64,000 nt of DNA from Flavobacterium jumunjinense (GTDB lineage Bacteria; Bacteroidota; Bacteroidia; Flavobacteriales; Flavobacteriaceae): contig NZ_CP091285.1 in assembly GCF_021650975.2 (NCBI RefSeq), positions 3,844,001-3,908,000 on the forward strand, written 5' to 3'. Position numbers and translations under genes: made by a program. Under the pieces are notes generated by a model. The model was not told the DNA's origin. It was given only the letters and a program-made list of their open reading frames with translations, and made no database searches. This document shows, piece by piece, positions 1 to 64,000 of the stretch (the stretch's first letter is position 1; the number at the start of each line of letters is the position of its first letter).

Positions 1-890
1 TCCTCTATAATTTGAACATTCAACTTTATTATTAAGTTTTTATTGTTTACACCACCATGTTTAAATGCATTTTCGATAAAAGAAATCAGTAAAAGCGGTG
101 GAATTTGTACGTTCTCAATTTCAGATTCAATATTAAAAATAGAAACTACATCGGAGAAACGTAATTTTTCAATTTCAATATAATTACTAATATATTCAAT
201 TTCTTTTAACAACGGAACGCATTGAACATCATTAATATCATATAAAACATATTCCATTAATTTTGAAAGCTTAATTATTACCTCGGGAACCTTTGAAGAT
301 GACTGCAACGACAAAGAATATAAATTATTCAATGTATTAAAAAAGAAATGAGGTTGAATTTGATTTTTTAAAAACTCTAGTTTAATTTTTAATTGACTCT
401 CTATTAATGCCTTATTTCTGTTTCTTTCATTAATCCAAACCATAGTAAGATAAACAGAAGTAACAATTGCTAAAACATATAACTCTCCTATTACTACAGC
501 AACAATATAATTAATATTATAAGGTTTATAATCTTTGTTTGTTTCTGGCCAAATATCTTCAGTAATTAGATAGTAGGTTAAAAAAGTTCGAATCATGTAA
601 GCTAAAAAAATACTTGCAAAAAGCCAAAACAAATACTCTTTATACTTATGATTTAAAATAAACTTTGGCAGTAAAAAATACAAATTAAAATAAGCAAAAG
701 GAATATGAATTATAAATTCAAGAATATTAGATTTCAAAGAATAACTGTAATCATCAAAATAAGCACCCCACCTAATAAAATTCATAAAAAAATAAAATAG
801 CCAAAACCATAAATGATACCTAAACGGAATTTTAGGTCTATCATACCTATTTTTACCTGCAAAAAAAGATTTAAATTGAAAGACATTCAT
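1..890 (-). CDS. LytS-like sensor histidine kinase, cut by left edge
   Basis: Reading the minus strand from an ATG at 888-890 gives 296 codons open to the window edge. The N-terminal half has about four hydrophobic segments. It is followed by a histidine kinase dimerisation region with the QIQPHFFFNTLNNLYSL motif, whose His is the expected phosphoacceptor of the LytS/YehU type (His_kinase family), and by the N-box region with IENAFKHGG. The C-terminal end of the ATP-binding domain lies outside the window. Family members sense a membrane or cell-envelope signal and phosphorylate a LytTR response regulator, presumably encoded further left. It is transcribed divergently from the SusC/SusD locus, so it may regulate it, but that is inference from position only. 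Confidence 0.85.
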   Translation of the reverse strand, partial: MNVFQFKSFFAGKNRYDRPKIPFRYHLWFWLFYFFMNFIRWGAYFDDYSYSLKSNILEFIIHIPFAYFNLYFLLPKFILNHKYKEYLFWLFASIFLAYMIRTFLTYYLITEDIWPETNKDYKPYNINYIVAVVIGELYVLAIVTSVYLTMVWINERNRNKALIESQLKIKLEFLKNQIQPHFFFNTLNNLYSLSLQSSSKVPEVIIKLSKLMEYVLYDINDVQCVPLLKEIEYISNYIEIEKLRFSDVVSIFNIESEIENVQIPPLLLISFIENAFKHGGVNNKNLIIKLNVQIIE

Positions 891-1216
891 AATTAGACAA
901 AATATAATATTCTTTTATCATTAAAAAAAAATAAAAAAAACCTCTGCTTTTATTTTCTGTAAAAAAAACAAAAAAACAACTTTTTTAACAATTAAAAGCA
1001 CTATTTTTTATTATTTATAGAAAAAAATTATAATTTAAACAAAAATAAACAGAGATACTACATCTTTTATTAAATAAAAAAATGCTTTTATAAAACATTA
1101 TTGATAAAAAATCACCGTTCGTTGAAATTTTAATGTTGTTGGTTTAAATAATTTTTTTAAAACAATAGTTAAAAATATATTTACAGTATGACTAACAAAA
1201 AAACAAACTATATAAC
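891..1216. promoter_or_regulatory. Divergent intergenic region before susC
   Basis: This 326-base, very AT-rich stretch separates the leftward kinase from the rightward SusC gene, so both promoters should lie here. On the + strand TATATTTA at 1176-1183 resembles the flavobacterial -7 element TANNTTTG, about 34 bases before the ATG; no good TTTG lies 19 bases upstream, so the promoter may be activator-dependent. No other gene is seen. Confidence 0.4.
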
Positions 1217-4200
1217 ATGAAAAAAGTAATTTTAATTACTCTACTTTTTTTTACTCTGCAAAGCGTTGTAGCACAGGTAAAAAAAATAAAAGGACAAGTC
1301 ACAGACATGACTGGTCTACCTTTAAATATGGCAAACATAATTATTAAAGGAGAAAAAAAAGGTACTATTAGTGATTTTGATGGTTACTTTTCTATTGATG
1401 TAAACAAAGGACAAACACTAGTAATATCCTATCTTGGGTTTGAAACCAAAGAAATTATTGTTCAAGATCAAACTGAAATTAATGTACAGCTAAAAGAATC
1501 TATAGTAACAGGATTAAATGAAGTAGTTGTAACTTCATTAGGCATTAAAAAATCCAAAAAATCATTGACCTACTCTACTCAAGAAGTTAAAAACGAAGAA
1601 TTAACAAGAGTAAAAGACGCTAATATTGTAAACACAATTGCAGGTAAAATTGCAGGTGTTGCAATAACAAGAAGTGCAGGTGGAACAGGTGGTTCTACAA
1701 AAGTTATAATTAGGGGAAACTCATCTATAATAAACAATCAGCCTTTATATGTTGTAGATGGAATACCGTTATATAATGTATCTCCAAGTCAACCAAATGA
1801 AGTATTTGGTGATACAGGAACTGGAAACAGAGATGGTGGAGATATTATTTCTTTAATTAATCCAGATGATATAGAAAACATGTCTGTACTTAAAGGAGCA
1901 GCAGCTTCTGCTCTTTACGGTACACAGGGAGGACGAGGTGTTATATTATTGACCACAAAAAAAGGAAATACAGGAAAACCAACAATCAAAATTACGTCTA
2001 CCTCTATTTTTGAGCAGCCATTATCTTTACCTAAACTACAAAACTCCTATTTAGCAGTAGCCGACAATGCACAAGAGTCTTGGGGACCAGCTGGACAAAG
2101 CAAAGAATATGTGAACAACTTTTTCAATACAGGAGTAACACAAACCACTTCGGTAAACTATACAGGAAGTAGTATTTTAGGAACATCAATGTTATCGTTT
2201 GCTAACACAAGGGCATCGGGAATATTACCAGAAAATAGTTTAAATAAAAACAACTTTTCACTCAAGCAAAACACAAAGTTTTTCAACGACAAATTAAACA
2301 TCAGTGCATTAGTAACCTATGCTAATCAAAAGATTTACAATAAACCTACGAGTGGACTGTATAACAACCCTTTGACTGGTTTGTATACTATGAACAGAAA
2401 TAATGATTTTAATAATTATAGTAATAATTATGAAAATTACAATGCGCAATTAGATATACCAGAACAAAATTGGAATACTACTCCCGATGAATTTCAACAA
2501 AATCCATATTGGTTAATCCATAGAAATAAAACGATCGATAAAAACCGTTTTCTAATGGCTTCACTTAGTTTAGATTATACTATCAATACTTGGTTGAAAG
2601 TAGCTTCAAGATATAGTTATAGCAGTGTATCCAATTCATTCGACAAGAAAATATATGCTACTTCTGCAGCAACACTTTCACATGAAAATGGTAGATATAT
2701 ATTCTATGATTTAGTAAGTTCTCAAAATTATGGTGATTTAATTGCAACAATTGATACCGATTTTAATGAAGACTTTAGTTTTACTACAAACATTGGTTCA
2801 AGTTTATTAAAAAACTCAAACAACAAAGGTACTTGGTTAGATTCAGGAATTACAGAAGGGTTAGCTTCTCCTAACTGGTTTACACTTTCAAACTTTAATA
2901 GTATACGAGGAAGTCGTCAAATAGATGCTGGAACAAAAGAAATACAATCGGTTTTTGCAACAGCAAACATAGGATATAAAGATTACCTGTTTTTTGATGT
3001 GAGTGGAAGAAAAGACTGGTCATCAGCATTAGTTAACACTTCTAGTATTGGTTTCTTCTATAAATCAGTTGGTGTATCAAACATTATATCTGAAGTAATA
3101 GAAATGCCCAAATTTGTAAACTATGGAAAAATTAGAATGTCCTATGCAGAAGTTGGTAATGATGTATCATCCTATATAACAGTGCCACAATATACTATTG
3201 ATCCTGTTACTGGTAATCCAAACTTCCCAAATACAAGACCTTTATTTGGTGCAGATTATAAATCGGAATTAAAATCGGAATTTGAAATTGGTACAGAATG
3301 GCGACTTTTTGAAAACAGATTTGGCTTTGAATTATCTTATTACAATTCGAAAACTAAAAATCAATTATTCTACATCCCTGCACCTTTATCAGCCTCATCT
3401 GCAAGTTTCTTTGGTATAAATGGTGGAAGCATTAGAAATACTGGAATTGAACTTATAGCAGATGCAAGAATCATCGAAAATGATAAATTTTCTTGGAAAA
3501 CAATCCTTAATTATTCACACAATAAAAACACAGTTGAGAGCATTCCTGCCGATTTAGGTAACGAAGTAGCATTAACAATTGCGGGTAACAATGGCTATCA
3601 ATATTCTTTAGTAGAAGGAAGACCTTTTGGAGTTATTCAAGGAAGAACATTAAGAAAAGACGAACAAGGAAGAGCAATATTAGCTACAGATGGTTCTTTA
3701 CAATACAATAATACTTTTGAAGAAATAGGAAATGCAAACCCAGACTTTATGTTAGGTTTAGCCAATAACTTTAAAATTGGTAAAGTAAATGTAAATCTAT
3801 TAATAGACGGACGTTTTGGTGGCGATGTTTTAAGCTTAACAGAGTCTATAAATGATTTCTATGGGGTTTCACAAGCTACTGCCGATGCAAGAAATAACGG
3901 AGGTGTAACATTGCAAACTGTTAGTGCTTCTGGTGTTCCAGCCACAACAACATTTACAGCAGAAGAATATTATAAATTTGTTGGTGGACGAAACGGAGTA
4001 GCAGGAGAATATATCTATGATGCTACAAACGTAATATTAAGAGAACTTTCTTTAGGCTATACCTTCACTCCTAAAAAATCAGGATTAATACACTCTGCGT
4101 CTTTATCTTTAATTGGTAGAAATTTATTTTTCTTCTATAAAAAAGCACCATTCGATCCGAACTTGTCTTTAAGTACAGGGGAAGGTTTACAAGGTGTAGA

Positions 4201-4258
4201 CATCTACGGAATACCAAGTACTAGAAGTCTTGGTTTAAACTTAAATGTAACTTTTTAA
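1217..4258 (+). CDS. SusC/RagA-family TonB-linked outer membrane transporter
   Basis: A 1013-residue protein with a Sec signal peptide (residues 1-19, ending VVAQ), a carboxypeptidase-D-like regulatory domain (about 22-110: KGQVTDMTGLPLNMANI), a plug domain (about 115-245, including PLYVVDGIPL and the SusC-type ALYGTQGGRGVILLTTKKG) and a large beta-barrel ending in aromatic F (NLNVTF). SusC proteins import oligosaccharides or peptides across the outer membrane with energy from TonB-ExbBD. The SusD partner follows 9 bases later. Given the downstream NagB and GH20 genes, the likely substrate is an N-acetylglucosamine-containing oligosaccharide such as chito-oligosaccharide or a glycan fragment; substrate is inferred from context. 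Confidence 0.95.
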   Translation: MKKVILITLLFFTLQSVVAQVKKIKGQVTDMTGLPLNMANIIIKGEKKGTISDFDGYFSIDVNKGQTLVISYLGFETKEIIVQDQTEINVQLKESIVTGLNEVVVTSLGIKKSKKSLTYSTQEVKNEELTRVKDANIVNTIAGKIAGVAITRSAGGTGGSTKVIIRGNSSIINNQPLYVVDGIPLYNVSPSQPNEVFGDTGTGNRDGGDIISLINPDDIENMSVLKGAAASALYGTQGGRGVILLTTKKGNTGKPTIKITSTSIFEQPLSLPKLQNSYLAVADNAQESWGPAGQSKEYVNNFFNTGVTQTTSVNYTGSSILGTSMLSFANTRASGILPENSLNKNNFSLKQNTKFFNDKLNISALVTYANQKIYNKPTSGLYNNPLTGLYTMNRNNDFNNYSNNYENYNAQLDIPEQNWNTTPDEFQQNPYWLIHRNKTIDKNRFLMASLSLDYTINTWLKVASRYSYSSVSNSFDKKIYATSAATLSHENGRYIFYDLVSSQNYGDLIATIDTDFNEDFSFTTNIGSSLLKNSNNKGTWLDSGITEGLASPNWFTLSNFNSIRGSRQIDAGTKEIQSVFATANIGYKDYLFFDVSGRKDWSSALVNTSSIGFFYKSVGVSNIISEVIEMPKFVNYGKIRMSYAEVGNDVSSYITVPQYTIDPVTGNPNFPNTRPLFGADYKSELKSEFEIGTEWRLFENRFGFELSYYNSKTKNQLFYIPAPLSASSASFFGINGGSIRNTGIELIADARIIENDKFSWKTILNYSHNKNTVESIPADLGNEVALTIAGNNGYQYSLVEGRPFGVIQGRTLRKDEQGRAILATDGSLQYNNTFEEIGNANPDFMLGLANNFKIGKVNVNLLIDGRFGGDVLSLTESINDFYGVSQATADARNNGGVTLQTVSASGVPATTTFTAEEYYKFVGGRNGVAGEYIYDATNVILRELSLGYTFTPKKSGLIHSASLSLIGRNLFFFYKKAPFDPNLSLSTGEGLQGVDIYGIPSTRSLGLNLNVTF

Positions 4259-4267
4259 TCTAAGAAA

Positions 4268-5818
4268 ATGAAAAAACAATTTATAAAAATAGTAATAGTC
4301 GTTGCCGTATTCAACTTATTTAGTTGTACAGAAGACTTTGAAGCAATTAATACAAATTCAACGGGACAATCTGAAATTACATTACCCGATTTGTTTAAAG
4401 GTATCTATTCAAACATTGTAATAGCAAAACCAGAATGGCAATATCAATTGCAACAAAATTTAAACGCCGATCTATGGTCTGGTTACATGGCAACACCAAC
4501 AGGTTTTGCAGGAGGGAGTAACAATAGTACCTATAATTTAATTGATGGTTGGAATGATTTTGCTTGGGCACCAACCTACAAAAATATAATCGCTTTTACC
4601 GATGCAATTGAACGAAAAACCAAAAATGTTCAAAATGATTTTTATGCACTATCATTACTACTAAAAGTACAAGCTATGCATAAAGTAACCGACACTTTTG
4701 GTCCAGCTGTCTATTCACAATATGGCACAGGTGTACTTCCAGTATCTTATGATTCTCAAGAAGAAATATACAACGCTATGTTTACCGATTTAGAAACAGC
4801 AATTACACATTTAACAAATAAAATTCAAAGTGGAGAACCTTCCAACTTAGCAGGTGTAGATAAAACAGTATATGCTGGAGATATGACTAAATGGGTAAAA
4901 TTCGGTAATTCCCTTCGCTTAAGATTAGCCATGAGAATTACAAAGATTAATCCAGTGTTAGCAAAAACTGAAGCTGAAAAATCATTTGCACATACTATAG
5001 GAGTAATTACAGAAAACAATGAAATCTTATCTTTAAATATACCACATCCAGTAGGTGTAATTAGTGAAGGATGGAAAGATATTAGAATGTCAGCCGATAT
5101 GGAATCTATTTTAGTTGGCTATTCAGATCCAAGATTGAGCAAATACTTTAAAGAATCAGTACAATTTCCTACTGAATATAAAGGAGTAAGAACAGGAATC
5201 AATATTATTTCAAAAAGTGATCATCAAGATTTTTCTGGATTATCAGACGAAATTGTGTCGAAAATTACATTCATGACAGCTGCAGAAGTTTATTTCTTAA
5301 GAGCAGAAGGTGCATTAAGAGGCTGGAATATGGGTGGTATTTCTCAACTATTATATGAAGAAGGTGTGAAAAAATCATTTGAGCAACATGCAGCAACAAA
5401 TGCAACAGCTTATTTGGCAGATAACAGTAGTGTACCTACAAACTATGTTGATACTGCACCAGGTTATGCTGTAAATAATACAAATGCTGTAAGCACAATT
5501 ACAATAGAATGGAATGATATAGATACTAATGAATTAAAACTAGAACGAATAATTACACAAAAATGGATTGCTTGTTTTCCAGACGGACAAGAAGCTTGGT
5601 CGGAACATAGAAGAACAGGATATCCAAAATTATTTCCAGTAATAAAAAACACAAGTGGTGGTATAATTGACTCTAATTTAGGGGTTCGCAGAATTAATTT
5701 CCCTATATCCGAAGTAAATGCAAATGCTGCAGGAGTGGCTTCTGGAGTGAGTAAATTAAACGGTCCCGATAACGGAGCAACGAGATTGTGGTGGGACACA
5801 ACGGGTTCAAACTTCTAA
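4268..5818 (+). CDS. SusD/RagB-family substrate-binding lipoprotein
   Basis: A 516-residue lipoprotein: hydrophobic signal then the lipobox FNLFSC with Cys at about residue 20. The body matches the SusD-like_2 family: the helical N-terminal part around the QEEIYNAMFTDLETAI segment, and the C-terminal IITQKWIACFPDGQEAWSEHRRTGYP motif that is typical of the family. SusD sits on the outer surface as the hinged lid of the SusC transporter and captures the glycan. It begins 9 bases after susC and is surely co-transcribed with it. The length is normal for the family. Confidence 0.95.
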   Translation: MKKQFIKIVIVVAVFNLFSCTEDFEAINTNSTGQSEITLPDLFKGIYSNIVIAKPEWQYQLQQNLNADLWSGYMATPTGFAGGSNNSTYNLIDGWNDFAWAPTYKNIIAFTDAIERKTKNVQNDFYALSLLLKVQAMHKVTDTFGPAVYSQYGTGVLPVSYDSQEEIYNAMFTDLETAITHLTNKIQSGEPSNLAGVDKTVYAGDMTKWVKFGNSLRLRLAMRITKINPVLAKTEAEKSFAHTIGVITENNEILSLNIPHPVGVISEGWKDIRMSADMESILVGYSDPRLSKYFKESVQFPTEYKGVRTGINIISKSDHQDFSGLSDEIVSKITFMTAAEVYFLRAEGALRGWNMGGISQLLYEEGVKKSFEQHAATNATAYLADNSSVPTNYVDTAPGYAVNNTNAVSTITIEWNDIDTNELKLERIITQKWIACFPDGQEAWSEHRRTGYPKLFPVIKNTSGGIIDSNLGVRRINFPISEVNANAAGVASGVSKLNGPDNGATRLWWDTTGSNF

Positions 5819-5827
5819 TTGCTGTAT

Positions 5828-5858
5828 AAACGACATAAGTAAAACCCTTATGTCGTTT
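5828..5858 (+). terminator. 12-bp hairpin between susD and nagB
   Basis: Perfect 12-bp inverted repeat (AAACGACATAAG / CTTATGTCGTTT) with a 7-base loop, ending in TTTTA rather than a long T run. It may terminate part of the susCD transcript or stabilise its 3' end; nagB begins 29 bases later with no obvious own promoter. Confidence 0.65.
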
Positions 5859-5887
5859 TAGAATAAAAAATTTCAAAAAGAAAAAAT

Positions 5888-7825
5888 ATGAAAAATGTTT
5901 TAGACATTAAACCAGACATCAGTTACAAAAGTGTTGGTCACTTTGAAGAAACTCGATTCGAAAAAATTCATAATGCCATATTTAAAAACGCAACAGATGC
6001 CTCTATTGTTGTAGCTCATGAAATTGCAACTTTAATACAAACAAAACAAAAAGAAAGCAAAAACTGTGTTTTAGGATTAGCTACTGGATCTTCACCCGTA
6101 AAAGTATATGAAGAATTAGTAAGAATGCATAAAGAAGAAGGATTAAGCTTTCATAATGTAATTACATTTAATCTAGATGAGTATTATCCAATGACAAAGG
6201 AAAATAATCAAAGCTACCACTATTTCATGCACGAACATTTGTTCAATCACATAGATATTAAGCCAGAGAACATTAATATTCCAGATGGAACGGTTGCTAT
6301 AGATGAAATCAATCAATATTGCATTGATTACGAAATGAGTATAAAAACAGTTGGCGGTCTTGATTTTCAATTATTAGGAATTGGTAGAACAGGACACATC
6401 GGATTCAACGAACCAGGATCACACGTAAATTCTGGAACACGAATTATTACGCTAGATCATGTAACACGTTCAGACGCTTCATCTGCTTTCAACGGAATAA
6501 GTAATGTGCCCAAAAAAGCCATTACTATGGGAGTGTCTACCGTTCTAAAATCGAAAAGAATCGTATTATTAGCATGGGGAGAAAACAAAGCCGATGTTAT
6601 TACGACAACCATACAAGGAGAAATTAGTTCGGATATTCCTGCAACATTTTTACAAAATCATAACAATACTACATTTATACTCGATGTTTTTGCAGCATCA
6701 CAACTTACGCGCTTCAAAACACCATGGTTAGTGGGCGAATGCAAATGGACACAAGAATTAAAAAGAAAAGCGATTGTTTGGTTGTGCCAGCAAACCAATC
6801 AGTCAATACTTAAACTTACTGATAGAGATTACAACAACCACGGAATGTCGGATCTTTTAGCATTAGAAGGTTCAGCCTATGATTTAAACATTAATATGTT
6901 TAATGTACTACAACATACCATTACAGGTTGGCCTGGTGGAAAACCAAATACAGACGATACCAATAGACCTGAACGTGCACTACCAGACAAAAAAAGAGTT
7001 ATCATTTTTAGTCCGCATCCCGATGATGATGTAATTTCAATGGGTGGAACATTTTACAAATTAATTAAACAAGGACATGATGTTCATGTTGTTTATCAAA
7101 CCTCTGGAAACATTGCTGTAACAGATCATGAAGCATTAAAATTTGCCGAAGTTGCCAATGATTTTAGTGGCGATAACAAAGAAAGTATCAATTTTCTCAA
7201 GGTAATTGAATTTTTAAGAAATAAAAAAGAGAACCAAATAGACGCACTAGATGTTAGAAAACTAAAAGGACTCATTCGAAGAAGAGAATCTTATGCAGCT
7301 ACACGTTTATTAGGGTTAAAAGATGAAAACATACATTTCTTAGACCTTCCTTTTTATGAAACAGGACAAATTAAGAAAAACCCACTTGGAAGTAAAGACG
7401 TAGAAATTATAGAAAATATCATTTCAGAATTACAGCCCCATCAGGTTTTTGCAGCGGGAGATCTTGCCGATCCTCATGGAACGCATGAAATTTGTTTAAA
7501 TGCGATTTTCGCAGCTATGAAAAACTTAAAAAATCAGTCGTATATGAATGATTGCTGGTTATGGTTATATAGAGGAGCTTGGCACGAATGGGATACGCAC
7601 GAAATAGATATGGCTGTACCGCTAAGTCCAGATGAAGTATTAATAAAAAGATATGCTATTTTATCGCACCAATCTCAAAAAGACAGAGTAATGTTTCAAG
7701 GAAACGATTCAAGAGAATTTTGGGTAAGAGCAGAAGATAGAAACAAGAACACAGCCAAACTTTATGACTTTTTAGGTTTGCCCGAATATGAAGCTATTGA
7801 AGCGTTTAAACGATTCGATTATTAA
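5888..7825 (+). CDS. nagB: Glucosamine-6-phosphate deaminase fused to PIG-L deacetylase domain
   Basis: A 645-residue two-domain protein. Residues about 30-280 are NagB: GLATGSSPVKVY (phosphate loop), FNLDEYYPM (catalytic Asp) and GIGRTGHIGFNEPGS (catalytic His). Residues about 370-620 are a PIG-L/LmbE-type domain with the zinc-binding IIFSPHPDDDVISMGG motif and a later DPHGTHE segment. NagB converts glucosamine-6-phosphate to fructose-6-phosphate and ammonia; the PIG-L domain could remove N-acetyl groups, so the fusion may perform both catabolic steps from GlcNAc-6-P. Such long NagB proteins are known in Bacteroidota. It lies between the transporter pair and the GH20 enzyme, completing a GlcNAc pathway. 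The cytoplasmic location is inferred from the absence of a signal peptide. Confidence 0.93.
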   Translation: MKNVLDIKPDISYKSVGHFEETRFEKIHNAIFKNATDASIVVAHEIATLIQTKQKESKNCVLGLATGSSPVKVYEELVRMHKEEGLSFHNVITFNLDEYYPMTKENNQSYHYFMHEHLFNHIDIKPENINIPDGTVAIDEINQYCIDYEMSIKTVGGLDFQLLGIGRTGHIGFNEPGSHVNSGTRIITLDHVTRSDASSAFNGISNVPKKAITMGVSTVLKSKRIVLLAWGENKADVITTTIQGEISSDIPATFLQNHNNTTFILDVFAASQLTRFKTPWLVGECKWTQELKRKAIVWLCQQTNQSILKLTDRDYNNHGMSDLLALEGSAYDLNINMFNVLQHTITGWPGGKPNTDDTNRPERALPDKKRVIIFSPHPDDDVISMGGTFYKLIKQGHDVHVVYQTSGNIAVTDHEALKFAEVANDFSGDNKESINFLKVIEFLRNKKENQIDALDVRKLKGLIRRRESYAATRLLGLKDENIHFLDLPFYETGQIKKNPLGSKDVEIIENIISELQPHQVFAAGDLADPHGTHEICLNAIFAAMKNLKNQSYMNDCWLWLYRGAWHEWDTHEIDMAVPLSPDEVLIKRYAILSHQSQKDRVMFQGNDSREFWVRAEDRNKNTAKLYDFLGLPEYEAIEAFKRFDY

Positions 7826-7856
7826 GTAAAAACAAACACCATTTAAACAAAAATAA

Positions 7857-7937
7857 GCTGTTCAAAAAGTAAAAAACAAGAGTATTAGATTCAATACTTT
7901 TGTTATAAATGACATAATAGTAGTCTTTTTGAACAGC
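7857..7937 (+). terminator. Long-stem inverted repeat after nagB, probable terminator
   Basis: A perfect 13-bp inverted repeat (GCTGTTCAAAAAG at 7857-7869 and CTTTTTGAACAGC at 7925-7937) encloses a 55-base loop with a smaller hairpin (AGTATT/AATACT at 7881-7898) and is followed by CTTTTTATTT. This fits an intrinsic terminator at the end of the susCD-nagB unit, implying that the GH20 gene has its own promoter, though the long loop is unusual. Confidence 0.6.
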
Positions 7938-7993
7938 CTTTTTATTTAAAAAAGCCCATTAATTCATAGAATAAAGTTGATAATAACAAATTG

Positions 7994-10039
7994 ATGAAAT
8001 ACCTATACCTATTCCTATTAATAAGCTACACTACATGTGCGCAACAAATCAATATAGATAAATTGAGCCTCATGCCTTGGCCACAAAATATTAGACTACA
8101 TGATGGAACTTTCCAAATAACAAAAGATTTCAATATTAATATTACAGGAAATCCAAATCCTCGCATTTATAGCTATGCCACACGTTTTTTAAGACGTTTA
8201 GATGGTAGAACAGGGAATTTCTTTACCCAAAGTTACACTACAAGCTCAAATCAAAAACCCAATGCACAATTACAAATCAATTGTTTGCAACAAGGAAAAA
8301 TTGACATTAGTCAAGATGAAAGTTATCAATTAAAAATTACACCAAAAAATATCACTATTGATGCAACTTCCGATTTAGGAGCGATGCATGCATTAGAAAC
8401 CCTTTTACAACTATTAACTGTACAAGATGGCCAATTTGTGTTTCCTGCTTTAACCATAAATGATGCACCACAATTTACTTGGAGAGGCTTAATGATCGAT
8501 GTAGCAAGACATTTTCAACCAATCGAAGTGATTACTAGAAATATAGACGCTATGGCAGCCTTAAAACTAAACATTTTTCATTGGCATTTAACCGATGATC
8601 AAGGATGGAGAGTCGAAATTAAAAGTCTGCCACAATTAACAAAACAAGCTTCCGACGGATTATTCTATACCCAAGAAGACATTAAATATATTGTAAACTA
8701 TGCTGCTGAAAGAGGAATAATGGTTATACCAGAAATAGATGTTCCAGGACATGCTACTGCAATACTAACTGCAATTCCAGAAATTGGTAGTTTTTACAAC
8801 AAGGACAAAACAATAAAAACATATACTCTAGAAAGAAATGCAGGTATTTTCGACCCAACACTAGACCCAACAAACCCTAAAACATATATCATTTTACAAC
8901 AAATATTTGATGAGGTATGTGCACTATTTCCTTTCAACTATTTTCACATTGGAGGCGATGAAAACGAAGGCAAAGATTGGGATGCTAATCCAAAAATTGC
9001 GGCTTTCAAAAAAGAACACCAATTAAAAACCAACCATGATTTGCAAACCTATTTTAATATGAAACTATTAAAAATTTTGCAAACCAACAATAAAGAAGTG
9101 ATGGGTTGGGAAGAAATAATGACACCCAACATGAGCAAAAATGCCATTATACATTCTTGGAGAGGTGTCAATGAAGGACTACATGCGGGAGAATCGCTAA
9201 TTAATGCCGCAAAATCGGGATATAAAACCGTATTATCTAACGGATTCTATATCGATTTGGCATTAGGCATTGATGAACATTATAACGTAATGCTCATCGA
9301 TGAAAAAGCCAACCTAACAACAGAAGAAAAGAGCAGAATATTGGGTGGAGAAGCCACTATGTGGGGCGAACTTGTTACACCTGCAACAATAGATTCTCGC
9401 ATTTGGCCAAGAACAGCAGCTATAGCAGAAAGACTATGGTCGAATAGTACTATTACCGATGTTGATTTTATGAGAAAAAGAATCGTCAATGTTTCCTTTA
9501 GATTAGAAGAACTTGGTGTGCAACATATCAAAAACAAAAGCGTACTATTAAGAAATATTGCAAACAATCAAGATATACATGCTTTAGATGTTTTATCCAA
9601 AGTATGCGAACCTTTAAAAATATATACTCGAAACAAAGAAGGAACAGAATATCAAAGCTACTCCCCTTTTACACTCTTTGCCGATGCTTGCACTCCAGAT
9701 GCAGAAGATGCCTTTATTTTTGAAAAAAGAACCACAAACTATATCAAAAATAAAAGTCCAGAAAATACGCAAGCACTTATCTATTATTTTGATTTATGGA
9801 TACAAAACCATGAAGAACTAAAGCTGTTAAGTACAAACGCACCATTAATTCAGCCATTACTTCCAGTTTCACAAAATCTTAGTGACATAGCAAATGAATT
9901 TAAAAGGATACTAACACAACAACAAAAAATAAACAAAGAGCAATTGACTAAACTATTAGCCAAATGCGAATCAAAAAATCATGCCGATATTGAATTAGCG
10001 GTTTCCCCTTCTTTAAAGAAATTGTTAGGTAGCCTATAA
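7994..10039 (+). CDS. Beta-N-acetylhexosaminidase (GH20)
   Basis: A 681-residue exported glycoside hydrolase. The N-terminal signal ends in ISYTTCAQQ, compatible with a lipobox (Cys about 16), so it is probably a periplasmic or surface lipoprotein. A GH20b-like domain (about 30-150) precedes the catalytic TIM barrel (about 155-500), marked by RGLMIDVARHF, FHWHLTDDQGWRVEIKS and HIGGDE, where the Asp-Glu pair at about residues 322-323 is the catalytic couple for substrate-assisted hydrolysis. It releases terminal GlcNAc or GalNAc from oligosaccharides. The ATG at 7994 is preferred to the TTG three bases before it. It probably feeds the SusCD/NagB pathway. Confidence 0.95.
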   Translation: MKYLYLFLLISYTTCAQQINIDKLSLMPWPQNIRLHDGTFQITKDFNINITGNPNPRIYSYATRFLRRLDGRTGNFFTQSYTTSSNQKPNAQLQINCLQQGKIDISQDESYQLKITPKNITIDATSDLGAMHALETLLQLLTVQDGQFVFPALTINDAPQFTWRGLMIDVARHFQPIEVITRNIDAMAALKLNIFHWHLTDDQGWRVEIKSLPQLTKQASDGLFYTQEDIKYIVNYAAERGIMVIPEIDVPGHATAILTAIPEIGSFYNKDKTIKTYTLERNAGIFDPTLDPTNPKTYIILQQIFDEVCALFPFNYFHIGGDENEGKDWDANPKIAAFKKEHQLKTNHDLQTYFNMKLLKILQTNNKEVMGWEEIMTPNMSKNAIIHSWRGVNEGLHAGESLINAAKSGYKTVLSNGFYIDLALGIDEHYNVMLIDEKANLTTEEKSRILGGEATMWGELVTPATIDSRIWPRTAAIAERLWSNSTITDVDFMRKRIVNVSFRLEELGVQHIKNKSVLLRNIANNQDIHALDVLSKVCEPLKIYTRNKEGTEYQSYSPFTLFADACTPDAEDAFIFEKRTTNYIKNKSPENTQALIYYFDLWIQNHEELKLLSTNAPLIQPLLPVSQNLSDIANEFKRILTQQQKINKEQLTKLLAKCESKNHADIELAVSPSLKKLLGSL

Positions 10040-10082
10040 TTTCGTTTTCATAATAGTTAGAAAAGATTAATCAAAAGAAGGG

Positions 10083-10116
10083 AAAGGCAAAGGGAAAAAT
10101 TCCTTTGCCTTTTTTT
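10083..10116 (+). terminator. Rho-independent terminator after the GH20 gene
   Basis: 11-bp perfect stem AAAGGCAAAGG / CCTTTGCCTTT with an 8-base loop followed directly by a run of T. It closes the GlcNAc locus. Confidence 0.9.
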
Positions 10117-10206
10117 ATTTACTCCAACCAAAATAACTATTCAAAATCATTCACCTCACTTTTCCCCTATTTCAATTCATAAATTCCCCAATTCATCTAT
10201 TTTCAA

Positions 10207-10237
10207 TTTCAAAAAATAACTTCTTCCTATAGATTTG
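10207..10237 (+). promoter_or_regulatory. Candidate promoter for the 10265 gene
   Basis: TTTC at 10207-10210, a 19-base spacer, then TAGATTTG at 10230-10237 match the flavobacterial TTTG-N19-TANNTTTG pattern with one mismatch. It lies 27 bases before the next ATG. Confidence 0.5.
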
Positions 10238-10264
10238 TCTCATAATTAATAATCAAAAATAAAA

Positions 10265-10999
10265 ATGAGAACAACTGCAAAAAAATTAAGATTCCTTACA
10301 GCTTATGCTACAATAATGACGGTACTATTAACTTCGTTAGTTTTATTTTCTTTCCATAAAATAAATAAAATTGAAAACTTTGAAGAAATCAATGTAAAAC
10401 GAATTAATATTTTAGAAAACGATGGAACCATTAGAATGGTAATTAGTAATAAAGAAAAACAACATTCTGGACGAATGGACGGTAAAGATTGGGAAAAAAG
10501 AGAACGTCCTTCTGGAATGATTTTCTTTAACGATGAAGGAGACGAATGTGGTGGACTAATCTATCAGGCTAAAAAAACAGAAAAAGGAATAGTAGCTGGA
10601 ATGTCTATTACAATGGATCAACACAAAAACGACCAAGTATTACAACTATCCAATCAAGAATTTGTGAAAGATGGTAAGTTAACTTCACAACGTGGTATTC
10701 ACATTAATGCCATCAATTATGAATCGAAAGCAAATTTAACGAAACAATTAATAGAAGAGGCTAATAAAATTGAAGACACGAAACTTAGAAATACTAAATT
10801 AAACGAAATTTATAAAGAACACACAAGCAAAAACCTCCTATTCTTAGGGAAAACAAAAGGAAACTCGCAAGGACTTTTCATAAGTGATCCACAAGGGAAC
10901 CCAAAAATGATGATCTATGTAGATGACAAGGGAGAACCAAAAATTCAAACCTTAAATGAAAAAGGAGAAGTTAAAGATTTTTTAATCCTTGAAAAATAA
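10265..10999 (+). CDS. Membrane-anchored protein of unknown function
   Basis: A 244-residue protein with one N-terminal membrane segment (about 12-30: AYATIMTVLLTSLVLFSF) followed by a hydrophilic extracytoplasmic region. The body contains repeated strand-turn elements (INILENDGTIRMVISNKE; GMIFFNDEGDECGGLIY; GLFISDPQGNPKMMIYVDDKGEPKI) that look like a beta-repeat fold with Asn/Asp-Gly turns. I do not recognise a named domain. It has its own promoter candidate and terminator, so it is monocistronic and probably chromosomal core rather than mobile. Confidence 0.75.
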   Translation: MRTTAKKLRFLTAYATIMTVLLTSLVLFSFHKINKIENFEEINVKRINILENDGTIRMVISNKEKQHSGRMDGKDWEKRERPSGMIFFNDEGDECGGLIYQAKKTEKGIVAGMSITMDQHKNDQVLQLSNQEFVKDGKLTSQRGIHINAINYESKANLTKQLIEEANKIEDTKLRNTKLNEIYKEHTSKNLLFLGKTKGNSQGLFISDPQGNPKMMIYVDDKGEPKIQTLNEKGEVKDFLILEK

Positions 11000-11013
11000 A
11001 ATTTAAAAAAAAT

Positions 11014-11047
11014 ATAAGCGTAGCTCAATCACTACGCTTATATTTTT
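11014..11047 (+). terminator. Rho-independent terminator
   Basis: 10-bp perfect stem ATAAGCGTAG / CTACGCTTAT, 8-base loop, followed by ATTTTTT. It separates the unknown membrane protein from the two-component pair. Confidence 0.9.
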
Positions 11048-11071
11048 TCAATCATTACTTATATTTGTAGC

Positions 11072-12091
11072 ATGAATACCATAAACAATCGCTCATTTCT
11101 AAAAAATAGCATTCTTGTTATAGTAGTAATTGTACTAATTAATACGGTTCAAATATTTACACTTTATCAAACCAAAAAATTTGGAGATATTAATTTCTAC
11201 AATATCGAAGATCATATATTTGGAATAATTACCTGTCTTTTTTCCTTTATTAGCACCTATTTATCTTGGCAGTTCATAGCTAAGAAATACACTCAAAAAG
11301 TAATAAAAATTGGACTTACATTTTTAGTAGCCCTACTCCTTTTTAGCTGTATTACAAGTCTGTATTACACATTACTACGTCACTTTGTCTATCATTTAAG
11401 TACCAGTTTGGATATGCTTATTGGAAATATTGTTTTCGGATTAACTACCAATCATCTTTATATTAGTGGCTACACCATTGCTTATCTTCATTTTTCCAAT
11501 GCTAAAAAATTAGCCTTAGATGTTGAACGATTAGAGAAAGAAAAAATCCTTTTTCAATCGAAAATGCTTCAAAAAAACTTAGAACCACACTTTCTATTCA
11601 ATAACCTAAGCGTTTTATCTAATCTTGCCCATAAAAAACCAGAACAAGTAGAAGACTTCATCGATGATTTTTCAGATGTGTATCGTTATTATTTAAAACA
11701 TAATCAACAAGAAATTGTCAGCTTAAAAGAAGAAATTGATTTTATAAATTCCTATATGAATTTAATCCAAAAGCGTTTCAATACCGCCTATCTACTTTCG
11801 CTTTCTATTGAAGACAAATCGGGTTATATAGTACCTTGCACCTTACAATTGTGCCTTGAAAATGCTATAAAACACAATTTCGGAAGTACCGAAAAGCCAT
11901 TGCATATTACTATTGAGCGCATAGAGAATCAAATCGTAATAAAAAATGAATTCCGACCTGTAGAAACATTAAAAAGCTCTAAATTAGGCAATCAATATTT
12001 GAAAAATCAATATCAAATAATGTTCAATCAAAGCATAACATTCGAAACCACAAGCACACATTATATCGTCAAAATACCCATTATACAATGA
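11072..12091 (+). CDS. LytS-like sensor histidine kinase
   Basis: A 339-residue kinase with four predicted membrane segments in the first 140 residues, a short coiled coil (VERLEKEKILFQSKM) and the His_kinase motif LEPHFLFNNLSVLSNL (phosphoacceptor His about 174), then an ATPase N-box CLENAIKHN. It overlaps the response-regulator gene by four bases (ATGA), so the pair is translationally coupled. A perfect -7-like TATATTTG sits at 11060-11067, only five bases before the ATG, which would make the mRNA leaderless if used. The signal sensed is unknown. Confidence 0.9.
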   Translation: MNTINNRSFLKNSILVIVVIVLINTVQIFTLYQTKKFGDINFYNIEDHIFGIITCLFSFISTYLSWQFIAKKYTQKVIKIGLTFLVALLLFSCITSLYYTLLRHFVYHLSTSLDMLIGNIVFGLTTNHLYISGYTIAYLHFSNAKKLALDVERLEKEKILFQSKMLQKNLEPHFLFNNLSVLSNLAHKKPEQVEDFIDDFSDVYRYYLKHNQQEIVSLKEEIDFINSYMNLIQKRFNTAYLLSLSIEDKSGYIVPCTLQLCLENAIKHNFGSTEKPLHITIERIENQIVIKNEFRPVETLKSSKLGNQYLKNQYQIMFNQSITFETTSTHYIVKIPIIQ

Positions 12092-12840
12092 AAGTACTCA
12101 TTATAGAAGATGAAGATTTAAACGCAGAAACTATTGTTAACCACATTCATAGGTATGATGCTACATTACAAATTGTTGCACATTTAAAGAGTAAAGCAGC
12201 AATAGAAGATTGGTTACTTCAAAACAATAGTGTTGATCTTGTTTTCTCAGATATTGAATTATTAGACGGCAATGTATTTTCGTTATTAAAAGAAAACAAA
12301 ATTGCTGCGCCCATAATATTTACAACTGCCTACGATACGTTCTATCAAGATGCCTTCGATAGTAACGGAATTGCCTATCTTTTAAAACCAATTAGTTACA
12401 AAAGATTCGAAGCAGCCATGCATAAATTTCAAAACCTAAAAGGCAATGAAAAGCAACAAGATTGGGAAAAAATTGCTACTACACTACTCAAAAGTACAGC
12501 TAACTATAAAGAGCGAATCATTATTAAAAACAATAATGAAATAACTATTCTAAACACTAAAAACATAGCCGCCCTACTCACCGATGCTGGAAAATGTATT
12601 GCAATTGACGAAGATGGAAAAGAACATACTTTTAGAGACAAAATAAGCGACTTGGTCGCACAATTAGATCCAAACATTTTTTTTCAAATCAATAGAAGCG
12701 AAATTATAAACCTCAATTATATTCAAAAAATAGAAACCTATTTTAATGATCGATTACTCATTAAAATTAAAAACTATAAAAACAAACTAACCACTAGCAC
12801 ATCCATTACACCACAATTTAAACGTTGGTTAGAAAAATAA
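12088..12840 (+). CDS. LytTR-family response regulator
   Basis: A 250-residue regulator: receiver domain (about 1-120) with acidic pocket KVLIIEDED, phosphorylatable Asp in FSDIELLDG, Thr in FTTAYDTF and Lys in YLLKPISY; then a C-terminal LytTR DNA-binding domain (about 150-248) with the family's FFQINRSEIINLNYIQ segment. It works with the overlapping upstream kinase. The targets are not evident here; the neighbouring ChrA and small membrane protein are candidates by proximity only. Confidence 0.93.
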   Translation: MKVLIIEDEDLNAETIVNHIHRYDATLQIVAHLKSKAAIEDWLLQNNSVDLVFSDIELLDGNVFSLLKENKIAAPIIFTTAYDTFYQDAFDSNGIAYLLKPISYKRFEAAMHKFQNLKGNEKQQDWEKIATTLLKSTANYKERIIIKNNNEITILNTKNIAALLTDAGKCIAIDEDGKEHTFRDKISDLVAQLDPNIFFQINRSEIINLNYIQKIETYFNDRLLIKIKNYKNKLTTSTSITPQFKRWLEK

Positions 12841-12871
12841 CAAAACTTTTTTATAAAACACTACACAATCC

Positions 12872-12879
12872 TATCTTTG
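12872..12879 (+). promoter_or_regulatory. Candidate -7 promoter element
   Basis: TATCTTTG fits TANNTTTG and lies 16 bases before the ATG at 12896. The expected -33 position holds TTTT rather than TTTG. It would drive the small membrane protein and chrA. Confidence 0.4.
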
Positions 12880-12895
12880 AAAAAAGAAAAGCAAA

Positions 12896-13252
12896 ATGAC
12901 TAATTTCACCCAATATCCAAAACTAAACCAACTCTTCTTCATAAGAATAAGTATAGTTATCCTATTCGGTATAGCAATTAGTTACTTTATTATAAACATC
13001 AGTAATACACTAGATACCATAGAAAACAGCATATATATAGCTATTAATAAAGATTCTGACATACAAATAGTAAAAAAGCAATTGGAGTTAGAAATGTTAA
13101 TGAACGAAGCAAGAACCACCATACAAAATAACATTAGCTATTTATTCATATGCATAATAATTGGAATGCAACTAATGAATAGAAATAGTGACAAAACCAC
13201 CAAAGAGAATAAAAGACTTGATGAACTAGAAAATAGCAATCAAAATGAATAA
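12896..13252 (+). CDS. Small two-segment membrane protein, unknown
   Basis: A 118-residue protein with two hydrophobic segments (about 14-37 and 81-95) flanking a helical charged region, and a Lys/Glu/Asn-rich tail. No recognisable domain. Its end overlaps the start of chrA by 8 bases in another frame, which suggests translational coupling and a shared transcript. Confidence 0.7.
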   Translation: MTNFTQYPKLNQLFFIRISIVILFGIAISYFIINISNTLDTIENSIYIAINKDSDIQIVKKQLELEMLMNEARTTIQNNISYLFICIIIGMQLMNRNSDKTTKENKRLDELENSNQNE

Positions 13253-14354
13253 AAACCTAAAAGAAGTAGCCCTACTCTTCTTCAAACTAGGAAGCATAGC
13301 TTTTGGAGGTCCAGCAGCACACATTGCCATGATGGAAGACGAAGTGGTCAAAAAAAGACAATGGATAACGCAACAACATTTTCTAGATATGGTGGGCGCT
13401 ACCAATTTAATTCCTGGTCCCAACTCTACCGAAATGACCATGCATTGCGGACACGAAAGAGCGGGTTGGAAAGGATTAATTGTTGCAGGAGTATGCTTCG
13501 TTTTCCCTGCTGTAGTAATAACCATGCTATTCGCGTGGTTGTATCAAGAATACGGACAATTGCCAAATGTGCAACCCTTTCTATACGGCATCAAACCCGC
13601 AGTTATTGCCATTATTATTGGTGCAGTATATACATTAGGCAAAAAAGCCCTAAAAAACACAACACTAGGTATATTGGGTGTACTAACACTAATTGCCTGT
13701 TTATTAGGAGTACACGAAATTATAGCCCTTTTTACCTGTGGTAGTATTGGCATAATGATCTATCACTTTAAAAATTCAAAAAACAACCTAAACAGTTTCA
13801 CACCATTAGTACTGTTTCAAATTACTGCATCGGCAAGTAGTTTAAAAGTATTATGGGCATTCCTAAAAGTAGGAGCACTATTATATGGTGGTGGCTATGT
13901 ACTGTTTGCCTTTCTAGATGCCGAATTAGTAAGCACAGGACTACTCACCCGACAAGAACTAATAGATGCTGTAGCCGTTGGACAGTTTACACCTGGGCCC
14001 GTACTTTCCACAGCCACATTTATCGGTTGGCAACTCAACGGATTTTGGGGAGCAATAGCCGCTACTATTGGAATATTTCTACCCTCATTTATATTCGTAG
14101 CCATCCTTAACCCAATCATTCCAAAAATGAGGAAATCCAAAGCCATAGCTTCATTTCTCGATGCTGTCAACATTGCAGCAGTTGCCTTAATTGTAGCCGT
14201 TTGTATTGAAATGGGAAAAGACACCCTAACCGACTGGAGAACTATACTAATAGCACTACTCAGCCTTATCGTTGTGTTTGTCTTTAAAAAAATGAACAGC
14301 GCTTTCATTGTTATAGCAAGCGCTATTTTTGGTTATTTACTATCTTTAATTTAA
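13245..14354 (+). CDS. chrA: Chromate transporter ChrA, two-domain form
   Basis: A 369-residue membrane protein with two homologous CHR domains. The first has GSIAFGGPAAHIAMMEDEVV and NLIPGPNSTEM; the second has GALLYGGGYVLFAFLDAE and GQFTPGPVLSTATFIG. About ten to twelve membrane segments are predicted. The family exports chromate, probably by proton-driven antiport, and the two-domain form is the complete transporter. It starts within the end of the preceding small membrane gene, and a TPR protein follows 4 bases later, so the three are likely one operon. Confidence 0.92.
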   Translation: MNKNLKEVALLFFKLGSIAFGGPAAHIAMMEDEVVKKRQWITQQHFLDMVGATNLIPGPNSTEMTMHCGHERAGWKGLIVAGVCFVFPAVVITMLFAWLYQEYGQLPNVQPFLYGIKPAVIAIIIGAVYTLGKKALKNTTLGILGVLTLIACLLGVHEIIALFTCGSIGIMIYHFKNSKNNLNSFTPLVLFQITASASSLKVLWAFLKVGALLYGGGYVLFAFLDAELVSTGLLTRQELIDAVAVGQFTPGPVLSTATFIGWQLNGFWGAIAATIGIFLPSFIFVAILNPIIPKMRKSKAIASFLDAVNIAAVALIVAVCIEMGKDTLTDWRTILIALLSLIVVFVFKKMNSAFIVIASAIFGYLLSLI

Positions 14355-14358
14355 ACCT

Positions 14359-15162
14359 ATGAAAAAAATAATCGCATTACTCCTCCTATTCACTTCTTTT
14401 TTAGCAATTAGTCAAAAGAAAATGATGAAAAAAGTAGCAACCGCTTTTGAATATTATAAAAATGATGAAAAACTAAAAGCAGTCACAATTTTTCAAGAAG
14501 TAATTAAAGAATACCCCAAATCCGATTATTACGGGAAAAACCTGTATAATATTCCAACCATTTACCAAGAGTTAGGCGAAACAGATTTAGCGATAGAATG
14601 GTATAAAAAAGTACTAGAAGATAATAAAATTAAAGATTCAGAAGAAGATCATTCTAGAGGAATATTCGAAACCAATGCTAATTATAAACATTATTCCGCA
14701 ACAAATATTGGAGTAATCAACTATAACAATAAAAACTATACCGAAACATTAAAATACTACAAATTAGCAGCAACTACATATCCTTACTTTAATAGTTCAG
14801 AAACCGATTTAAAGCTAAATAAAATAAAAATCAGTAGTTACATTGCAGATTGCTACATACATCTAAAAGAAATCGATAGTGCAATCGTTGTTCTATTACC
14901 ACATGCATTAACAACAAGTCCAACGTTAAAAAATCAAGCAAGTGAAAAAATAATGCAATTGCTACACGACAATAATAAAAAACAATCATTCAAAACAGAA
15001 TTCGAAAAAGCGATAGAAAGTGCAAGAACATCTCCAAAGGGTATCATCTTAACGTGCTATAACATAGAAATAGAATTAATCCCCTATTCAGACGAAGAAT
15101 TAACAACCGAATATTTAAAAAACACCAACTTATATAAAGAAGTAAATAAAACCGACAATTAA
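14359..15162 (+). CDS. Secreted TPR-repeat protein, unknown role
   Basis: A 267-residue protein with a signal peptide (LLLFTSFLAISQ) and tetratricopeptide-like helical repeats from about residue 25 to 200 (AFEYYKNDEKLKAVTIFQEVIKEYP-type units and ETDLAIEWYKKVL). TPR domains mediate protein contacts, probably in the periplasm here. It follows chrA by 4 bases and is likely co-transcribed; there is no known link between the two functions. Confidence 0.8.
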   Translation: MKKIIALLLLFTSFLAISQKKMMKKVATAFEYYKNDEKLKAVTIFQEVIKEYPKSDYYGKNLYNIPTIYQELGETDLAIEWYKKVLEDNKIKDSEEDHSRGIFETNANYKHYSATNIGVINYNNKNYTETLKYYKLAATTYPYFNSSETDLKLNKIKISSYIADCYIHLKEIDSAIVVLLPHALTTSPTLKNQASEKIMQLLHDNNKKQSFKTEFEKAIESARTSPKGIILTCYNIEIELIPYSDEELTTEYLKNTNLYKEVNKTDN

Positions 15163-15174
15163 TTCCATATAATA

Positions 15175-15255
15175 ATGAAGCAAATAATCCTGCTGTTTTT
15201 ATTTATAACGCTATTTAATTTGGCATGCAGGATAATTACAAACTTTCAAACATAG
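15175..15255 (+). CDS. Tiny ORF with lipoprotein-like signal, possible fragment
   Basis: An ATG at 15175 opens 26 codons whose first 18 residues (MKQIILLLFLFITLFNLA then Cys) look like a complete lipoprotein signal, followed by only eight residues. It may be a mini-lipoprotein or the surviving 5' end of a gene lost at the edge of the mobile region. It is 12 bases downstream of the TPR gene. Confidence 0.3.
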   Translation: MKQIILLFLFITLFNLACRIITNFQT

Positions 15256-15388
15256 CTTAAGCATCCAACAAATTATTAATTATTCTTTTTAAGGAGCACC
15301 ACCAAAGTGCCCCACAGCACACTCCCCCCGCTATTCGCTATAGCTGTCATTGCATCGTTCCTAGCAATAACAGGCTGTCGCTACTATC
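15256..15388. repeat. GC-rich non-coding pocket, left half (split by IS)
   Basis: From about 15290 the sequence turns unusually GC-rich for this genome (runs such as CACACTCCCCCCGC and GTGCCCCACAG) with no open frame. It continues beyond the insertion sequence at 16838 (GGGGCTACCCAACCACC). It looks like a distinct non-coding repeat of Bacteroidota genomes that the IS4 element landed in; its function is unknown. Confidence 0.45.
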
Positions 15389-16828
15389 CTACCGTGTGGA
15401 CACATCTATATTTTCACTATTTTAGACCAAATATAAATTATGCGTAGACATTTTACTGATATTGAAGATTCTCGATTACTTAGACGAAGTAATTTGATTT
15501 TGGACAGTTTATTTTGTAATAGTGTTCATTCTATTCGACAAATCACCCAAAATGAATCGGAGTGTAAAGCTTTTTATCGTTTTTTACAGAATAATAGGAT
15601 CTCAGAATCAAAATTAATCAAAAATATGTCTTCTAATTGTATCACTTCCTGTTTAGATAAAACAGTTTTATGCATACAAGACACAAGTGAAGTAAATCTT
15701 TATAATCATAAAAATAGGATTAAAAAGGACGGATTCATTGGCACTACTAATGCTGCAAAAGGTGGGATTGGCTTTTTATTGCACCCTAGCTTTGTTGTTG
15801 ATGCTTATAATTTCATTCCTTATGGTTTTTCTGATGTTAAAATATGGAATAGACCTCTAGAGAAACTTACAAAACAGGAAAGAAATTACAATAAATTACC
15901 TATTGAAGAAAAAGAATCATACAAGTGGATAGAATCTTCTGAAAAATCAAAAGAAGCTCTAGAGAAGGCAAAAAAAATCATCATAATCCAAGATAGAGAA
16001 GGTGATATTTATGAGCAATTTGCGATAGTACCTGATGAAAAGACAGAGTTGCTAGTAAGGGCTAGAGCCAACAGAACATTATTAAATAAGATAAAATTAT
16101 TTGACTTTATAGCTAATGAGCCTCTTCAAGGAAAATATACCATTGCACTAGAAGGAGATAAACGAAGAAACATAAGTAAGCGAGAAGCTACTTTAGAGGT
16201 AAGGTTTTCAGCTGTTACTATTCAAAAAAACGATTTAGTTTCGAAAAATGCACCAGATAGTGTTGATTTATATATTATAGAAGCGAAAGAAATTGGTGAG
16301 AATATTGAAAATCCAATATGTTGGAAACTATTAACAACTATTAAAGTTTTAGATTTAGAAACTGCTTTACAATGTATTGATTGGTATACCTGTAGATGGG
16401 TAATAGAAGAAATTTTTAGGATACTAAAAAAAGAAGGATTTAATATAGAAGCCAGTGAATTAGGTTCAGCTAAATCCATCCGAAAATTAACTTTAATGAT
16501 GATGGAAACAATTGTTAAGCTATTTTTAATGCAAATAGCCTACGATATGCCAGAACATGAAATAGAATCAAGAAGTTGTTTTACCAATCAAGAACTTGAA
16601 TGTTTAGAATATCAGATAATAAAATTAGAAGGTAAAACAGAAAAATTAAAAAATCCTTATAAAGAAAAGGATTTGAAAAGATATGTATGGGCAATTGCTA
16701 GACTTGGAGGATGGAAAGGATATACTAGTGCTCGAAAACCTGGAATAACTACTTTTTCTATTGGAATTCAAAAATTCGCTTCAATTATGCAAGGATGGCA
16801 ATTATTTCAAGATGTGTCCACACGGTAG
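15389..16828 (+). mobile_element. Complete IS4-family (IS50-like) insertion sequence
   Basis: The element is 1440 bp with perfect 19-bp terminal inverted repeats (CTACCGTGTGGACACATCT at 15389-15407; its complement at 16810-16828). It is flanked by a 9-bp direct duplication GCTACTATC at 15380-15388 and 16829-16837. The 9-bp duplication fits IS4/IS50. It carries one intact transposase gene and looks recently inserted. Confidence 0.95.
15440..16828 (+). CDS. IS4-family transposase (Tn5/IS50-like)
   Basis: A 462-residue DDE transposase. It has an N-terminal DNA-binding part, first catalytic Asp in CIQDTSEVNLY, second in IIIQDREGDIYEQF, and the IS4 signature Y-(2)-R-(3)-E-(6)-K in YTCRWVIEEIFRILKK, which includes the catalytic Glu. 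The TAG stop forms the last three bases of the right inverted repeat, so gene and element end together. The frame is intact and the length is normal for the IS50 group, so it is likely active. Confidence 0.95.
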   Translation: MRRHFTDIEDSRLLRRSNLILDSLFCNSVHSIRQITQNESECKAFYRFLQNNRISESKLIKNMSSNCITSCLDKTVLCIQDTSEVNLYNHKNRIKKDGFIGTTNAAKGGIGFLLHPSFVVDAYNFIPYGFSDVKIWNRPLEKLTKQERNYNKLPIEEKESYKWIESSEKSKEALEKAKKIIIIQDREGDIYEQFAIVPDEKTELLVRARANRTLLNKIKLFDFIANEPLQGKYTIALEGDKRRNISKREATLEVRFSAVTIQKNDLVSKNAPDSVDLYIIEAKEIGENIENPICWKLLTTIKVLDLETALQCIDWYTCRWVIEEIFRILKKEGFNIEASELGSAKSIRKLTLMMMETIVKLFLMQIAYDMPEHEIESRSCFTNQELECLEYQIIKLEGKTEKLKNPYKEKDLKRYVWAIARLGGWKGYTSARKPGITTFSIGIQKFASIMQGWQLFQDVSTR

Positions 16829-16950
16829 GCTACTATCGGGGCTACCCAACCACCTTTGTTTTTTTAAACACATTTTCAATAGTTGCCCAACACAAAACAC
16901 ATCGGTAAACACACACAAACAGCTATTTACAAAAAATCATTTTTTTGGAT
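16829..16950. repeat. GC-rich non-coding pocket, right half
   Basis: This continues the interrupted pocket after the 9-bp target duplication. The first 20 bases are GC-rich, then the sequence becomes AC-rich (CACAAAACACATCGGTAAAC). No gene is seen; it leads directly into the tandem repeats. Confidence 0.4.
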
Positions 16951-17280
16951 GCTAAACGCACTGCGTCTGGGGCAAAAAAATACTTTTGACGCTAAACGCA
17001 CTGCGTCTGGGGTGAAAAAAACACTTTTGACGCTAAACGCACTGCGTCTGAGGTGAAAAAAATACTTTTGACGCTAAACGCACTGCGTCTGAGGTGAAAA
17101 AAACACTTTTGACGCTAAACGCACTGCGTCTGGGGTGAAAAAAATACTTTTGACGCTAAACGCACTGCGTCTGAGGTAAAAAAAACACTTTTGACGCTAA
17201 ACGCACTGCGTCTGAGGTAAAAAAACACTTTTGACGCTAAACGCACTGCGTCTGAAGTAGAAAAAACGCTTTTCACGCTA
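16951..17280. repeat. 41-bp tandem repeat, eight full copies plus a remnant
   Basis: The core GCTAAACGCACTGCGTCTG starts at 16951, 16991, 17032, 17073, 17114, 17155, 17196 and 17236, a period of 40-41 bases, with a degenerate start at 17277. Each unit holds the inverted repeat GACGC...GCGTC and a homopolymer A linker of varying length. Since 41 is not a multiple of 3, no protein repeat is encoded. It lies about 100 bases upstream of the DUF6261-type gene and may be a protein-binding array or a variable-number locus. Confidence 0.9.
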
Positions 17281-17382
17281 AATATTCTGTTTCTAAACTG
17301 AAATATTAAAATTTTTATAAATTTTCTCAACTTATTAAAAAAATAAATATTTTCGTTGTTCAACAATTATAAACAATACAAC

Positions 17383-18129
17383 ATGAAAGAGTTACAATCT
17401 TTAAGTTTAACAAGATTAACTAATCTTGAGTTTGGGCAGCACGCAAAAAGCGTATTAAACGGCATTACTACTTTAAACAATGCTACCGATGAAGGTTTTA
17501 CAAACTACCTCGCACAATTAGCAACCAACATCGACAACTATGACAGAGCCATGATACAGGTTCAGAAAAGCGATGAAACAGACAAAATTGTCCATGCCGA
17601 TCAACTGCGAGACAAAGCAGTAACCGCTCTCAGTCGGTATCTAAGAGTATTCGAACTATCGGAAAACGAAGATGAAGTACTTGCCTACAAAAGCTTAAAT
17701 ACCCTATTAAAAACCTACAAAGGCATCCAAACATGGAACTTTGAAGAAGAAAGCAACGGTATCGACAACCTCGTAAACGATTTAAACGAGGGTAAATACC
17801 TGTCTAGTGTTACTTTACTAAACATGACGAGCTATGTAAACCGAGTAACCACGCGCAACAACGACTTCAAAACCCTCTTTGCAGGGCGCACCCAAGAAGT
17901 AGCCTCTAAAGAAGTATTCGATGTAAAAAAACTAAGAAACAATTTAAAAACCACCTACTCCGATTTGGCAGACTATGTACTTTCTATGTCGAAAAGTAAA
18001 AACACAGCCGAATTCAACAAAGCCTTAGACCTTATAAACACAGTACGAAAGTACTATTCCGATTTGTTAGCCAAAAGAAAAGCAACTACAAAGAACACAC
18101 CCGAAACACCCATTCCACCAATGGAATAA
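17383..18129 (+). CDS. DUF6261-type protein, unknown function
   Basis: A 248-residue, mostly alpha-helical soluble protein beginning MKELQSLSLTRLTNLEFGQHA, which matches the start typical of DUF6261 proteins of Bacteroidota, and ending in a Pro-rich tail (NTPETPIPPME). No signal or membrane segment. The ATG at 17383 is chosen over an in-frame TTG 27 bases earlier because the family starts with MKEL/MKTL. The coding sequence is less AT-rich than its right-hand neighbours. Upstream are the 41-bp tandem repeats; a terminator follows. Confidence 0.75.
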   Translation: MKELQSLSLTRLTNLEFGQHAKSVLNGITTLNNATDEGFTNYLAQLATNIDNYDRAMIQVQKSDETDKIVHADQLRDKAVTALSRYLRVFELSENEDEVLAYKSLNTLLKTYKGIQTWNFEEESNGIDNLVNDLNEGKYLSSVTLLNMTSYVNRVTTRNNDFKTLFAGRTQEVASKEVFDVKKLRNNLKTTYSDLADYVLSMSKSKNTAEFNKALDLINTVRKYYSDLLAKRKATTKNTPETPIPPME

Positions 18130-18134
18130 GAACT

Positions 18135-18162
18135 ATGCCAGCCGAAAGGTTGGCATTTTTTT
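18135..18162 (+). terminator. Rho-independent terminator
   Basis: 9-bp stem ATGCCAGCC / GGTTGGCAT (one G-T pair), GAAA tetraloop, followed by seven T. It ends the DUF6261 transcript and sits at the left border of the cassette array. Confidence 0.92.
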
Positions 18163-18189
18163 GTAGTAATAAAAGCATCAGCAAGAAAA

Positions 18190-18270
18190 ACGATAGATGA
18201 TTTATTATTTATATATTTGAAAGACATATAAAATAGGACACTCATCATACATATAAACAAGTTAGCGGTA
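18190..18270 (+). repeat. Cassette junction A0 (right half only), array left border
   Basis: The stretch resembles the right half of the junction at 22768-23065: GATGATTT, a -7-like TATATTTG (18212-18219), then ACATATAAACAAGTTAGCGG. The terminal GTTAGCGGTA (18261-18270) is partly complementary to TAACCGTTAG (18832-18841) beyond the next gene. No left half precedes it, so this appears to be the array's left end. Confidence 0.5.
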
Positions 18271-18320
18271 AGCGTCGATCCGACCAAAAAACAGAATTGA
18301 CAACTATTAAAAATGACATA

Positions 18321-18785
18321 ATGATAAAAACAATTTTAATAACTTTAACACTTGTAACAACTTTTTGTCTTGGTTTCACTTTTAAATCAATAATAACAAA
18401 AAATAACGACAATAAAATGAAAAAAGTAACAGGAATTGGGGGCGTTTTTTTTAAATGCAAAGACCCAAAAGCAACAACAGAATGGTATCAAAAACACCTT
18501 GGTTTAGACACAAACCCTTATGGTGCAACATTTGAATGGTATGAAAGTCCAGACAGCACAAAAAAAGCACAAACACAATGGACACCATTCGCTGAAAACT
18601 CAAAATACTTCGACAAAGACTTTATGATAAATTACCGAGTAGAAAACTTGGAAGCACTTGTTGATGAACTAAAAAAGGAAGGCGTAACCATTGTGGACAA
18701 AATTGAAACTTTTGATTACGGAAAATTTGTTCATATTCTCGACGGAGAAGGAAACAAAGTTCAACTTTGGGAAGCAGTTGACTAA
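18321..18785 (+). CDS. VOC-superfamily (glyoxalase-like) protein with N-terminal membrane segment
   Basis: A 154-residue protein. Residues 1-22 form a hydrophobic signal or anchor; residues about 33-154 are one vicinal-oxygen-chelate domain (GIGGVFFKCKDPKATTEWYQKHLGL ... KFVHILDGEGNKVQLWEAVD). VOC domains act in dioxygenases, isomerases and antibiotic-resistance proteins; a specific activity cannot be assigned. An internal ATG at 18417 would give the bare VOC domain. It is the first cargo gene of the cassette array, with its own junctions on both sides. Confidence 0.8.
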   Translation: MIKTILITLTLVTTFCLGFTFKSIITKNNDNKMKKVTGIGGVFFKCKDPKATTEWYQKHLGLDTNPYGATFEWYESPDSTKKAQTQWTPFAENSKYFDKDFMINYRVENLEALVDELKKEGVTIVDKIETFDYGKFVHILDGEGNKVQLWEAVD

Positions 18786-18829
18786 ACTAGAAAGTAGACA
18801 AAAACTGAAATTTTATAAACGAAAAAATA

Positions 18830-19060
18830 CCTAACCGTTAGTCGAGTAGTCAGTTCAGCTAGAAACTAACAGCGTTTGCTCTTCAAACTGGTTTAATTCA
18901 TTTTCTGGAACATACATGATTATTAGGATACAAGAGTAGTAAAACAAGGGAAATTTATACACACGTTAGTACTAAAAAGCCTTTCCCTGATGGAATATTT
19001 CATACCTGCTAACGAAAAATTATTAATGAACTTAATTTTGTATTTGGAAACAGATACAAA
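18830..19060 (+). repeat. Cassette junction A1
   Basis: Contains the A-family left half (ACAGCGTTTGCTCTTCAAAC, then TTCATTTTCTGGAAC and AGTAGTAAAAC) but a diverged right half. The left core TAACCGTTAG at 18832 pairs partly with the start of the preceding unit. Confidence 0.6.
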
Positions 19061-19077
19061 GACAAAAAAAGAATAAT

Positions 19078-19620
19078 ATGGACAAAGCACTTCAAACAAT
19101 GATTGACAATATGCCCGAAAAAACAGGTAAATCCTTGAGCGAATGGAAAAAGGTGCTTAAAGCAAAATCTTTTTCTAAACATTCAGAAGCTGTAAATTTT
19201 CTAAAAAAAGAACATAATGTAACGCACGGATTTGCGAATACAATTGTGGTATTGTCAAAAGAAGGAAATGAAACACCAACCGACCTTATTCAAAATCAAT
19301 ACGAGGGAAAGGAAAATTTACTTCCGATTTATGAAAACCTTTTATCTGTCGTAAAAGAATTTGGAAAAGATGTTACAATCACGCCAAAAAAAACAAGCGT
19401 AAGTATTATCAGAAAAAAACAATTTGCATTAATAAAACCTGCCACCAAAACCCGAATTGATTTAGGATTAAAATTTAAGGACAAACCGACAACAGACAGA
19501 CTTGAAAATTCAGGACCTTTTGGAACAATGTGTACACACAGAGTTAAGTTATCGAATGTCAACGAAATTGATAGCGAACTAAAAAAATGGCTGAAAGAAT
19601 CCTATCAAAATGCGGAATAA
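19078..19620 (+). CDS. DUF4287 / DUF5655 domain protein
   Basis: A 180-residue soluble protein with an N-terminal DUF4287 domain (MDKALQTMIDNMPEKTGKSL, a helical segment ending in HNVTHGFANTIV) and a C-terminal DUF5655 domain (about 85-178) with FALIKPATKTRIDLGL and the late HRVKLSNVNEID. Such fusions are common in accessory DNA; the biochemical role is unknown. It is a single-gene unit flanked by A-family junctions. Confidence 0.85.
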   Translation: MDKALQTMIDNMPEKTGKSLSEWKKVLKAKSFSKHSEAVNFLKKEHNVTHGFANTIVVLSKEGNETPTDLIQNQYEGKENLLPIYENLLSVVKEFGKDVTITPKKTSVSIIRKKQFALIKPATKTRIDLGLKFKDKPTTDRLENSGPFGTMCTHRVKLSNVNEIDSELKKWLKESYQNAE

Positions 19621-19854
19621 AAACTGTAGGAAATCGAGTAAACAACTCTGTCAGTAGCTGACAGCGTTTGCTCTTCAAACTGGTTCAATTCATTTTCTGA
19701 AACATCCAAGAATTATTAGGGCAAAATAGTAGATTTTATACGCTTGTAATTACTAAAAGCTTTTAACAGATTAAAACATTTTAGATGATTTTGAGTTTTT
19801 TTAATATATTTACAACTAAGAAATTAAAAGGTGCACATACAAGTAAGTTGGAAG
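19621..19854 (+). repeat. Cassette junction A2
   Basis: Full-length A-family repeat. Left part: ATCGAGTAAACAACTCTGTC, the near-palindrome CTGTCAGTAGCTGACAG, then TTTGCTCTTCAAACTGG and GAATTATTAGGGCA. Right part: TTAG (19781), a 20-base spacer, promoter-like TATATTTA (19805-19812), then GGTGCACATACAAGTAAGTT. Its right core GTTGGAAG (19847-19854) pairs with CTGCCAAC (20329-20336) after the next gene. Confidence 0.75.
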
Positions 19855-19893
19855 TAATTTTGAAAAACAGAAACAACAAGATTGAAAAATAAA

Positions 19894-20322
19894 ATGAAAA
19901 TACAAACATCAATCACAATTATATTAATTGTTTTGGTTCAAAATTTATATTCACAAACATTTGACAAACCGACATACGAAAGGTTACTAAAATCAGACAA
20001 AATAGAATTTGTAAAATATGCAAAATCAGTTGGTTTGACAATTGAAACTGATTCAATTTCAGAATCTATTTTTGCGAAAAAAGCAGGTTGTTTATTTATA
20101 AAACCGACTGGAACTAAAAATGATAATCAATATTATCAACTTGATCTAATTGTTTCTACCCAAAATAAAGAGAATAATAAAATCATTCTTGAAAATGCAA
20201 AAGAAAACCCTGAAAAGAAAGGTGTTTGGACTGATAATGAATATTTATACAGAGAATGGGATATGGAAAATCCTATGTCTAAAGAAATGTGGTACAAAAT
20301 ATTGATATATAAAATAAAATAA
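19894..20322 (+). CDS. Small secreted protein, unknown
   Basis: A 142-residue protein with a clear signal peptide (MKIQTSITIILIVLVQNLYSQ). The mature part has a KAGCLFIKP segment and a YQLDLIVSTQNKENNK strand; no domain is recognised. The ATG at 19894 is preferred to the TTG at 19882 since it gives a clean signal. It is a single-gene cassette between A2 and D1. Confidence 0.7.
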   Translation: MKIQTSITIILIVLVQNLYSQTFDKPTYERLLKSDKIEFVKYAKSVGLTIETDSISESIFAKKAGCLFIKPTGTKNDNQYYQLDLIVSTQNKENNKIILENAKENPEKKGVWTDNEYLYREWDMENPMSKEMWYKILIYKIK

Positions 20323-20328
20323 AAATGA

Positions 20329-20438
20329 CTGCCAACAGATGCTTGACAAGACGTTGGCAGAAATTTTTAAAAAATATAAAACGAATAATGTTACTTTACA
20401 AGTTCCAGCCATCTCAAAGTAGCAAAACGTTATACCTC
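20329..20438 (+). repeat. Cassette junction D1 (with short self-paired end)
   Basis: Starts with CTGCCAAC (20329-20336), which is the exact complement of GTTGGCAG at 20353-20360, forming an 8-bp stem. The rest (AGTTCCAGCCATCTCAAAG, AGCAAAACGTTATACC) is shared with D2. Its right core GTTATACCTC (20429-20438) is perfectly complementary to GAGGTATAAC (21232-21241). Confidence 0.7.
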
Positions 20439-20462
20439 ATTTTAAAAAATGGCATAAGAAAA

Positions 20463-21230
20463 ATGAAAATCATCCAATATATAATTTTTGTCTTTTTAAT
20501 ATTCGCGTCTTGTTCGCAAAAAAATAACAATGAAAAAAATGACACTTTTACATTAGACAAAGTTAATGTTGCGATGATTTACGAAAAAAAAGTAAATGAT
20601 ATTCCTTGTTTACTATTTAATGTAACTGATACAATAAAAAAGAATCAGAAAATTGGAATAATATTCAAACTTGACGTAAAATATGATAATCCGAAAAAAG
20701 GAAGCAATTGTTGCGCATTTGAACCTGGTGTTGACGGAACTAAGGAAAAAATAAAAAAAATAAAAATACTCTTTATAAGCAATAATGAAGAAATAGACGT
20801 AACAGAGAAATTATTCAACATTGAAGAAGCATTCATGTTTACTAGTTTCGAAGAATACATTCAAGGCCAATTTAGAAATAATGATTTTAAATGCGTTTGT
20901 TACGAACAAAAAAACGACGAATTAATCGAGAACTTAAAACGAGAACATCTTGGAGGAGAAATAATTAAAAATAAAATAGACAAAAACAAAACTCCAATAA
21001 TAAAAAACATAAACGATTTTGTAAATATATATAATTCATTAACTGGAGATAAATATAATGGGACATTTGACAATAGTGATTTATATTCTGGATGGAGAAT
21101 TACTAATCATTATTACTATTTTTGGTTACCTGAAGAATTTAATATTTCACTAAAAAAATATAATCAATTAGAAATCGAAGTGGAATTATTAAAAGGCAAG
21201 AAATTGAAATTTTTACGAGTACTGAAATAA
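20463..21230 (+). CDS. Lipoprotein, unknown function
   Basis: A 255-residue protein with lipoprotein signal FVFLIFASC (Cys about 17). The mature part contains a Cys-pair segment GSNCCAFEPG and a late YSGWRITNHYYYFWLPEEF region; no domain is recognised. An upstream in-frame ATG at 20325 would extend it through the junction repeat and bury the signal, so 20463 is chosen. The unit's two ends are a perfect 10-base complement (20429-20438 and 21232-21241). Confidence 0.75.
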   Translation: MKIIQYIIFVFLIFASCSQKNNNEKNDTFTLDKVNVAMIYEKKVNDIPCLLFNVTDTIKKNQKIGIIFKLDVKYDNPKKGSNCCAFEPGVDGTKEKIKKIKILFISNNEEIDVTEKLFNIEEAFMFTSFEEYIQGQFRNNDFKCVCYEQKNDELIENLKREHLGGEIIKNKIDKNKTPIIKNINDFVNIYNSLTGDKYNGTFDNSDLYSGWRITNHYYYFWLPEEFNISLKKYNQLEIEVELLKGKKLKFLRVLK

Positions 21231-21231
21231 C

Positions 21232-21360
21232 GAGGTATAACAGCCATTTTGATATAGCTGCAATTTAGTGGAAGTATCGTTTCGCATCAAGTTTTCGTGA
21301 AGCCGAAAATTGAGCGGTTACAAACTTCCAGTCATCTCAAAGCAGCGAAACCTTACCCAC
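21232..21360 (+). repeat. Cassette junction D2
   Basis: Related to D1 in its right part (CTTCCAGTCATCTCAAAGCAGCGAAAC). Left core GAGGTATAAC followed by AGCC. The right core reads CTTACCCACA (C in place of the usual G) and pairs with the TACTGTGG-type sequence after the next gene near 22032. Confidence 0.65.
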
Positions 21361-21363
21361 AAT

Positions 21364-22029
21364 ATGAGAAAAAAGATATCATTAATATTAATCATACTAT
21401 CAATAGGAATTACTAAAGCCGAGAGCTTTATGACCGCTCAATATCCTGACAAAATTATTTATAATGGAACAGAGTACAATTTAAACTCAAATCCATTAGA
21501 ACCATATTTTGATAAAAATCCCAAAAATAGACCAAGCATGGTGTCGACAGCTCTATGGCGTGGATATGTTGGATATTTTGAAATTATTGAAAATGAATTA
21601 TATTTAACTGATATGAAAATACCAATTTATCAAACTGATGAGGATGGAAATTATAAAGAAAAATGGTTTTCAATCTACAGAATGTATTTTTCTAGACAAG
21701 AAAAAGTGAAAGTAGATTGGTTTAGCGGAATTCTGATTTTACCTCACGGAGAAATGGTTAATTATGTTCATCAAGGTTACGCATCTACCTACAGTAAATA
21801 CTGGCTTCTCGAAATTGAAAACGGGACTTTTAATGAGGCTAGAAAATATGAGAATAAAGAATTTGAGAAATTTAAAAAACGTCAATTTGAAGTTTTTGAA
21901 AAAACAGAAGAATATAAAAAACTTTTTACCAAATTAAAAGAAAACGATAAATACAACGACGATGAATTTATAAAATCATTTATTTCTGATTTTGTAATTA
22001 ATTATACGACAAAATTTATGACTGAATAA
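21364..22029 (+). CDS. Secreted protein, unknown function
   Basis: A 221-residue protein with a signal peptide (KKISLILIILSIGITKAES). The body begins FMTAQYPDKIIYNGTEYNLNSNPLEPYF and is rich in aromatic residues, with WFSGILILPHGEMVNYVHQGYASTY in the middle and a charged helical tail. The same arrangement occurs in small uncharacterised proteins often found near cassettes; no function is known. The ATG at 21364 follows the junction directly. Confidence 0.7.
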   Translation: MRKKISLILIILSIGITKAESFMTAQYPDKIIYNGTEYNLNSNPLEPYFDKNPKNRPSMVSTALWRGYVGYFEIIENELYLTDMKIPIYQTDEDGNYKEKWFSIYRMYFSRQEKVKVDWFSGILILPHGEMVNYVHQGYASTYSKYWLLEIENGTFNEARKYENKEFEKFKKRQFEVFEKTEEYKKLFTKLKENDKYNDDEFIKSFISDFVINYTTKFMTE

Positions 22030-22282
22030 AATACTGTGGCAATCGAGTAAACAACTCTGTCTGTAACTGACAGCGTTTGCTCTTCAAATTGGTTCAATTC
22101 ATTTTCTGAAACATCAAAGAATTATTAGGGCATAATAGTACTAAAACAAGAGGATTTTATACGCTTGTAAGTACTAAAAGCTTTTAACAGATTAAAAACA
22201 CTTTAGATGATTTGTAATTTTTTATATATTTACAACTAAGAAATTAAAAGGTGCACAATATAAGCAAGCTGTAATTAATTAG
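22030..22282 (+). repeat. Cassette junction A3
   Basis: Full A-family repeat: GGCAATCGAGTAAACAACTC, the near-palindrome CTGTCTGTAACTGACAG, TTTGCTCTTCAAATTGG, then TTAG (22203), an 18-base spacer, TATATTTA (22225-22232) and GGTGCACAATATAAGCAAG. The right core CTGTAATTA (22269-) pairs with CTAATTACA after the next gene (22768-). Confidence 0.75.
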
Positions 22283-22307
22283 ACTCAACAATACAATAAC
22301 TTAAAAT

Positions 22308-22736
22308 TTGAATTTATCCCAATATATAAAAAAGAGAAACGGTGTACCATTAGGAGCAAGTAATTCACTTCGCAATATGATGATTCGTTCTTTAGGAGCT
22401 GGAAAATTTTCAAATTTTTGGAAATATTGGAATCCTATTTGGAGTTATTATTTAGGGAAATATATTTTTAAGCCTCTTAAAATCATATTCCCTCCTGCTT
22501 TGTCTCTTTTAATCACATTTGCATTCTGTGGTTTTTTACATGATTTAGTAATAATGATAATAAGATGGGGTTTTGCATTTTTATTAACTCCTTGGTTTTT
22601 ATTAATGGGTTTATGTGTGATTATAGGTGATTATGCAAAAATTGACTATTCAAAATTCACGTGGACAATTCGAGCTTTTATAAATATATTAATCATTTCA
22701 AGTTGTTTATTTATAGCGTATCAAGTACAAATCTAA
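22308..22736 (+). CDS. Small membrane protein resembling a C-terminal acyltransferase (MBOAT-like) fragment
   Basis: A 142-residue protein with three or four membrane segments. KFSNFWKYWNPIWSYYLGKY followed by FPPALSLLITFAFCGFLHDLV recalls the FW-x-W and CG-x-x-H region of membrane-bound O-acyltransferases, but the remaining MBOAT helices are missing. The TTG at 22308 is the likely start; the first ATG (22378) would remove the well-formed N-terminal segment. It could be a stand-alone family of small acyltransferase-like proteins rather than a truncation. Confidence 0.65.
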   Translation: MNLSQYIKKRNGVPLGASNSLRNMMIRSLGAGKFSNFWKYWNPIWSYYLGKYIFKPLKIIFPPALSLLITFAFCGFLHDLVIMIIRWGFAFLLTPWFLLMGLCVIIGDYAKIDYSKFTWTIRAFINILIISSCLFIAYQVQI

Positions 22737-22767
22737 ATGTAAACAAGAATTATTGAATTGGATAGAA

Positions 22768-23065
22768 CTAATTACAATCCAATAGACGGCTCTGTCAGTA
22801 ACTGACAGCGTTTGCTTTTCAAATTGGTTCAATTATTTTTCTAGAATATGCAAGAATTATTAGGGCATAATAGTAGTAAAACTAAAAAAAAAATACACAC
22901 GTTAGTACTAAAAGCTTGTAGCAGATTAAAAGTCCTTTAGATAATTTGTAAGCAAAAAATTATATCTTTGAAATAAAATAAAATATGACATTTATGATAC
23001 ATATACAACCATTTTTGTGCGTATATGTATGACAGAGTGATACATATAAACGAGTTAGCAGTCAT
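22768..23065 (+). repeat. Cassette junction A4
   Basis: A-family left half (AATAGACGGCTCTGTC, palindrome CTGTCAGTAACTGACAG, ATTATTAGGGCATAATAGTAG) with a variant right half containing TATCTTTG and two ATACATATA motifs. The right core GTTAGCAGTC (23056-23065) pairs with GGCTGCTAA (23600-23608). Confidence 0.75.
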
Positions 23066-23101
23066 TTTACAACTGAAAAACGATAAAAAAAGTTTAAAAA
23101 A

Positions 23102-23608
23102 ATGAAATTAATAAATTTTTTAAAGAGTACTTTTAATGATTCAAAATTTGTTGAAACAAAATTGCAAAAAGAGTTTATTGAAAAAGATTATGCTGAAAAA
23201 GTTATTTTAAAAAACTCTGCTAAATTAAATTATCAACTGTTGTTGTTGTTTTTGTTTATTGATATTTATTTATTGTATAATATAAAAACATACTCGCATA
23301 AAATATTAATTATAATCTTCTGCTTAGTAACTTTAATTTTACCATTAACCAAAATAATAAATCAAAAACCAAAATTAATAATTTCAAAAGATAATCTAAC
23401 ATTTAAAGATGGAAAACATATAAAATGGTCACAAATTGAATCAACAATAATAGAAGAATTAGACTCGTCCGAAATTAGCAGTTACTATAAATTAAATGTT
23501 AAACTCAAAAACAACGAAACGATAAAAATACGTTTGAGTGATTTAAATTATTCGAAATCCGAAATTAGTCATATTATAGAATATTATAAACAAAATAACG
23601 GCTGCTAA
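23102..23608 (+). CDS. Membrane protein with PH-like C-terminal domain, unknown
   Basis: A 168-residue protein with two membrane segments (about 43-60 and 66-84) and a C-terminal beta-rich region (KLIISKDNLTFKDGKHIKWSQIESTIIEE ... IKIRLSDLNYSKSEISHIIEYY) that resembles bacterial PH-like membrane proteins. Its TAA stop at 23606-23608 lies inside the cassette core site, so gene and recombination site overlap. Confidence 0.7.
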   Translation: MKLINFLKSTFNDSKFVETKLQKEFIEKDYAEKVILKNSAKLNYQLLLLFLFIDIYLLYNIKTYSHKILIIIFCLVTLILPLTKIINQKPKLIISKDNLTFKDGKHIKWSQIESTIIEELDSSEISSYYKLNVKLKNNETIKIRLSDLNYSKSEISHIIEYYKQNNGC

Positions 23609-23843
23609 TCGAATAGACGGCTCTGTCAGTAACTAACAGCGTTTACTCTTCAAACTGGTTTAATTCATTTTCTAGAATATGTAAGAATTATTAAGACACA
23701 ATAGTAGTAAAACTACAGAAATTTATACACACGTAAGTACGAAAAGCTTGCAGCAGGTTAAAAGTCCTTTAGATGATTTGTGATTTTTTAATATATTTAC
23801 AACTAAGAAATTAAAAGGTGCACATATAACCAAGTTGTAAAAC
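23600..23843 (+). repeat. Cassette junction A5
   Basis: Full A-family repeat. Left core GGCTGCTAAT, then AATAGACGGCTCTGTCAGT; right half TTAG (23769), 19-base spacer, TATATTTA (23792-23799), GGTGCACATATAACCAAGTT. The right core GTTGTAAAAC (23834-23843) pairs 9/10 with GTTTTACAA (24416-24424). Confidence 0.8.
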
Positions 23844-23858
23844 ATTATTACTAAATAA

Positions 23859-24413
23859 ATGAAACTTTATATTTTAATATCATTTATATTTTTCTATAAT
23901 TTCACATTTTGTCAGACAGAAAAACTTGATAAAATAATTCATAAAAGAATAGAAAGATTACAAAATAAAAACATTGATACAATAGGTGTTTATAAAATTC
24001 ATGGAGAACATTTAATAACAACAAAATCTGGAGCTACTACTGCATATATATTTTGGATAGAGCAAACCGTGATTAAAATTATTAAAGTAAATGGATGTAA
24101 AATTTCAAGGTCAAAAAAACTTCTTGATAAGGATATATTTGAATTTTATTATTCTAATCAAAACTCCATAGATAAAGAAACATTAGATAATTTTATTACA
24201 GAAGATGGTGGATTTGTTTCTACTAGTCATCATATAAAAAATAATATTACTATTTATGATACTAACAAAACTAAAACTTGGGAGATCAATAACTTTTACT
24301 TGATTAAAAATTCTGGAGATTATATAAACATTAATTATGATAAAAATATTGATTTGAAACTGATTCAATGGAAAAATTTAATTGACAAAAAAATAATTAA
24401 TCTGTTTAAATAA
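23859..24413 (+). CDS. Secreted protein, unknown function
   Basis: A 184-residue protein with a signal peptide (KLYILISFIFFYNFTFCQ). The mature part contains a central beta-rich region with TTAYIFWIEQTVIKIIKVNG and a Lys/Asn-rich tail. No domain is recognised. The ATG lies 16 bases after the A5 core, leaving no room for another gene; transcription probably starts inside the junction. Confidence 0.7.
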   Translation: MKLYILISFIFFYNFTFCQTEKLDKIIHKRIERLQNKNIDTIGVYKIHGEHLITTKSGATTAYIFWIEQTVIKIIKVNGCKISRSKKLLDKDIFEFYYSNQNSIDKETLDNFITEDGGFVSTSHHIKNNITIYDTNKTKTWEINNFYLIKNSGDYININYDKNIDLKLIQWKNLIDKKIINLFK

Positions 24414-24415
24414 AC

Positions 24416-24743
24416 GTTTTACAATCAAATAGACGGCTGTTTCAGTAACTAACAGATTTTGCTCTTCAAATTGGTTCAATTCATTTTCTGGAATATACAA
24501 AAAATTATTAGGACATAATTCTAATAAAACAACTGAAATTTACATACATGTAAGTACGAAAAGTTTAGAACAAATTAAAAGCCCTTTAAACAATCTATAG
24601 TATAATTTTTATTATTTTTGATGAGTACGATAAAACACAACCACGAACACAATGCGTTTTTTTGTATTGTTCAAATTAATTCAAAATCAATATCTTAAAT
24701 ATATTTAAACTTTTGGAGTTAATTATATTAAGGGTTGGCAATA
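24416..24743 (+). repeat. Cassette junction A6
   Basis: A-family left half (AATAGACGGCTGTTTCAGT, TTTTGCTCTTCAAATTGG) joined to a variant right half (ACAATGCG, TTGTATTGTTCAAATTAAT, CTTAAATATATTTAAAC, TTTTGGAGTT) that is shared with A7. The right core GTTGGCAATA (24734-24743) pairs 9/10 with TATTGCCAA (26250-26258). Confidence 0.8.
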
Positions 24744-24759
24744 ATTATGACCAAATAAT

Positions 24760-26247
24760 ATGAAACATCTTAAATTAACCATTTTACTATTAAACGTAAT
24801 TTGCTTCACTGCTTGTAATCAAAGACAGAGCAAAACCGTTAATACAAATAGATTAAGCTCATCGATAAATGAATATCTAACAGCATGTGAGTCAAATGGA
24901 TTCAACGGAGCTGTTTTAGTTACAAAAAGAGACAGTATTATTATTAACAAAGGTTATGGATTTGCCAATAAGGAAAAGTCTTTTGCAAATACTCCTAAAA
25001 CAGTATATGATATCTGTTCTGTAACAAAACAGTTTACAGCAACGGCAATATTGAAGTTAGCAGAAGACAAAAAACTAAAGCTAACTGATTCTTTAATTAT
25101 ATATTTTAAGGATTTGCCTATTGATAAACAAAACATCACCATTCACCATTTACTCACACATTCAGCTGGCTTTGGGCATGGAATAGGCAAAGGTGATTTT
25201 GACCATATCCCTGAAAAAGAATATTTCGAGCAATTGTTTCATACCGACTTGCTGTTCAAACCAGGAGAAAAATATGAGTACTCTAACTCTGGCTACAGTA
25301 TTCTTGGACGAATAATAGAAATCGTATCAGGCAAAAGTTATGAAAGCTATATAAGAGAATTTTTATTTAAACCAGCAGGGATGTATCAAACTGGTTATCT
25401 CCTTCCTGAATGGGATAGTGATTTAGTGGCTAATGAATATTTGTACAATGTGATAAATAAAGAGAACCGCATTTACGAATATCAGAAAGATGGAAAAATC
25501 GCTTGGCCTTTAAAAGCAAATGGAGGTATTCACTCCACCCAAGAAGATATGTACAAATGGTATTTGGCATTAAAAAACAATACAGTATTAAACAAACAAT
25601 CGATAGAAAAATTAACAGCACCTCACATTCTCGAGTATGAAGGCGAATCGAGTTATTATGCTTATGGGTGGGTAACATTTCAGTCAGATAGAAGTACTAA
25701 AGTAATTACCCATAATGGATTTAATGGAGTTTCTTATTATGAGTTTATTTGGTTTCCTGAAGAGGATGCTCTTATTCTATTTTCGACCAATTCGTCAACT
25801 CGCGAATCTTCAAAAATACCGTTTGAATTAGAAAAAATGCTCTTTAATAAGAATTATAAAGCTAAAGCGATCTCAAAAAGTAACGTTAGTGAGTTACTAA
25901 AATTTTCTGAAAATTATTCGGGAGATTTGATTTTTTTGGGAAAAGAATTAAAGCAAGAATTCGAAGAAAAGTTGAATAATCCTGCCTATTTAAACCGTTT
26001 AAGTGGGGTTTATTTAAGAGCGAATAAAATTAATTATGCAATTGTTATTACGGAACTCAATACGGAATTATTTCCTCTTGATGGTAATGTATGGGATACT
26101 ATGGGAGATGTATACCTTGCTGCTAAACAAAATGAAAAGGCAATAAATAGTTATAAAAAAGCATTAGAACTTAAGCCAAAAGATGACGATTGTTTCTGGT
26201 GCGAGAATTCTCTAGAACAGTTAGAGAAATTGAAAACAAAAAAATAA
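24760..26247 (+). CDS. Serine hydrolase (class C beta-lactamase-like) with TPR tail, lipoprotein
   Basis: A 495-residue lipoprotein (signal LLLNVICFTAC). The beta-lactamase/transpeptidase-like domain (about 35-355) has the SxxK nucleophile motif in DICSVTKQFTATAIL, the Y-S-N motif in YEYSNSGYSILG and the HNG triad-like motif in VITHNGFNG. A short TPR segment follows (DTMGDVYLAAKQNEKAINSYKKALEL). Relatives are esterases, peptidases and penicillin-binding-like enzymes; substrate unknown. It is an unusually long cargo gene, but its unit ends still pair 9/10. Confidence 0.88.
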   Translation: MKHLKLTILLLNVICFTACNQRQSKTVNTNRLSSSINEYLTACESNGFNGAVLVTKRDSIIINKGYGFANKEKSFANTPKTVYDICSVTKQFTATAILKLAEDKKLKLTDSLIIYFKDLPIDKQNITIHHLLTHSAGFGHGIGKGDFDHIPEKEYFEQLFHTDLLFKPGEKYEYSNSGYSILGRIIEIVSGKSYESYIREFLFKPAGMYQTGYLLPEWDSDLVANEYLYNVINKENRIYEYQKDGKIAWPLKANGGIHSTQEDMYKWYLALKNNTVLNKQSIEKLTAPHILEYEGESSYYAYGWVTFQSDRSTKVITHNGFNGVSYYEFIWFPEEDALILFSTNSSTRESSKIPFELEKMLFNKNYKAKAISKSNVSELLKFSENYSGDLIFLGKELKQEFEEKLNNPAYLNRLSGVYLRANKINYAIVITELNTELFPLDGNVWDTMGDVYLAAKQNEKAINSYKKALELKPKDDDCFWCENSLEQLEKLKTKK

Positions 26248-26249
26248 AC

Positions 26250-26448
26250 TATTGCCAATCAAGTAGACAGATCTGTCTATAACTAAAGGAGTTTGCTCTT
26301 CAAATTGGTTCAATTCATTTTCTGAAATATCCAAAAATTATTAGGGCATAAACGCAATGCGTTTTTTGTATTGTTCAAATTAAATAATTCAACATCTTAA
26401 ATATATTTAAACTTTAGGAGTTGCGTATATTTATGAGTTATATGCAAG
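26250..26448 (+). repeat. Cassette junction A7
   Basis: Left core TATTGCCAATC, then AAGTAGACAGATCTGTC and TTTGCTCTTCAAATTGG; right half as in A6 (AACGCAATGCG, TTGTATTGTTCAAATTAAA, CTTAAATATATTTAAAC). The right core GTTATATGCAAG (26437-26448) pairs with CTGTATATAAC (27287-27297). Confidence 0.75.
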
Positions 26449-26476
26449 TTGTGAAAAACAAATTTTAACAAAAACA

Positions 26477-27283
26477 TTGAAAAAAACAATATTTACATTA
26501 TTATTTATTTTATCGTTGAATTCGGTTTTCGCATTTAGCATAAACGACACTTTGCAACTAAAAAACAAATTCAACGAACTCACAATTCGATATCAATATG
26601 GAGATGAATCCTATAATATTGAGGAAATGAAATTTGTAAAAAATGGAAACAAAATAATCGCAACAATTTCTATTCCTAACAATGAACAACTTGAACAATC
26701 CGAAACTGAATTGACTAAAATCAATATTTCTTCAATTGATAAATTTCTGACCAAAGCTTTTGAATTTAAAAATGACTGTGTTGAAAAATGGACAAGTTCT
26801 TACGTGAATTACTACACTCTTAATATAGATAAAAAGCAAATCAAGATTTATAAATTTTGCAATTGGGAAGAATCAAATTTTATGGAGCTGAAAAAACAAA
26901 TTTTCGGTAATTATTTAATAAAATTGGATGAAAAGCGAAAACAGCTAAATATTAAAAATAATGAACTTTTAATTGGACTTTGGAAATATGACAATAGTAT
27001 TCATAAGATTGAAAAAGACAAAATCTATACTCTAACTAGATTAGAAAGCAAGTCCAAAGAAAATTGTTTTTTGAAATTTAAAAAAGAGCAAAAACTTGTC
27101 GACTATTATTGTCTTAAGAATTCGAAAACAAAATATGATTTTAAATTTGACATTATCAATGGAGATTTGATTTTATGCATAAACGGAGAAAATAAAAATG
27201 ATACGAAAGACTTTGTATATGGCTATACTTTTAAAGTTTTGGAATTGAATAAAAACTCAATTAAGTTAACAACACTGAATTAA
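26477..27283 (+). CDS. Secreted protein, unknown function
   Basis: A 268-residue protein with a signal peptide (KKTIFTLLFILSLNSVFAF). The start is a TTG at 26477; no ATG in frame upstream could give this signal. The mature region has two halves, the second (from about 155) beginning LLIGLWKYDNSIHKIEKDKIYTL, reminiscent of lipocalin-like single-sheet domains, but no family is recognised. Single-gene cassette between A7 and B1. Confidence 0.68.
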   Translation: MKKTIFTLLFILSLNSVFAFSINDTLQLKNKFNELTIRYQYGDESYNIEEMKFVKNGNKIIATISIPNNEQLEQSETELTKINISSIDKFLTKAFEFKNDCVEKWTSSYVNYYTLNIDKKQIKIYKFCNWEESNFMELKKQIFGNYLIKLDEKRKQLNIKNNELLIGLWKYDNSIHKIEKDKIYTLTRLESKSKENCFLKFKKEQKLVDYYCLKNSKTKYDFKFDIINGDLILCINGENKNDTKDFVYGYTFKVLELNKNSIKLTTLN

Positions 27284-27286
27284 AAC

Positions 27287-27460
27287 CTGTATATAACAGC
27301 TACAGCGCTTTGTAGCAATTGCTAGGTTTGCTTGTGTTTAGAATTTTACTTCTTCTGTTCGCTTCGTTCAAGTCTCCGAAAATTCTATGAGGAGTTTTGT
27401 ACTTGTAAACTTTTGTCCTAAATTTACACAACTGCCACAAGCAGTAACACGTTAGCTGTA
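27287..27460 (+). repeat. Cassette junction B1 with embedded promoter
   Basis: First B-family repeat. Left core CTGTATATAAC, AGCTACAGCG, GCAATTGCTAGG, a hairpin around TTCGCTTCG, then TTTTG (27395-27399), exactly 19 bases, TAAATTTAC (27419-27427), CACAACTGCCACAAGCAG and right core GTTAGCTGTA (27451-27460). The promoter-like pair matches promoters of chromosomal genes in this window. Confidence 0.8.
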
Positions 27461-27474
27461 ACCTAAACCAAGAT

Positions 27475-28077
27475 ATGAAATTCATTTTTACCATTTTTTT
27501 ATTCACTACACTAATTCAGAATGAGAGCGATAGTTTGATTGGAAAATATTCTTACTCACAACAACATTTTTCGGAATCGTTAAAACTGAATTCTAACAAG
27601 ACCTTTAATTATTCTGTCAGAATGGAGTTATTTAAGCAGGAAATAAATGGAAACTATGTAGTTATTGGAGATAGTTTAGTCCTAAATAGTGTACCGCAAA
27701 GGGACAAAATCATAGTTGATGAAAAGTTTAAAAAGTCGAAAAAGAACACATTTAGAGTTACGGATAAGAGTGGTCATCTAATAACTTATCATTTAACCGT
27801 TAATACTGACAAAAAAGAAGTCATTGAATTAAGAGACTGTTTTGATAAAGTGACTATCAATGATAACAAGATTAAAAGTTTCCAAATAACTGACACTAAA
27901 GGTTTAAAATCACCAGAATATACTATCAAAGGGACAAGTAGTAATTATTTTGATATAAGATTTGAACAAATTAGAGTTTTCGAAAGTGAGAAATGGATTA
28001 TTGACAATAAACTAAAGAGAATTAAACCCATTGGAACAAATGGTGAATATCAATCCTATTTTTTGAATAAAAATTAA
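27475..28077 (+). CDS. Secreted protein, unknown function
   Basis: A 200-residue protein with a short signal peptide (KFIFTIFLFTTLIQ). Next comes a lipocalin-like opening (LIGKYSYSQQHFSESLKLNSNKTFNYSVRM), a pattern seen in small exported proteins of Bacteroidota that measure or bind ligands; the function is unknown. It lies 14 bases after the B1 core. Confidence 0.7.
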   Translation: MKFIFTIFLFTTLIQNESDSLIGKYSYSQQHFSESLKLNSNKTFNYSVRMELFKQEINGNYVVIGDSLVLNSVPQRDKIIVDEKFKKSKKNTFRVTDKSGHLITYHLTVNTDKKEVIELRDCFDKVTINDNKIKSFQITDTKGLKSPEYTIKGTSSNYFDIRFEQIRVFESEKWIIDNKLKRIKPIGTNGEYQSYFLNKN

Positions 28078-28082
28078 AAGGC

Positions 28083-28251
28083 AATAACTAACAGCCGTTT
28101 ATTACAACTGCTAGCTAGGCTTGGTTTGTGTTCGGAATTTTACTTTTTCTGTTCGCTTCGCTCGAGTCTCCGAAAATTCCATGAGGAGTTTTGTACTTGT
28201 AATCTTTTGTGTTAAATTTACTTAACTACTATTTGCAGCATAACGTTGTGC
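28083..28251 (+). repeat. Cassette junction B2 with embedded promoter
   Basis: B-family repeat: CTAACAGCCG, CTGCTAGCTAGGCTTGG, inverted repeat GGAATTTT...AAAATTCC, then TTTTG (28189-28193), 19 bases, TAAATTTAC (28213-28221), TTTGCAGCATAACGTTGTGC. The right core is GTTGTGC (28245-28251). Confidence 0.8.
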
Positions 28252-28281
28252 TTAATTATTGAAAAAGAAAGATAAAATTTA

Positions 28282-28743
28282 ATGAACAAGGAATTTACAA
28301 CCAAGGAAAGGAAGAAGGTATTTGATGAAATATTCAAAGAAAAAATAGTCCCATTATTCAATGATTATGGTTTTAGTTTACACACAAAAACTTCGAAAAG
28401 ATTATTTAAAAACTTAGAAAACAAACTCTCTGTTTTCGTTTTTATTGAATATAAAAATCGGTTTAAATATTACGATATTTCTATCGCATACTTTGATGAA
28501 GAAATTGGAAATGTGTATGATGATAATTATTTAGCTTTGGTAAATGGAATGAACCCGAGTTTTAGTGGAGAGAATAAAGAAGAAATCAAATTATCTGTTG
28601 ATGATTGGATTACAGAAATGAAGTCAACAGTGTTTCCTTTTATTGAAAACCATTCTACACATAAATCAATAGTAGAGTCTGATCAATTTTATATATCTAA
28701 GTCACGAGCAAGTAAAATCACAGAACGTTTGAAAGGCCATTAA
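28282..28743 (+). CDS. DUF4304-like protein, unknown
   Basis: A 153-residue soluble protein. The N-terminal segment (KVFDEIFKEKIVPLFNDYGFSLHTKTSKRLFKNLENKLSVF) resembles DUF4304 proteins, which are frequent in toxin/immunity neighbourhoods. Assignment is by pattern only. It is followed by 660 bases without a convincing gene, so this unit may have lost or degraded cargo. Confidence 0.6.
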   Translation: MNKEFTTKERKKVFDEIFKEKIVPLFNDYGFSLHTKTSKRLFKNLENKLSVFVFIEYKNRFKYYDISIAYFDEEIGNVYDDNYLALVNGMNPSFSGENKEEIKLSVDDWITEMKSTVFPFIENHSTHKSIVESDQFYISKSRASKITERLKGH

Positions 28744-29225
28744 AAATTAGATTAAAATAACTAAGTACGAACCAAGAACTTTATAACCTTTCAAAACAAA
28801 ATGTAACCTATTGGCTAATTTATACTTATTCAAAAAAAATATAAAATATACGTTCGGACTAGAGTTTAACAAAAATGTTGAAATGATTTCTGAAAACTTT
28901 GGTTTTTAAAATTTGAGTAATTATTGTAATACCTTAGAAATTGTAAAAAAAGACAAAAGATTTAAAGACAAAATAGTTGATTATATTGAATTAGCATATT
29001 TGAACAATCTAAATTCATTTTGCTGGTTGGTTAAGGAAAAACGAAAGCCAAATAAAGAATTAGGAAAATGGGAAGAAAAAAAGTCAATCCATATTACGTT
29101 AATGCAAACACTAATAAACTAGAAAGTATAATTTAGAAAAAAAGTATGTCGATTGCTGCGGTATATCAATAACAAAAAAGTCCAAAAAAAAGCTTAGAAA
29201 AAAAAACAATTAAAAAAGAAAATAA
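28744..29225 (+). pseudogene. Degraded coding remnants
   Basis: No intact gene is convincing here. Two protein-like stretches are seen: a 40-codon frame ending KYTFGLEFNKNVEMISENFGF at a stop near 28908, and a 69-codon frame at 28913-29122 starting with TTG (IVDYIELAYLNNLNSFCWLV). They are adjacent and in different frames, as expected for a frameshifted, decaying gene. A short genuine protein at 28913 cannot be excluded. Confidence 0.35.
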
Positions 29226-29390
29226 ACCTATAATAATACTGCCAACAGGAGCATCAAGAAATTGAGGTTTTAGTGTTTAATTTAAAGTTAGTTTTGTAGT
29301 TTTGATTTTCTGTTTTTAATCGAAAGTTTCGGACTTACAAATATCCAACTTCTTAAAAACCGTGAATCCTTGGCGGTACCCTTAAAACCG
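29226..29390 (+). repeat. Singleton cassette junction before the CDF gene
   Basis: The ends are inversely complementary: TACTGCCAAC near 29228 and TTGGCGGTAC near 29372 (8 of 9 pair), enclosing about 140 bases (ATTGAGGTTTTAGTG, TCGAAAGTTTCGG). It does not match families A, B or C. Confidence 0.5.
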
Positions 29391-29409
29391 AATCGAAAGC
29401 AAATATAAA

Positions 29410-30279
29410 ATGACAAACGAGCAAACAGCAATTAAAGCAACTTATTTTAGTATTATTGGAAATACAACTCTTGCAGTTGTAAAAGGACTTGCTGGTTTTT
29501 TTGGAAATTCTTATGCTTTAGTTGCTGATGCAATTGAATCTACTACGGACATTTTTTCTTCATTTTTAGTTTTGTTTGGAATAAAATATTCTAATAAACC
29601 TGCTGACGAGAATCATCCATATGGACACGGAAGAGCTGAACCTTTGATTACCTTTATAGTAGTCGGGTTTTTAATCACATCAGCAACAATTATTGCATAT
29701 GAAAGTATTCAAAATATTGGAACTCCTCATAGTTTACCTAAAGCATGGACATTGATTGTTTTAGGATTAATAATCATTTGGAAAGAATATTCTTTTCAAA
29801 ATGTTATCAAAAAAGCCAAACAAACTAATAGTTCATCATTAAAAGCAGATGCGTGGCATCACAGAAGTGATGCAATTACATCAGTTGCAGCCTTTATCGG
29901 AATATCAATTGCCTTATTTTTAGGTAAAGGTTATGAATCTGCCGACGATTGGGCAGCTCTTTTTGCTTCATTTTTTATTTTATACAACAGTTATTTAATT
30001 TTCAGACCAGCACTTGGAGAAATAATGGACGAGCACAGATATGATGATTTAGTAGAAAACATTAGGGAAATATCATTAAAAGTAAACGGAATAATTGGAA
30101 CAGAAAAGTGTTTTATAAGAAAATCTGGAATGAAATACCACGTTGACTTACATGCAATTGTTAATGCGAAAATTACAGTAAAAGAAGGTCATGATTTAGC
30201 ACATAAATTAAAAGATAGATTAAGAAGTGAAATATTCGAATTAGGTCATGTGTTAATACATATTGAACCAAATGAATAA
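29410..30279 (+). CDS. Cation diffusion facilitator (CDF) family transporter
   Basis: A 289-residue transporter with six membrane segments and the CDF metal sites: SYALVADAIESTTDIFSS (first Asp site), HPYGHGRAEPL, and KADAWHHRSDAITSVAAFIG (HxxxD site), then a cytoplasmic C-terminal domain (KCFIRKSGMKYHVDLHAIV ... HVLIHIEPNE). CDF proteins export zinc, iron, cobalt or manganese by proton antiport. Full length. It is the clearest metabolic-type gene in the array. Confidence 0.93.
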   Translation: MTNEQTAIKATYFSIIGNTTLAVVKGLAGFFGNSYALVADAIESTTDIFSSFLVLFGIKYSNKPADENHPYGHGRAEPLITFIVVGFLITSATIIAYESIQNIGTPHSLPKAWTLIVLGLIIIWKEYSFQNVIKKAKQTNSSSLKADAWHHRSDAITSVAAFIGISIALFLGKGYESADDWAALFASFFILYNSYLIFRPALGEIMDEHRYDDLVENIREISLKVNGIIGTEKCFIRKSGMKYHVDLHAIVNAKITVKEGHDLAHKLKDRLRSEIFELGHVLIHIEPNE

Positions 30280-30434
30280 AAAGCAATTGCTAGGCTAGGC
30301 TTGGCTTGGTTTATGTTCGGAATTTTATTTCGTCAGTTCGCTTCGCTCGAGTCTCCGAAAATTCCACAAGGAGTTTTGTACTTGTAAACTATTGTTATAA
30401 ATTTACATAACTGCCACAAAATCACGTTAGCGGT
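30280..30434 (+). repeat. Cassette junction B3 with embedded promoter
   Basis: B-family repeat: GCAATTGCTAGGC, GGAATTTT...AAAATTCC hairpin, TTTTG (30374-30378), 19 bases, TAAATTTAC (30398-30406), ATAACTGCCAC, right core GTTAGCGGT (30426-30434), which pairs 8/9 with ACCGCTAAA (30881-30889). Confidence 0.8.
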
Positions 30435-30460
30435 CATTGAGAACAGAAAAACAAAACAAT

Positions 30461-30832
30461 ATGAAATTAGGAGCATTTTCTATTAGTCTTAGCGTAAAAG
30501 ACTTAAAGACATCAAAAGAATTTTACGAAAAATTAGGTTTCAACACTTATGCTGGGAGTATGGAACAAAATTATCTCATAATGAAAAACGACAATGCACT
30601 CATTGGACTTTTTCAAGGAATGTTTCAAGGCAACATTCTGACTTTCAATCCAGGTTGGGACGAGAATGCAAGCAACTTAGAAAACTTTGACGACATTCGT
30701 AAAATACAGAAAGAATTAAAAAACAACGGACTTACACTTACAAGCGAAGCTGACGACAAAGGAGAAGGACCTGCAAGCCTAATGTTAACCGACCCTGACG
30801 GTAATGTGATTTTGTTAGACCAACACCGTTAA
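30461..30832 (+). CDS. VOC-superfamily (glyoxalase/bleomycin-resistance-like) protein
   Basis: A 123-residue soluble single VOC domain: FSISLSVKDLKTSKEFYEKLGF at the start and SLMLTDPDGNVILLDQ at the end, the usual metal-site region. The ATG at 30461 is used; an upstream TTG at 30437 lies next to the junction. It could be a small-molecule-modifying enzyme or a binding protein; no specific substrate can be named. Confidence 0.88.
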   Translation: MKLGAFSISLSVKDLKTSKEFYEKLGFNTYAGSMEQNYLIMKNDNALIGLFQGMFQGNILTFNPGWDENASNLENFDDIRKIQKELKNNGLTLTSEADDKGEGPASLMLTDPDGNVILLDQHR

Positions 30833-30934
30833 TGTCTCCCTCATTTGAAAGCAAACAAAGACAAAATAACAAAACAACGAACCGCTAAAAAGACCTATCC
30901 AGCATTAAAAAAATAACTGAATAAAAAATAATTT
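30833..30934 (+). repeat. Short cassette junction
   Basis: Only about 100 bases. ACCGCTAAA (30881-30889) complements the preceding unit's start; ATCCAGCATT (30898-30907) partly complements ATACTGGAC after the next gene (31278-). No A, B or C repeat body is present, closer in size to classical attC sites. Confidence 0.5.
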
Positions 30935-31279
30935 ATGCCACATTTTGTAATTGACTGCTCTGAAAATATCATAAAAATAAAATCACCTAAAGAAATTATT
31001 CAAAAAGTGTATGATACAGCCGAATCAACTGACCTTTTTGATAAAGGAGATATTAAAGTAAGAATTAATCCTTTTGAGTATTATAATATTGGAAATACTA
31101 AAGATGACTTCATTCATATTTTTGCTAATATTATGGAAGGAAGAACTGTCTCTCAAAAAAAGAACCTTTCAGAAAGAATTATTACTGAATTGAAATCAAT
31201 GTTCCCAGACGTTCCGATTATTTCTATTAATATAAGAGATTTTGAAAAAGCTACTTATTGCAACAAATCAATGGTTTGA
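30935..31279 (+). CDS. 5-carboxymethyl-2-hydroxymuconate isomerase-family protein
   Basis: A 114-residue protein beginning MPHFVIDCSENI, typical of the CHMI family of the tautomerase superfamily, in which Pro2 becomes the N-terminal catalytic base. The region MEGRTVSQKKNLSERIITELKSMFPDVP also matches. CHMI acts in homoprotocatechuate breakdown, but lone copies in accessory DNA may act on other enols. Cytoplasmic. Confidence 0.85.
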   Translation: MPHFVIDCSENIIKIKSPKEIIQKVYDTAESTDLFDKGDIKVRINPFEYYNIGNTKDDFIHIFANIMEGRTVSQKKNLSERIITELKSMFPDVPIISINIRDFEKATYCNKSMV

Positions 31280-31378
31280 TACTGGACTAAATATAAAGCG
31301 GAATTAAAAAACATTCGCGAAAACATTAAATTTTAAAAAACAATTTTAAAATCTATAAAAAACTTAATGAATTAACCA

Positions 31379-31924
31379 ATGAACACTAGAACACTTGAAG
31401 AACAGCGGATTGAATTTATCAATCAAAAATTTCTTGCTACACCATTAGCTGGATTGATTATTTGGACTTTAATCGGATTAATCGGAATCTTTTTCTCCGA
31501 CTTTGTAGCGGTTTGGTCAATTTTTATTGGAACTGGAAGTATTGTATATCTGGGGCTGTTTCTCTCAAAATTCACAGGTGAAAATTTCCTCGATAAAAGT
31601 AAACCTAAAAACGAATTCGATACTCTTTTTCTTTTTACAGCTGCGCAAGCGATTCTTGCCTATTCAATTGCAATACCATTTTTCCTCGTTGACTATTCTT
31701 CTCTTCCAATGACTGTAGGAATTCTGACTGGATTGATGTGGTTACCATTTTCTTGGATTATAAAACATTGGGTTGGAATTTTTCATACATTAACTAGAAT
31801 AATTACAGTGCTAACCCTTTGGTATCTCTTACCCGAACATAGGTTTATAGCAATTCCGTTTGCAATCGTTTTGATTTATATCATTACATTAATTATCTTA
31901 AAAAACAGAAAGATAACTGAATAA
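31379..31924 (+). CDS. DUF7010-like multi-pass membrane protein
   Basis: A 181-residue protein with five or six membrane segments. The segment GILTGLMWLPFSWIIKHWVGIFHTLTR is typical of a small uncharacterised membrane family (DUF7010, as I recall it). No enzymatic motif. Upstream, 31280-31378 shows no clear repeat, so it may share a unit with the CHMI gene. Confidence 0.7.
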   Translation: MNTRTLEEQRIEFINQKFLATPLAGLIIWTLIGLIGIFFSDFVAVWSIFIGTGSIVYLGLFLSKFTGENFLDKSKPKNEFDTLFLFTAAQAILAYSIAIPFFLVDYSSLPMTVGILTGLMWLPFSWIIKHWVGIFHTLTRIITVLTLWYLLPEHRFIAIPFAIVLIYIITLIILKNRKITE

Positions 31925-32048
31925 AAACGACATCACAACAATAGCTATAAGTAATTGCTTGTTCTCGCGGAATTTCCAACTTGGTGTGTGCTTGCTAAGT
32001 AAACCGCAAATTCACACAACTACTTTTAGCCGAGATCGTTTTAGCAAC
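31925..32048 (+). repeat. Singleton cassette junction E
   Basis: A junction not clearly related to A, B or C: ACAACAATAGC, GTAATTGCTTG, CGGAATTTCC, GTGTGTGCTTGC, ACACAACTACTTTTAGCC. Its right core GTTTTAGCAAC (32038-32048) pairs 10/11 with GTTGCTAAAA (32771-32780), one of the best matches in the array. Confidence 0.7.
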
Positions 32049-32088
32049 AAGACTCAGAAAATCCGAATAAAAAAAATCTAAATTAAGA

Positions 32089-32760
32089 ATGATAGAGAAT
32101 AAGACACTAAATTTTCTAAAAAAATTAAATTCTAATAATTCAAAAGAATGGTTAGATGAAAATAGATCGGATTACAATTTTGCGAAAAATAATATTTTAG
32201 CTATGACGCAATCTTTAATTGACCAAGTTTCAAATTTTGATGGTGGAATAGAAAAAGCAGATTTAGACCCAAAAAAGTGTATAACAAGATTAAATAGAGA
32301 TTTAAGATTTTCTAAAGATAAAACACCTTATAAAACCGATTATTATATTGTACTAAATCAGAAAGGAAAAAATAGCTCATCTGCTTTTTATTATGTTCAT
32401 ATTGAACCCAATAATTGTTTTGTAGGCGGTGGTGTATACAATCCGCAACCTAACGAACTAAAAAAAATTCGTAATAAAATAAATAATTCTTTTGGTGAGT
32501 GGCATAAAATAATATCAAATAAAGAGTTTGAGAAAAAGTTCCCAAGTGGAATTCATAATTCAGGAATTCTATTACGAAGTCCTAAAGGGTTTGATGATGA
32601 TAATCCAGCAATTGAATTTTTAAAGATGAAAGGATTTTATACTCAAGAAAATATAACAGATAAGGAAATGCAATCGAATTTAGTTTTGGAAAAAATCATA
32701 GATTATTTTAAATATGTAAAACCATTAATTGACTATTTAAACGATGCAATTGAAGAATAA
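32089..32760 (+). CDS. DUF2461 / TIGR02453 family protein
   Basis: A 223-residue soluble protein of the DUF2461 family: FLKKLNSNNSKEWLDENRSDY at the start, then CITRLNRDLRFSKDKTPYKT and AFYYVHIEPNNCFVGGGVY. These three segments are the family's hallmarks. The function of the family is unknown. Full-length single-gene cassette with strongly paired ends. Confidence 0.92.
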   Translation: MIENKTLNFLKKLNSNNSKEWLDENRSDYNFAKNNILAMTQSLIDQVSNFDGGIEKADLDPKKCITRLNRDLRFSKDKTPYKTDYYIVLNQKGKNSSSAFYYVHIEPNNCFVGGGVYNPQPNELKKIRNKINNSFGEWHKIISNKEFEKKFPSGIHNSGILLRSPKGFDDDNPAIEFLKMKGFYTQENITDKEMQSNLVLEKIIDYFKYVKPLIDYLNDAIEE

Positions 32761-32770
32761 ATTAAGTCCT

Positions 32771-32946
32771 GTTGCTAAAAGCGGTTTGTAGCAATTGCTA
32801 GGCTTGGCTTGTGTTCGGAATTTTACTTCGTCAGTTCGCTTCGCTCGAGTCTCCAAAAATTATAAAGTATTTTTACTTTTAAACTTTTGTTATAAATTTA
32901 CGCACCTGCCACAAGCGGCAATACATTAACAGTTAACTTATGTATT
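32771..32946 (+). repeat. Cassette junction B4 with weakened promoter
   Basis: B-family repeat. Left core GTTGCTAAAAGCGG, GCAATTGCTAGGCTTGG, the CTTCGTCAGTTCGCTTCG region, then TAAATTTAC (32893-32901); the -33 position reads ATTTT instead of TTTTG. The right core is GTTAACTTATG (32932-32942), partly complementary to GCATAAC (33504-33510). Confidence 0.75.
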
Positions 32947-32981
32947 AACGGATATTTCAGTAAAAAGAAAACTTTAAGAAA

Positions 32982-33377
32982 ATGAACATATTTGACAAAA
33001 TTTTCGGGAAACAACAAAAAAAAGAAACATTCCCACAATCAAATGCAAAGAAATCTCTTCCTAACATTGAAGAATTTCCTCAACTAAATACTTCGGATAG
33101 AATGGGTATAATTATGACTGTTGGTGACACCGGAGAATCAAAATACTTTCCTTTTCTTAAATATGCAATTCTTAATGACCCTGACCTGAATGTAACATTT
33201 GCAGCATTAAAACGAATTCATCTTTTCAAAGACAACGCAGAAGTTGTTCCAATACTTACAGAAATAAAAAATAGCGGTAATAGTCAAAAAATTGAACCTT
33301 ACTTTTCCATGGCTTTATCTAGACTTGGTATTATTACAATAAAAGAACTTGAGGACATAATTAACAATACCAAATAA
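32982..33377 (+). CDS. Small HEAT-like repeat protein, unknown
   Basis: A 131-residue soluble protein. After a basic, Gln-rich start (KIFGKQQKKE), residues about 45-120 form helical pairs (ESKYFPFLKYAILNDPDLNVTFAALKRI; VVPILTEIKNSG) similar to HEAT repeats. No catalytic motif; probably a binding protein. Confidence 0.65.
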   Translation: MNIFDKIFGKQQKKETFPQSNAKKSLPNIEEFPQLNTSDRMGIIMTVGDTGESKYFPFLKYAILNDPDLNVTFAALKRIHLFKDNAEVVPILTEIKNSGNSQKIEPYFSMALSRLGIITIKELEDIINNTK

Positions 33378-33499
33378 AGGACTTGAAAATTTTAATGTTT
33401 TAATAATTATTGCAATAGTAATTTGCTATATTAGGCTTTAATATTGCAGGTTTAGGAGTAATTTCAGCATTTAATCAATAAATATTTAAATAAAAAACT
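33378..33499. other. Intergenic stretch before junction B5
   Basis: AT-rich sequence with no gene and no A, B or C repeat. The C-terminal stop is followed directly by this spacer, which is part of the same unit. Confidence 0.5.
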
Positions 33500-33635
33500 G
33501 AATGCATAACAACTGTTCATGTTGCACAACCATTTATAACAATTGCTAGGCTTAACTTGTGTTCTTAGTTTTGTCCCTATAATCTTTTGCTATAATTTTA
33601 CCCAACTGCTACATGCAATAACATTTTGGTAGTAA
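33500..33635 (+). repeat. Cassette junction B5 with embedded promoter
   Basis: Shortened B-family repeat lacking the central hairpin: GCATAACAACTG, ACAATTGCTAGGC, GTGTTC, then TTTTG (33569-33573), 19 bases, TAATTTTAC (33593-33601), CCAACTGCTACATGCA. The promoter pair is kept although the middle has been lost. Confidence 0.75.
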
Positions 33636-33653
33636 TAAGAAAAACCAATTAAC

Positions 33654-34556
33654 ATGTTTAGATTATTTACTTTATTATTGCTCGTTTTTAATTTATCTAG
33701 CTATACTCAAAAGAACGCTATGAATAACATAACAAATTTAGAACTTAATAAAAAAACTAAGATAGACAATTCTCTTTCTATTTTATTAACTAGGTTCTCA
33801 CACAAAAATGCAATAAGTGATAAACAAGTTTCCGTATTATCTGGTCATTTAATTTTTTTTCAAGGGGAAAAAGAATACGAATTGATGATTTCAATGTATG
33901 AAAGTGCAGATAGAATTTCCCACAAGAAAGAGTATGAATCTATTAATTGGAATGAATACACAATCAAATTAAAGCACATTAGTTCTTATGAATCCATTGA
34001 TGTCGTAATTACTAAAAATGATGCGCCAATAAAAAAGAATATTCCCTTAGATAAAAGTCAATTAATAAGTAAAGCCAATAAAATTATTACCACCAAATAC
34101 TCTCAATTCATATTCGACCCACTGCTATATGAAATTACAGCTTGGAAAAGCTCCGAAGAAACAATCGTCAAATACAGAAGAATTATCAGGTTTGTCCCTC
34201 TTGAAAAAAAAGATGAAAATTTAGATTATGATTTTGAAGTTAATTTAACCAACCAAAGTGTTTCTCCATTTGATTTCTGGGGATTGGACAAGTTTTACTT
34301 TCCAACGATTGAAGAGCAAGAAAAAATTAATTTTGTCATTAAAGAGTTTGGATTGCCACGCTTGGGTTTTAACAATACTATTGTTGAAGGTCCTGATATG
34401 TATAGCATATACATAGATAATGAAGTAGCGTTTGGAGAATATTTTATAGATAAAAAAACTGGTAAAGAATGTATGGGATCGATAGAAGGAAGCTATGCCC
34501 TACCCGATTTCCCTGAATTAATTAACCAAGACCCTCTAATTGAAATCAAAGAATAA
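33654..34556 (+). CDS. Secreted protein, unknown function
   Basis: A 300-residue protein with a signal peptide (LFTLLLLVFNLSSYTQ). The mature part contains a LSGHLIFFQGEKEYELMISMYESADR strand region and a C-terminal KFYFPTIEEQEKINFVIKEFG segment. No domain is recognised; full-length frame, monocistronic. Confidence 0.7.
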   Translation: MFRLFTLLLLVFNLSSYTQKNAMNNITNLELNKKTKIDNSLSILLTRFSHKNAISDKQVSVLSGHLIFFQGEKEYELMISMYESADRISHKKEYESINWNEYTIKLKHISSYESIDVVITKNDAPIKKNIPLDKSQLISKANKIITTKYSQFIFDPLLYEITAWKSSEETIVKYRRIIRFVPLEKKDENLDYDFEVNLTNQSVSPFDFWGLDKFYFPTIEEQEKINFVIKEFGLPRLGFNNTIVEGPDMYSIYIDNEVAFGEYFIDKKTGKECMGSIEGSYALPDFPELINQDPLIEIKE

Positions 34557-34599
34557 TCTTAATACGTTTTTAAAAAAATAAAATGAGTAATAATAAATA

Positions 34600-34737
34600 A
34601 TCACTACAGCCAATAATACTGCATGTTGTAAACTTTTTATTAGTAATTGCTAGACTTGGTTTGTGTTGGAGTTTTGCTCTTGCAATCTTTTATTATATAT
34701 TTACGCTACTGCTACAAGCGAGAAAACATTAGCACTC
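34600..34737 (+). repeat. Cassette junction B6 with embedded promoter
   Basis: Short B-family repeat: CACTACAGCC, AGTAATTGCTAGACTTGG, GTGTTGGAG, TTTTG (34672-34676), 19 bases, TATATTTAC (34696-34704), GCTACTGCTACAAGCG, then ATTAGCACTC. B6 and B7 share the same central deletion. Confidence 0.75.
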
Positions 34738-34750
34738 TTTTAAAAAACAT

Positions 34751-35098
34751 ATGAAATTTAAAATTGTCTTATTACTTAGCATATTAATAATTTTATATGT
34801 TTACTCTTCAGAAATTAAGTTTATGCCTAATTTTAGACATAGATCTGATGGATGGCATTTAATATATCCAATACTTATATTCTCATTCATTTTAATTTTT
34901 CAATTTTTATGGGCTATATTCGTTATGATAAAAGAGAAAAAGAAATCATGGAAAATGATTACAATAATGATATTAACATTTTTTTCATTTTTATTATTAA
35001 ATAATCTGAAAGGGAACCTTAACAGTATCGCATATATTGCAATGATAATTATTGCAATTAGTTCAATAAAATTTTATTGCTTTGAAAAATACAAATAA
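34751..35098 (+). CDS. Small multi-pass membrane protein, unknown
   Basis: A 115-residue protein with four predicted membrane segments (about 3-18, 33-55, 66-82, 90-106) and almost no soluble part. The start ATG is 13 bases after the junction end. No family recognised. Confidence 0.65.
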   Translation: MKFKIVLLLSILIILYVYSSEIKFMPNFRHRSDGWHLIYPILIFSFILIFQFLWAIFVMIKEKKKSWKMITIMILTFFSFLLLNNLKGNLNSIAYIAMIIIAISSIKFYCFEKYK

Positions 35099-35114
35099 AT
35101 TATAATTAAAAAAT

Positions 35115-35229
35115 ACGTGGTAACAATCGTTTATAACAATTGCTAGACTTGGTTTGTGTTGGAGTTTTGCACCTGCAATCTTTTGTTATAAATTTACCCA
35201 GAAGTCACAAACAGTAAAACGTTGTGTGT
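35115..35229 (+). repeat. Cassette junction B7 with embedded promoter
   Basis: Short B-family repeat, nearly identical to B6 in the middle: ACAATTGCTAGACTTGG, TTTTG (35165-35169), 19 bases, TAAATTTAC (35189-35197), CAAACAGTAAAACGTTGTG. The right core is GTTGTGTGT (35221-35229). Confidence 0.75.
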
Positions 35230-35253
35230 AATTATAACCAAATTCGTAGAAAA

Positions 35254-35715
35254 TTGAGTTTAGAAAATAAAAAAATAAATATCCAAGAAGATTGGAAAAT
35301 TTATAAAAATGAATTTGTCGATTTAGAACCTAATAATTCTTATCCAATTGATGATATTTGGCATTACTTTCAAGAAGATATTTTACACGCGAATTATAAA
35401 GATTTTTTTATCGATTTGGGTTTTTATGGAGAATATTTAGATAATCGAAAGGGATTTTTTAGGCTTATTGTAGCAAAAGGGGGTTTTGGAAAAGGCGAAC
35501 TTTATGAAAAATTTTTATCACGTTCAACTGACGAAATAAAAGAAAAAATTGAATTTTATTTTAACTTAATTCTGAGTAAAAGCGTCGAAAATATATCTGG
35601 TCTAAAATATGATAATGAAGAACATGTAGATGAATATGATATTTATTCCGCAGTCAACAATATTTTTATAAAATTATCTGATGAAGATTTTGAAAAATTG
35701 TCAACATCACAATAA
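35254..35715 (+). CDS. Soluble protein, unknown (acidic, possible immunity type)
   Basis: About 153 residues from a TTG at 35254 (LSLENKKINIQEDWKIYKNEF). An in-frame GTG at 35224 lies inside the junction core, so the TTG is preferred. The protein is acidic with aromatic clusters (DDIWHYFQEDILHANYKDFFIDLGFYGEYL), the look of many small immunity proteins, but no family is recognised. Confidence 0.6.
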   Translation: MSLENKKINIQEDWKIYKNEFVDLEPNNSYPIDDIWHYFQEDILHANYKDFFIDLGFYGEYLDNRKGFFRLIVAKGGFGKGELYEKFLSRSTDEIKEKIEFYFNLILSKSVENISGLKYDNEEHVDEYDIYSAVNNIFIKLSDEDFEKLSTSQ

Positions 35716-35795
35716 AACATTAATAAACGCATAAAAGCTAAAGTTTCGTTGAATCTATAACACGAACAATATGCTGAAAACACTGAAACAAAAAA

Positions 35796-36368
35796 ATGAA
35801 ACATTTTGTAAAATTTCTTTTAATTCTATTTCTTTTTACAAATCTGAATTTAGCTAAAATTTATTCTCAAAACACATATAAAGATATTGTAAAAGCAGAA
35901 AAACTATTTGATAAAGGAAATTATAAAAAAGCTTTAAGAAAAGTAGATGATGCTATAAAACATAAGAATTGTACTTGTGGAAGTTGTGAATTTGAAATAA
36001 ATTACAAAACTAACTTAATGCGCTATAAAATCTATTTAAAACTATTAAATTATAAACAAGCTAGAAATTCATTAGATTCAATCTACTTCTCTTCCGAAAA
36101 AATTGATTCGTTGAAAGTTGCGGCTTATAAAATTGAATTTGGAGAAGAAAAATTAAAAGGAATAATAAACTCTTCAATTAAAAACTCGAAAATTGAATGT
36201 GAAAATGAAATATGTTTTGCCATAATTCCATATGATAAAAACTTGTTTTTAAAATTTAAACTAAGCATTAATTTAATCGATAAATATTTTTATAGTTCAG
36301 AAAAATTTCAAGATAACCAAATTTGGAATGATTATTTTTTAAATACTTTTAACTATAAACAGCTTTAA
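35796..36368 (+). CDS. Secreted TPR-like protein, unknown
   Basis: A 190-residue protein with a signal peptide (VKFLLILFLFTNLNLAKIYSQ), then TPR-like helices (KAEKLFDKGNYKKALRKVDDAIKHKNC) and a Cys cluster CTCGSC. No junction repeat separates it from the preceding gene (80-base gap), so both may belong to one two-gene unit. Confidence 0.7.
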   Translation: MKHFVKFLLILFLFTNLNLAKIYSQNTYKDIVKAEKLFDKGNYKKALRKVDDAIKHKNCTCGSCEFEINYKTNLMRYKIYLKLLNYKQARNSLDSIYFSSEKIDSLKVAAYKIEFGEEKLKGIINSSIKNSKIECENEICFAIIPYDKNLFLKFKLSINLIDKYFYSSEKFQDNQIWNDYFLNTFNYKQL

Positions 36369-36585
36369 TAATTTAACACTACAGCCGTAGCCCTTGCACA
36401 ACGCCTTTAAAATGTATTTTTTTTAATTTTTTATCAAACTTCAAATATAATTAAGAATCACACCTAAAGAAGTAGTAAAAAACTCGAAACGAATAAAAAA
36501 TGTCATTATATTTGATTTCGCAAAAATCTATGATGTTTGCTATATTTAAAAACAAATTAGCAACAATAAAACAAAACTAGAATTA
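36369..36585 (+). repeat. Singleton junction / intergenic region
   Basis: 217 bases. It starts with ACTACAGCCGTAG and GCACAACGCC, similar to the left cores seen elsewhere, and then becomes AT-rich with a -7-like TATATTTG near 36508. No A, B or C body; probably a diverged cassette junction. Confidence 0.4.
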
Positions 36586-37044
36586 ATGAATTTTAAAGCA
36601 ATCTTTCATTACATAAGTTACTTACAATATCCATTAATGCTAATTGGATTGTACTTTGCGTTTATCCCCTATTTGTCAGGAATGGAAATAGTAAAAGAAA
36701 ATCCAAAATTAATCTTCGAAAACTTAAACTCAGTCTTAATTTTTATGGGACTCGGAACCAGTTTTTCTTCATTACAAGATACTAGTAAAACACAAAACAA
36801 GTTTTCAAAAAAAATCTGGGAGAATCCAATAAAAGGTAAGCTTACCATTATAATAATGTGTTTAACAATTTTATTTTTGCTCATCTTTGGATTGACTGGA
36901 TATTTTACTACACATGAAGGAATTTTAAAAGACTTATCCGTTGGAATTATCGTGCTAAGCTTGGGAATGTTTGGATTTTTGAAAGCTGCAATAGAAATGT
37001 TTGAAAATCATAGAAAAGATAAAAACACTGTTAACAAGAGCTAA
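36586..37044 (+). CDS. Multi-pass membrane protein, unknown
   Basis: A 152-residue protein with four membrane segments (about 10-28, 45-60, 80-102, 113-130) and a charged C-terminal tail. No recognised domain. It ends at the start of a C-family half-repeat. Confidence 0.68.
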   Translation: MNFKAIFHYISYLQYPLMLIGLYFAFIPYLSGMEIVKENPKLIFENLNSVLIFMGLGTSFSSLQDTSKTQNKFSKKIWENPIKGKLTIIIMCLTILFLLIFGLTGYFTTHEGILKDLSVGIIVLSLGMFGFLKAAIEMFENHRKDKNTVNKS

Positions 37045-37128
37045 AACGCTTATTCATTTATTTGTATTGCTCTTTAATAAGTGAATGTATTCCACCACCT
37101 AAAAATAAAACTGACTGAAATAATAAAA
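37041..37128 (+). repeat. Cassette junction C0 (left half only)
   Basis: GCTAAAACGCTTATTCATTT, TTGTATTGCTCTTTAATAAG matches the left half of later C-family junctions (GCTAACGTTTATTCATTTG). The right half with the GTAGCTTAAAACC region is missing. Confidence 0.55.
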
Positions 37129-37533
37129 ATGGATAAATTATTCACTTTATGTTTTAATATTTATAGATTTCTTCTATTCTTTCTTTTTCCGTTTTTTATT
37201 TTTGGTATACTAATGACTGGAATTGCCGGACATAATTCGAATCTAAATTATACAGATTATATTTTTTTAGGTTTCATTTTAATTACTCCAATTGTATTGA
37301 CTTATTTTAAAAGAACAAAATCTAAAAAAAATAACAGAATAACTTTAAAATGGATATCCTCATTTTTAATTCTAATTGGAATTATTATAATTTGCATTGG
37401 AATTTTTGACCAAGTACTACTTTATAAAGAAAACAACTTTAATTCTGGAGATAGCTTAGTTTCATTCCTTCTTCTTATGTTTATAACGCTAAGCATAATA
37501 GTTTTAGTCGGACTTATGAATGATAAAGTTTAA
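37129..37533 (+). CDS. Multi-pass membrane protein, unknown
   Basis: About 134 residues from an ATG at 37129 (MDKLFTLCFNIYRFLLFFLF) with four membrane segments and a short basic loop (KRTKSKKNNR). In-frame GTG/ATG codons at 37081 and 37084 would extend it into the half junction, so they are not preferred. No family recognised. Confidence 0.65.
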   Translation: MDKLFTLCFNIYRFLLFFLFPFFIFGILMTGIAGHNSNLNYTDYIFLGFILITPIVLTYFKRTKSKKNNRITLKWISSFLILIGIIIICIGIFDQVLLYKENNFNSGDSLVSFLLLMFITLSIIVLVGLMNDKV

Positions 37534-37726
37534 CTAATACCGCTAACAACTGAGTTTTTTTAAAACAATTAAATAAACATCGTTTAATACTTTCTTAGCC
37601 TAATATAAATTTAATAATGATAAAGTTACTTCACGTAAAGGTTTTTTAGTGTAACTAAAAACATCTATTTTTAATGAAAATTAATATAAACGGAGGTTTT
37701 TAAACAAGAACATGTTAACACTAATT
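37527..37726 (+). repeat. Cassette junction C1
   Basis: C-family repeat: ACCGCTAACAACTGAG at left, GGTTTTTTAGTGTAACT, a TATTTTTAA -7-like motif near 37666, AAACGGAGGTTTTTAAACAAG, then right core GTTAACACTAATT (37714-37726), which partly pairs with AATTAATACATAAC after the next gene. Confidence 0.65.
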
Positions 37727-37738
37727 CCGAAAAACAAT

Positions 37739-38977
37739 ATGACAAAAGTACATTTCATAATAATTTTCCTTTTTACAATAAACCAAATTATCTCTCAAAA
37801 TTTAAACGATGGAAAGGGATTTGGTAATTCAATAATTCTAAAATCCGATATTTTACAGGAAGAGCGAGACATTCAAATTTTCTTACCAGCTAATTACGAG
37901 CAAAATTCTAAAAAATATCCAGTTCTGTATGTACTAGATGCCCAACGTTATTTTTTAAATGGAATTGCATTTCAACAAAACCTCACCTGGCAGGAAGTTG
38001 CCCCAGAATTCATTGTTATTGGAATTAATACCAACCCTATAAAAAGACGTAATTTATTTTACGAGGAATCTTCTAAGTTTATCCAATTCTTAGAAGATGA
38101 GCTGATTCCTGAAATAAATAAAAGATACAGAACACTCAATCAACGAATTTATTTTGGATGGGAAATGGCAGCGGGCTTAGGTGTTGAGATATTTGCAAGA
38201 AAACCCTACCTTTTTAAAGGTTTTCTTTTATCAAGTCCTACGCATATCTCTGGAGAACGCTTAGAGATAGTAAGCAAAATGTTGAAAAATAGCACTCAAC
38301 ATGATTTAAAACTATACACAGCATTAGGAACTGTTGAAAATTGGGCAACAGAATCTATGTTTTCTTTAGATTCTATTTTTCAAATGCATCCAGTAAAAAA
38401 CATACAATGGGAATACAATCTTTCTGATAAAGAGAATCATTACACAACTCCGTTAACTACCATAAATGAAGGGTTGAAACTATTTTTTAGTGACTATGGA
38501 CCAATCCGATTTTATTCAATTAACGAGTTCTTAGATTTTGGTGGTATAGAGAAACTTAAAGAACATTATCAAGATAGAGGGGAAAAATATCAAATCTCAG
38601 AAGAGATTCACTCTGACACAAAACACTATCTTTTGCTACAAGCACATAAAGAAAATAATTTTAAGATTTTCGAAGAGTTAGTTCGGGAAATCGAAGGTGA
38701 AAATTTTATTAAGAATTACTACAGACAAGCTAGATGGTTCGACAGATATTCTCAGTTTTATCTTGAAAATAATAGATTAGAAGATGCTCTTGAAATTTTA
38801 GATTTAGGACTCGATAAGTTTCCTAATGCTTCAGTTCTACATTTTGGAAAAGGAAATTATTATAAGACGATTGGAAAAATTAAAGATGCAAAGAAATGGT
38901 ATAAAATAGCTATTCAAATTGCAAGAAAGAATAATGAACCTGAATTAGAAGAGTATATTACTGAACTACAAAAATAA
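37739..38977 (+). CDS. Secreted esterase (alpha/beta hydrolase, esterase-D type) with TPR tail
   Basis: About 412 residues with a signal peptide (TKVHFIIIFLFTINQIISQ). The esterase region (about 30-270) has the opening ILQEERDIQIFLPANYEQNSKKYPVLYVLDAQ and FIVIGINTNPIKRRNLFYEES typical of the family. However, the usual nucleophile elbow GxSxGG reads FGWEMAAGLGVE, so Ser appears replaced by Glu and catalysis is doubtful or altered. The C-terminus has TPR-like helices (LEDALEILDLGLDKFP). The ATG at 37712 lies inside the junction core and is rejected. Confidence 0.85.
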   Translation: MTKVHFIIIFLFTINQIISQNLNDGKGFGNSIILKSDILQEERDIQIFLPANYEQNSKKYPVLYVLDAQRYFLNGIAFQQNLTWQEVAPEFIVIGINTNPIKRRNLFYEESSKFIQFLEDELIPEINKRYRTLNQRIYFGWEMAAGLGVEIFARKPYLFKGFLLSSPTHISGERLEIVSKMLKNSTQHDLKLYTALGTVENWATESMFSLDSIFQMHPVKNIQWEYNLSDKENHYTTPLTTINEGLKLFFSDYGPIRFYSINEFLDFGGIEKLKEHYQDRGEKYQISEEIHSDTKHYLLLQAHKENNFKIFEELVREIEGENFIKNYYRQARWFDRYSQFYLENNRLEDALEILDLGLDKFPNASVLHFGKGNYYKTIGKIKDAKKWYKIAIQIARKNNEPELEEYITELQK

Positions 38978-39123
38978 TTAATACATAACGTCATCTTCAG
39001 TTTTTAATACTGTAACTACAAAAAAAGCTACTGCAAATAGAGAGCCCGCTTGATGATTTGCAAGCACTATTTTTTTATATTTGAAAATAAAATAAGCCAT
39101 TTGTTATACATAGCTACCATGAT
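38978..39123 (+). repeat. Singleton cassette junction
   Basis: Left ATACATAACGTC; middle ACTGCAAATAGAGAGCCCGC and GATTTGCAAGC; right core GTTATACATAG (39113-39123), which pairs over six or seven bases with TTATATAAC (39711-39719). Confidence 0.5.
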
Positions 39124-39181
39124 TTAGGTAGCTTTGTATTATTTTGCCATACATATAAAAAAGTTATACATATTAAGAGAA

Positions 39182-39703
39182 ATGAGAACTCCAAAAATAT
39201 TATTAGTTTTGATTTTGATTTTCTTCTCTTGTAAAACTGCTAAAGTTGAAACCAAAACTGAAAAATCAAAAGCAGAAATAAATTTATTGGAATTTCCTAA
39301 ACAAATAGGTTTTGTTAATGATTTTGAAAAATTTTTCTCAGAAGAAGAAAATAAATTCCTAGAGGATTTACTAGTTTATTATGAAAAGAATTCAAATAAA
39401 AAGATTGTAATAATTACAATTGGTTCGATTCCTGAAAACACGAGATTTGACAAGTATGCTATAAGAATATCAAACAATTGGAATGTTGGAAAAAACAATA
39501 ACGGAAACGGATTAACCGTTGTCTTGAGTAAATCTTTGAAAAAAATAAGAATTTCAACATCTGAAAAAGCAAAAGAACTCTATTTATCTGACGAACTTTG
39601 TGAAAAAGTAATTTATGAAACAATGATTCCTCAATTTAAAAACGGAAAGCATTATGATGGTGTTTTACTTGGGCTGAATGAATTAATAAGAAAATGGATG
39701 TAA
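39182..39703 (+). CDS. TPM-domain lipoprotein
   Basis: About 173 residues; signal with lipobox LILIFFSC (Cys about 18). Residues about 40-165 match the TPM domain (repair-of-photosystem/phosphatase-like): QIGFVNDFEKFFSEEENKFLEDLLVYY, NWNVGKNNNGNGLTVVLSKSLKKIRI. TPM lipoproteins are membrane-surface proteins of poorly known function. The ATG at 39182 gives a proper signal; an earlier in-frame ATG (39134) does not. Confidence 0.85.
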   Translation: MRTPKILLVLILIFFSCKTAKVETKTEKSKAEINLLEFPKQIGFVNDFEKFFSEEENKFLEDLLVYYEKNSNKKIVIITIGSIPENTRFDKYAIRISNNWNVGKNNNGNGLTVVLSKSLKKIRISTSEKAKELYLSDELCEKVIYETMIPQFKNGKHYDGVLLGLNELIRKWM

Positions 39704-39710
39704 AAGTACT

Positions 39711-39851
39711 TTATATAACAGCCGTTATTCTCAATGGCTTTGGCTTGGTTTTTCCTTCAGAAAAACTGCCGGTTGTCAAAACATTTTCTATATTTGTTAT
39801 AGCCAGTCTTTAATCATGCTAACAAAGGCTAGCCAAAAAACGTTCACTACA
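39711..39851 (+). repeat. Singleton cassette junction F
   Basis: Left core TTATATAAC then AGCCGTTATTCTC; TTTGGCTTGG, GCCGGTTGTC, TATATTTGTTATAGCC (a -7-like TATATTTG), GGCTAGCC, then right core GTTCACTACA (39842-39851). Confidence 0.5.
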
Positions 39852-39873
39852 TTTAAGATAAACCGAATAAATA

Positions 39874-40530
39874 ATGAACCAAGAAGTAAATAAATATCTG
39901 AATAGCCTCAAAAAATGGAAAGAGGAATTAACAAAACTTCGTGAAATTATTCTTGAATCTGGACTAAATGAAGAATTTAAGTGGATGCATCCTTGCTATA
40001 CCGATAATGGAAAAAACATTGTTCTAATCCACGAATTTAAAGATTACTGTGCAATTCTATTTCATAAAGGAGCTTTACTAAAAGACTCTGAAAATATTTT
40101 AATACAGCAAACAGAAAACGTACAATCTGCAAGACAAATACGATTTACCGACTTACCAGAAATTTTTGAACTTGAACCGATAATTAAACAATATATAAAC
40201 GAAGCAATTGGAATTGAAAAATCAGGAATAAATGTAATAAAGAAAAAAACTTCCGATTTCGAAATTCCTAAAGAATTAGAGCAGATATTTGAGGAAAATC
40301 CCGATTTTGAAATAGCATTTACAAATTTAACCGCAGGAAGAAAGAGAGGTTATCTTTTACATTTTAACAACACAAAACAGTCTAAAACTAAAATATCCCG
40401 AATTGAAAAAAATATGGAGCGAATTAAAGATGGATATGGTTTAAATGATTGTACTTGCGGATTATCGAAACGAAAACCAAATTGCGATGGTTCACATAAA
40501 CAATTAGAAACTGAAAAAAATTACGATTAA
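39874..40530 (+). CDS. YdeI-type DUF1801 protein with C-terminal CDGSH motif
   Basis: A 218-residue protein in three parts: DUF1801/YdhG-like (about 1-110; EEFKWMHPCYTDNGKNIVLIHEF), a YdeI-type helical segment (about 130-195; AFTNLTAGRKRGYLLHF) and a C-terminal CTCGLSKRKPNCDGSHK. The last matches C-x-C-x2-S-x3-P-x-C-D-G-S-H, the ligand set of CDGSH [2Fe-2S] proteins. It starts a tight three-gene group (5- and 10-base gaps). Confidence 0.85.
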   Translation: MNQEVNKYLNSLKKWKEELTKLREIILESGLNEEFKWMHPCYTDNGKNIVLIHEFKDYCAILFHKGALLKDSENILIQQTENVQSARQIRFTDLPEIFELEPIIKQYINEAIGIEKSGINVIKKKTSDFEIPKELEQIFEENPDFEIAFTNLTAGRKRGYLLHFNNTKQSKTKISRIEKNMERIKDGYGLNDCTCGLSKRKPNCDGSHKQLETEKNYD

Positions 40531-40535
40531 ACTAT

Positions 40536-41246
40536 ATGAGCATATTCTCTTATCATCTTGTCAAAATACCATTTATAGTAGCAATAAAAGGATTATTCTT
40601 TAAACCTATTAATAAGAATACTAAGGGCTTAATTCATTCTGAATATATGACTGCAATGACCTTAGGCTCTCCTATCCTATCACCTTCACGATTTTTAATA
40701 AGACAAGTAGCAATATTTGCACAATGGGAAAACGAACAAGCACTTGAAAACTATTTAAAGAATGAAAAGTTTGGAAAAATTTTAATTAAAGGTTGGCATG
40801 TTCGGTTATCGTTTATGAGAGAATGGGGGAATATAAGCGGATTTAAAATACCTGACCTAAAAGCAGAATTAGAAAGTCCATCATCTCCAGTAGTTGCTGT
40901 AACGATCGCTAAAATGAAGCCATTTGCAGTCCCAAGGTTTATACATTGGGGAAGGCCTGTTGAAAAATTAGTTCGTGACCACGCAGGAACATTACTTTCA
41001 TTAGCATCTGTAAGATTACCTAATACGGTTTCTACCTTTTCTATATGGAAAACAGAAGAAGAAATGACTAATATGGTTCACGGACATAGTGTAATGCCAA
41101 AACCAAAAAGGCATTCAAATGCGATGAAAGAAAGGGAACGAAAAAACTTTCATTTTGAATTCACAACTTTACGATTTAAACCTCTTTCTGAACTTGGAAC
41201 TTGGAAAGGAAAAGAAAACTTCATTCCAAATATTCAAAATAATTAA
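40536..41246 (+). CDS. Spheroidene monooxygenase-like (CrtA-like) protein
   Basis: A 236-residue protein resembling CrtA: SRFLIRQVAIFAQWENEQALENYL, GWHVRLSFMREWG and RDHAGTLLSLASVRLPNTVSTFSIWK are family-like segments. CrtA is a heme-dependent carotenoid oxygenase, but homologues outside photosynthetic bacteria are unassigned. Five bases separate it from the CDGSH gene and ten from the next gene; probably one operon. Confidence 0.78.
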   Translation: MSIFSYHLVKIPFIVAIKGLFFKPINKNTKGLIHSEYMTAMTLGSPILSPSRFLIRQVAIFAQWENEQALENYLKNEKFGKILIKGWHVRLSFMREWGNISGFKIPDLKAELESPSSPVVAVTIAKMKPFAVPRFIHWGRPVEKLVRDHAGTLLSLASVRLPNTVSTFSIWKTEEEMTNMVHGHSVMPKPKRHSNAMKERERKNFHFEFTTLRFKPLSELGTWKGKENFIPNIQNN

Positions 41247-41256
41247 CCTTTTGTAA

Positions 41257-42138
41257 ATGGAAACTGCACCTTTAAAACAAAATTTTCAAGATTGGATAAC
41301 ACAACAATGGGTCATTCTGTTTGGTAAAAAAATTATACCTAATCAAAACGAATGGTTATTAGGTCCTTTTGGAAAAACCAATGGAATTGGTCAAAAATTC
41401 ATAAAACAATTGATGTTAAACGAAAGTTTAGAAGTTGATACAAGTAAATATGAAAGAGGTATATTACAATCAATAAAGCAACTAAAATTTTCAAAAAATG
41501 AGCTTGAAATATTATCTAAAAATGTAATTGATTTTTACGAAAAAACAAGTAATTATGAATTTGATTTAAAAGTAAAATGGAATCCATTTTTTAAATTTTT
41601 TGGAGTGTTTTTAAAAATATTGTTTAGCAATCGAATTGAACAATTAAATTTACCTTTAGCAAATAGTAAAAATTCTAAAGCTTTAAAAAGTGAAATAATT
41701 CACTTGATTGATAAAAAAACCAAAATACTAAAAAGAACGATCTGGCTTAGAACTTTTAAAGACTCCGAACGAGTTGTATATTCAGGAATTTATGAGGTTT
41801 GTACTATTCCTAATGGAAACAATTGCATAAAAGCAATTTTTCCTTTACCAAACGGAAACGCAACTGTAATTTTAAATCCTAGTGTAGGCAAAAATGGTGA
41901 ACTTGTTTTAAAATCATCAGGAATGAAAATTGGAGATAGTGGTTTTTACTTTTTACTAAATGATTCTAAGGGAAATTTATGGACTAAATTCATTAAATCA
42001 TTTAAAGATCAATTAATTGTGAGTTCTGATGATGAGAAAATAAAAGCAAAACAAACCCTAACCTTATGGAATTTAAGAGTGTTGACGTTTGAGTATGAAA
42101 TAATAAAAAAAGATTCTAAAGAAGCTGTAATTAAATAA
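41257..42138 (+). CDS. Soluble protein, unknown function
   Basis: A 293-residue protein without signal or membrane segments. The C-terminal half (YEVCTIPNGNNCIKAIFPLPNGNATVILNPSVGKNGELVLKSSG) is beta-rich and recalls proteins co-occurring with CrtA-like or lipid-modifying genes, but I do not recognise the family. Third gene of the likely operon with the YdeI/CDGSH and CrtA-like genes. Confidence 0.72.
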   Translation: METAPLKQNFQDWITQQWVILFGKKIIPNQNEWLLGPFGKTNGIGQKFIKQLMLNESLEVDTSKYERGILQSIKQLKFSKNELEILSKNVIDFYEKTSNYEFDLKVKWNPFFKFFGVFLKILFSNRIEQLNLPLANSKNSKALKSEIIHLIDKKTKILKRTIWLRTFKDSERVVYSGIYEVCTIPNGNNCIKAIFPLPNGNATVILNPSVGKNGELVLKSSGMKIGDSGFYFLLNDSKGNLWTKFIKSFKDQLIVSSDDEKIKAKQTLTLWNLRVLTFEYEIIKKDSKEAVIK

Positions 42139-42432
42139 ACTGTAAAGTTTCCTATTCTAAACTTAGTTATTATTAAGACTATAAATATAATAATGCTGAA
42201 AAGAGGTATTACTACAGCTATTATTTTTATTTTATTAATGTTTTAGGATGCAATACTTTTAATTCAATAGATTAAAATTTAGGAAAACATATTTTCCAAA
42301 TTTTGTTTCGTTAGTTTATACATAATTAGGATTCCCAATAAATTTACCAGTTTCTGTGATTTTAGATTCTATTCCGTTTATATTTGCTACATTATAGGGG
42401 CAACTAGAGACAAAAAGTACAATCTAAAAAAG
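42139..42432. promoter_or_regulatory. Intergenic region with candidate promoter for the AraC gene
   Basis: 294 bases with no gene. ATTACTACAGC near 42209 recalls left cores of other junctions, but no repeat body is seen. TATATTTG at 42379-42386 fits the -7 element 47 bases before the AraC ATG; the -33 position is poor (GTGA). Confidence 0.4.
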
Positions 42433-43257
42433 ATGAACAAACTTAAAAGAGGTGAATTTTTCGGAGCACATTATCAAAAACTAAATTTTGAGGACTTCAC
42501 AATAACCGATACTGAATATACACATAATAAAGTCGATTGGCATTTTCATGAAAACCCTTATTTCACCTACCTCTTACAAGGAAAACTCTATGAAGCCAAT
42601 AAAAAAGAAGAATACTATTTAGAATCGGGTAGTTTACTGTTTCATAATTGGCAAGATGCTCATCACAACATAAAACCCAAAGATTATACAAGAGGATTTC
42701 ATATTGAATTTAATTCGGATTGGTTTCTAAAACACGATATAGCTTCAATGGATTTTGAAGGAAGTCTTAATTTAAAGAACCCAGTTATTAAAAGCTTAAT
42801 GAATAAAGTCTTTTTAGAAACAAAGATCAACGACAATCAAAGTCAACTAAGTATAGAACTATTAATGATTGCGATTTTTAATAAAATGAAAACGCATGAA
42901 TCAATTGTAAATACTAAAACTCCAGAATGGGTTAAAAAAACGCAAGAAATTCTTCTAGAAACTGATGTTAATTATACTCTTGAAATGCTAAGCAAAGAGT
43001 TAAACATTCATTCCGTTCATCTTTCAAGAGAATTTCATCGCTATTTTGGAACAACATTTGGACAATATGTAAGACAACTAAAACTAAATAAGGCAATAAC
43101 ATTAATTGCATCGAACCAACTTTCCATGACAGAGATTTGCTATAAATGTGGTTTTTATGACCAAAGCCATTTTATATCCTCCTTTAAACAGATTTATAAA
43201 ATTTCACCTTCTAGTTTCAATAAAAACTTTAAGAATGTTAAAAATATACAATTATAG
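42433..43257 (+). CDS. AraC-family transcription regulator
   Basis: A 274-residue regulator: N-terminal cupin-like sensing domain (about 15-120; WHFHENPYFTYLLQGKLYE, GSLLFHNWQDAHHNIKP) and a C-terminal double HTH (about 170-268; LEMLSKELNIHSVHLSREFHRYFG and MTEICYKCGFYDQSHFISSFKQIYKISPSSF). The family senses a small ligand. It lies directly before the serine-hydrolase gene (46-base gap) and may control it. Confidence 0.92.
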   Translation: MNKLKRGEFFGAHYQKLNFEDFTITDTEYTHNKVDWHFHENPYFTYLLQGKLYEANKKEEYYLESGSLLFHNWQDAHHNIKPKDYTRGFHIEFNSDWFLKHDIASMDFEGSLNLKNPVIKSLMNKVFLETKINDNQSQLSIELLMIAIFNKMKTHESIVNTKTPEWVKKTQEILLETDVNYTLEMLSKELNIHSVHLSREFHRYFGTTFGQYVRQLKLNKAITLIASNQLSMTEICYKCGFYDQSHFISSFKQIYKISPSSFNKNFKNVKNIQL

Positions 43258-43303
43258 CCATTTTTATAATCTCATCTTTGTGCTTCAATCAAAATAAATC
43301 AAA

Positions 43304-45010
43304 ATGAGATTACACAATTTTCTACTGCTTTTTCTATTATCTTATTTTTCTTCCCTAAAGGCACAAAACATGGAAGATTACACAAAAGCTTGGGAAGGAC
43401 AATTTAATACTTCAAAAGTACTAAATTTCACTGTTGAAATTGAAACCATTACATCTGAAAAGTCAATTTTTAGAATTTCAAATGACCACATAATTATCAA
43501 TGAAGCCTTTTCAACTGAAAAAAAAGTAATTGATATCTTCATAGATGAAAACCTCTCTTTTATAGGTGAGTTTAACAGTGATAAAACTACTATAAATGGC
43601 TTTATAAAGTCGGGTTACTTCTTTTACCATGTCGATCTAATTAAGAAAAACACAAACACATATACTGGCAATTGGAATGCTTTTATTGTTGATGAATTGA
43701 AATCTAAAGCTTTCTATTTGAGTATTGAAAATGGAGCTAAAGAAAATTATGAAGCCTATCCTATATTTGGCGACAATCGATTTACGGGAACTTGGTGTGC
43801 AAATTTCAAAAAGAATGAAACTATTATTTCTTTTACCGATTTTAAAACAGGATTTAATTTTAAAGGACAACTAGGAGAATCAAAAATCGCATTAGACATT
43901 TATTTAACTGATAAATTGGTGACTCAAATAAAGTTAACTCCATCTAAAGAAGAATGGAAAATTGGAGCGTTTAAAACCAATACAATAACTAAAATACCTG
44001 AGTCTTTAAATGACGGTTGGAAAATTGCGACTTCAAAGAATATAAATACCAATTTACTCCGTGAAATGGAAGATGCCATAAATTCTAATTCACTTGAAAA
44101 TACACATAGTGTTCTTATCGCTCAAAAAGGCAAATTAATATATGAGCATTACTTTTCAGGATATACAAGCACTATTCCTCACGATATGCGTTCTGCTTCA
44201 AAAAGTATTTCATCGGCTATGGTTGGAATTGCAATAGATAAGAAAATGATTGTTGACGAAAATGAAAAACTCTTTAATTTTTTACCCGAAAAATATAAAA
44301 CAACTACAGATACGCTTAAAAAACAAATCTCAATTCACAGCTTGCTAACAATGAGCTCTGGATTAGATGCTATTGATTTTGGTATAGAAAGCGATTCGTA
44401 TGCAACGGAAGACAACTACCAACAACAGCAAGACATTACAAAGTATATTTTAGAAGCTCCAATGCTCTACAAACCGAATTTACATTCCAATTATGGCTCT
44501 GCAAATCCTTATTTATTAGGTGTCATTGTAGATTCAGTTGTTTCAGAACCGTTGGAATTATTTATGGACAAAACCTTGTTTCAAAAATTAAATATATCGA
44601 ATTATATCATTCAATCTGATGGACACGGTGCACCCTATTTTGGAGGAGGTATGTATTTAACACCACGAGATATGCTTAAATTTGGGCAACTATACCTTTC
44701 TGAAGGAAAATGGAAAAATGAAAGAATAGTATCTAAAGAATGGGTGAAAAAGTCATTCAAAAACTATCATGTTTTAGAAAATACTCAAGATAAAAATGGT
44801 TATGGTTATTTGTGGTGGCATAAAACATATACAATAAATGGTCAAATAATTAATAGCATCGAAGCAAGAGGTGCTGGTGGACAATATATTTTTGTTATTC
44901 CAAAATTCAAATCTGTTGTAGTAATTACTTCTTCAAATTTTAAAAATGGGAAATTTCAACAACCTGAAAAAATACTGGAAGATTATATATTACCTTCTTT
45001 ATTAAATTAA
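43304..45010 (+). CDS. Secreted serine hydrolase (class C beta-lactamase-like)
   Basis: A 568-residue exported protein (signal LLLFLLSYFSSLKAQ). Residues about 20-225 are a beta-rich N-terminal domain of unknown role. Residues about 250-565 are the beta-lactamase-like domain with S-x-x-K in MRSASKSISSAMVG, a Y-G-S in SNYGSANPYLLG replacing Y-x-N, and the RGAGGQYIFVIPK motif near the end. Such proteins are usually esterases or D-aminopeptidases. It follows the AraC gene and likely pairs with it functionally. Confidence 0.88.
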   Translation: MRLHNFLLLFLLSYFSSLKAQNMEDYTKAWEGQFNTSKVLNFTVEIETITSEKSIFRISNDHIIINEAFSTEKKVIDIFIDENLSFIGEFNSDKTTINGFIKSGYFFYHVDLIKKNTNTYTGNWNAFIVDELKSKAFYLSIENGAKENYEAYPIFGDNRFTGTWCANFKKNETIISFTDFKTGFNFKGQLGESKIALDIYLTDKLVTQIKLTPSKEEWKIGAFKTNTITKIPESLNDGWKIATSKNINTNLLREMEDAINSNSLENTHSVLIAQKGKLIYEHYFSGYTSTIPHDMRSASKSISSAMVGIAIDKKMIVDENEKLFNFLPEKYKTTTDTLKKQISIHSLLTMSSGLDAIDFGIESDSYATEDNYQQQQDITKYILEAPMLYKPNLHSNYGSANPYLLGVIVDSVVSEPLELFMDKTLFQKLNISNYIIQSDGHGAPYFGGGMYLTPRDMLKFGQLYLSEGKWKNERIVSKEWVKKSFKNYHVLENTQDKNGYGYLWWHKTYTINGQIINSIEARGAGGQYIFVIPKFKSVVVITSSNFKNGKFQQPEKILEDYILPSLLN

Positions 45011-45215
45011 AAACGAAAATATTTTATAGTTGTAGCGTCTATTGGTACTTAAAAATAAATACTCTAAATAATTATAAATAAAAAATTGATAAACGTAAAG
45101 AAAGTAGTTTTGGATTATAAAAAAGTTTTTTAGTGTAGTTTAAATCAGCTATTTTTACTTTTAATAAAATCCTAGTTTTTTGTCAAACTAAGGTTGTGTT
45201 ATATTTTACAAAAAA
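45011..45215 (+). repeat. Cassette junction C2
   Basis: C-family right half: AGTTTTTTAGTGTAGTTT (45124-), a CTATTTTTAC -7-like motif, CTAGTTTTTTGTCAAACTAAG, right core GTTGTGTTA. The left half (TTGTAGCGTCTATTGG) is diverged. Confidence 0.6.
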
Positions 45216-45222
45216 AACAGAT

Positions 45223-45945
45223 ATGAATTTTGAAAAAATAAAAGTAAAATCATTTTTATTACTATTGTTAATAATATCATCTTGTAATACCATTAAATTA
45301 AATAATTTGACTAATGAACAAGATTTGAGTAAAGAGATTGAAGTTGTTCATTTAATATCAGAAAAAGATAAAATTTCTCATAATGGTAAAAAAATAGGAG
45401 ATATAGTTTTCAAAGATAATAAAAACCCTGATTGGAATTATTTGAAAAATAAAATGACAGCGTTTGCAAAATTAAATGGTGCAAATTTAATTGAAATAAA
45501 AACATTTGGTTGGGGGAAAAAAGGGCAAGTATTTTATTTAGAAGCAAATCTTTTTTATGTTGAAAATGAAAAAAAATTTTTAAATACTGAAAATAATAAA
45601 GATGAAAGATGTTCAATAGTAATTTTCAGAGATGGATTGGAATCGCCATTAGGTTCAGCTTTTACTATCAATGCTTCAATTAATAATACCAAATTTGAAA
45701 ACCTAAAAAAAAGTAATTATTTTAGAGAATATGTTGATGATTGTAACCAAGAAAATACTGTTTTAATAAATAAAAACTCATACAAAGTTAAACTAAATGG
45801 TAAGAGCAAATATTATAAGGTAGCAAAACAAACTGGAACAGGATATTTAGGAAATAGTGTACAAATTGGAATTGGAGGAGTATATTTTGTTGAAATTGAA
45901 GATGAAGTTTTAGGAAAATTATTAATTAGTGAAATTAATGAATAA
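45223..45945 (+). CDS. Lipoprotein, unknown function
   Basis: About 240 residues with lipobox LLLIISSC (Cys about 21). The region DWNYLKNKMTAFAKLNGANLIEIKTFGWGKKGQVFYLEANLFYVE resembles small surface lipoproteins that sense or carry ligands, but no named family. The ATG at 45223 is used; a TTG at 45196 lies within the junction core. Confidence 0.7.
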   Translation: MNFEKIKVKSFLLLLLIISSCNTIKLNNLTNEQDLSKEIEVVHLISEKDKISHNGKKIGDIVFKDNKNPDWNYLKNKMTAFAKLNGANLIEIKTFGWGKKGQVFYLEANLFYVENEKKFLNTENNKDERCSIVIFRDGLESPLGSAFTINASINNTKFENLKKSNYFREYVDDCNQENTVLINKNSYKVKLNGKSKYYKVAKQTGTGYLGNSVQIGIGGVYFVEIEDEVLGKLLISEINE

Positions 45946-46107
45946 AAAATATCTTTATTAATAAAAACAGATAGATTAATATTTTCTACTTCCGAACTTA
46001 ACGATTCTGAACAAATAGATATTATATAAAAATTAGCTAAATATTTTGATAAACCAACAATCAAAGAAATGAAATTCATTCTGAGGGTTTTAAACACTTT
46101 CAATTAA
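45946..46107 (+). pseudogene. In-frame remnant of a degraded ORF
   Basis: Continuing in the lipoprotein gene's frame beyond its TAA, the sequence reads ...TSELNDSEQIDII, a TAA stop, then KLAKYFDKPTIKEMKF and another stop at about 46107. The peptide looks protein-like rather than random, suggesting a broken small gene or a lost fusion partner. Chance cannot be excluded in so AT-rich a stretch. Confidence 0.3.
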
Positions 46108-46137
46108 TTGATTGCGAAAATTTGAAACTAAAGCATA

Positions 46138-46626
46138 ATGAGAATTAAAGCCTATTTACTGAATTGCTTTCTTCTTTTACTTCCAATTATACTATGGAAT
46201 ATCATTCTTATTGACTATTTACCCGAAAGTTATAGTACTGCTATATTTGACAATAATATTCCAAAGTTAATTAGTTATAGCGAAATCATTCTGCGATTTA
46301 TACTATTTGCACTTCCTATATTCATGAAGCTTTCTATAAAAACGAAATTGCAAAAAATTGGTCTTTTAGCTTATTGTATCGGACTCATTTTATACTTTTC
46401 TTCATGGATTATTATGATTACAAATCCTCAATCTAATTGGAGTCAAAGTCAAATTGGATTTATGGCTCCAGCATATACAACCCTATTCTTTTTTATAGGC
46501 ATCGGACTAATTGGTAACAAAGCTTTTTTCAAATTCCCATATCTCTCTCTGATTTATATTTTTCTGTCATTACTATTTGTTATATCACATTCAACGCACG
46601 CATATATTGTCTACATGAGATTGTAA
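46138..46626 (+). CDS. Multi-pass membrane protein, unknown
   Basis: A 162-residue protein with five membrane segments (about 5-24, 47-62, 73-92, 104-120, 130-150). No family recognised. Short cytoplasmic loops carry KLSIKTKLQK. Monocistronic, followed by a C junction. Confidence 0.68.
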   Translation: MRIKAYLLNCFLLLLPIILWNIILIDYLPESYSTAIFDNNIPKLISYSEIILRFILFALPIFMKLSIKTKLQKIGLLAYCIGLILYFSSWIIMITNPQSNWSQSQIGFMAPAYTTLFFFIGIGLIGNKAFFKFPYLSLIYIFLSLLFVISHSTHAYIVYMRL

Positions 46627-46860
46627 TAATTATAATCTCCTGAAATCATTAGGATTCGCTAAACACTAGTACCAATAATTAAAAGGCGATACCATATATT
46701 ACCTCAAAAAATAATTTTAATTTCGGTTATAAAAATCCTTAATCAAGTTTTTTAGTGTAGCTTAAAACCGCTATTTTTACTTCAATTTCTAATACAAATT
46801 AAAATAAACAGAGGTTTTAGAAAAACTGACTTTATATTCAATTTAAACGAAACTTATAAA
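46627..46860 (+). repeat. Cassette junction C3
   Basis: C-family right half: AAGTTTTTTAGTGTAGC, TTAAAACCGC, TTTT-N19-TATTTTTA (46749-46779), CTTCAATTTCTAATACAAAT, AACAGAGGTTTTAG. About 70 bases are almost identical to C6, pointing to recent copying. Confidence 0.7.
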
Positions 46861-46863
46861 TAA

Positions 46864-47484
46864 ATGCTGGATTCTGGAAGTAAAATGGAAATTGTCCAAT
46901 TAATTATTGGCATAATAGTTATCGTATCACTTAAATTTATAATAATTAAAATAATTTATAATAGAATCCGAATATCAAAACTAACAAGAGAAGAATTGAG
47001 ATTCGATTCCATTCGTCCAATCTATAAAAAATTGAAACTTGGAGAAATTCCCAAAATTTCAATAATTGAAAAATATGCAAATAGTTTAGAAAGCAGAACT
47101 TTAACTTATAATCTTCTAAACAAATTCAATAAGGCAGAATTGTTTCCGAAAGAATTATTGACAATTGAAAAATTTTCTGAAAGTTATTTAGCAAATTGGC
47201 TTAACATGAATGATGATTTTGATAATTTTCCAGATGAAATTGTTTTTGAAAATAAAATGGAATTAAAAAATGAAATAACTATTTTGGTTTTTAAATTCAA
47301 GACTTATGAACCTCACATTTTTGCTGAAAAAGATTGGCTAAAAGGTTATATAGGGTATAAATCATCTGAAATTAATTCATTTAAAGATCCAGAAATTATT
47401 ATGAGTAATTTAAGTAATGAAAATTTAACGGATAGTGATTTAGAAAAGACAATTGAATTACAAAAACTGCCTGCTAACAGCTAA
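46864..47484 (+). CDS. Membrane-anchored protein, unknown function
   Basis: A 206-residue protein with one N-terminal membrane segment (about 9-30) and a soluble helical domain (KLTREELRFDSIRPIYKKLKLGEIPKI; FSESYLANWLNMNDDFDNFPDEI). The stop codon lies beside CTGCTAACAGCTAACG of the next junction. An ATG at 46885 is an alternative start. Confidence 0.65.
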   Translation: MLDSGSKMEIVQLIIGIIVIVSLKFIIIKIIYNRIRISKLTREELRFDSIRPIYKKLKLGEIPKISIIEKYANSLESRTLTYNLLNKFNKAELFPKELLTIEKFSESYLANWLNMNDDFDNFPDEIVFENKMELKNEITILVFKFKTYEPHIFAEKDWLKGYIGYKSSEINSFKDPEIIMSNLSNENLTDSDLEKTIELQKLPANS

Positions 47485-47705
47485 CGTTTATTCATTTGTT
47501 CTTATTGTTTTTTAAGGCATTCATCATCACTTTGCAAGTTGTTGAGCTCAAAGAATGAAAGGATTTGTTTTTTGGCTACTCCCAATTAATTTTAAAAGAT
47601 TGCATTCAAAAAAGTTTCTTGTGTAGCTTAAAACCGTTATTTTTACTTAATAAATTATAATCTAAATTAATACAGACGGAGGTTTTTAGACAAACTGATG
47701 TTATG
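47475..47705 (+). repeat. Cassette junction C4
   Basis: Complete C-family repeat. Left: CTAACAGCTAACGTTTATTC, TTCTTATTGTTTTTTAAGGC, ATTCATCATCACTTTGC; middle GGCTACTCCCAATTAATTT; right: TGTGTAGCTTAAAACCG, TTATTTTTAC, GACGGAGGTTTTTAGAC, then GTTATGTGC, partly paired with GCATAAAAC after the next gene. Confidence 0.75.
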
Positions 47706-47744
47706 TGCTATTCAATGAAACCACTAAATTCAAGAGTAATTAAT

Positions 47745-48326
47745 ATGAAAAAATATTTTGTCTGTTTTCTTTTAATTCAATTATTTGGATGTAAAAATGA
47801 AAATAATTGCGAGCAAGATTTAAAAAAAGCTAATGAAGAAATTATTGCACTAAAAAAACGAATACTTGAAACAAAAACTGTAGACAGCGTATTTTCTGTC
47901 GTTGATACTTTGCCAAAAAATTATTTAATAAATAATTCTGGGCAAAAAAAGAGTTTTAAGCCAAATATGATAGAGCTTAAAAATGCTGAAATTATTTATA
48001 AAGGAGAGAACGATAATCTTGCATGGCTTCATTTGGAAGTTACGAATACATTGTCAAGAGATATAAAAAGTATTATGATAAAAATTCATAGTGTTGACTG
48101 TGATAACTCAGATGACGAATATATTGAAGAGTTTACAGTTATTCGCCAAAACGCTACTAAGACAATAGAAATTCAGATATCTTCACAAATTATACATGAC
48201 AAAATTATGAACTGCTATAAACATCCTCCAGTTATTGAAATCACAGATGCGATATTAATAACAGGCGAAAGATATCCAAATACAAAAGGAAGAAATTATT
48301 ACAAGTATGAAGGGCAATCTAATTGA
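47745..48326 (+). CDS. Lipoprotein with coiled coil, unknown
   Basis: About 193 residues; lipobox LIQLFGC (Cys about 13). A coiled coil (CEQDLKKANEEIIALKKRI) precedes a beta-rich region (EIIYKGENDNLAWLHLEVTNTLSRDI) resembling an extracytoplasmic FxLYD-like domain. The ATG at 47745 gives the signal; the ATG at 47703 lies in the junction. Confidence 0.7.
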   Translation: MKKYFVCFLLIQLFGCKNENNCEQDLKKANEEIIALKKRILETKTVDSVFSVVDTLPKNYLINNSGQKKSFKPNMIELKNAEIIYKGENDNLAWLHLEVTNTLSRDIKSIMIKIHSVDCDNSDDEYIEEFTVIRQNATKTIEIQISSQIIHDKIMNCYKHPPVIEITDAILITGERYPNTKGRNYYKYEGQSN

Positions 48327-48600
48327 CAATTATAAATTTCAAAAAACAATGAACAGCATAAAACGGCTAAGATTTATTCATCAATTTTTATTGTTTTTTA
48401 AGGCATTCATCATCACTCCGAGAATCGTTGGTCTTGAAAAGCCAACAATGAAGAGATTGGGATTTTAGCTACTCCCAATTAATGTTGAAAGATTACATTA
48501 AAAAATGTTTTTTAGTATAGCTAATTCCGTTATTCTTACTTTTAAATTGAATCTAAAATAACACAAACGGAGGTTTTTAGACAAAATCAGGTTGTGTACA
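48327..48600 (+). repeat. Cassette junction C5
   Basis: Complete C-family repeat: GCATAAAACGGCTAAGATT at left, TTTATTGTTTTTTAAGGC, ATTCATCATCACTCCGAG, GCTACTCCCAATTAATG, TTTTTTAGTATAGC, a CTTACTTTTAA region, AAACGGAGGTTTTTAGAC. The right core GTTGTGTACA (48591-48600) pairs 9/10 with TGCACACAAC (49416-49425). Confidence 0.78.
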
Positions 48601-48616
48601 ATTAAAAAAACAATGA

Positions 48617-49414
48617 ATGAATAATATTTATAATGAGTTTTTCACTACACTTAAAGAATATTTAGTAACATTAGAAATTGACAAAAAACATAAAGGAATT
48701 GAAGGTTGTTCTTCTCAAGAAATCGAATCAATTGAAAAAAGAAAAGGCAATTTACCAATTGCTTATAAGGAATATTTGAAAAGTATTGGAAAAAAGTTCT
48801 TATTTGAATTTATGGATGCTGAGGATATGGCATTTGACGACCTAGATTATATTGAACAATTTGGGGGAAAAGTTTTTAAAACTAACCAATTTAAAATGGA
48901 AAGGCCATATATGGTTATTTCAGAAAGACGAAACGAATATATTACATTAATTTACCTTGACAAAGGAAACAATCCTAAAACTTGGATAATGAGTAAATAT
49001 TGGGATGAGGAGGAAAAAGGTAAAAATCTAGAAATAAGAACCGATTCATTTACAGATTTAATACTTGTTTTTTTTCAACAGTCACTAATTAATTTCCCAT
49101 TCACTTTTAACTGGGTTACCGAAGAAGACCAGAAGGACAAGGATGTTGTGGAAAAAAGATATATAAATTGGTTTAGAAATTTACAATCTATTGAAGAAAA
49201 AATAAAATCAAATAGTTCAAAAAACACACTTGTAAAGCAGTTAAACGATAAGTTTCTAGATTACTATCTTCCAAGTAAATCAACAATAATTGAAGAGTTA
49301 AATAAGTCTAATTTTGGAACAACAATAAATAATGTTAAAAAAACAGATAATATAGCCCCGCAAAATTCAAATAAAAATAAAATTATTAAATGGATAAAAA
49401 AGTTATTCAATTAA
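48617..49414 (+). CDS. SMI1/KNR4 (SUKH) family protein, probable immunity protein
   Basis: A 265-residue protein whose first 140 residues match the SUKH/SMI1-KNR4 fold: SSQEIESIEKRKGNLPIAYKEYLKSIGKKF, then an EDMAFDDLDYIEQFGG loop and MVISERRNEYITLIYL. SUKH proteins commonly neutralise nuclease toxins delivered by contact-dependent or type VI/VII/IX systems. Here it is an orphan in the cassette array, without a toxin beside it. Unit ends pair 9/10. Confidence 0.85.
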   Translation: MNNIYNEFFTTLKEYLVTLEIDKKHKGIEGCSSQEIESIEKRKGNLPIAYKEYLKSIGKKFLFEFMDAEDMAFDDLDYIEQFGGKVFKTNQFKMERPYMVISERRNEYITLIYLDKGNNPKTWIMSKYWDEEEKGKNLEIRTDSFTDLILVFFQQSLINFPFTFNWVTEEDQKDKDVVEKRYINWFRNLQSIEEKIKSNSSKNTLVKQLNDKFLDYYLPSKSTIIEELNKSNFGTTINNVKKTDNIAPQNSNKNKIIKWIKKLFN

Positions 49415-49415
49415 T

Positions 49416-49635
49416 TGCACACAACAGCTAAGGATTCGTTGCGTTCTTAGCACGACAAAGAAATTAATTTTAAACCCTTAAACAAACTCAGGACAAGCTC
49501 ACCTTTTACATTCCATTACTATAGCGATTTCGAAAAGTTTTTTAGTGTAGCTTAAAACCGCTATTTTTACTTCAATTTCTAATACAAATTAAAATAAACG
49601 GAGATTTTTAGACAAACTGATGTTACACGCAAGCT
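49416..49635 (+). repeat. Cassette junction C6
   Basis: Left TGCACACAACAGCTAAGG (diverged body: CTTAGCACGACAAAG, GACAAGCTCACC); right AAGTTTTTTAGTGTAGC, TTAAAACCGC, TATTTTTAC, CTTCAATTTCTAATACAAAT, AACGGAGATTTTTAGAC, right core GTTACACGC. Confidence 0.75.
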
Positions 49636-49644
49636 TAAAAAATT

Positions 49645-50349
49645 ATGGTTATGGAAGAAATATTAGATTATTTTCAAGGCAAAGAATATTTTGATGAACA
49701 TTCAGAATGGATAGATGAACATGTTGAAAAACATTTTCCGAATGAGGAAGTAAAAGTATTTCATGAGTTTATGTCATTGGATTTTAAATTACATGTCTAT
49801 TTTATTAAACCTAAAAATTTAAATTATAATATTTTATTGACAAGCGGAATAAGCAGTTTAGAAATGAATGTGCCAGAGATTGTAGAAGAAAAAGATAAAT
49901 ATAAGTTTGCAGAGTTGATGCTGTTAATTCCAAAAGATGTGGAATTTAATGAAGTTTATACTGGAGAAAACAAGAATGATTTTATAATTAAAATGCTAAA
50001 GGTTACCGGTAAATTTCCACATCAATATGATACTTGGTTAGGTATTGGGCATACTATTAGATATTCAGAAGATTTAGAAACTTATGGTACAGACACTAAC
50101 TTCGTTGGTGGTGTTATTTTACCTTCTGCAACTTTTGAAGAAGATTTTACAGAAATAAATAAAAATGGTAGAATTATTAATATTTACAGCTTTTTTCCTC
50201 TATATGAAAACGAACTAAACTACAAAATTGAAAATGGATACAATGCTCTATTAGATTTAATAATTAAAAACAATTGCTTGGAAATCTTAGACAACAATAG
50301 AAAAGATATAACTCCTAAAAAATCGTTTTGGAACAAATTGAAAAAATAA
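49645..50349 (+). CDS. Suppressor-of-fused (SUFU) domain protein, probable immunity protein
   Basis: A 234-residue protein with a bacterial SUFU-like domain: FMSLDFKLHVYFIKPKNLNYNILLTSGIS, then KFAELMLLIPKDVEF and DTWLGIGHTIRYSEDLETYG. Bacterial SUFU proteins are predicted immunity partners of polymorphic toxins. It is the second immunity-type gene in a row. ATGs at 49645 and 49651 are both possible starts. Confidence 0.85.
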   Translation: MVMEEILDYFQGKEYFDEHSEWIDEHVEKHFPNEEVKVFHEFMSLDFKLHVYFIKPKNLNYNILLTSGISSLEMNVPEIVEEKDKYKFAELMLLIPKDVEFNEVYTGENKNDFIIKMLKVTGKFPHQYDTWLGIGHTIRYSEDLETYGTDTNFVGGVILPSATFEEDFTEINKNGRIINIYSFFPLYENELNYKIENGYNALLDLIIKNNCLEILDNNRKDITPKKSFWNKLKK

Positions 50350-50355
50350 AAGCCA

Positions 50356-50387
50356 GTTGCTAACAGCTAAGGTTTATTCATTTCTTC
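50356..50387 (+). repeat. Cassette junction C7, left half (split by IS3 element)
   Basis: GCTAACAGCTAAGGTTTATTC is the C-family left half. It ends in TTC (50385-50387), which is repeated at 51699-51701 beyond the IS. Joining both flanks restores the C-family text seen at 47480-47515. Confidence 0.75.
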
Positions 50388-50427
50388 TGTCCCGTCCTGA
50401 AATAAGTTGACATAAAATCGACTTATT

Positions 50428-50820
50428 ATGAATAAATCAGAAAACAGGCCAGCAAAGCGTAGTCAACGCGATTATAATCTGGGCTTTAAATTAGCTGTTA
50501 TTTCTCAAGTAGAAAAAGGCGAACTTACCTATAAGCAAGCTCAAAAGAAGTATGGAATTCAAGGTAGAAGTACAGTTTTGGTTTGGTTAAGAAAATTTGG
50601 TAATTTAGATTGGAGTAACCCCAAGCTTTTGTTTATGGTCAAATCTAAAGAAACTCCAGCCCAAAGCATTAAAAGATTAGAGAAAGAATTAGCTGATGAG
50701 AAGCTTAAAAACACAGTGCTAAACACCATGATTGATATCTCAGATAGTCAATACGGTACTCAAATTAGAAAAAAGTTTTCACCCAAACCATCCGACGCAT
50801 CCAACAAGAAGAAGGCATAA
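50428..50820 (+). CDS. IS3-family OrfA (HTH protein)
   Basis: A 130-residue protein with an HTH (YNLGFKLAVISQVEKGELTYKQAQKKYGI) and a leucine-zipper-like coiled coil (SIKRLEKELADEKLKNTVL). It binds the IS ends. The slippery heptamer A AAA AAG at 50769-50775 lies in frame near its end; a -1 shift there enters the orfB frame, which is open from 50775. Confidence 0.92.
   Translation: MNKSENRPAKRSQRDYNLGFKLAVISQVEKGELTYKQAQKKYGIQGRSTVLVWLRKFGNLDWSNPKLLFMVKSKETPAQSIKRLEKELADEKLKNTVLNTMIDISDSQYGTQIRKKFSPKPSDASNKKKA
50769..50775 (+). promoter_or_regulatory. Programmed -1 frameshift site (A AAA AAG)
   Basis: In the orfA reading phase the heptamer reads A AAA AAG, the canonical slippery sequence of IS3-family elements. 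After a -1 slip the frame runs open (GTT TTC ACC ...) through the OrfB ATG at 50823. Confidence 0.8.
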
Positions 50821-50822
50821 GT

Positions 50823-51659
50823 ATGTCCAGAACTTGTAGATTGTTTGGGGTAAGCCGACAAGCTATTTATCAGCAGGAAGCACGTTGTTTAGAACGAGAG
50901 AAAGAATTATTAATAGTAAAGCAACTCGTTGAAAAACAAAGAAGAATTATGCCTCGATTAGGCACAAGAAAACTTTATTTTTTACTAGAACAATCTTTTG
51001 TTGAAAATAGAATTAAAATCGGGAGAGATGCATTTTTTGCTTATTTGAAAAGAGAAAAAATGCTAGTTAAACCAATGAAAAATTACACAAAAACCACCTT
51101 TTCTAAACACTGGTTACGTAAGTACCCCAATTTATTTAAAGATATCGATATCAACAGAATAGAACAGGTTTTTGTTAGTGACATAACTTATATAAAATCT
51201 AATAAAAGAACTCATTATCTATCATTAGTTACAGATGTTTTTAGCAGAAAAATAGTTGGTTATCATTTGAGTGATGACATGAGTGCAGAAAGTGTGGTTA
51301 AGGCCTTAAGAATGGCAGTAAAAAACAGAAAAACAAACCTTCAATTAATACATCACTCAGACAGAGGTTTACAATATTGTTCTAAAATTTATCAAAATGA
51401 ATTAACCAAAAATAATATTATTGCTTCTATGACCGATGGCTATGATTGTTATCAAAATGCTCTAGCGGAAAGAATAAATGGTATTCTAAAACAAGAATTC
51501 CTCATATACAAATGTAAATCAGGTGATGAACTTAACCTTTTAGTTAGAGAGTCTGTGGAATGCTATAATAGTAAAAGACCTCATTTGAGTTTAAATATGA
51601 AAACACCTAACTTTGTATATGAAAAAACCAGTGAAGTTAACTTCACTGGTTTTAATTAA
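50823..51659 (+). CDS. IS3-family OrfB (DDE transposase)
   Basis: A 278-residue integrase-type catalytic protein: FVSDITYIKSNKRTHYLSLVTDVF (first Asp), LIHHSDRGLQYCS (second Asp) and NALAERINGILKQEF (Glu). The functional transposase is expected as an OrfAB fusion made by -1 frameshifting at 50769-50775; the orfB frame is open back to 50775. It is intact. Confidence 0.93.
   Translation: MSRTCRLFGVSRQAIYQQEARCLEREKELLIVKQLVEKQRRIMPRLGTRKLYFLLEQSFVENRIKIGRDAFFAYLKREKMLVKPMKNYTKTTFSKHWLRKYPNLFKDIDINRIEQVFVSDITYIKSNKRTHYLSLVTDVFSRKIVGYHLSDDMSAESVVKALRMAVKNRKTNLQLIHHSDRGLQYCSKIYQNELTKNNIIASMTDGYDCYQNALAERINGILKQEFLIYKCKSGDELNLLVRESVECYNSKRPHLSLNMKTPNFVYEKTSEVNFTGFN
51624..51653. terminator. 30-bp perfect palindrome at the end of orfB
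   Basis: AAAACCAGTGAAGTT joined directly to its complement (two 15-base arms). It lies in the last codons of orfB and is followed by T-rich sequence, so it can act as a two-way terminator that shields the IS from outside transcription. Confidence 0.75.
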
Positions 51660-51698
51660 TTTATTGTAAAACTCGTCAACTTATTTTAGGACGACTCA

Positions 51699-51740
51699 TT
51701 CTTATTGTTTTTTTATTTGGTTTTAACACTAACTTCATAT
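51699..51740 (+). repeat. Cassette junction C7, right remainder
   Basis: TTC (51699-51701) plus TTATTGTTTTTTTATTTGG continues the interrupted C-family left half. The usual right half is absent; this is the array's right border. Confidence 0.6.
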
Positions 51741-51751
51741 AAGAACTGGCA

Positions 51752-52276
51752 TTATTTATTAACTATAGCTCTTTTTAATAATTTATGTTCAAGTTCTAAA
51801 ACTTCAAGTTTTATTTTTAACTGAGTTTGTTCGTATAAACTATACCTATTTAACGTTTCTATTGCTTTACTCTCTATTCTTGTTAAGGCCTCATATTCAA
51901 AACCCACAAACTCTTTTTTAGACAATGCTAAATGTACAAAGTCTATTGTTCGCAATGCAGCTTGGTATTTTTCTTCTACCTCGTTACACTTTTTTTCCAA
52001 ACGAAATTGCTTTATAGCAACATCTTTCAATTGTGCTTCCAGTTTTTCAAGTTGTTCCTGTTCTTGTCTTTCTACGGTCGCTTTTCTATGGACACTATCC
52101 AAAGGCAATTCATTTGCAATCTTTAATATAAAGCCAAATTTTTCTCTCGATTTAGCAGGCAAACCACGATATCCGATTTTATGCATCGACCATTGACTCC
52201 TACTCACATTAAGTAACATCGCCATTTCTTCTTGCGGTAGTATTATTTTTGTTTTAAAAATGGTTTCCTTTTTCAT
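51752..52276 (-). CDS. HTH-like, coiled-coil protein of unknown role
   Basis: A 174-residue minus-strand protein. The N-terminus (QEEMAMLLNVSRSQWSMHKIGYRGLPAKSREKF) looks like a helix-turn-helix of the Cro/XRE type, and residues about 70-170 are long charged helices forming a coiled coil (QEQEQLEKLEAQLKDVAIKQ). It could be a regulator. A palindrome at 52393-52413 upstream might be its operator. It faces the IS element across the array border. Confidence 0.68.
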   Translation of the reverse strand: MKKETIFKTKIILPQEEMAMLLNVSRSQWSMHKIGYRGLPAKSREKFGFILKIANELPLDSVHRKATVERQEQEQLEKLEAQLKDVAIKQFRLEKKCNEVEEKYQAALRTIDFVHLALSKKEFVGFEYEALTRIESKAIETLNRYSLYEQTQLKIKLEVLELEHKLLKRAIVNK

Positions 52277-52558
52277 ATCTAAATATTTATTTTGTAGTTA
52301 TGTTTTACTTTCGTTCCTAACATTTGTGTCATTATTTTTTAAAAAACACATTTGCCACGTTTTTTGTTTCAATTTCAAAAAAAAATTAAAAATTGCAACA
52401 AAAAGTGTTGCAAAATGAAATAATAAAGAGAAATGACACAAGAATTATGAAAATATAAAATGCTACTTTATCGTAAAACAAAAAAGATGCCAATCTATTT
52501 TGTTTAAAAAAATATAAATGAGTTTTACTAATAAAACAAACCTCTAAAAAACAAAAAA
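52277..52558. other. Intergenic region with palindrome
   Basis: A 282-base AT-rich stretch between the minus-strand HTH gene and the tyrS leader promoter. The only clear structure is the 8-bp inverted repeat TTGCAACA / TGTTGCAA with a 5-base spacer at 52393-52413. No coding frame is convincing. Confidence 0.5.
52393..52413. promoter_or_regulatory. Palindrome, possible operator
   Basis: TTGCAACA-AAAAG-TGTTGCAA is a perfect 8-bp dyad 117 bases upstream of the HTH gene's start and 146 before the tyrS leader promoter. Size and symmetry suit a dimeric regulator; no T run follows, so it is not a typical terminator. Confidence 0.4.
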
Positions 52559-52588
52559 TTGTATGAATGAAAAAAAATAGTACATTTG
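52559..52588 (+). promoter_or_regulatory. Promoter of the tyrS leader
   Basis: TTG at 52559-52561 (preceded by A rather than T), a 19-base spacer, then a perfect -7 element TACATTTG at 52581-52588. Transcription should start just before the leader ORF at 52596. Confidence 0.7.
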
Positions 52589-52595
52589 CATCAGA

Positions 52596-52700
52596 ATGAA
52601 AAAAATACAAAACATATCATTTATACTTTCAAACACAACCTATTATTGCTTAATAATGGGCAAAAAAGTATATGGATATAACACAAAACAACACCGTTGA
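52596..52700 (+). CDS. Tyrosine-rich leader peptide of tyrS (putative)
   Basis: A 34-codon ORF directly after a good promoter. It holds Tyr-Tyr (codons 16-17) and Tyr-x-x-Tyr... in VYGYN (codons 27 and 29), four Tyr codons in all, and ends 26 bases before a strong terminator hairpin that precedes tyrS. This is the layout of a transcription-attenuation leader peptide that senses charged tRNA-Tyr. The role is inferred from layout, not proven. Confidence 0.55.
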   Translation: MKKIQNISFILSNTTYYCLIMGKKVYGYNTKQHR

Positions 52701-52726
52701 TATAAAATAATAAATCTATAACACTA

Positions 52727-52757
52727 AGCCCGAACAGAACTGTTCGGGCTTTTTTTA
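52727..52757 (+). terminator. Strong terminator/attenuator before tyrS
   Basis: 11-bp GC-rich arms AGCCCGAACAG / CTGTTCGGGCT followed by seven T. It lies between the leader ORF and tyrS (ATG at 52769), so it most likely controls readthrough into tyrS. Confidence 0.88.
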
Positions 52758-52768
52758 TTTAAAACAAA

Positions 52769-53974
52769 ATGGAAACACTTAAAAAATTACATGAAAACGT
52801 AGCAATTATGCTTCCCGAAAACGGATTAGAACAAAAGCTACAACAAGCTGAAAAAGAAAACCGAAAACTTAAAATAAAATTAGGTTTTGATCCCACTGCT
52901 CCCGATTTACACCTTGGTCATGCTGTCGTACTCAAAAAAATGAAGCAGTTTCAAGAACTTGGACATCAAATTATTATTGTTGTTGGAAGTTTTACAGCAA
53001 GAATTGGAGACCCAACAGGGAAAAACAAAAGTCGAAAACCACTTAACCTAGAAGAAGTAAAACACAACGCTACAACCTACATTAAACAACTCTCTAAAAT
53101 TATCGAAGTAGACCAAGCTGAAATCGTTTTTAATTCGGATTGGTTGGACAACCTACCCTTTTCTGAAGCCTTACAATTGATCTCTAAAGTAACTGTTGCT
53201 CAATTAATGCAACGCAAAGATTTTAACAAACGATTTACAGAAAACACACCCATTGCAATGCATGAACTCATCTACCCTATCTTACAAGGTTTTGATTCCG
53301 TACAATTGGAATGTGATATAGAAATGGGCGGAACTGATCAACTTTTCAATTGCACCATGGGAAGGCAATTACAAGAAAGTCATAATTTAGCTCCACAAAT
53401 AGTCATGTGTATGCCGTTATTACGCGGAATAGATGGAACTGAAAAAATGAGCAAATCGCAAAACAATACTATTGGACTAACCGATGACCCCAACACCATG
53501 TTTGGTAAAACCATGTCGATTCCCGATGTTTTAATTGAAGAGTTCTTAAACCTTGCCACCGATTTTTCAATAGAAGAAAGGCAACAAATTAATCAACAAT
53601 TAATTGAGGGTGAAAACCCAATGAATGTTAAAAAGAGGATTGCAAAAAATATCATTAAACAATTTCATGATGAACAGGCAGCAACAGATGCTGAAACATT
53701 TTTTATAAACCAATTCCAAAACAAAAAATTCGAAGACAAAAGTTTTAAACAAGTTGTTATTACTACTTTAAACCTACAATCTAATGCGCTAACGACAGTA
53801 GCACTTTGTAAAATATTCAAAGAAAATCTATCCAACACTGCCATAAGAAGACTAATAGAAGATGGTGCTGTACAAATAAATAACGAAAAAATAAAAGAAC
53901 CGTACCAAATGATTGAAATAGCAAAAAACTTAAAAATAAAAATTGGCAAACGCGATTTCTATGAACTACAATAA
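52769..53974 (+). CDS. tyrS: Tyrosyl-tRNA synthetase
   Basis: A 401-residue class I synthetase. The HIGH-like motif lies in LGFDPTAPDLHLGHAVVL (about residues 40-57), the tyrosine-binding region in GFDSVQLECDIEMGGTDQLFN, and KMSKS in GTEKMSKSQNN (about residue 226). An S4-like RNA-binding domain ends the protein (TAIRRLIEDGAVQINNEKI). The DPTAPDLHLGH form and 400-residue length are those of the Haemophilus-type TyrRS rather than the ~430-residue form usual in Flavobacteriaceae, so it may be a second, inducible TyrRS. A leader ORF and attenuator precede it. Confidence 0.93.
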   Translation: METLKKLHENVAIMLPENGLEQKLQQAEKENRKLKIKLGFDPTAPDLHLGHAVVLKKMKQFQELGHQIIIVVGSFTARIGDPTGKNKSRKPLNLEEVKHNATTYIKQLSKIIEVDQAEIVFNSDWLDNLPFSEALQLISKVTVAQLMQRKDFNKRFTENTPIAMHELIYPILQGFDSVQLECDIEMGGTDQLFNCTMGRQLQESHNLAPQIVMCMPLLRGIDGTEKMSKSQNNTIGLTDDPNTMFGKTMSIPDVLIEEFLNLATDFSIEERQQINQQLIEGENPMNVKKRIAKNIIKQFHDEQAATDAETFFINQFQNKKFEDKSFKQVVITTLNLQSNALTTVALCKIFKENLSNTAIRRLIEDGAVQINNEKIKEPYQMIEIAKNLKIKIGKRDFYELQ

Positions 53975-54001
53975 AGAGATTTGTAATACCAGCTGTGAGT
54001 T

Positions 54002-54144
54002 GAATTTACTGTATAAGAAAATGATGATTTTTTTCTTGATATGAAATAGCGAGGAAAAAAGGGTGTTTTATTCCAGTAAATTCAAGTGATAAATGGTATA
54101 AACATTCATTTCACAGATGAAAGTAAATATGTGAAATGAATGTT
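54002..54144. repeat. Two inverted repeats after tyrS
   Basis: GAATTTACTG at 54002-54011 pairs with CAGTAAATTC at 54074-54083; then AACATTCATTTCAC at 54101-54114 pairs perfectly (14 bp) with its complement at 54131-54144. No ORF overlaps. They may form stable 3' structures of the tyrS mRNA or be remnants of a small mobile repeat. Confidence 0.5.
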
Positions 54145-54152
54145 CTAAACAA

Positions 54153-54180
54153 AAAAACTCCCAATTACTCAGGAGTTTTT
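54153..54180. terminator. Bidirectional terminator between tyrS and glyA
   Basis: 9-bp stem AAAAACTCC / GGAGTTTTT with a 10-base loop, A-rich on the left and T-rich on the right, so it can end both the rightward tyrS and the leftward glyA transcripts. Confidence 0.85.
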
Positions 54181-54206
54181 AATATAGATTTATAAGAATT
54201 CAAGAA

Positions 54207-55481
54207 CTAAAAAACAAACATAGCTCTCTCACCCATTAGATCATTTACTTCTTCAGCTACTTGTTCTAAAACAGCTTCATCTGTATGATTCATAATTACT
54301 TTATCAACTAAAGCCACAATAGTTTCCATATCTTCTTCCATCAAACCACGAGTAGTAATTGCAGAAGTACCCACACGAATACCCGAAGTTACAAATGGAG
54401 ACTTATCGTCAAAAGGAACCATATTTTTATTTACTGTAATTTCAGCTTTTACCAAAGCATTTTCAGCCTCTTTACCAGTAATATTCTTATTTCTCAAATC
54501 AATCAACATCATGTGATTATCTGTTCCACCAGAAATAATTTTATAGCCTCTACTTACAAAAGCAGCAGCCATTGCTTGAGCATTCTTTTGCACTTGCATT
54601 GTATATCTGAAAAATTCATCTGTTAAAGCTTCTCCAAATGCAACCGCTTTAGCAGCAATAATATGCATTAAAGGTCCACCTTGATTTCCAGGAAAAACAG
54701 ACATATCTAAAATATGAGACATCATTCTAATATCACCTTTAGGCGTTTTTAATCCCCATGGGTTCTCAAAGTCTTTACCCATCATAATCATACCCCCTCT
54801 TGGACCTCTTAAGGTCTTGTGAGTCGTAGTTGTAACAATATGACAATGAGGAATAGGATCATTCAATAAACCTTTAGCAATTAATCCAGCAGGATGCGAA
54901 ATATCAGCTAACAATAATGCGCCAACACTATCCGCAATAACACGGAAACGTTCGAAATCCATATCGCGAGAATAAGCCGAAGCACCCGCAATAATCATCT
55001 TTGGTTTTTCTTCCAAAGCAATTTCTTGAATTTTATCATAATTTAACCTTCCTGTTTCTTCTTCTACACCATAAAAAGAAGGTGTATATAATTTTCCAGA
55101 AAAATTAACTGGAGAACCATGAGTTAGATGACCTCCATGAGATAAGTCAAAACCTAATATTTTATCTCCAGGTTTCAAACAAGCTGCAAAAACTGCAGTA
55201 TTTGCCTGAGAACCAGAGTGAGGTTGTACATTTACATATTGTGCACCAAATAAAGCTTTTGCTCTATCTATTGCAATTTGTTCTACAATATCAACAACTT
55301 CACAACCTCCGTAATAACGCTTTCCAGGATACCCTTCAGCATATTTATTTGTTAAAACAGAACCTGCAGCTTCCATTACTTGATCACTTACAAAGTTTTC
55401 GGAGGCAATTAGTTCAATACCGTGAATCTGTCTGTCTTGCTCATCAAGAATCAGATCAAAAATTTGTTCGTCGCGTTGCAT
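54207..55481 (-). CDS. glyA: Serine hydroxymethyltransferase
   Basis: A 424-residue PLP enzyme on the minus strand. The start is typical ([15 protein letters not shown]), with [17 protein letters not shown], the lysine-bearing [14 protein letters not shown], and [21 protein letters not shown]. It interconverts serine and glycine using tetrahydrofolate, supplying one-carbon units. Full length. A -7-like TAAATTTG lies on the minus strand at 55508-55515. Confidence 0.98.
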
Positions 55482-55507
55482 TTCTTAGTAATTCGTTAAA
55501 ATTTATC

Positions 55508-55515
55508 CAAATTTA
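55508..55515 (-). promoter_or_regulatory. Candidate -7 element for glyA
   Basis: The minus strand reads TAAATTTG 26 bases before the glyA ATG, matching TANNTTTG. The -33 position 19 bases further is poor. Confidence 0.45.
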
Positions 55516-55524
55516 CAAAAAAGG

Positions 55525-55555
55525 TTTGTTAAATTGCTAGTAAAGTCTATATTTG
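55525..55555 (+). promoter_or_regulatory. Promoter of fahA
   Basis: TTTG at 55525-55528, exactly 19 bases, TATATTTG at 55548-55555: a perfect match to the Bacteroidota consensus, 36 bases before the ATG. Confidence 0.85.
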
Positions 55556-55591
55556 ATATATAATTTTTCAACAACAAACTAACATTATATT

Positions 55592-56875
55592 ATGCCAAAT
55601 ATAGCGAATGATCCAAAGAGAAAATCATGGATAGAAGTGTCTAAAGAAAGTGACTTTCCTATACAAAATATTCCCTTCGGAGTTTTCATAACTAAAGAAG
55701 ATGTAATAACAATAGGAACACGAATTGGAGATTCAGCCATAGATATGGGTGCTCTTCAACAATTGGGTTATTTTGAAGGAATCGATTTGACGGATGACAT
55801 GTTTATGCAAGATACGTTAAACGATTTTATATCGGATGGTAAGAAAACATGGCGATTAGTTAGAAACCGACTTGTAGAGATTTTTAGTATTGACAATCCA
55901 AAATTAAGAGACAATAAAAAGCATTGTGATGTTGTTATTTTCGACATGAAAGATGTTGAAATGCTCTTACCTGTACAAATTGGTGATTATACCGATTTTT
56001 ATAGCTCAAAAGAACATGCAACCAATGTAGGGAAAATGTTTCGTGATCCAGAAAATGCACTTTTACCAAACTGGTTACACATTCCTGTAGGATATCATGG
56101 AAGAAGTTCTACAATTGTTCCAAGTGGTGTATCGGTTAAAAGACCAAACGGGCAAACATTACCTCCTGGAGAAACACAACCTGTTTTTGGACCTTCTAAA
56201 TCTGTGGATTTCGAATTAGAAACTGCCTTCATTACAACAGATGCTAACTTAATAGGAGAACCAATTCCTGTAGGAGAAGCAGAAGATTATATCTTCGGAA
56301 TGGTTTTATTTAATGATTGGAGTGCAAGAGACATTCAAAAATGGGAATATGTTCCACTAGGACCATTCTTAGCGAAAAACTTTGCTTCGTCTATTTCTCC
56401 ATGGATTGTAACAATGGATGCTTTAGAAGCATTTAGAGTAAAAAGTCCTGAACAAAATCCAGCTCCTCTTTCTTACTTACAACAAACAGGAGATAATGCT
56501 TTCGATATTAATCTTGAAGTTTCTATAAAACCAGAATCAAGTGAAGAAACAGTAGTATCTAAATCTAATTTTAAATACATGTACTGGTCAATGTCGCAAC
56601 AATTAGCACATCACACTGTTAATGGTTGTAGAATTAACTCTGGAGACATGATGGGAAGCGGAACGATTTCTGGACCAACACCAGATTCTTTTGGGTCTAT
56701 GCTTGAATTGACTTGGGGTGGAAAGAATCCAATCAAATTGAACGATGGTACAGAGCGTAAATTCATTAATGATAATGATACCGTAATTATTAGAGGGTAT
56801 TGTGAAAACGAAGATATGAGAATCGGTTTTGGAGAATGTTCTAGTAAATTGCTACCAGCCTTGAAAATTAAATAA
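55592..56875 (+). CDS. fahA: Fumarylacetoacetase
   Basis: A 427-residue enzyme of tyrosine/phenylalanine degradation that splits fumarylacetoacetate into fumarate and acetoacetate. Family segments: VEMLLPVQIGDYTDFYSSKEHATNVG (catalytic acidic residue and metal site), VGYHGRSSTIVPSG, DFELETAFITTDANLIGE (metal-binding Glu), NDWSARDIQKWEYVPLGPF and MYWSMSQQLAHHTVNGC. Full length, cytoplasmic. It has its own promoter and terminator. Confidence 0.98.
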   Translation: MPNIANDPKRKSWIEVSKESDFPIQNIPFGVFITKEDVITIGTRIGDSAIDMGALQQLGYFEGIDLTDDMFMQDTLNDFISDGKKTWRLVRNRLVEIFSIDNPKLRDNKKHCDVVIFDMKDVEMLLPVQIGDYTDFYSSKEHATNVGKMFRDPENALLPNWLHIPVGYHGRSSTIVPSGVSVKRPNGQTLPPGETQPVFGPSKSVDFELETAFITTDANLIGEPIPVGEAEDYIFGMVLFNDWSARDIQKWEYVPLGPFLAKNFASSISPWIVTMDALEAFRVKSPEQNPAPLSYLQQTGDNAFDINLEVSIKPESSEETVVSKSNFKYMYWSMSQQLAHHTVNGCRINSGDMMGSGTISGPTPDSFGSMLELTWGGKNPIKLNDGTERKFINDNDTVIIRGYCENEDMRIGFGECSSKLLPALKIK

Positions 56876-56899
56876 AAAAAAGTTTTAATACATTTTTAA

Positions 56900-56934
56900 A
56901 AACAGTTGTAATTAATTATTACAGCTGTTTTTTT
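56900..56934 (+). terminator. Terminator of fahA
   Basis: 13-bp stem AAACAGTTGTAAT / ATTACAGCTGTTT (one G-U pair), 5-base loop, followed by TTTT. Confidence 0.88.
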
Positions 56935-56973
56935 ATACCTGTAAATGAAAGTTTACGAAAATACAGGCATAAA

Positions 56974-57000
56974 AAAAGTCCTGAAAGAATCAGGACTTTT
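56974..57000 (-). terminator. Terminator of tRNA-His copy 1
   Basis: 10-bp perfect stem AAAAGTCCTG / CAGGACTTTT with a 7-base loop; on the minus strand it is followed by a run of T, directly after the tRNA. Confidence 0.88.
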
Positions 57001-57011
57001 AAGTTAATTTG

Positions 57012-57086
57012 GGTGAATGACCGGGTTCGAACCGGCGACCCTCGGTACCACAAACCGATGCTCTAACCAACTGAGCTACAATCACC
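57012..57086 (-). tRNA. tRNA-His (GTG), copy 1
   Basis: The minus strand folds into a tRNA with D-loop GTAGCTCAGTTGG, anticodon loop TTGTGGT (anticodon GTG) and T-loop GGTTCGAACCC. An extra 5' G (G-1) faces a C discriminator, the identity mark of tRNA-His. CCA is not encoded. A perfect promoter lies upstream on the minus strand: TTTG (57130-57133), 19 bases, TATATTTG (57103-57110). Confidence 0.97.
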
Positions 57087-57102
57087 ATTTTTTTAACGAG
57101 TG

Positions 57103-57133
57103 CAAATATAATAACTTTTTTAATAGCTTCAAA
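57103..57133 (-). promoter_or_regulatory. Promoter of tRNA-His copy 1
   Basis: On the minus strand TTTG (57133-57130), 19-base spacer, TATATTTG (57110-57103): exact consensus. Confidence 0.85.
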
Positions 57134-57275
57134 ATTTTTTTATTCACTCTAATATTTTTTTTTCATAAAAAATTAAAGCCGATTGAATGTAGCGATATCA
57201 ACATACTATTGAAAATGAGGAAAAAGTAGGATTATATACAAATAAAACAGAGAAGTGTTAAAATATAGGCATAAA

Positions 57276-57302
57276 AAAAGTCCTGAAAGAATCAGGACTT
57301 TT
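57276..57302 (-). terminator. Terminator of tRNA-His copy 2
   Basis: Identical hairpin to the one at 56974-57000, shifted by 302 bases. Confidence 0.88.
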
Positions 57303-57313
57303 AAGTTAATTTG

Positions 57314-57388
57314 GGTGAATGACCGGGTTCGAACCGGCGACCCTCGGTACCACAAACCGATGCTCTAACCAACTGAGCTACAATCACC
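57314..57388 (-). tRNA. tRNA-His (GTG), copy 2
   Basis: Identical in sequence to copy 1 (57012-57086), 302 bases to the right, with an equally perfect minus-strand promoter (TTTG 57432-57435, 19 bases, TATATTTG 57405-57412). Confidence 0.97.
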
Positions 57389-57404
57389 ATTTGTTTAACG
57401 AGTG

Positions 57405-57435
57405 CAAATATAAGCGCTTTTATTATACCTCCAAA
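57405..57435 (-). promoter_or_regulatory. Promoter of tRNA-His copy 2
   Basis: Minus-strand TTTG-N19-TATATTTG, exact consensus, although the bases between the elements differ from copy 1. Confidence 0.85.
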
Positions 57436-57462
57436 GCTTTTTGAAAGTTTTTTTAATCTTTT

Positions 57463-58182
57463 CTACACCAATTTACTTAAGTCATTGACAGCTAAACATC
57501 TTTCTACTGTAAAACCTTCTGCATAATCTACACCAACTAATCTACCTAGGTCTTGTGCACGATAAGAAATAGAATCTAGAAAGTTTTTTGATGTAATTGG
57601 CGTTACAGGTTCTTTAGAATCTGAATTATAAAATTGTGATTCGTAAGCTAAAACAGCATTTACTTTTACATCGATAAAACCAGTAATATCTACTACAAAA
57701 TCTGGAGTTAAATTTTTCCACTGAATATAATGATAAACCTGTTTTGGTCTCCAAGCTTCTTGCTTTACCCCCTTTTCATCAAAAGTTTCGATTTTTGATA
57801 ATCCAGAAAGAAAACAGGCATCACTAACAAGCTTACTTCCTTTACCATGGTCAATATGACGATCATCAACAGCATTACAAAGAACAATCTCAGGTTGGTA
57901 TTGTCTAATTTTTTTTATAATTTCTAATTGATGCTTCTCATCATTTAAGAAAAAACCATCTCTAAATCGCAAATTTTCTCTAATAGATACACCAAGAATG
58001 ACTGCTGCTGCTGCTGCTTCTGCATCTCTAATCTCGGCCGAACCTCTTGTTCCTAGTTCACCCCTAGTTAAATCTATTATACCTATTTTTTTTCCAAGTG
58101 AAACTTCTTTGGCAATAGTACCAGAACAACTCAATTCAACATCATCTGGATGGGCTCCAAAAGCCAATATATCTAATTTCAT
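57463..58182 (-). CDS. bshB1: Bacillithiol biosynthesis deacetylase BshB1
   Basis: A 239-residue PIG-L/LmbE-family enzyme: ILAFGAHPDDVELSCSGTI (zinc site), IIDLTRGELGTRGSAEIRDAEAAAAA and DDRHIDHGKGSKLVSDACFLSGL. It removes the acetyl group from GlcNAc-malate, the second step of bacillithiol synthesis. It follows the isochorismate synthase gene by 11 bases and is likely transcribed with it. Confidence 0.95.
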   Translation of the reverse strand: MKLDILAFGAHPDDVELSCSGTIAKEVSLGKKIGIIDLTRGELGTRGSAEIRDAEAAAAAVILGVSIRENLRFRDGFFLNDEKHQLEIIKKIRQYQPEIVLCNAVDDRHIDHGKGSKLVSDACFLSGLSKIETFDEKGVKQEAWRPKQVYHYIQWKNLTPDFVVDITGFIDVKVNAVLAYESQFYNSDSKEPVTPITSKNFLDSISYRAQDLGRLVGVDYAEGFTVERCLAVNDLSKLV

Positions 58183-58193
58183 ACTCTTTTCAG

Positions 58194-59225
58194 TTAATTT
58201 ATAATTTTTAGCATTGTTGCTAATTTATTTTCTGTTTCGTAAAACTCTTTTTCCGGAATACTATCTTTTGTAATTCCGCAACCTACATATAGGTTAATTT
58301 GCTTTTCTTCAATTTCCATACATCTTAAGTTGACAAACAAATTTGAAGTTTCATTCCTATTCCATTCTCCTAAAAAACCAGAATAGAATTTTCTATCATA
58401 TCCTTCTTCTTTTAAAACAAATTCCATCGCTTCCTTTTTAGGCAATCCACAAACTGCTGGTGTAGGATGCATCTTATACAACAACTCTTTAGCGAGTTCT
58501 CTATTTATTAATGTAGCTTCAATGTTCGTTTTAATATGCGCTAAAGTACCTGCTTTTGCAGTGTAAGGTTCCGAAAGCTTAATTTCTTCTACAAATGGCT
58601 TAATTTCATTTGTAATAAAATCGGTAACAAATTGTTGTTCCTGAATTTCTTTAGCTTCCCAAACGAGAGTATCATTATACAATTGTGTACCTGCTAAAGC
58701 AACAGTATTAATAGTAGTACCTTCAATCTTTAACAGTTGTTCTGGTGTTGCTCCCATCCACATTCCTATCTCTGGGTGAAAAAATAAATATCGAAAAGCT
58801 GTTTTATATTGCATTACTAATTTTAAAAAAGTATTTTTAAAATTAATTGAAACTGCTAAGTTAACTTTTCGAGAAACTACCACTTTTTGAAACTGTCCTT
58901 CTAAAATTGCATCAACACTTCGCTTTACTAAATCTTCAAAATCATTTTTAACTAATGGATCCGTTTCTTCTTTTTCAAAGGTAGAATCTGTATTGTTTTT
59001 TTCTTTGATGATTGCTTCAAAAAAATCACACTGCTTTTCACTTAAAATATATTTTTCTGAATTTGAAAAAGGAGCAAAAACAAACCCACTTTGTCCAAAA
59101 AACGATTCTAAAACAGCGTTGCGTTGAAAAAAAGCTTGCAAAGTTTCTGAATTTGGAGCGGCATAAATAACAAAAGGTAATTTTGACTGATACTGAGTAT
59201 CTATTTTATCTAAAATTCCTTGCAT
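58194..59225 (-). CDS. Isochorismate synthase (chorismate-binding enzyme)
   Basis: A 343-residue member of the chorismate-binding family, with FQKVVVSRKVNLAV, MWMGATPEQLLKIEG, YKMHPTPAVCGLPKKEAMEFV and YSGFLGEWNRNETSNLFVNLRCM. In a menaquinone-using bacterium it probably acts as MenF, making isochorismate for menaquinone. Its start overlaps the hotdog gene's stop by one base, so the two are coupled. Confidence 0.9.
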   Translation of the reverse strand: MQGILDKIDTQYQSKLPFVIYAAPNSETLQAFFQRNAVLESFFGQSGFVFAPFSNSEKYILSEKQCDFFEAIIKEKNNTDSTFEKEETDPLVKNDFEDLVKRSVDAILEGQFQKVVVSRKVNLAVSINFKNTFLKLVMQYKTAFRYLFFHPEIGMWMGATPEQLLKIEGTTINTVALAGTQLYNDTLVWEAKEIQEQQFVTDFITNEIKPFVEEIKLSEPYTAKAGTLAHIKTNIEATLINRELAKELLYKMHPTPAVCGLPKKEAMEFVLKEEGYDRKFYSGFLGEWNRNETSNLFVNLRCMEIEEKQINLYVGCGITKDSIPEKEFYETENKLATMLKIIN

Positions 59226-59650
59226 TATCTTTGTCTTCTAGATAATACCATATTCGTTAATTTACACAATGAAATTAACTGTTCTTTTTCGTCAACAATT
59301 CGAATTTCCCACAAATGAATACTTCTTCCTCTATGTACAATTTTAGCTGTTGCATAAACCATTCCTTCTCTTTTGCTTTTTAAATGATTGGCACTAATTT
59401 CTATACCTCTAACTTCAAATTTTTCTGGATCGATAAACATTAATGAAGCAGCACTTCCAACACTTTCTGCTAAAGCCACTGTAGCGCCACCATGCAATAA
59501 TCCCATTGGTTGATGCACTCTTGGATTTACTGGCATTTTTGCAGTTAAAAAGTCTTCTCCTGCATCTATATATTCTATTTCTAAAGTTTGCATCAATGTG
59601 TTTTCAGACATTTTTTTGCAAGCAGCTAACATTTCTTCTCTATTAAGCAT
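59225..59650 (-). CDS. PaaI/YdiI-type hotdog thioesterase
   Basis: A 141-residue hotdog-fold protein with the motif HQPMGLLHGGATVALAESVGSAAS, where the downstream Glu is the usual catalytic base, and IEISANHLKSKREGMVYATAKIVHRGR. Next to isochorismate synthase it is a good candidate for 1,4-dihydroxy-2-naphthoyl-CoA thioesterase of menaquinone synthesis; that role is inferred from the neighbour. First gene of the leftward operon with isochorismate synthase and bshB1. Confidence 0.9.
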   Translation of the reverse strand: MLNREEMLAACKKMSENTLMQTLEIEYIDAGEDFLTAKMPVNPRVHQPMGLLHGGATVALAESVGSAASLMFIDPEKFEVRGIEISANHLKSKREGMVYATAKIVHRGRSIHLWEIRIVDEKEQLISLCKLTNMVLSRRQR

Positions 59651-59780
59651 TATAATTCTGTTTTTTACAAAAATACAAATTCTATCAACTTTAATCCGTA
59701 TAACAAAACAATATATCTTACGTTATAACTTTAAAAAAATAATTACTTTTACCAATAAATCCTAATAATATAAAATTCAA

Positions 59781-61337
59781 ATGAGAAATTACTCTTATAT
59801 ATTTATTCTTTTATGTATCGTTTTATTTTCTTGTCGTAAAGATTTTGACTTTGAATCGAGCACAGGAAACTTAGGTTTTTCAAAAGATACAGTATACTTA
59901 GACACAGTTTTTACAAACATTGGATCAAGTACTTATACCTTAAAAGTATATAATAAAAGTAACCGAAATATATCTATTCCAAAACTTGAATTAGAGAAAG
60001 GAAACAATTCTAAATATCGTTTAATGGTTGATGGAATTCCTGGAAATGTTTTTGAAAATGTTGAAATGTTAGCCAAAGATAGTATGTACATTTTTATAGA
60101 AGTAACAGCTGATGCAATAGACGCAAATCCTGCCGATTTTCTATACACCGATCGAATTCTATTTGGAGAAGGAAGCCAAACACAAAAAGTAGAATTGGTT
60201 ACACTTATACAAGATGCCTACTTTATTTATCCGCAACGTACACAAAATCCAGATGATACTTATACTTATGAATCTATTAATTTAGGTGTTGATATAAATG
60301 GCGACCCAATTGAAATTAGAGGAACCGTTTTAGATGAAACCGATCCAATAAATGGGAATGAATTACACATGACAAACAACAAACCTTATGTAATATATGG
60401 TTATGCAGTTGTCCCATCAAACAAAACATTAATAGTCGATGCTGGAGCAAGAGTGCATTTTCATGCTGAATCTGGTTTAATTATGGCTAACAATGCTTCA
60501 ATGCAAGTAAACGGAACACTTTCAACAACTGAAGATTTAGAGAATGAAGTTATTTTTGAAGGAGACAGACTAGAACCTGATTTTTCAGAAGTTTCAGGAC
60601 AATGGGGAACAATTTGGTTTACACAAGGAAGCACGAATATAAATTTAAAGAATTTAACTATTAAAAATGCAACTGTTGGTCTACTTGTTAGTGGAAACGA
60701 TGGAACAGCATCACCAACTATAACTATGAATAATGTGCAAATTTACAATTCTAGTAATGTTGGATTATTAGCCCGAACTGGACATATTGATGCAACTAAT
60801 GTTGTAATTAATAACTCTGGACAAACTAGTTTAGCTTGCACTTTTGGTGGGAATTATAATTTCACACATTGTACAATTGCAAATTATTGGGGAACTCCAA
60901 ATCAGAATTCCTTATTAATTGATGATTATGACGGAAACCCAACGTATGCCTTGACACAAGCTAATTTTAATAATTGCTTAATCTACGGAACAACCAATTA
61001 TTCAATATCCTTGAAGAAAGAAGGTATAGACGCTAATTTTAATTATCAATTCAATAATTGTTTAATCAAATTTAACGACTTTAGTAACCAATTTGGTTCA
61101 CACCCTGAGTATCAATTTTCAGGAAGTAAATACGCAAACTGCCTAATTGCAACAAATTCAAGTACAAACAAACCTGATTTTAAAAACGGAAACAAAAATC
61201 AGTTAATGATTGGGAATGATTCTGCCGCAAAAGGAATGGCCGATTTTAATTTCTCAACGGGTACAAATGATATATTAGGAGCTTCAAGAACAAATCCTTC
61301 AGATATTGGAGCCTATAATTTTATTATCTTTAACTAA
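59781..61337 (+). CDS. Lipoprotein with right-handed beta-helix domain
   Basis: A 518-residue lipoprotein: lipobox LLCIVLFSC (Cys about 18), an N-terminal immunoglobulin-like region (LGFSKDTVYLDTVFTNIGSSTYTLKVYN) and, from about 210, parallel-beta-helix repeats (LIMANNASMQVNGTLSTTEDLENEVIFEGD; NLKNLTIKNATVGLLVSG; TMNNVQIYNSSNVGLLA). Known in Flavobacteriia as an uncharacterised surface protein. It lies divergent from the thioesterase operon. Confidence 0.85.
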   Translation: MRNYSYIFILLCIVLFSCRKDFDFESSTGNLGFSKDTVYLDTVFTNIGSSTYTLKVYNKSNRNISIPKLELEKGNNSKYRLMVDGIPGNVFENVEMLAKDSMYIFIEVTADAIDANPADFLYTDRILFGEGSQTQKVELVTLIQDAYFIYPQRTQNPDDTYTYESINLGVDINGDPIEIRGTVLDETDPINGNELHMTNNKPYVIYGYAVVPSNKTLIVDAGARVHFHAESGLIMANNASMQVNGTLSTTEDLENEVIFEGDRLEPDFSEVSGQWGTIWFTQGSTNINLKNLTIKNATVGLLVSGNDGTASPTITMNNVQIYNSSNVGLLARTGHIDATNVVINNSGQTSLACTFGGNYNFTHCTIANYWGTPNQNSLLIDDYDGNPTYALTQANFNNCLIYGTTNYSISLKKEGIDANFNYQFNNCLIKFNDFSNQFGSHPEYQFSGSKYANCLIATNSSTNKPDFKNGNKNQLMIGNDSAAKGMADFNFSTGTNDILGASRTNPSDIGAYNFIIFN

Positions 61338-61358
61338 TAAACAAAAACTTATAGCATC

Positions 61359-62009
61359 ATGAAAAAATCAGTACTACCTTTATTACTTATTGCAATTAGT
61401 TTTGCCTCTTGTAAAAACGAAGAAACAAAAGTAGAAACAGAAGTAAAACCTGTTGATACGACTACAGAAATTGCCGTTGAAGAACCAATAACTATTCCAG
61501 ATTCTGCTACAATTAATAAAGCGATGATGGACTACATGACTCCAAATGAAGCACATATGAATTTAGCTAAAGAAAATGGAATTTGGGACGAAGAATTAAC
61601 AATGTGGATGCACGCAGGAGCAACACCACAAACAAGTAAAGCAACTGCTGAGTATAAAATGATTCTTAACGGGATGCATCAAGAAATGACCCATAAAGGC
61701 GACTTTATGGGTATGCCATTTGAAGGAAGAGGAACTATGTCTTTTGATAATGCTACACAAGAATATGTTTCAACTTGGGTTGATAATATGAGTTCTGGTG
61801 TAACAAACATGAGAGGAAAATTAGATAAGGAAACTAATATTCTTAAAATGGAAGGACAAAGTGTAGATCCTGTAACAAAACAGTTAAAAAGAATGAAAGA
61901 AGTCATTACCTATATCGATTCTAACAATCATAAATTAGAAATGTATGATACTGGTTATGATGGCATAGAATTCAAAACAATGGAGATTATCTTAAAAAGA
62001 AGAAAATAA
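61359..62009 (+). CDS. DUF1579-like lipoprotein
   Basis: A 216-residue lipoprotein (LLLIAISFASC, Cys about 19) with an acidic linker (ETEVKPVDTTTEIAVEEP) and a DUF1579-like domain from about 60: GIWDEELTMWMHAGATPQTSKATAEYKMILNGMHQEMTHKGDFMGMPFEGRG. It begins 21 bases after the beta-helix gene and is likely co-transcribed. Function unknown. Confidence 0.85.
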   Translation: MKKSVLPLLLIAISFASCKNEETKVETEVKPVDTTTEIAVEEPITIPDSATINKAMMDYMTPNEAHMNLAKENGIWDEELTMWMHAGATPQTSKATAEYKMILNGMHQEMTHKGDFMGMPFEGRGTMSFDNATQEYVSTWVDNMSSGVTNMRGKLDKETNILKMEGQSVDPVTKQLKRMKEVITYIDSNNHKLEMYDTGYDGIEFKTMEIILKRRK

Positions 62010-62111
62010 TTACATTTTATTATTATTAATAAAAATGTTAATAATTTAACAATGCGTTAATTTTTAATAGTGTTTTTGTGTATATATTTACTCTACATAA
62101 ACACAACTATA

Positions 62112-63686
62112 ATGAAAAAAATTAACGCATTCTTTTTTGTAATACTTTCTGTATGTATTACTTACGGCCAAGCCCCTTCAGGCTATTATTCATCCGCTTC
62201 AGGAAATGGCTACACACTAAAAACTCAATTATACAATATTATTAAAAACCATAATAATAGAGGTTATAGTGGACTTTGGACAACATACAATACATCAGAT
62301 AGAGATCATCAAAACGAAAATGACAATACCATTTTCGATTTATACTCAGAAGTTCAGAATGGCTCAGATCCCTATAACTTCACATACGGTTCTAATCAAT
62401 GCGGAACCTATTCCATAGAAGGAAATTGTTATAATAGAGAACACATGATTCCGCAATCTGTTTTCAACTCTGCTTCTCCAATGGTTGCAGATGCTCATTT
62501 TATAACACCTACAGATGGAAAAGTAAATGGTATTCGTTCTAATTATCCTCACGGAGATGTTGCATCAGCATCTATAACAACTAGAAATGGAAGCAAATTA
62601 GGCTCAAGTGCCGTTTCTGGATATTCTGGAACTGTTTTCGAACCTGTAGATGCTTTTAAAGGAGACATAGCACGCATGTATTTTTATTTTGCGACACGCT
62701 ATCAAAATACTGTAGCAAATTACAATTACGATATGTTTAATAATAACAGTACACAGGTTTTTACAACTCCTTTCCTAAATATGCTTTTAGCATGGCATGC
62801 ACAAGACCCTGTTAGCGCAAGGGAAATTGAAAGAAATAATGCTATTTATGCTAGACAAGGAAATAGAAATCCATATATCGACAATCCAAACTATGTCAAT
62901 TTAATTTGGGGCGGAACTTCTGGAGGAGACAATACAGGAGGAGGAAACAATTCGGGTACTAAGAGCGATTTATATCTTTCTGAATATGTTGAAGGTTCAT
63001 CAAACAACAAGGCTTTAGAAATCAAAAATGAAACTGGAAATAATATCAATTTATCTTCCTATTCTGTAAAAAAACAAACGAATGGATCAGGTTCATGGAG
63101 TTCAGGGTTAAATTTATCAGGTACATTAAACAATAATGGAAAATTTGTAATTGTGAACAGTTCGATATCTTCTTCGTGTTACAATAAAAGCAATGCAAAC
63201 ATTTCAACTAGTGCTACAGAAATGGCATTTAATGGAAATGACCCTATTGGTCTTTTCAAAAATGGTGTATTAATTGATATTATTGGAAACTACAACGGTG
63301 GGGCATCAAATTTTGCTTCTGAGGTAACAATTAGACGAAAATCAACTGCAACTGTACCAAAAACGACTTATAATAGTTCAGATTGGAATACCTTTGCTTC
63401 GAATACTTGTAGTGATTTAGGAAACAAAACAACACAAGAAAACGTTGATTCAACTATTAAATTCAGGGCATTTCCAAATCCAAATAATGGAAATTTCAGT
63501 ATTTCAGTAGAAAACATAGACGCTACTACTTTAGTTGAAATACATTCAATACTAGGTCAGAAAGTATATTCAAAAACTATTCAAAATGATAGCCAAATTG
63601 AGATTAATAGTCTTTCAAAAGGTATTTATTATATCAGAGTCTCTAATACTGTTTTTAATAAAGTTTCAAAAGTAATAATCGAATAA
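62112..63686 (+). CDS. Secreted endonuclease I with lamin-tail domain and T9SS sorting tail
   Basis: A 524-residue secreted protein. Signal peptide (FFVILSVCITYGQ); endonuclease I domain (about 20-260) with the motif YNREHMIPQSVF containing the catalytic His and TDGKVNGIRSNYPHG; a Gly/Asn linker; a lamin-tail (LTD) domain (SDLYLSEYVEGSSNNKALEIKNETG); and a C-terminal type A T9SS sorting domain (FPNPNNGNFSISVE ... KGIYYIRVSN). It degrades extracellular DNA, for nutrients or biofilm turnover. The ATG at 62112 is used rather than an upstream ATG at 62070 because it gives the signal peptide. Confidence 0.93.
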   Translation: MKKINAFFFVILSVCITYGQAPSGYYSSASGNGYTLKTQLYNIIKNHNNRGYSGLWTTYNTSDRDHQNENDNTIFDLYSEVQNGSDPYNFTYGSNQCGTYSIEGNCYNREHMIPQSVFNSASPMVADAHFITPTDGKVNGIRSNYPHGDVASASITTRNGSKLGSSAVSGYSGTVFEPVDAFKGDIARMYFYFATRYQNTVANYNYDMFNNNSTQVFTTPFLNMLLAWHAQDPVSAREIERNNAIYARQGNRNPYIDNPNYVNLIWGGTSGGDNTGGGNNSGTKSDLYLSEYVEGSSNNKALEIKNETGNNINLSSYSVKKQTNGSGSWSSGLNLSGTLNNNGKFVIVNSSISSSCYNKSNANISTSATEMAFNGNDPIGLFKNGVLIDIIGNYNGGASNFASEVTIRRKSTATVPKTTYNSSDWNTFASNTCSDLGNKTTQENVDSTIKFRAFPNPNNGNFSISVENIDATTLVEIHSILGQKVYSKTIQNDSQIEINSLSKGIYYIRVSNTVFNKVSKVIIE

Positions 63687-63705
63687 AAAACTTCATAAAA
63701 TACTT

Positions 63706-63741
63706 AAAAATCCTATCCTTCTACAATGATAGGATTTTTTT
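63706..63741 (+). terminator. Terminator of the endonuclease gene
   Basis: 12-bp perfect stem AAAAATCCTATC / GATAGGATTTTT, 10-base loop, with the T run included in the right arm. Confidence 0.9.
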
Positions 63742-63764
63742 GTTACTAAGTTTGATATTTATGC

Positions 63765-63795
63765 TTTGAACTTCAATTTTTTTAAAATAAATTTG
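63765..63795 (+). promoter_or_regulatory. Promoter of purL
   Basis: TTTG at 63765-63768, 19 bases, TAAATTTG at 63788-63795: exact consensus, 70 bases before the ATG, leaving a roughly 65-base leader. Confidence 0.8.
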
Positions 63796-63865
63796 CACTA
63801 TAAACAACAACACCCGAGGCGAAACGAATTGTTTGAAGCGCAACGGAATAAAACAACACAACACA

Positions 63866-64000
63866 ATGATTCATTTTTTCGGAAACGAAACCGCTACTCT
63901 ATTTGCTGTTCAGTCTCAAAATGAACTTTCAGTAGAAACTGTATCAAAATTAAATTGGCTTTTTAACGCTTCACTTATTGTAGACAATCAAAATAAAGTT
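63866..64000 (+). CDS. purL: Phosphoribosylformylglycinamidine synthase, N-terminus (cut by right edge)
   Basis: 45 codons from an ATG at 63866, open to the edge. The start (MIHFFGNETATLFAVQSQ, ETVSKLNWLF) matches the N-terminal domain of the large-type PurL found in Flavobacteriaceae, the fourth step of purine synthesis. The identification rests on this short N-terminus and a good promoter. Confidence 0.75.
   Translation, partial: MIHFFGNETATLFAVQSQNELSVETVSKLNWLFNASLIVDNQNKV

Follow-up and report, generated by a model that had tools for sequence, protein, structure and literature searches.

A decayed integron-type cassette array in Flavobacterium jumunjinense, probably served by a Bacteroidota-wide tyrosine recombinase family outside IntI

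The analysed window, a 64 kb stretch of the Flavobacterium jumunjinense genome, harbours a degenerate cassette array at positions 18198-50386, with three attI-like remnants and seven leftover recombinase 3' tails. Thirty-seven ORFs, chosen from the ORF list, were used for the array, all of them on the + strand, in agreement with the about thirty same-strand genes described in an earlier note on this DNA. Two minus-strand ORFs (82 and 96 aa) are also listed in the array, and both overlap larger + strand ORFs. As that note had stated, there is no intact integrase in the 64 kb; the tblastn search revealed partial recombinase 3' tails only. The Rfam scan of the window at curated cut-offs detected tRNA and no other family. 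The spacers belong to at least three types, type A with recombinase tails, type B with attC-like sites, and the unexplained type C, and no single model fits all of them.

All features described here lie on the + strand. The left end of the array is an internally deleted attI-like remnant (18198..18263; model R2, E 3.9e-4), whose last bases are the GTT core of unit 1. Two further attI-like sites were found within the array, at 22949..23056 (E 3.4e-9) and 39062..39165 (E 7.5e-9), both with model R2. Recombinase 3' tails lie within type A spacers at 18920..18991 (tblastn E 1.7e-4), 19704..19778 (E 0.05), 22113..22214 (E 1.2e-7), 23685..23780 (E 1.6e-12), and 24499..24597 (E 1.6e-10). Another tail, in two pieces (22848..22948, E 1.5e-5 each), stands immediately 5' of the full attI-like site at 22949. 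Model R1 detected only eight attC-like sites at E < 0.03 in the window, namely 20334..20431 (E 0.017), 21239..21354 (E 1.2e-7, the best match of the window), 27301..27453 (E 2e-6), 29244..29364 (E 2.1e-6), 31937..32040 (E 1e-4), 32777..32927 (E 2.2e-5), 34630..34730 (E 0.026), and 35122..35223 (E 2.1e-4).

Cassette units run from a GTT core to an inverse core, and the number of matches between their ends, out of 13, is given for each. Unit 1 (18261..18842, 8/13) possesses a glyoxalase-like gene. Other units with a Pfam assignment encode a MBOAT-like fragment (22268..22778, 10/13), a PF00144 hydrolase with TPR (24734..26259, 11/13), a second glyoxalase-like protein (30426..30889, 9/13), DUF2461 (32038..32781, 11/13), a TPM domain (39163..39719, 10/13), and SMI1/KNR4 (48591..49425, 12/13). 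The remaining units are 19847..20336 (11/13), 20429..21241 (12/13, with the strict signature defined below), 21352..22044 (8/13), 23054..23609 (10/13), 23834..24425 (11/13), 26437..27297 (11/13), 27451..28092 (9/13), 28245..28771 (9/13), and 47700..48364 (10/13). The right end of unit 35221..35737, which is common to another species, was set from its match in locus L276; the pairing test gave only 8/13 for this unit, at a different place. An insertion sequence with a rve-type transposase by Pfam (50387..51698), which has an identical copy at G000:C1:1971838-1973149, seems to have split the final spacer of type C.

The earlier note had proposed that the start of a unit pairs with the end of the same unit, and all eight pairs that it listed were found where it placed them, one start being better set at 23054 than at 23056. 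Scanned without anchors (GTT...AAY, at most 2/13 mismatches), the array gave 13 pairs versus 6.4 in shuffled sequences (sd 2.6, maximum 13, 20 shuffles), and the same scan in the flanks gave 3 versus about 3 per flank. In the window alone, the unanchored signal is only weakly above chance. A scan hardly above its shuffles favours a reading with no recombination system, in which intergenic repeats, e.g. transcription terminators, pair by chance and spread by homologous recombination; on the evidence given below, we regard this reading as highly improbable. Free local alignment of unit starts and ends, for which 139 of 20,000 permutations were equally good, gave way to anchored and signature tests because AT-rich DNA made it too noisy. 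With 24 units anchored at repeat ends, the anchors being placed by eye and some with the pairing already known, starts matched their own end at 9.42 of 13 positions versus 8.13 for the ends of other units (0/20,000 permutations). For the fifteen starts fixed by the attC and attI models alone, the values were 9.27 and 7.93 (0/100,000 permutations). Equally strong pairing in shuffled controls was the refuting outcome named in the earlier note; the anchored pairing is strong against permutations, and the unanchored scan stands weakly above its shuffles.

A clean form of the system is present in 80 Bacteroidota loci, where a 347-aa recombinase is followed by an attI-like site and then by same-strand cassettes. 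A strict 13-nt signature was defined as GTT-N7-A-NN pairing with NN-C-N7-AAC, with one fixed A.C mismatch. In the 80 loci, the 389 kb downstream of the recombinase contained 139 occurrences and the 685 kb upstream a single one. The pairing of unit ends is real, because these signature pairs in other loci settle the question, and the exactness and one-sidedness of the signature argue against mere repeats. Only 23 of the 48 loci having enough sequence show the strict signature in their first cassette. Many other first cassettes pair with more mismatches or with a bulge, which is a point against the integron-type reading.

Of 76 loci, 62 have the GTT core of the attI-like site about 105 nt past the recombinase stop according to a pattern search; visual inspection placed it there in 13 of the remaining 14 (75/76). 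The site carries a covarying hairpin. Between cassettes, attC-like hairpins of about 118 nt were found, whose arms covary and in which one position is mismatched in 41/41. In their arms, 82.2% of cells are paired versus 31-40% when slid, and 19 of 21 arm pairs changed on both sides. Such covariation, in the attC-like arms and in the attI-like hairpin, speaks further against unrelated repeats. Of the 80 loci, 43 were searched with model R1, which gave 233 matches, none of them upstream of the recombinase by coordinates. Among 29 further loci of the family, 18 had matches, in 17 of the 18 downstream and on the same strand. In locus L367 an R1 match lies upstream of the recombinase, another point against the integron-type reading, as are the small number of R1 sites in the window and its unexplained type C spacers. 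Clusters of sites with R''-L''-L'-R' folding are present by our own model R1 and by the pair counts, and together with the unit-specific pairing they bear out the array type proposed earlier; the naming of R' and R'' in the earlier note is swapped relative to the attC anatomy described in PMC2727003. By folding energies, the bottom strand is more stable in 56/59 modelled circles, a bias partly built in by the A.C selection, and in 44/59 when interiors alone are folded. This structure suggests a single-strand use of the sites.

The recombinase of the clean loci possesses the tyrosine recombinase fold PF00589. In PMC9668308, an integron integrase is defined by its IntI-specific additional domain. 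Four proteins of the family scored 204-214 bits with TIGR02249, below the IntI cut-off of 265. About 41 residues of the IntI-specific insert are absent from the recombinase, and its region has 18 residues versus 60 in 2a3v. The box spacing is 54 in 18 of the 38 family rows (those measurable) versus 95 in 24 of 27 IntI rows. The tree, with outgroups limited to two Xer rows plus a single further row, separates 38 rows of the family (96/94) from 16 rows of IntI (100/100). Of 8,000 candidates scored, 7,994 proteins reached E 1e-60 or better, a lower bound for the size of the family, and homologues at E 1e-80 were found in 73 of 345 sampled Bacteroidota genomes, the weaker of which may have other roles.

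The window could instead belong to an ordinary IntI integron or a CALIN. In that case the cassettes would have been moved by a canonical IntI, since lost or encoded elsewhere, with no part played by the neighbouring tyrosine recombinase. The site plan R''-L''...L'-R' with GTT core and AAC inverse core is the attC plan given in PMC2727003, and canonical IntI is common in the phylum, exceeding the cut-off in 93/345 sampled genomes. However, among the 95 sampled genomes with an IntI match, none is from the genus, family, or order of the window. Furthermore, the arrays begin at a fixed distance behind the family recombinase and on its 3' side only, the 3' end of this recombinase is built into spacers of the window, and R1 had no match in any of 30 canonical IntI loci of comparable length. 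The taxon absence and the missing R1 matches led us to reject canonical IntI as the driver, and we consider this explanation very unlikely.

An Xer-like double-strand system is slightly less improbable, though still unlikely. In it the recombinase would act on duplex core sites (AAC-spacer-GTT) to either side of the hairpin, which would only be a consequence of their inverted arrangement. The recombinase is Xer-like by profile, scoring near or at the cut-off of XerA_Arch, and by fold, with XerA ranking first in Foldseek, a hint only since the pTM of the AlphaFold model is low (0.48). Read as sequence, either side of the hairpin resembles an inverted-repeat core site, and exchange at both AAC and GTT would fit two usable duplex sites. 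Nonetheless, arm sequences vary between sites while pairing is kept, which points to recognition of structure, and stability is biased to the bottom strand. For Xer/pdif modules, with dif-like duplex sites and XerC/XerD, the hairpin covariation found here likewise speaks against identity. Similar to XerA and XerC/D in its catalytic domain, the family recombinase differs from them in serving cassette arrays with hairpin sites and in an additional N-terminal segment of about 60 residues.

Single cassettes are shared between loci with sharp ends at the cores, as in L123 and L169, where a cassette is 99.0% identical and the flanks are unrelated, and this again argues against intergenic repeats. 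The earlier note had suggested a comparison of close strains; between species, single cassettes break at GTT in four displayed pairs of 12 alignments, and so do units of the window. Unit 18261..18842 has an 85% identical counterpart in another species (L272) and unit 20429..21241 a 77% identical one in L273, each with both breakpoints at cores. Unit 35221..35737 is 83% identical to its match in L276, and its left end breaks at the core. Gene unit (GTT to AAC) and hairpin interior were set side by side in ten comparisons, and in eight of these the former is retained and the latter is different.

We therefore interpret the window as holding a decayed integron-type array, the units of which likely owe their insertion and exchange to a tyrosine recombinase of a Bacteroidota-wide, non-IntI family (probability about 0.84). 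Because the recombinase behind the clean arrays of relatives is without the IntI extra domain, a separate gene-capture system is likely rather than a standard integron. The earlier note had left the choice between an integron-type array and a different single-strand system; the integron type was largely right, and since the standard test places the recombinase outside IntI, the array is better described as a different system of the same type. The system thus appears integron-like in plan, yet outside IntI by that test.

In the proposed mechanism, the enzyme would recognise the folded bottom strand by the structure of its R and L arms; 11 bases away from the core, either arm carries a mismatch, which reads A.C on the top strand and G.T on the bottom. 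The enzyme would cut within GTT, as IntI does, and the circular cassette would re-form its own R stem and insert behind attI. Gene units could be separated from hairpins by a further exchange on the AAC side (R''-L''). Bacteroidota may have an integron lineage of their own, whose recombinase is free of the IntI domain. Its modules would be two, a gene unit with its own private stem of 13 bp and an attC hairpin, and crossovers at L'-R' and R''-L'' would let each be exchanged independently of the other; we give this extended reading even odds. With crossovers at both sites, a gene unit could be refitted with the hairpin preferred by the local recombinase. If true, this two-module reading would provide a mechanism for genes becoming cassettes and for the uniformity of attC within a genome.

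Similar to IntI integrons, the system comprises a recombinase gene, an attI-like site, and an array of same-strand, putatively promoter-poor single-gene cassettes, and its bottom strand folds better by our folding energies. R''-L'' and L'-R' boxes, the GTT core, and structure kept over sequence also agree with the attC anatomy in PMC2727003. Unlike in those integrons, the family recombinase is without the IntI-specific insert and forms a separate clade, and the array follows the 3' end of the recombinase gene and is read in the same direction; intI, in contrast, usually points away from its array. Where attC has 7-nt boxes with extrahelical bases, the sites here have 13-bp arms and a fixed mismatch. 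Their attI contains a covarying hairpin, and gene unit and hairpin interior appear to be exchanged separately, whereas according to PMC2727003 IntI recombination is reported only at L'-R'. As in a CALIN, the window is a cassette array without an intact integrase. CALINs are defined by canonical attC, however, and the window keeps attI remnants and recombinase tails. Taken with the attC-like sites of our own model R1, the window would fall under the cluster rule of PMC9668308, at least two attC within 4 kb, with no intact integrase nearby. Type A spacers resemble the Delta-attI-type cassettes of mobile integrons, which according to PMC12901181 end in an attI-derived site and not in attC, with the difference that here the site also holds the recombinase 3' tail and recurs as a repeat family.

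Integron surveys detect integrases through the IntI-specific domain, according to the IntegronFinder rule stated in PMC9668308, and standard searches would be expected to miss such arrays. The IntegronFinder 2.0 paper (PMC9024848) names one complete integron in Bacteroidetes proper, that of Salinibacter ruber M1. Among open-licence PMC papers, the literature searches listed none on a system of this kind from Flavobacterium. Surveys are keyed to the IntI domain and the family has the size and spread given above, so a large number of mobile genes may be escaping the count. The system would show that folding-based cassette recombination is possible without the IntI insert, and two questions would become testable by sequence, namely by what feature the recombined strand is marked and how attC sites become attached to genes.

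Both longer recombinase copies in the genome of the window are interrupted, and therefore the array of the window is probably a relic. Our own hairpin finder detected 241 sites in forward, 29 in reverse, and 11 in shuffled sequences of relatives. It found few in the window and in its own genome, a scarcity in line with decay.

All eight pairs of matching unit starts and ends described for the window (G000:C1:3844001-3908000; source genome of 4.68 Mb in two contigs) in the earlier note were found in its sequence. A scan of the cassette array (18198-50386) without anchors recovered 13 pairs versus 6.4 in shuffles (sd 2.6, maximum 13, n=20), a count that hardly exceeds the shuffles, so that the window by itself is weak evidence. 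In 24 units anchored at repeat ends picked by eye, starts matched their own ends at 9.42 of 13 positions versus 8.13 for the ends of other units (0 of 20,000 permutations); the start of the next unit scored 8.30 of 13, no gain over the ends of other units. With 15 unit starts placed solely by our models of the attC-like hairpin site (R1) and of the attI-like site behind the recombinase (R2), the values were 9.27 for own ends and 7.93 for others (0 of 100,000 permutations).

The genome of the window possesses two longer copies of the tyrosine recombinase, one at 84 kb and one at 2.947 Mb; both are interrupted. Each is immediately followed by an attI-like sequence, then a GTT core and a single cassette whose ends pair at 12 of 13 positions. 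Of 101 same-genus genomes sampled, the window's genome included, 34 carried a homologue that is at least 58% identical along most of its length. Twenty loci of 3-18 kb were fetched from 19 relatives; in ten of them (L083, L084, L086-L088, L090-L092, L095, L097) the sequence behind the recombinase runs for a few kb before the contig stops, which would fit arrays that break assemblies. A core was recognised by pattern in 19 of 22 loci (the 20 fetched and the two own), whose first cassettes matched their own downstream region at 11.66 versus 9.68 for those of others (0 of 20,000 permutations).

In the exact signature a unit starts with GTT-N7-A-NN and finishes with NN-C-N7-AAC, the two being complementary save for an A.C at position 11; it was counted 46 times in the 312 kb of the 22 loci and the array. 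Among 116 pairs with common inner 10 bases the signature ending was by far the most frequent; shuffles gave 48.7 such pairs per set, and the signature ending was missing from their six commonest. A contig scan yielded 575 relatives among the stretches kept. The best 80 carry names from Flavobacterium, Kaistella, Chryseobacterium, Paenimyroides, Frigoriflavimonas, Lutibacter, Pedobacter, Daejeonella, Cyclobacteriaceae, Chitinophagaceae, Saprospiraceae and Haliscomenobacteraceae; two MAGs among them, labelled Rhizobium and Bifidobacterium, look mis-binned. In these 80 loci the signature was found 139 times downstream of the recombinase (389 kb) and once upstream (685 kb), and among 48 loci where the core was found by pattern and is followed by more than 700 nt, the first cassette carried the strict form in 23.

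Between chained signature units we found 59 sites, 57 of them 109-124 nt long. In a 41-site alignment, a 21-pair arm was 82.2% paired, versus 31-40% when slid, with changes on both sides in 19 of the 21 pairs. One internal column pair was never standard (41 of 41), with A in all rows and C in at least nine of ten; counted from the core, A stands at position 11 in both the R and the L arm, an antisymmetric layout as read from sequence. The bottom strand was more stable in 56 of 59 circle models, partly a result of selecting A.C, in 46 of 59 in-array forms, and in 44 of 59 hairpin interiors alone (p 4.5e-5). The R stem was not completed by the start of the next unit (4.58 of 10 versus 4.09 for any unit; own ends, 9.0 by selection). 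A search of 43 of the 80 loci with R1 gave 233 matches, none upstream of the recombinase by listed coordinates; three minus-strand matches overlap plus-strand ones. Eighteen of 29 further family loci searched (of 30, including loci of other classes within the phylum) were matched, 17 downstream on the same strand and one (L367) upstream, and 30 canonical IntI loci (~3.7 kb each) gave no R1 match. The model detected eight sites in the window (E <0.03) and at least 20 in the whole genome at E up to 0.01 (150 of 9,006 candidates scored). Further attC-like sites of this system are scattered along the chromosome (G000:C1) at ~0.08, 0.22, 0.62, 2.62, 2.70, 2.77, 2.95, 3.40, 3.50 and 3.58 Mb.

Behind the recombinase, the attI-like core was found by pattern in 62 of 76 loci with enough sequence and by eye in 13 of the other 14, mostly 102-108 nt past the stop. 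Its hairpin covaries across 50 aligned sites: a five-pair helix is 93.6% paired, with every pair changed on both sides, and the neighbouring and outer helices are 69.6% and 59.1% paired.

Judged from sequence, the array appears to work like an integron; catalysis, strand use and a second crossover are what we infer for it. By the definition tested, it does not count as an IntI integron. The IntI model gave the recombinase 204-214 bits (cut-off 265) and the XerA_Arch model 218-225 (cut-off 220), and Pfam recognised PF00589 and a SAM-like domain. The recombinase has 18 residues where IntI4 (2a3v) has 60; the box spacing is 54 in the 18 family rows, out of 38, that could be measured, versus 95 in 24 of 27 IntI rows. 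In a 57-row tree, 38 family rows (96/94) stood apart from 16 IntIs (100/100). The nearest folds of a predicted model (pLDDT 78.5, pTM 0.48) were XerA and IntI4. Publicly, family proteins are named tyrosine-type recombinase, integrase or XerD; a few are called 'site-specific tyrosine recombinase/integron integrase', the same words that describe the XerA_Arch model. Canonical IntI above cut-off was present in 93 of 345 sampled phylum genomes, so that integrons are no rarity there; among the 95 genomes with IntI matches, not one belonged to the genus, family or order of the window. The recombinase family (E 1e-80) was present in 73 of the 345, including 13 same-genus genomes. Another recombinase, ending SPLDTL (G000:C1:2950661-2951155, locus L005), lies ~3 kb from one family copy and groups weakly with canonical IntIs (92/65, long branch). 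An adjacent pair of tyrosine recombinases (frames of 290 and 287 aa) occurs three times with equal scores (G000:C1 508384, 518316 and 1061776).

The spacers of the array fall into three main types. Type A spacers (18817-26440) carry the 3'-terminal part of a gene for a tyrosine recombinase: tblastn placed seven fragments, all from within roughly the last 34 codons, across six spacers (E 1.6e-12 to 0.05). R2 detected attI-like sites at 22949-23056 (E 3.4e-9) and 39062-39165 (E 7.5e-9), a deleted form at 18198-18263 (E 3.9e-4), weaker matches at type A spacer ends (E 0.07 to 0.66), and one weak match outside the array (57069, E 0.63). A type A spacer thus looks like a recombinase tail joined to an attI-like end and resembles the delta-attI cassettes described in PMC12901181. 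Since R2 sites lie inside the array and at these spacer ends, the window looks like several arrays merged, with their recombinase genes lost. Type C spacers (37637-50386) separate same-strand genes and are explained by neither R1 nor R2; two units there still have paired ends.

Among 202 cassettes of the 80 loci, 12 alignments span a cassette body in another locus, four of which were displayed in detail. A 709-nt cassette common to L123 and L169 is 99.0% identical, with a flank identity beyond the GTT cores of 0.39 and 0.31; a different cassette, in L099 and L101, is 96% identical (flanks 0.32 and 0.31). Window units 18261-18842 and 20429-21241 have counterparts in other species (85% and 77% identical) with both breakpoints at cores, and the unit at 35221 has one (83%) with its left breakpoint at the core and its right end set from the match; in all three, the sequence beyond the inverse core differs. 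For nine chosen units 18 matches were listed, of which ten extend to within 2 nt of the unit end. Two of these ten share the interior (0.86; 0.69) and eight do not (0.53-0.65 versus 0.56-0.59 shuffled), the units themselves being 77-95% identical. Conversely, stretches of attC length are shared alone at 85-98% identity across many species, many ending at AAC and GTT. We read this as probable exchange at the inverse core as well as at GTT; possibly interiors are instead replaced by other means, or some diverge fast.

At E 0.001, Pfam left 21 of the 37 scanned array proteins without a match. Among the remainder are glyoxalase-like, DUF5655/DUF4287, PF00144 hydrolase, cation-efflux, DUF2461, esterase, TPM, DUF1801, AraC-type, SMI1/KNR4 and SUFU proteins. 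Hundreds of same-genus genomes have copies of the cation-efflux gene (29410-30279) at 75-86% identity; in the array it lies behind an attC-like site, which would fit the capture of a core gene. Just left of the array (16944-17282) a 41-nt unit is repeated in 8.3 tandem copies, and a similar motif precedes the recombinase copy at 2.947 Mb (locus L019, ~11820-11880). Off the array, 57011-57387 holds a pair of tRNA-His genes that received equal scores from the model and are separated by 302 bases.
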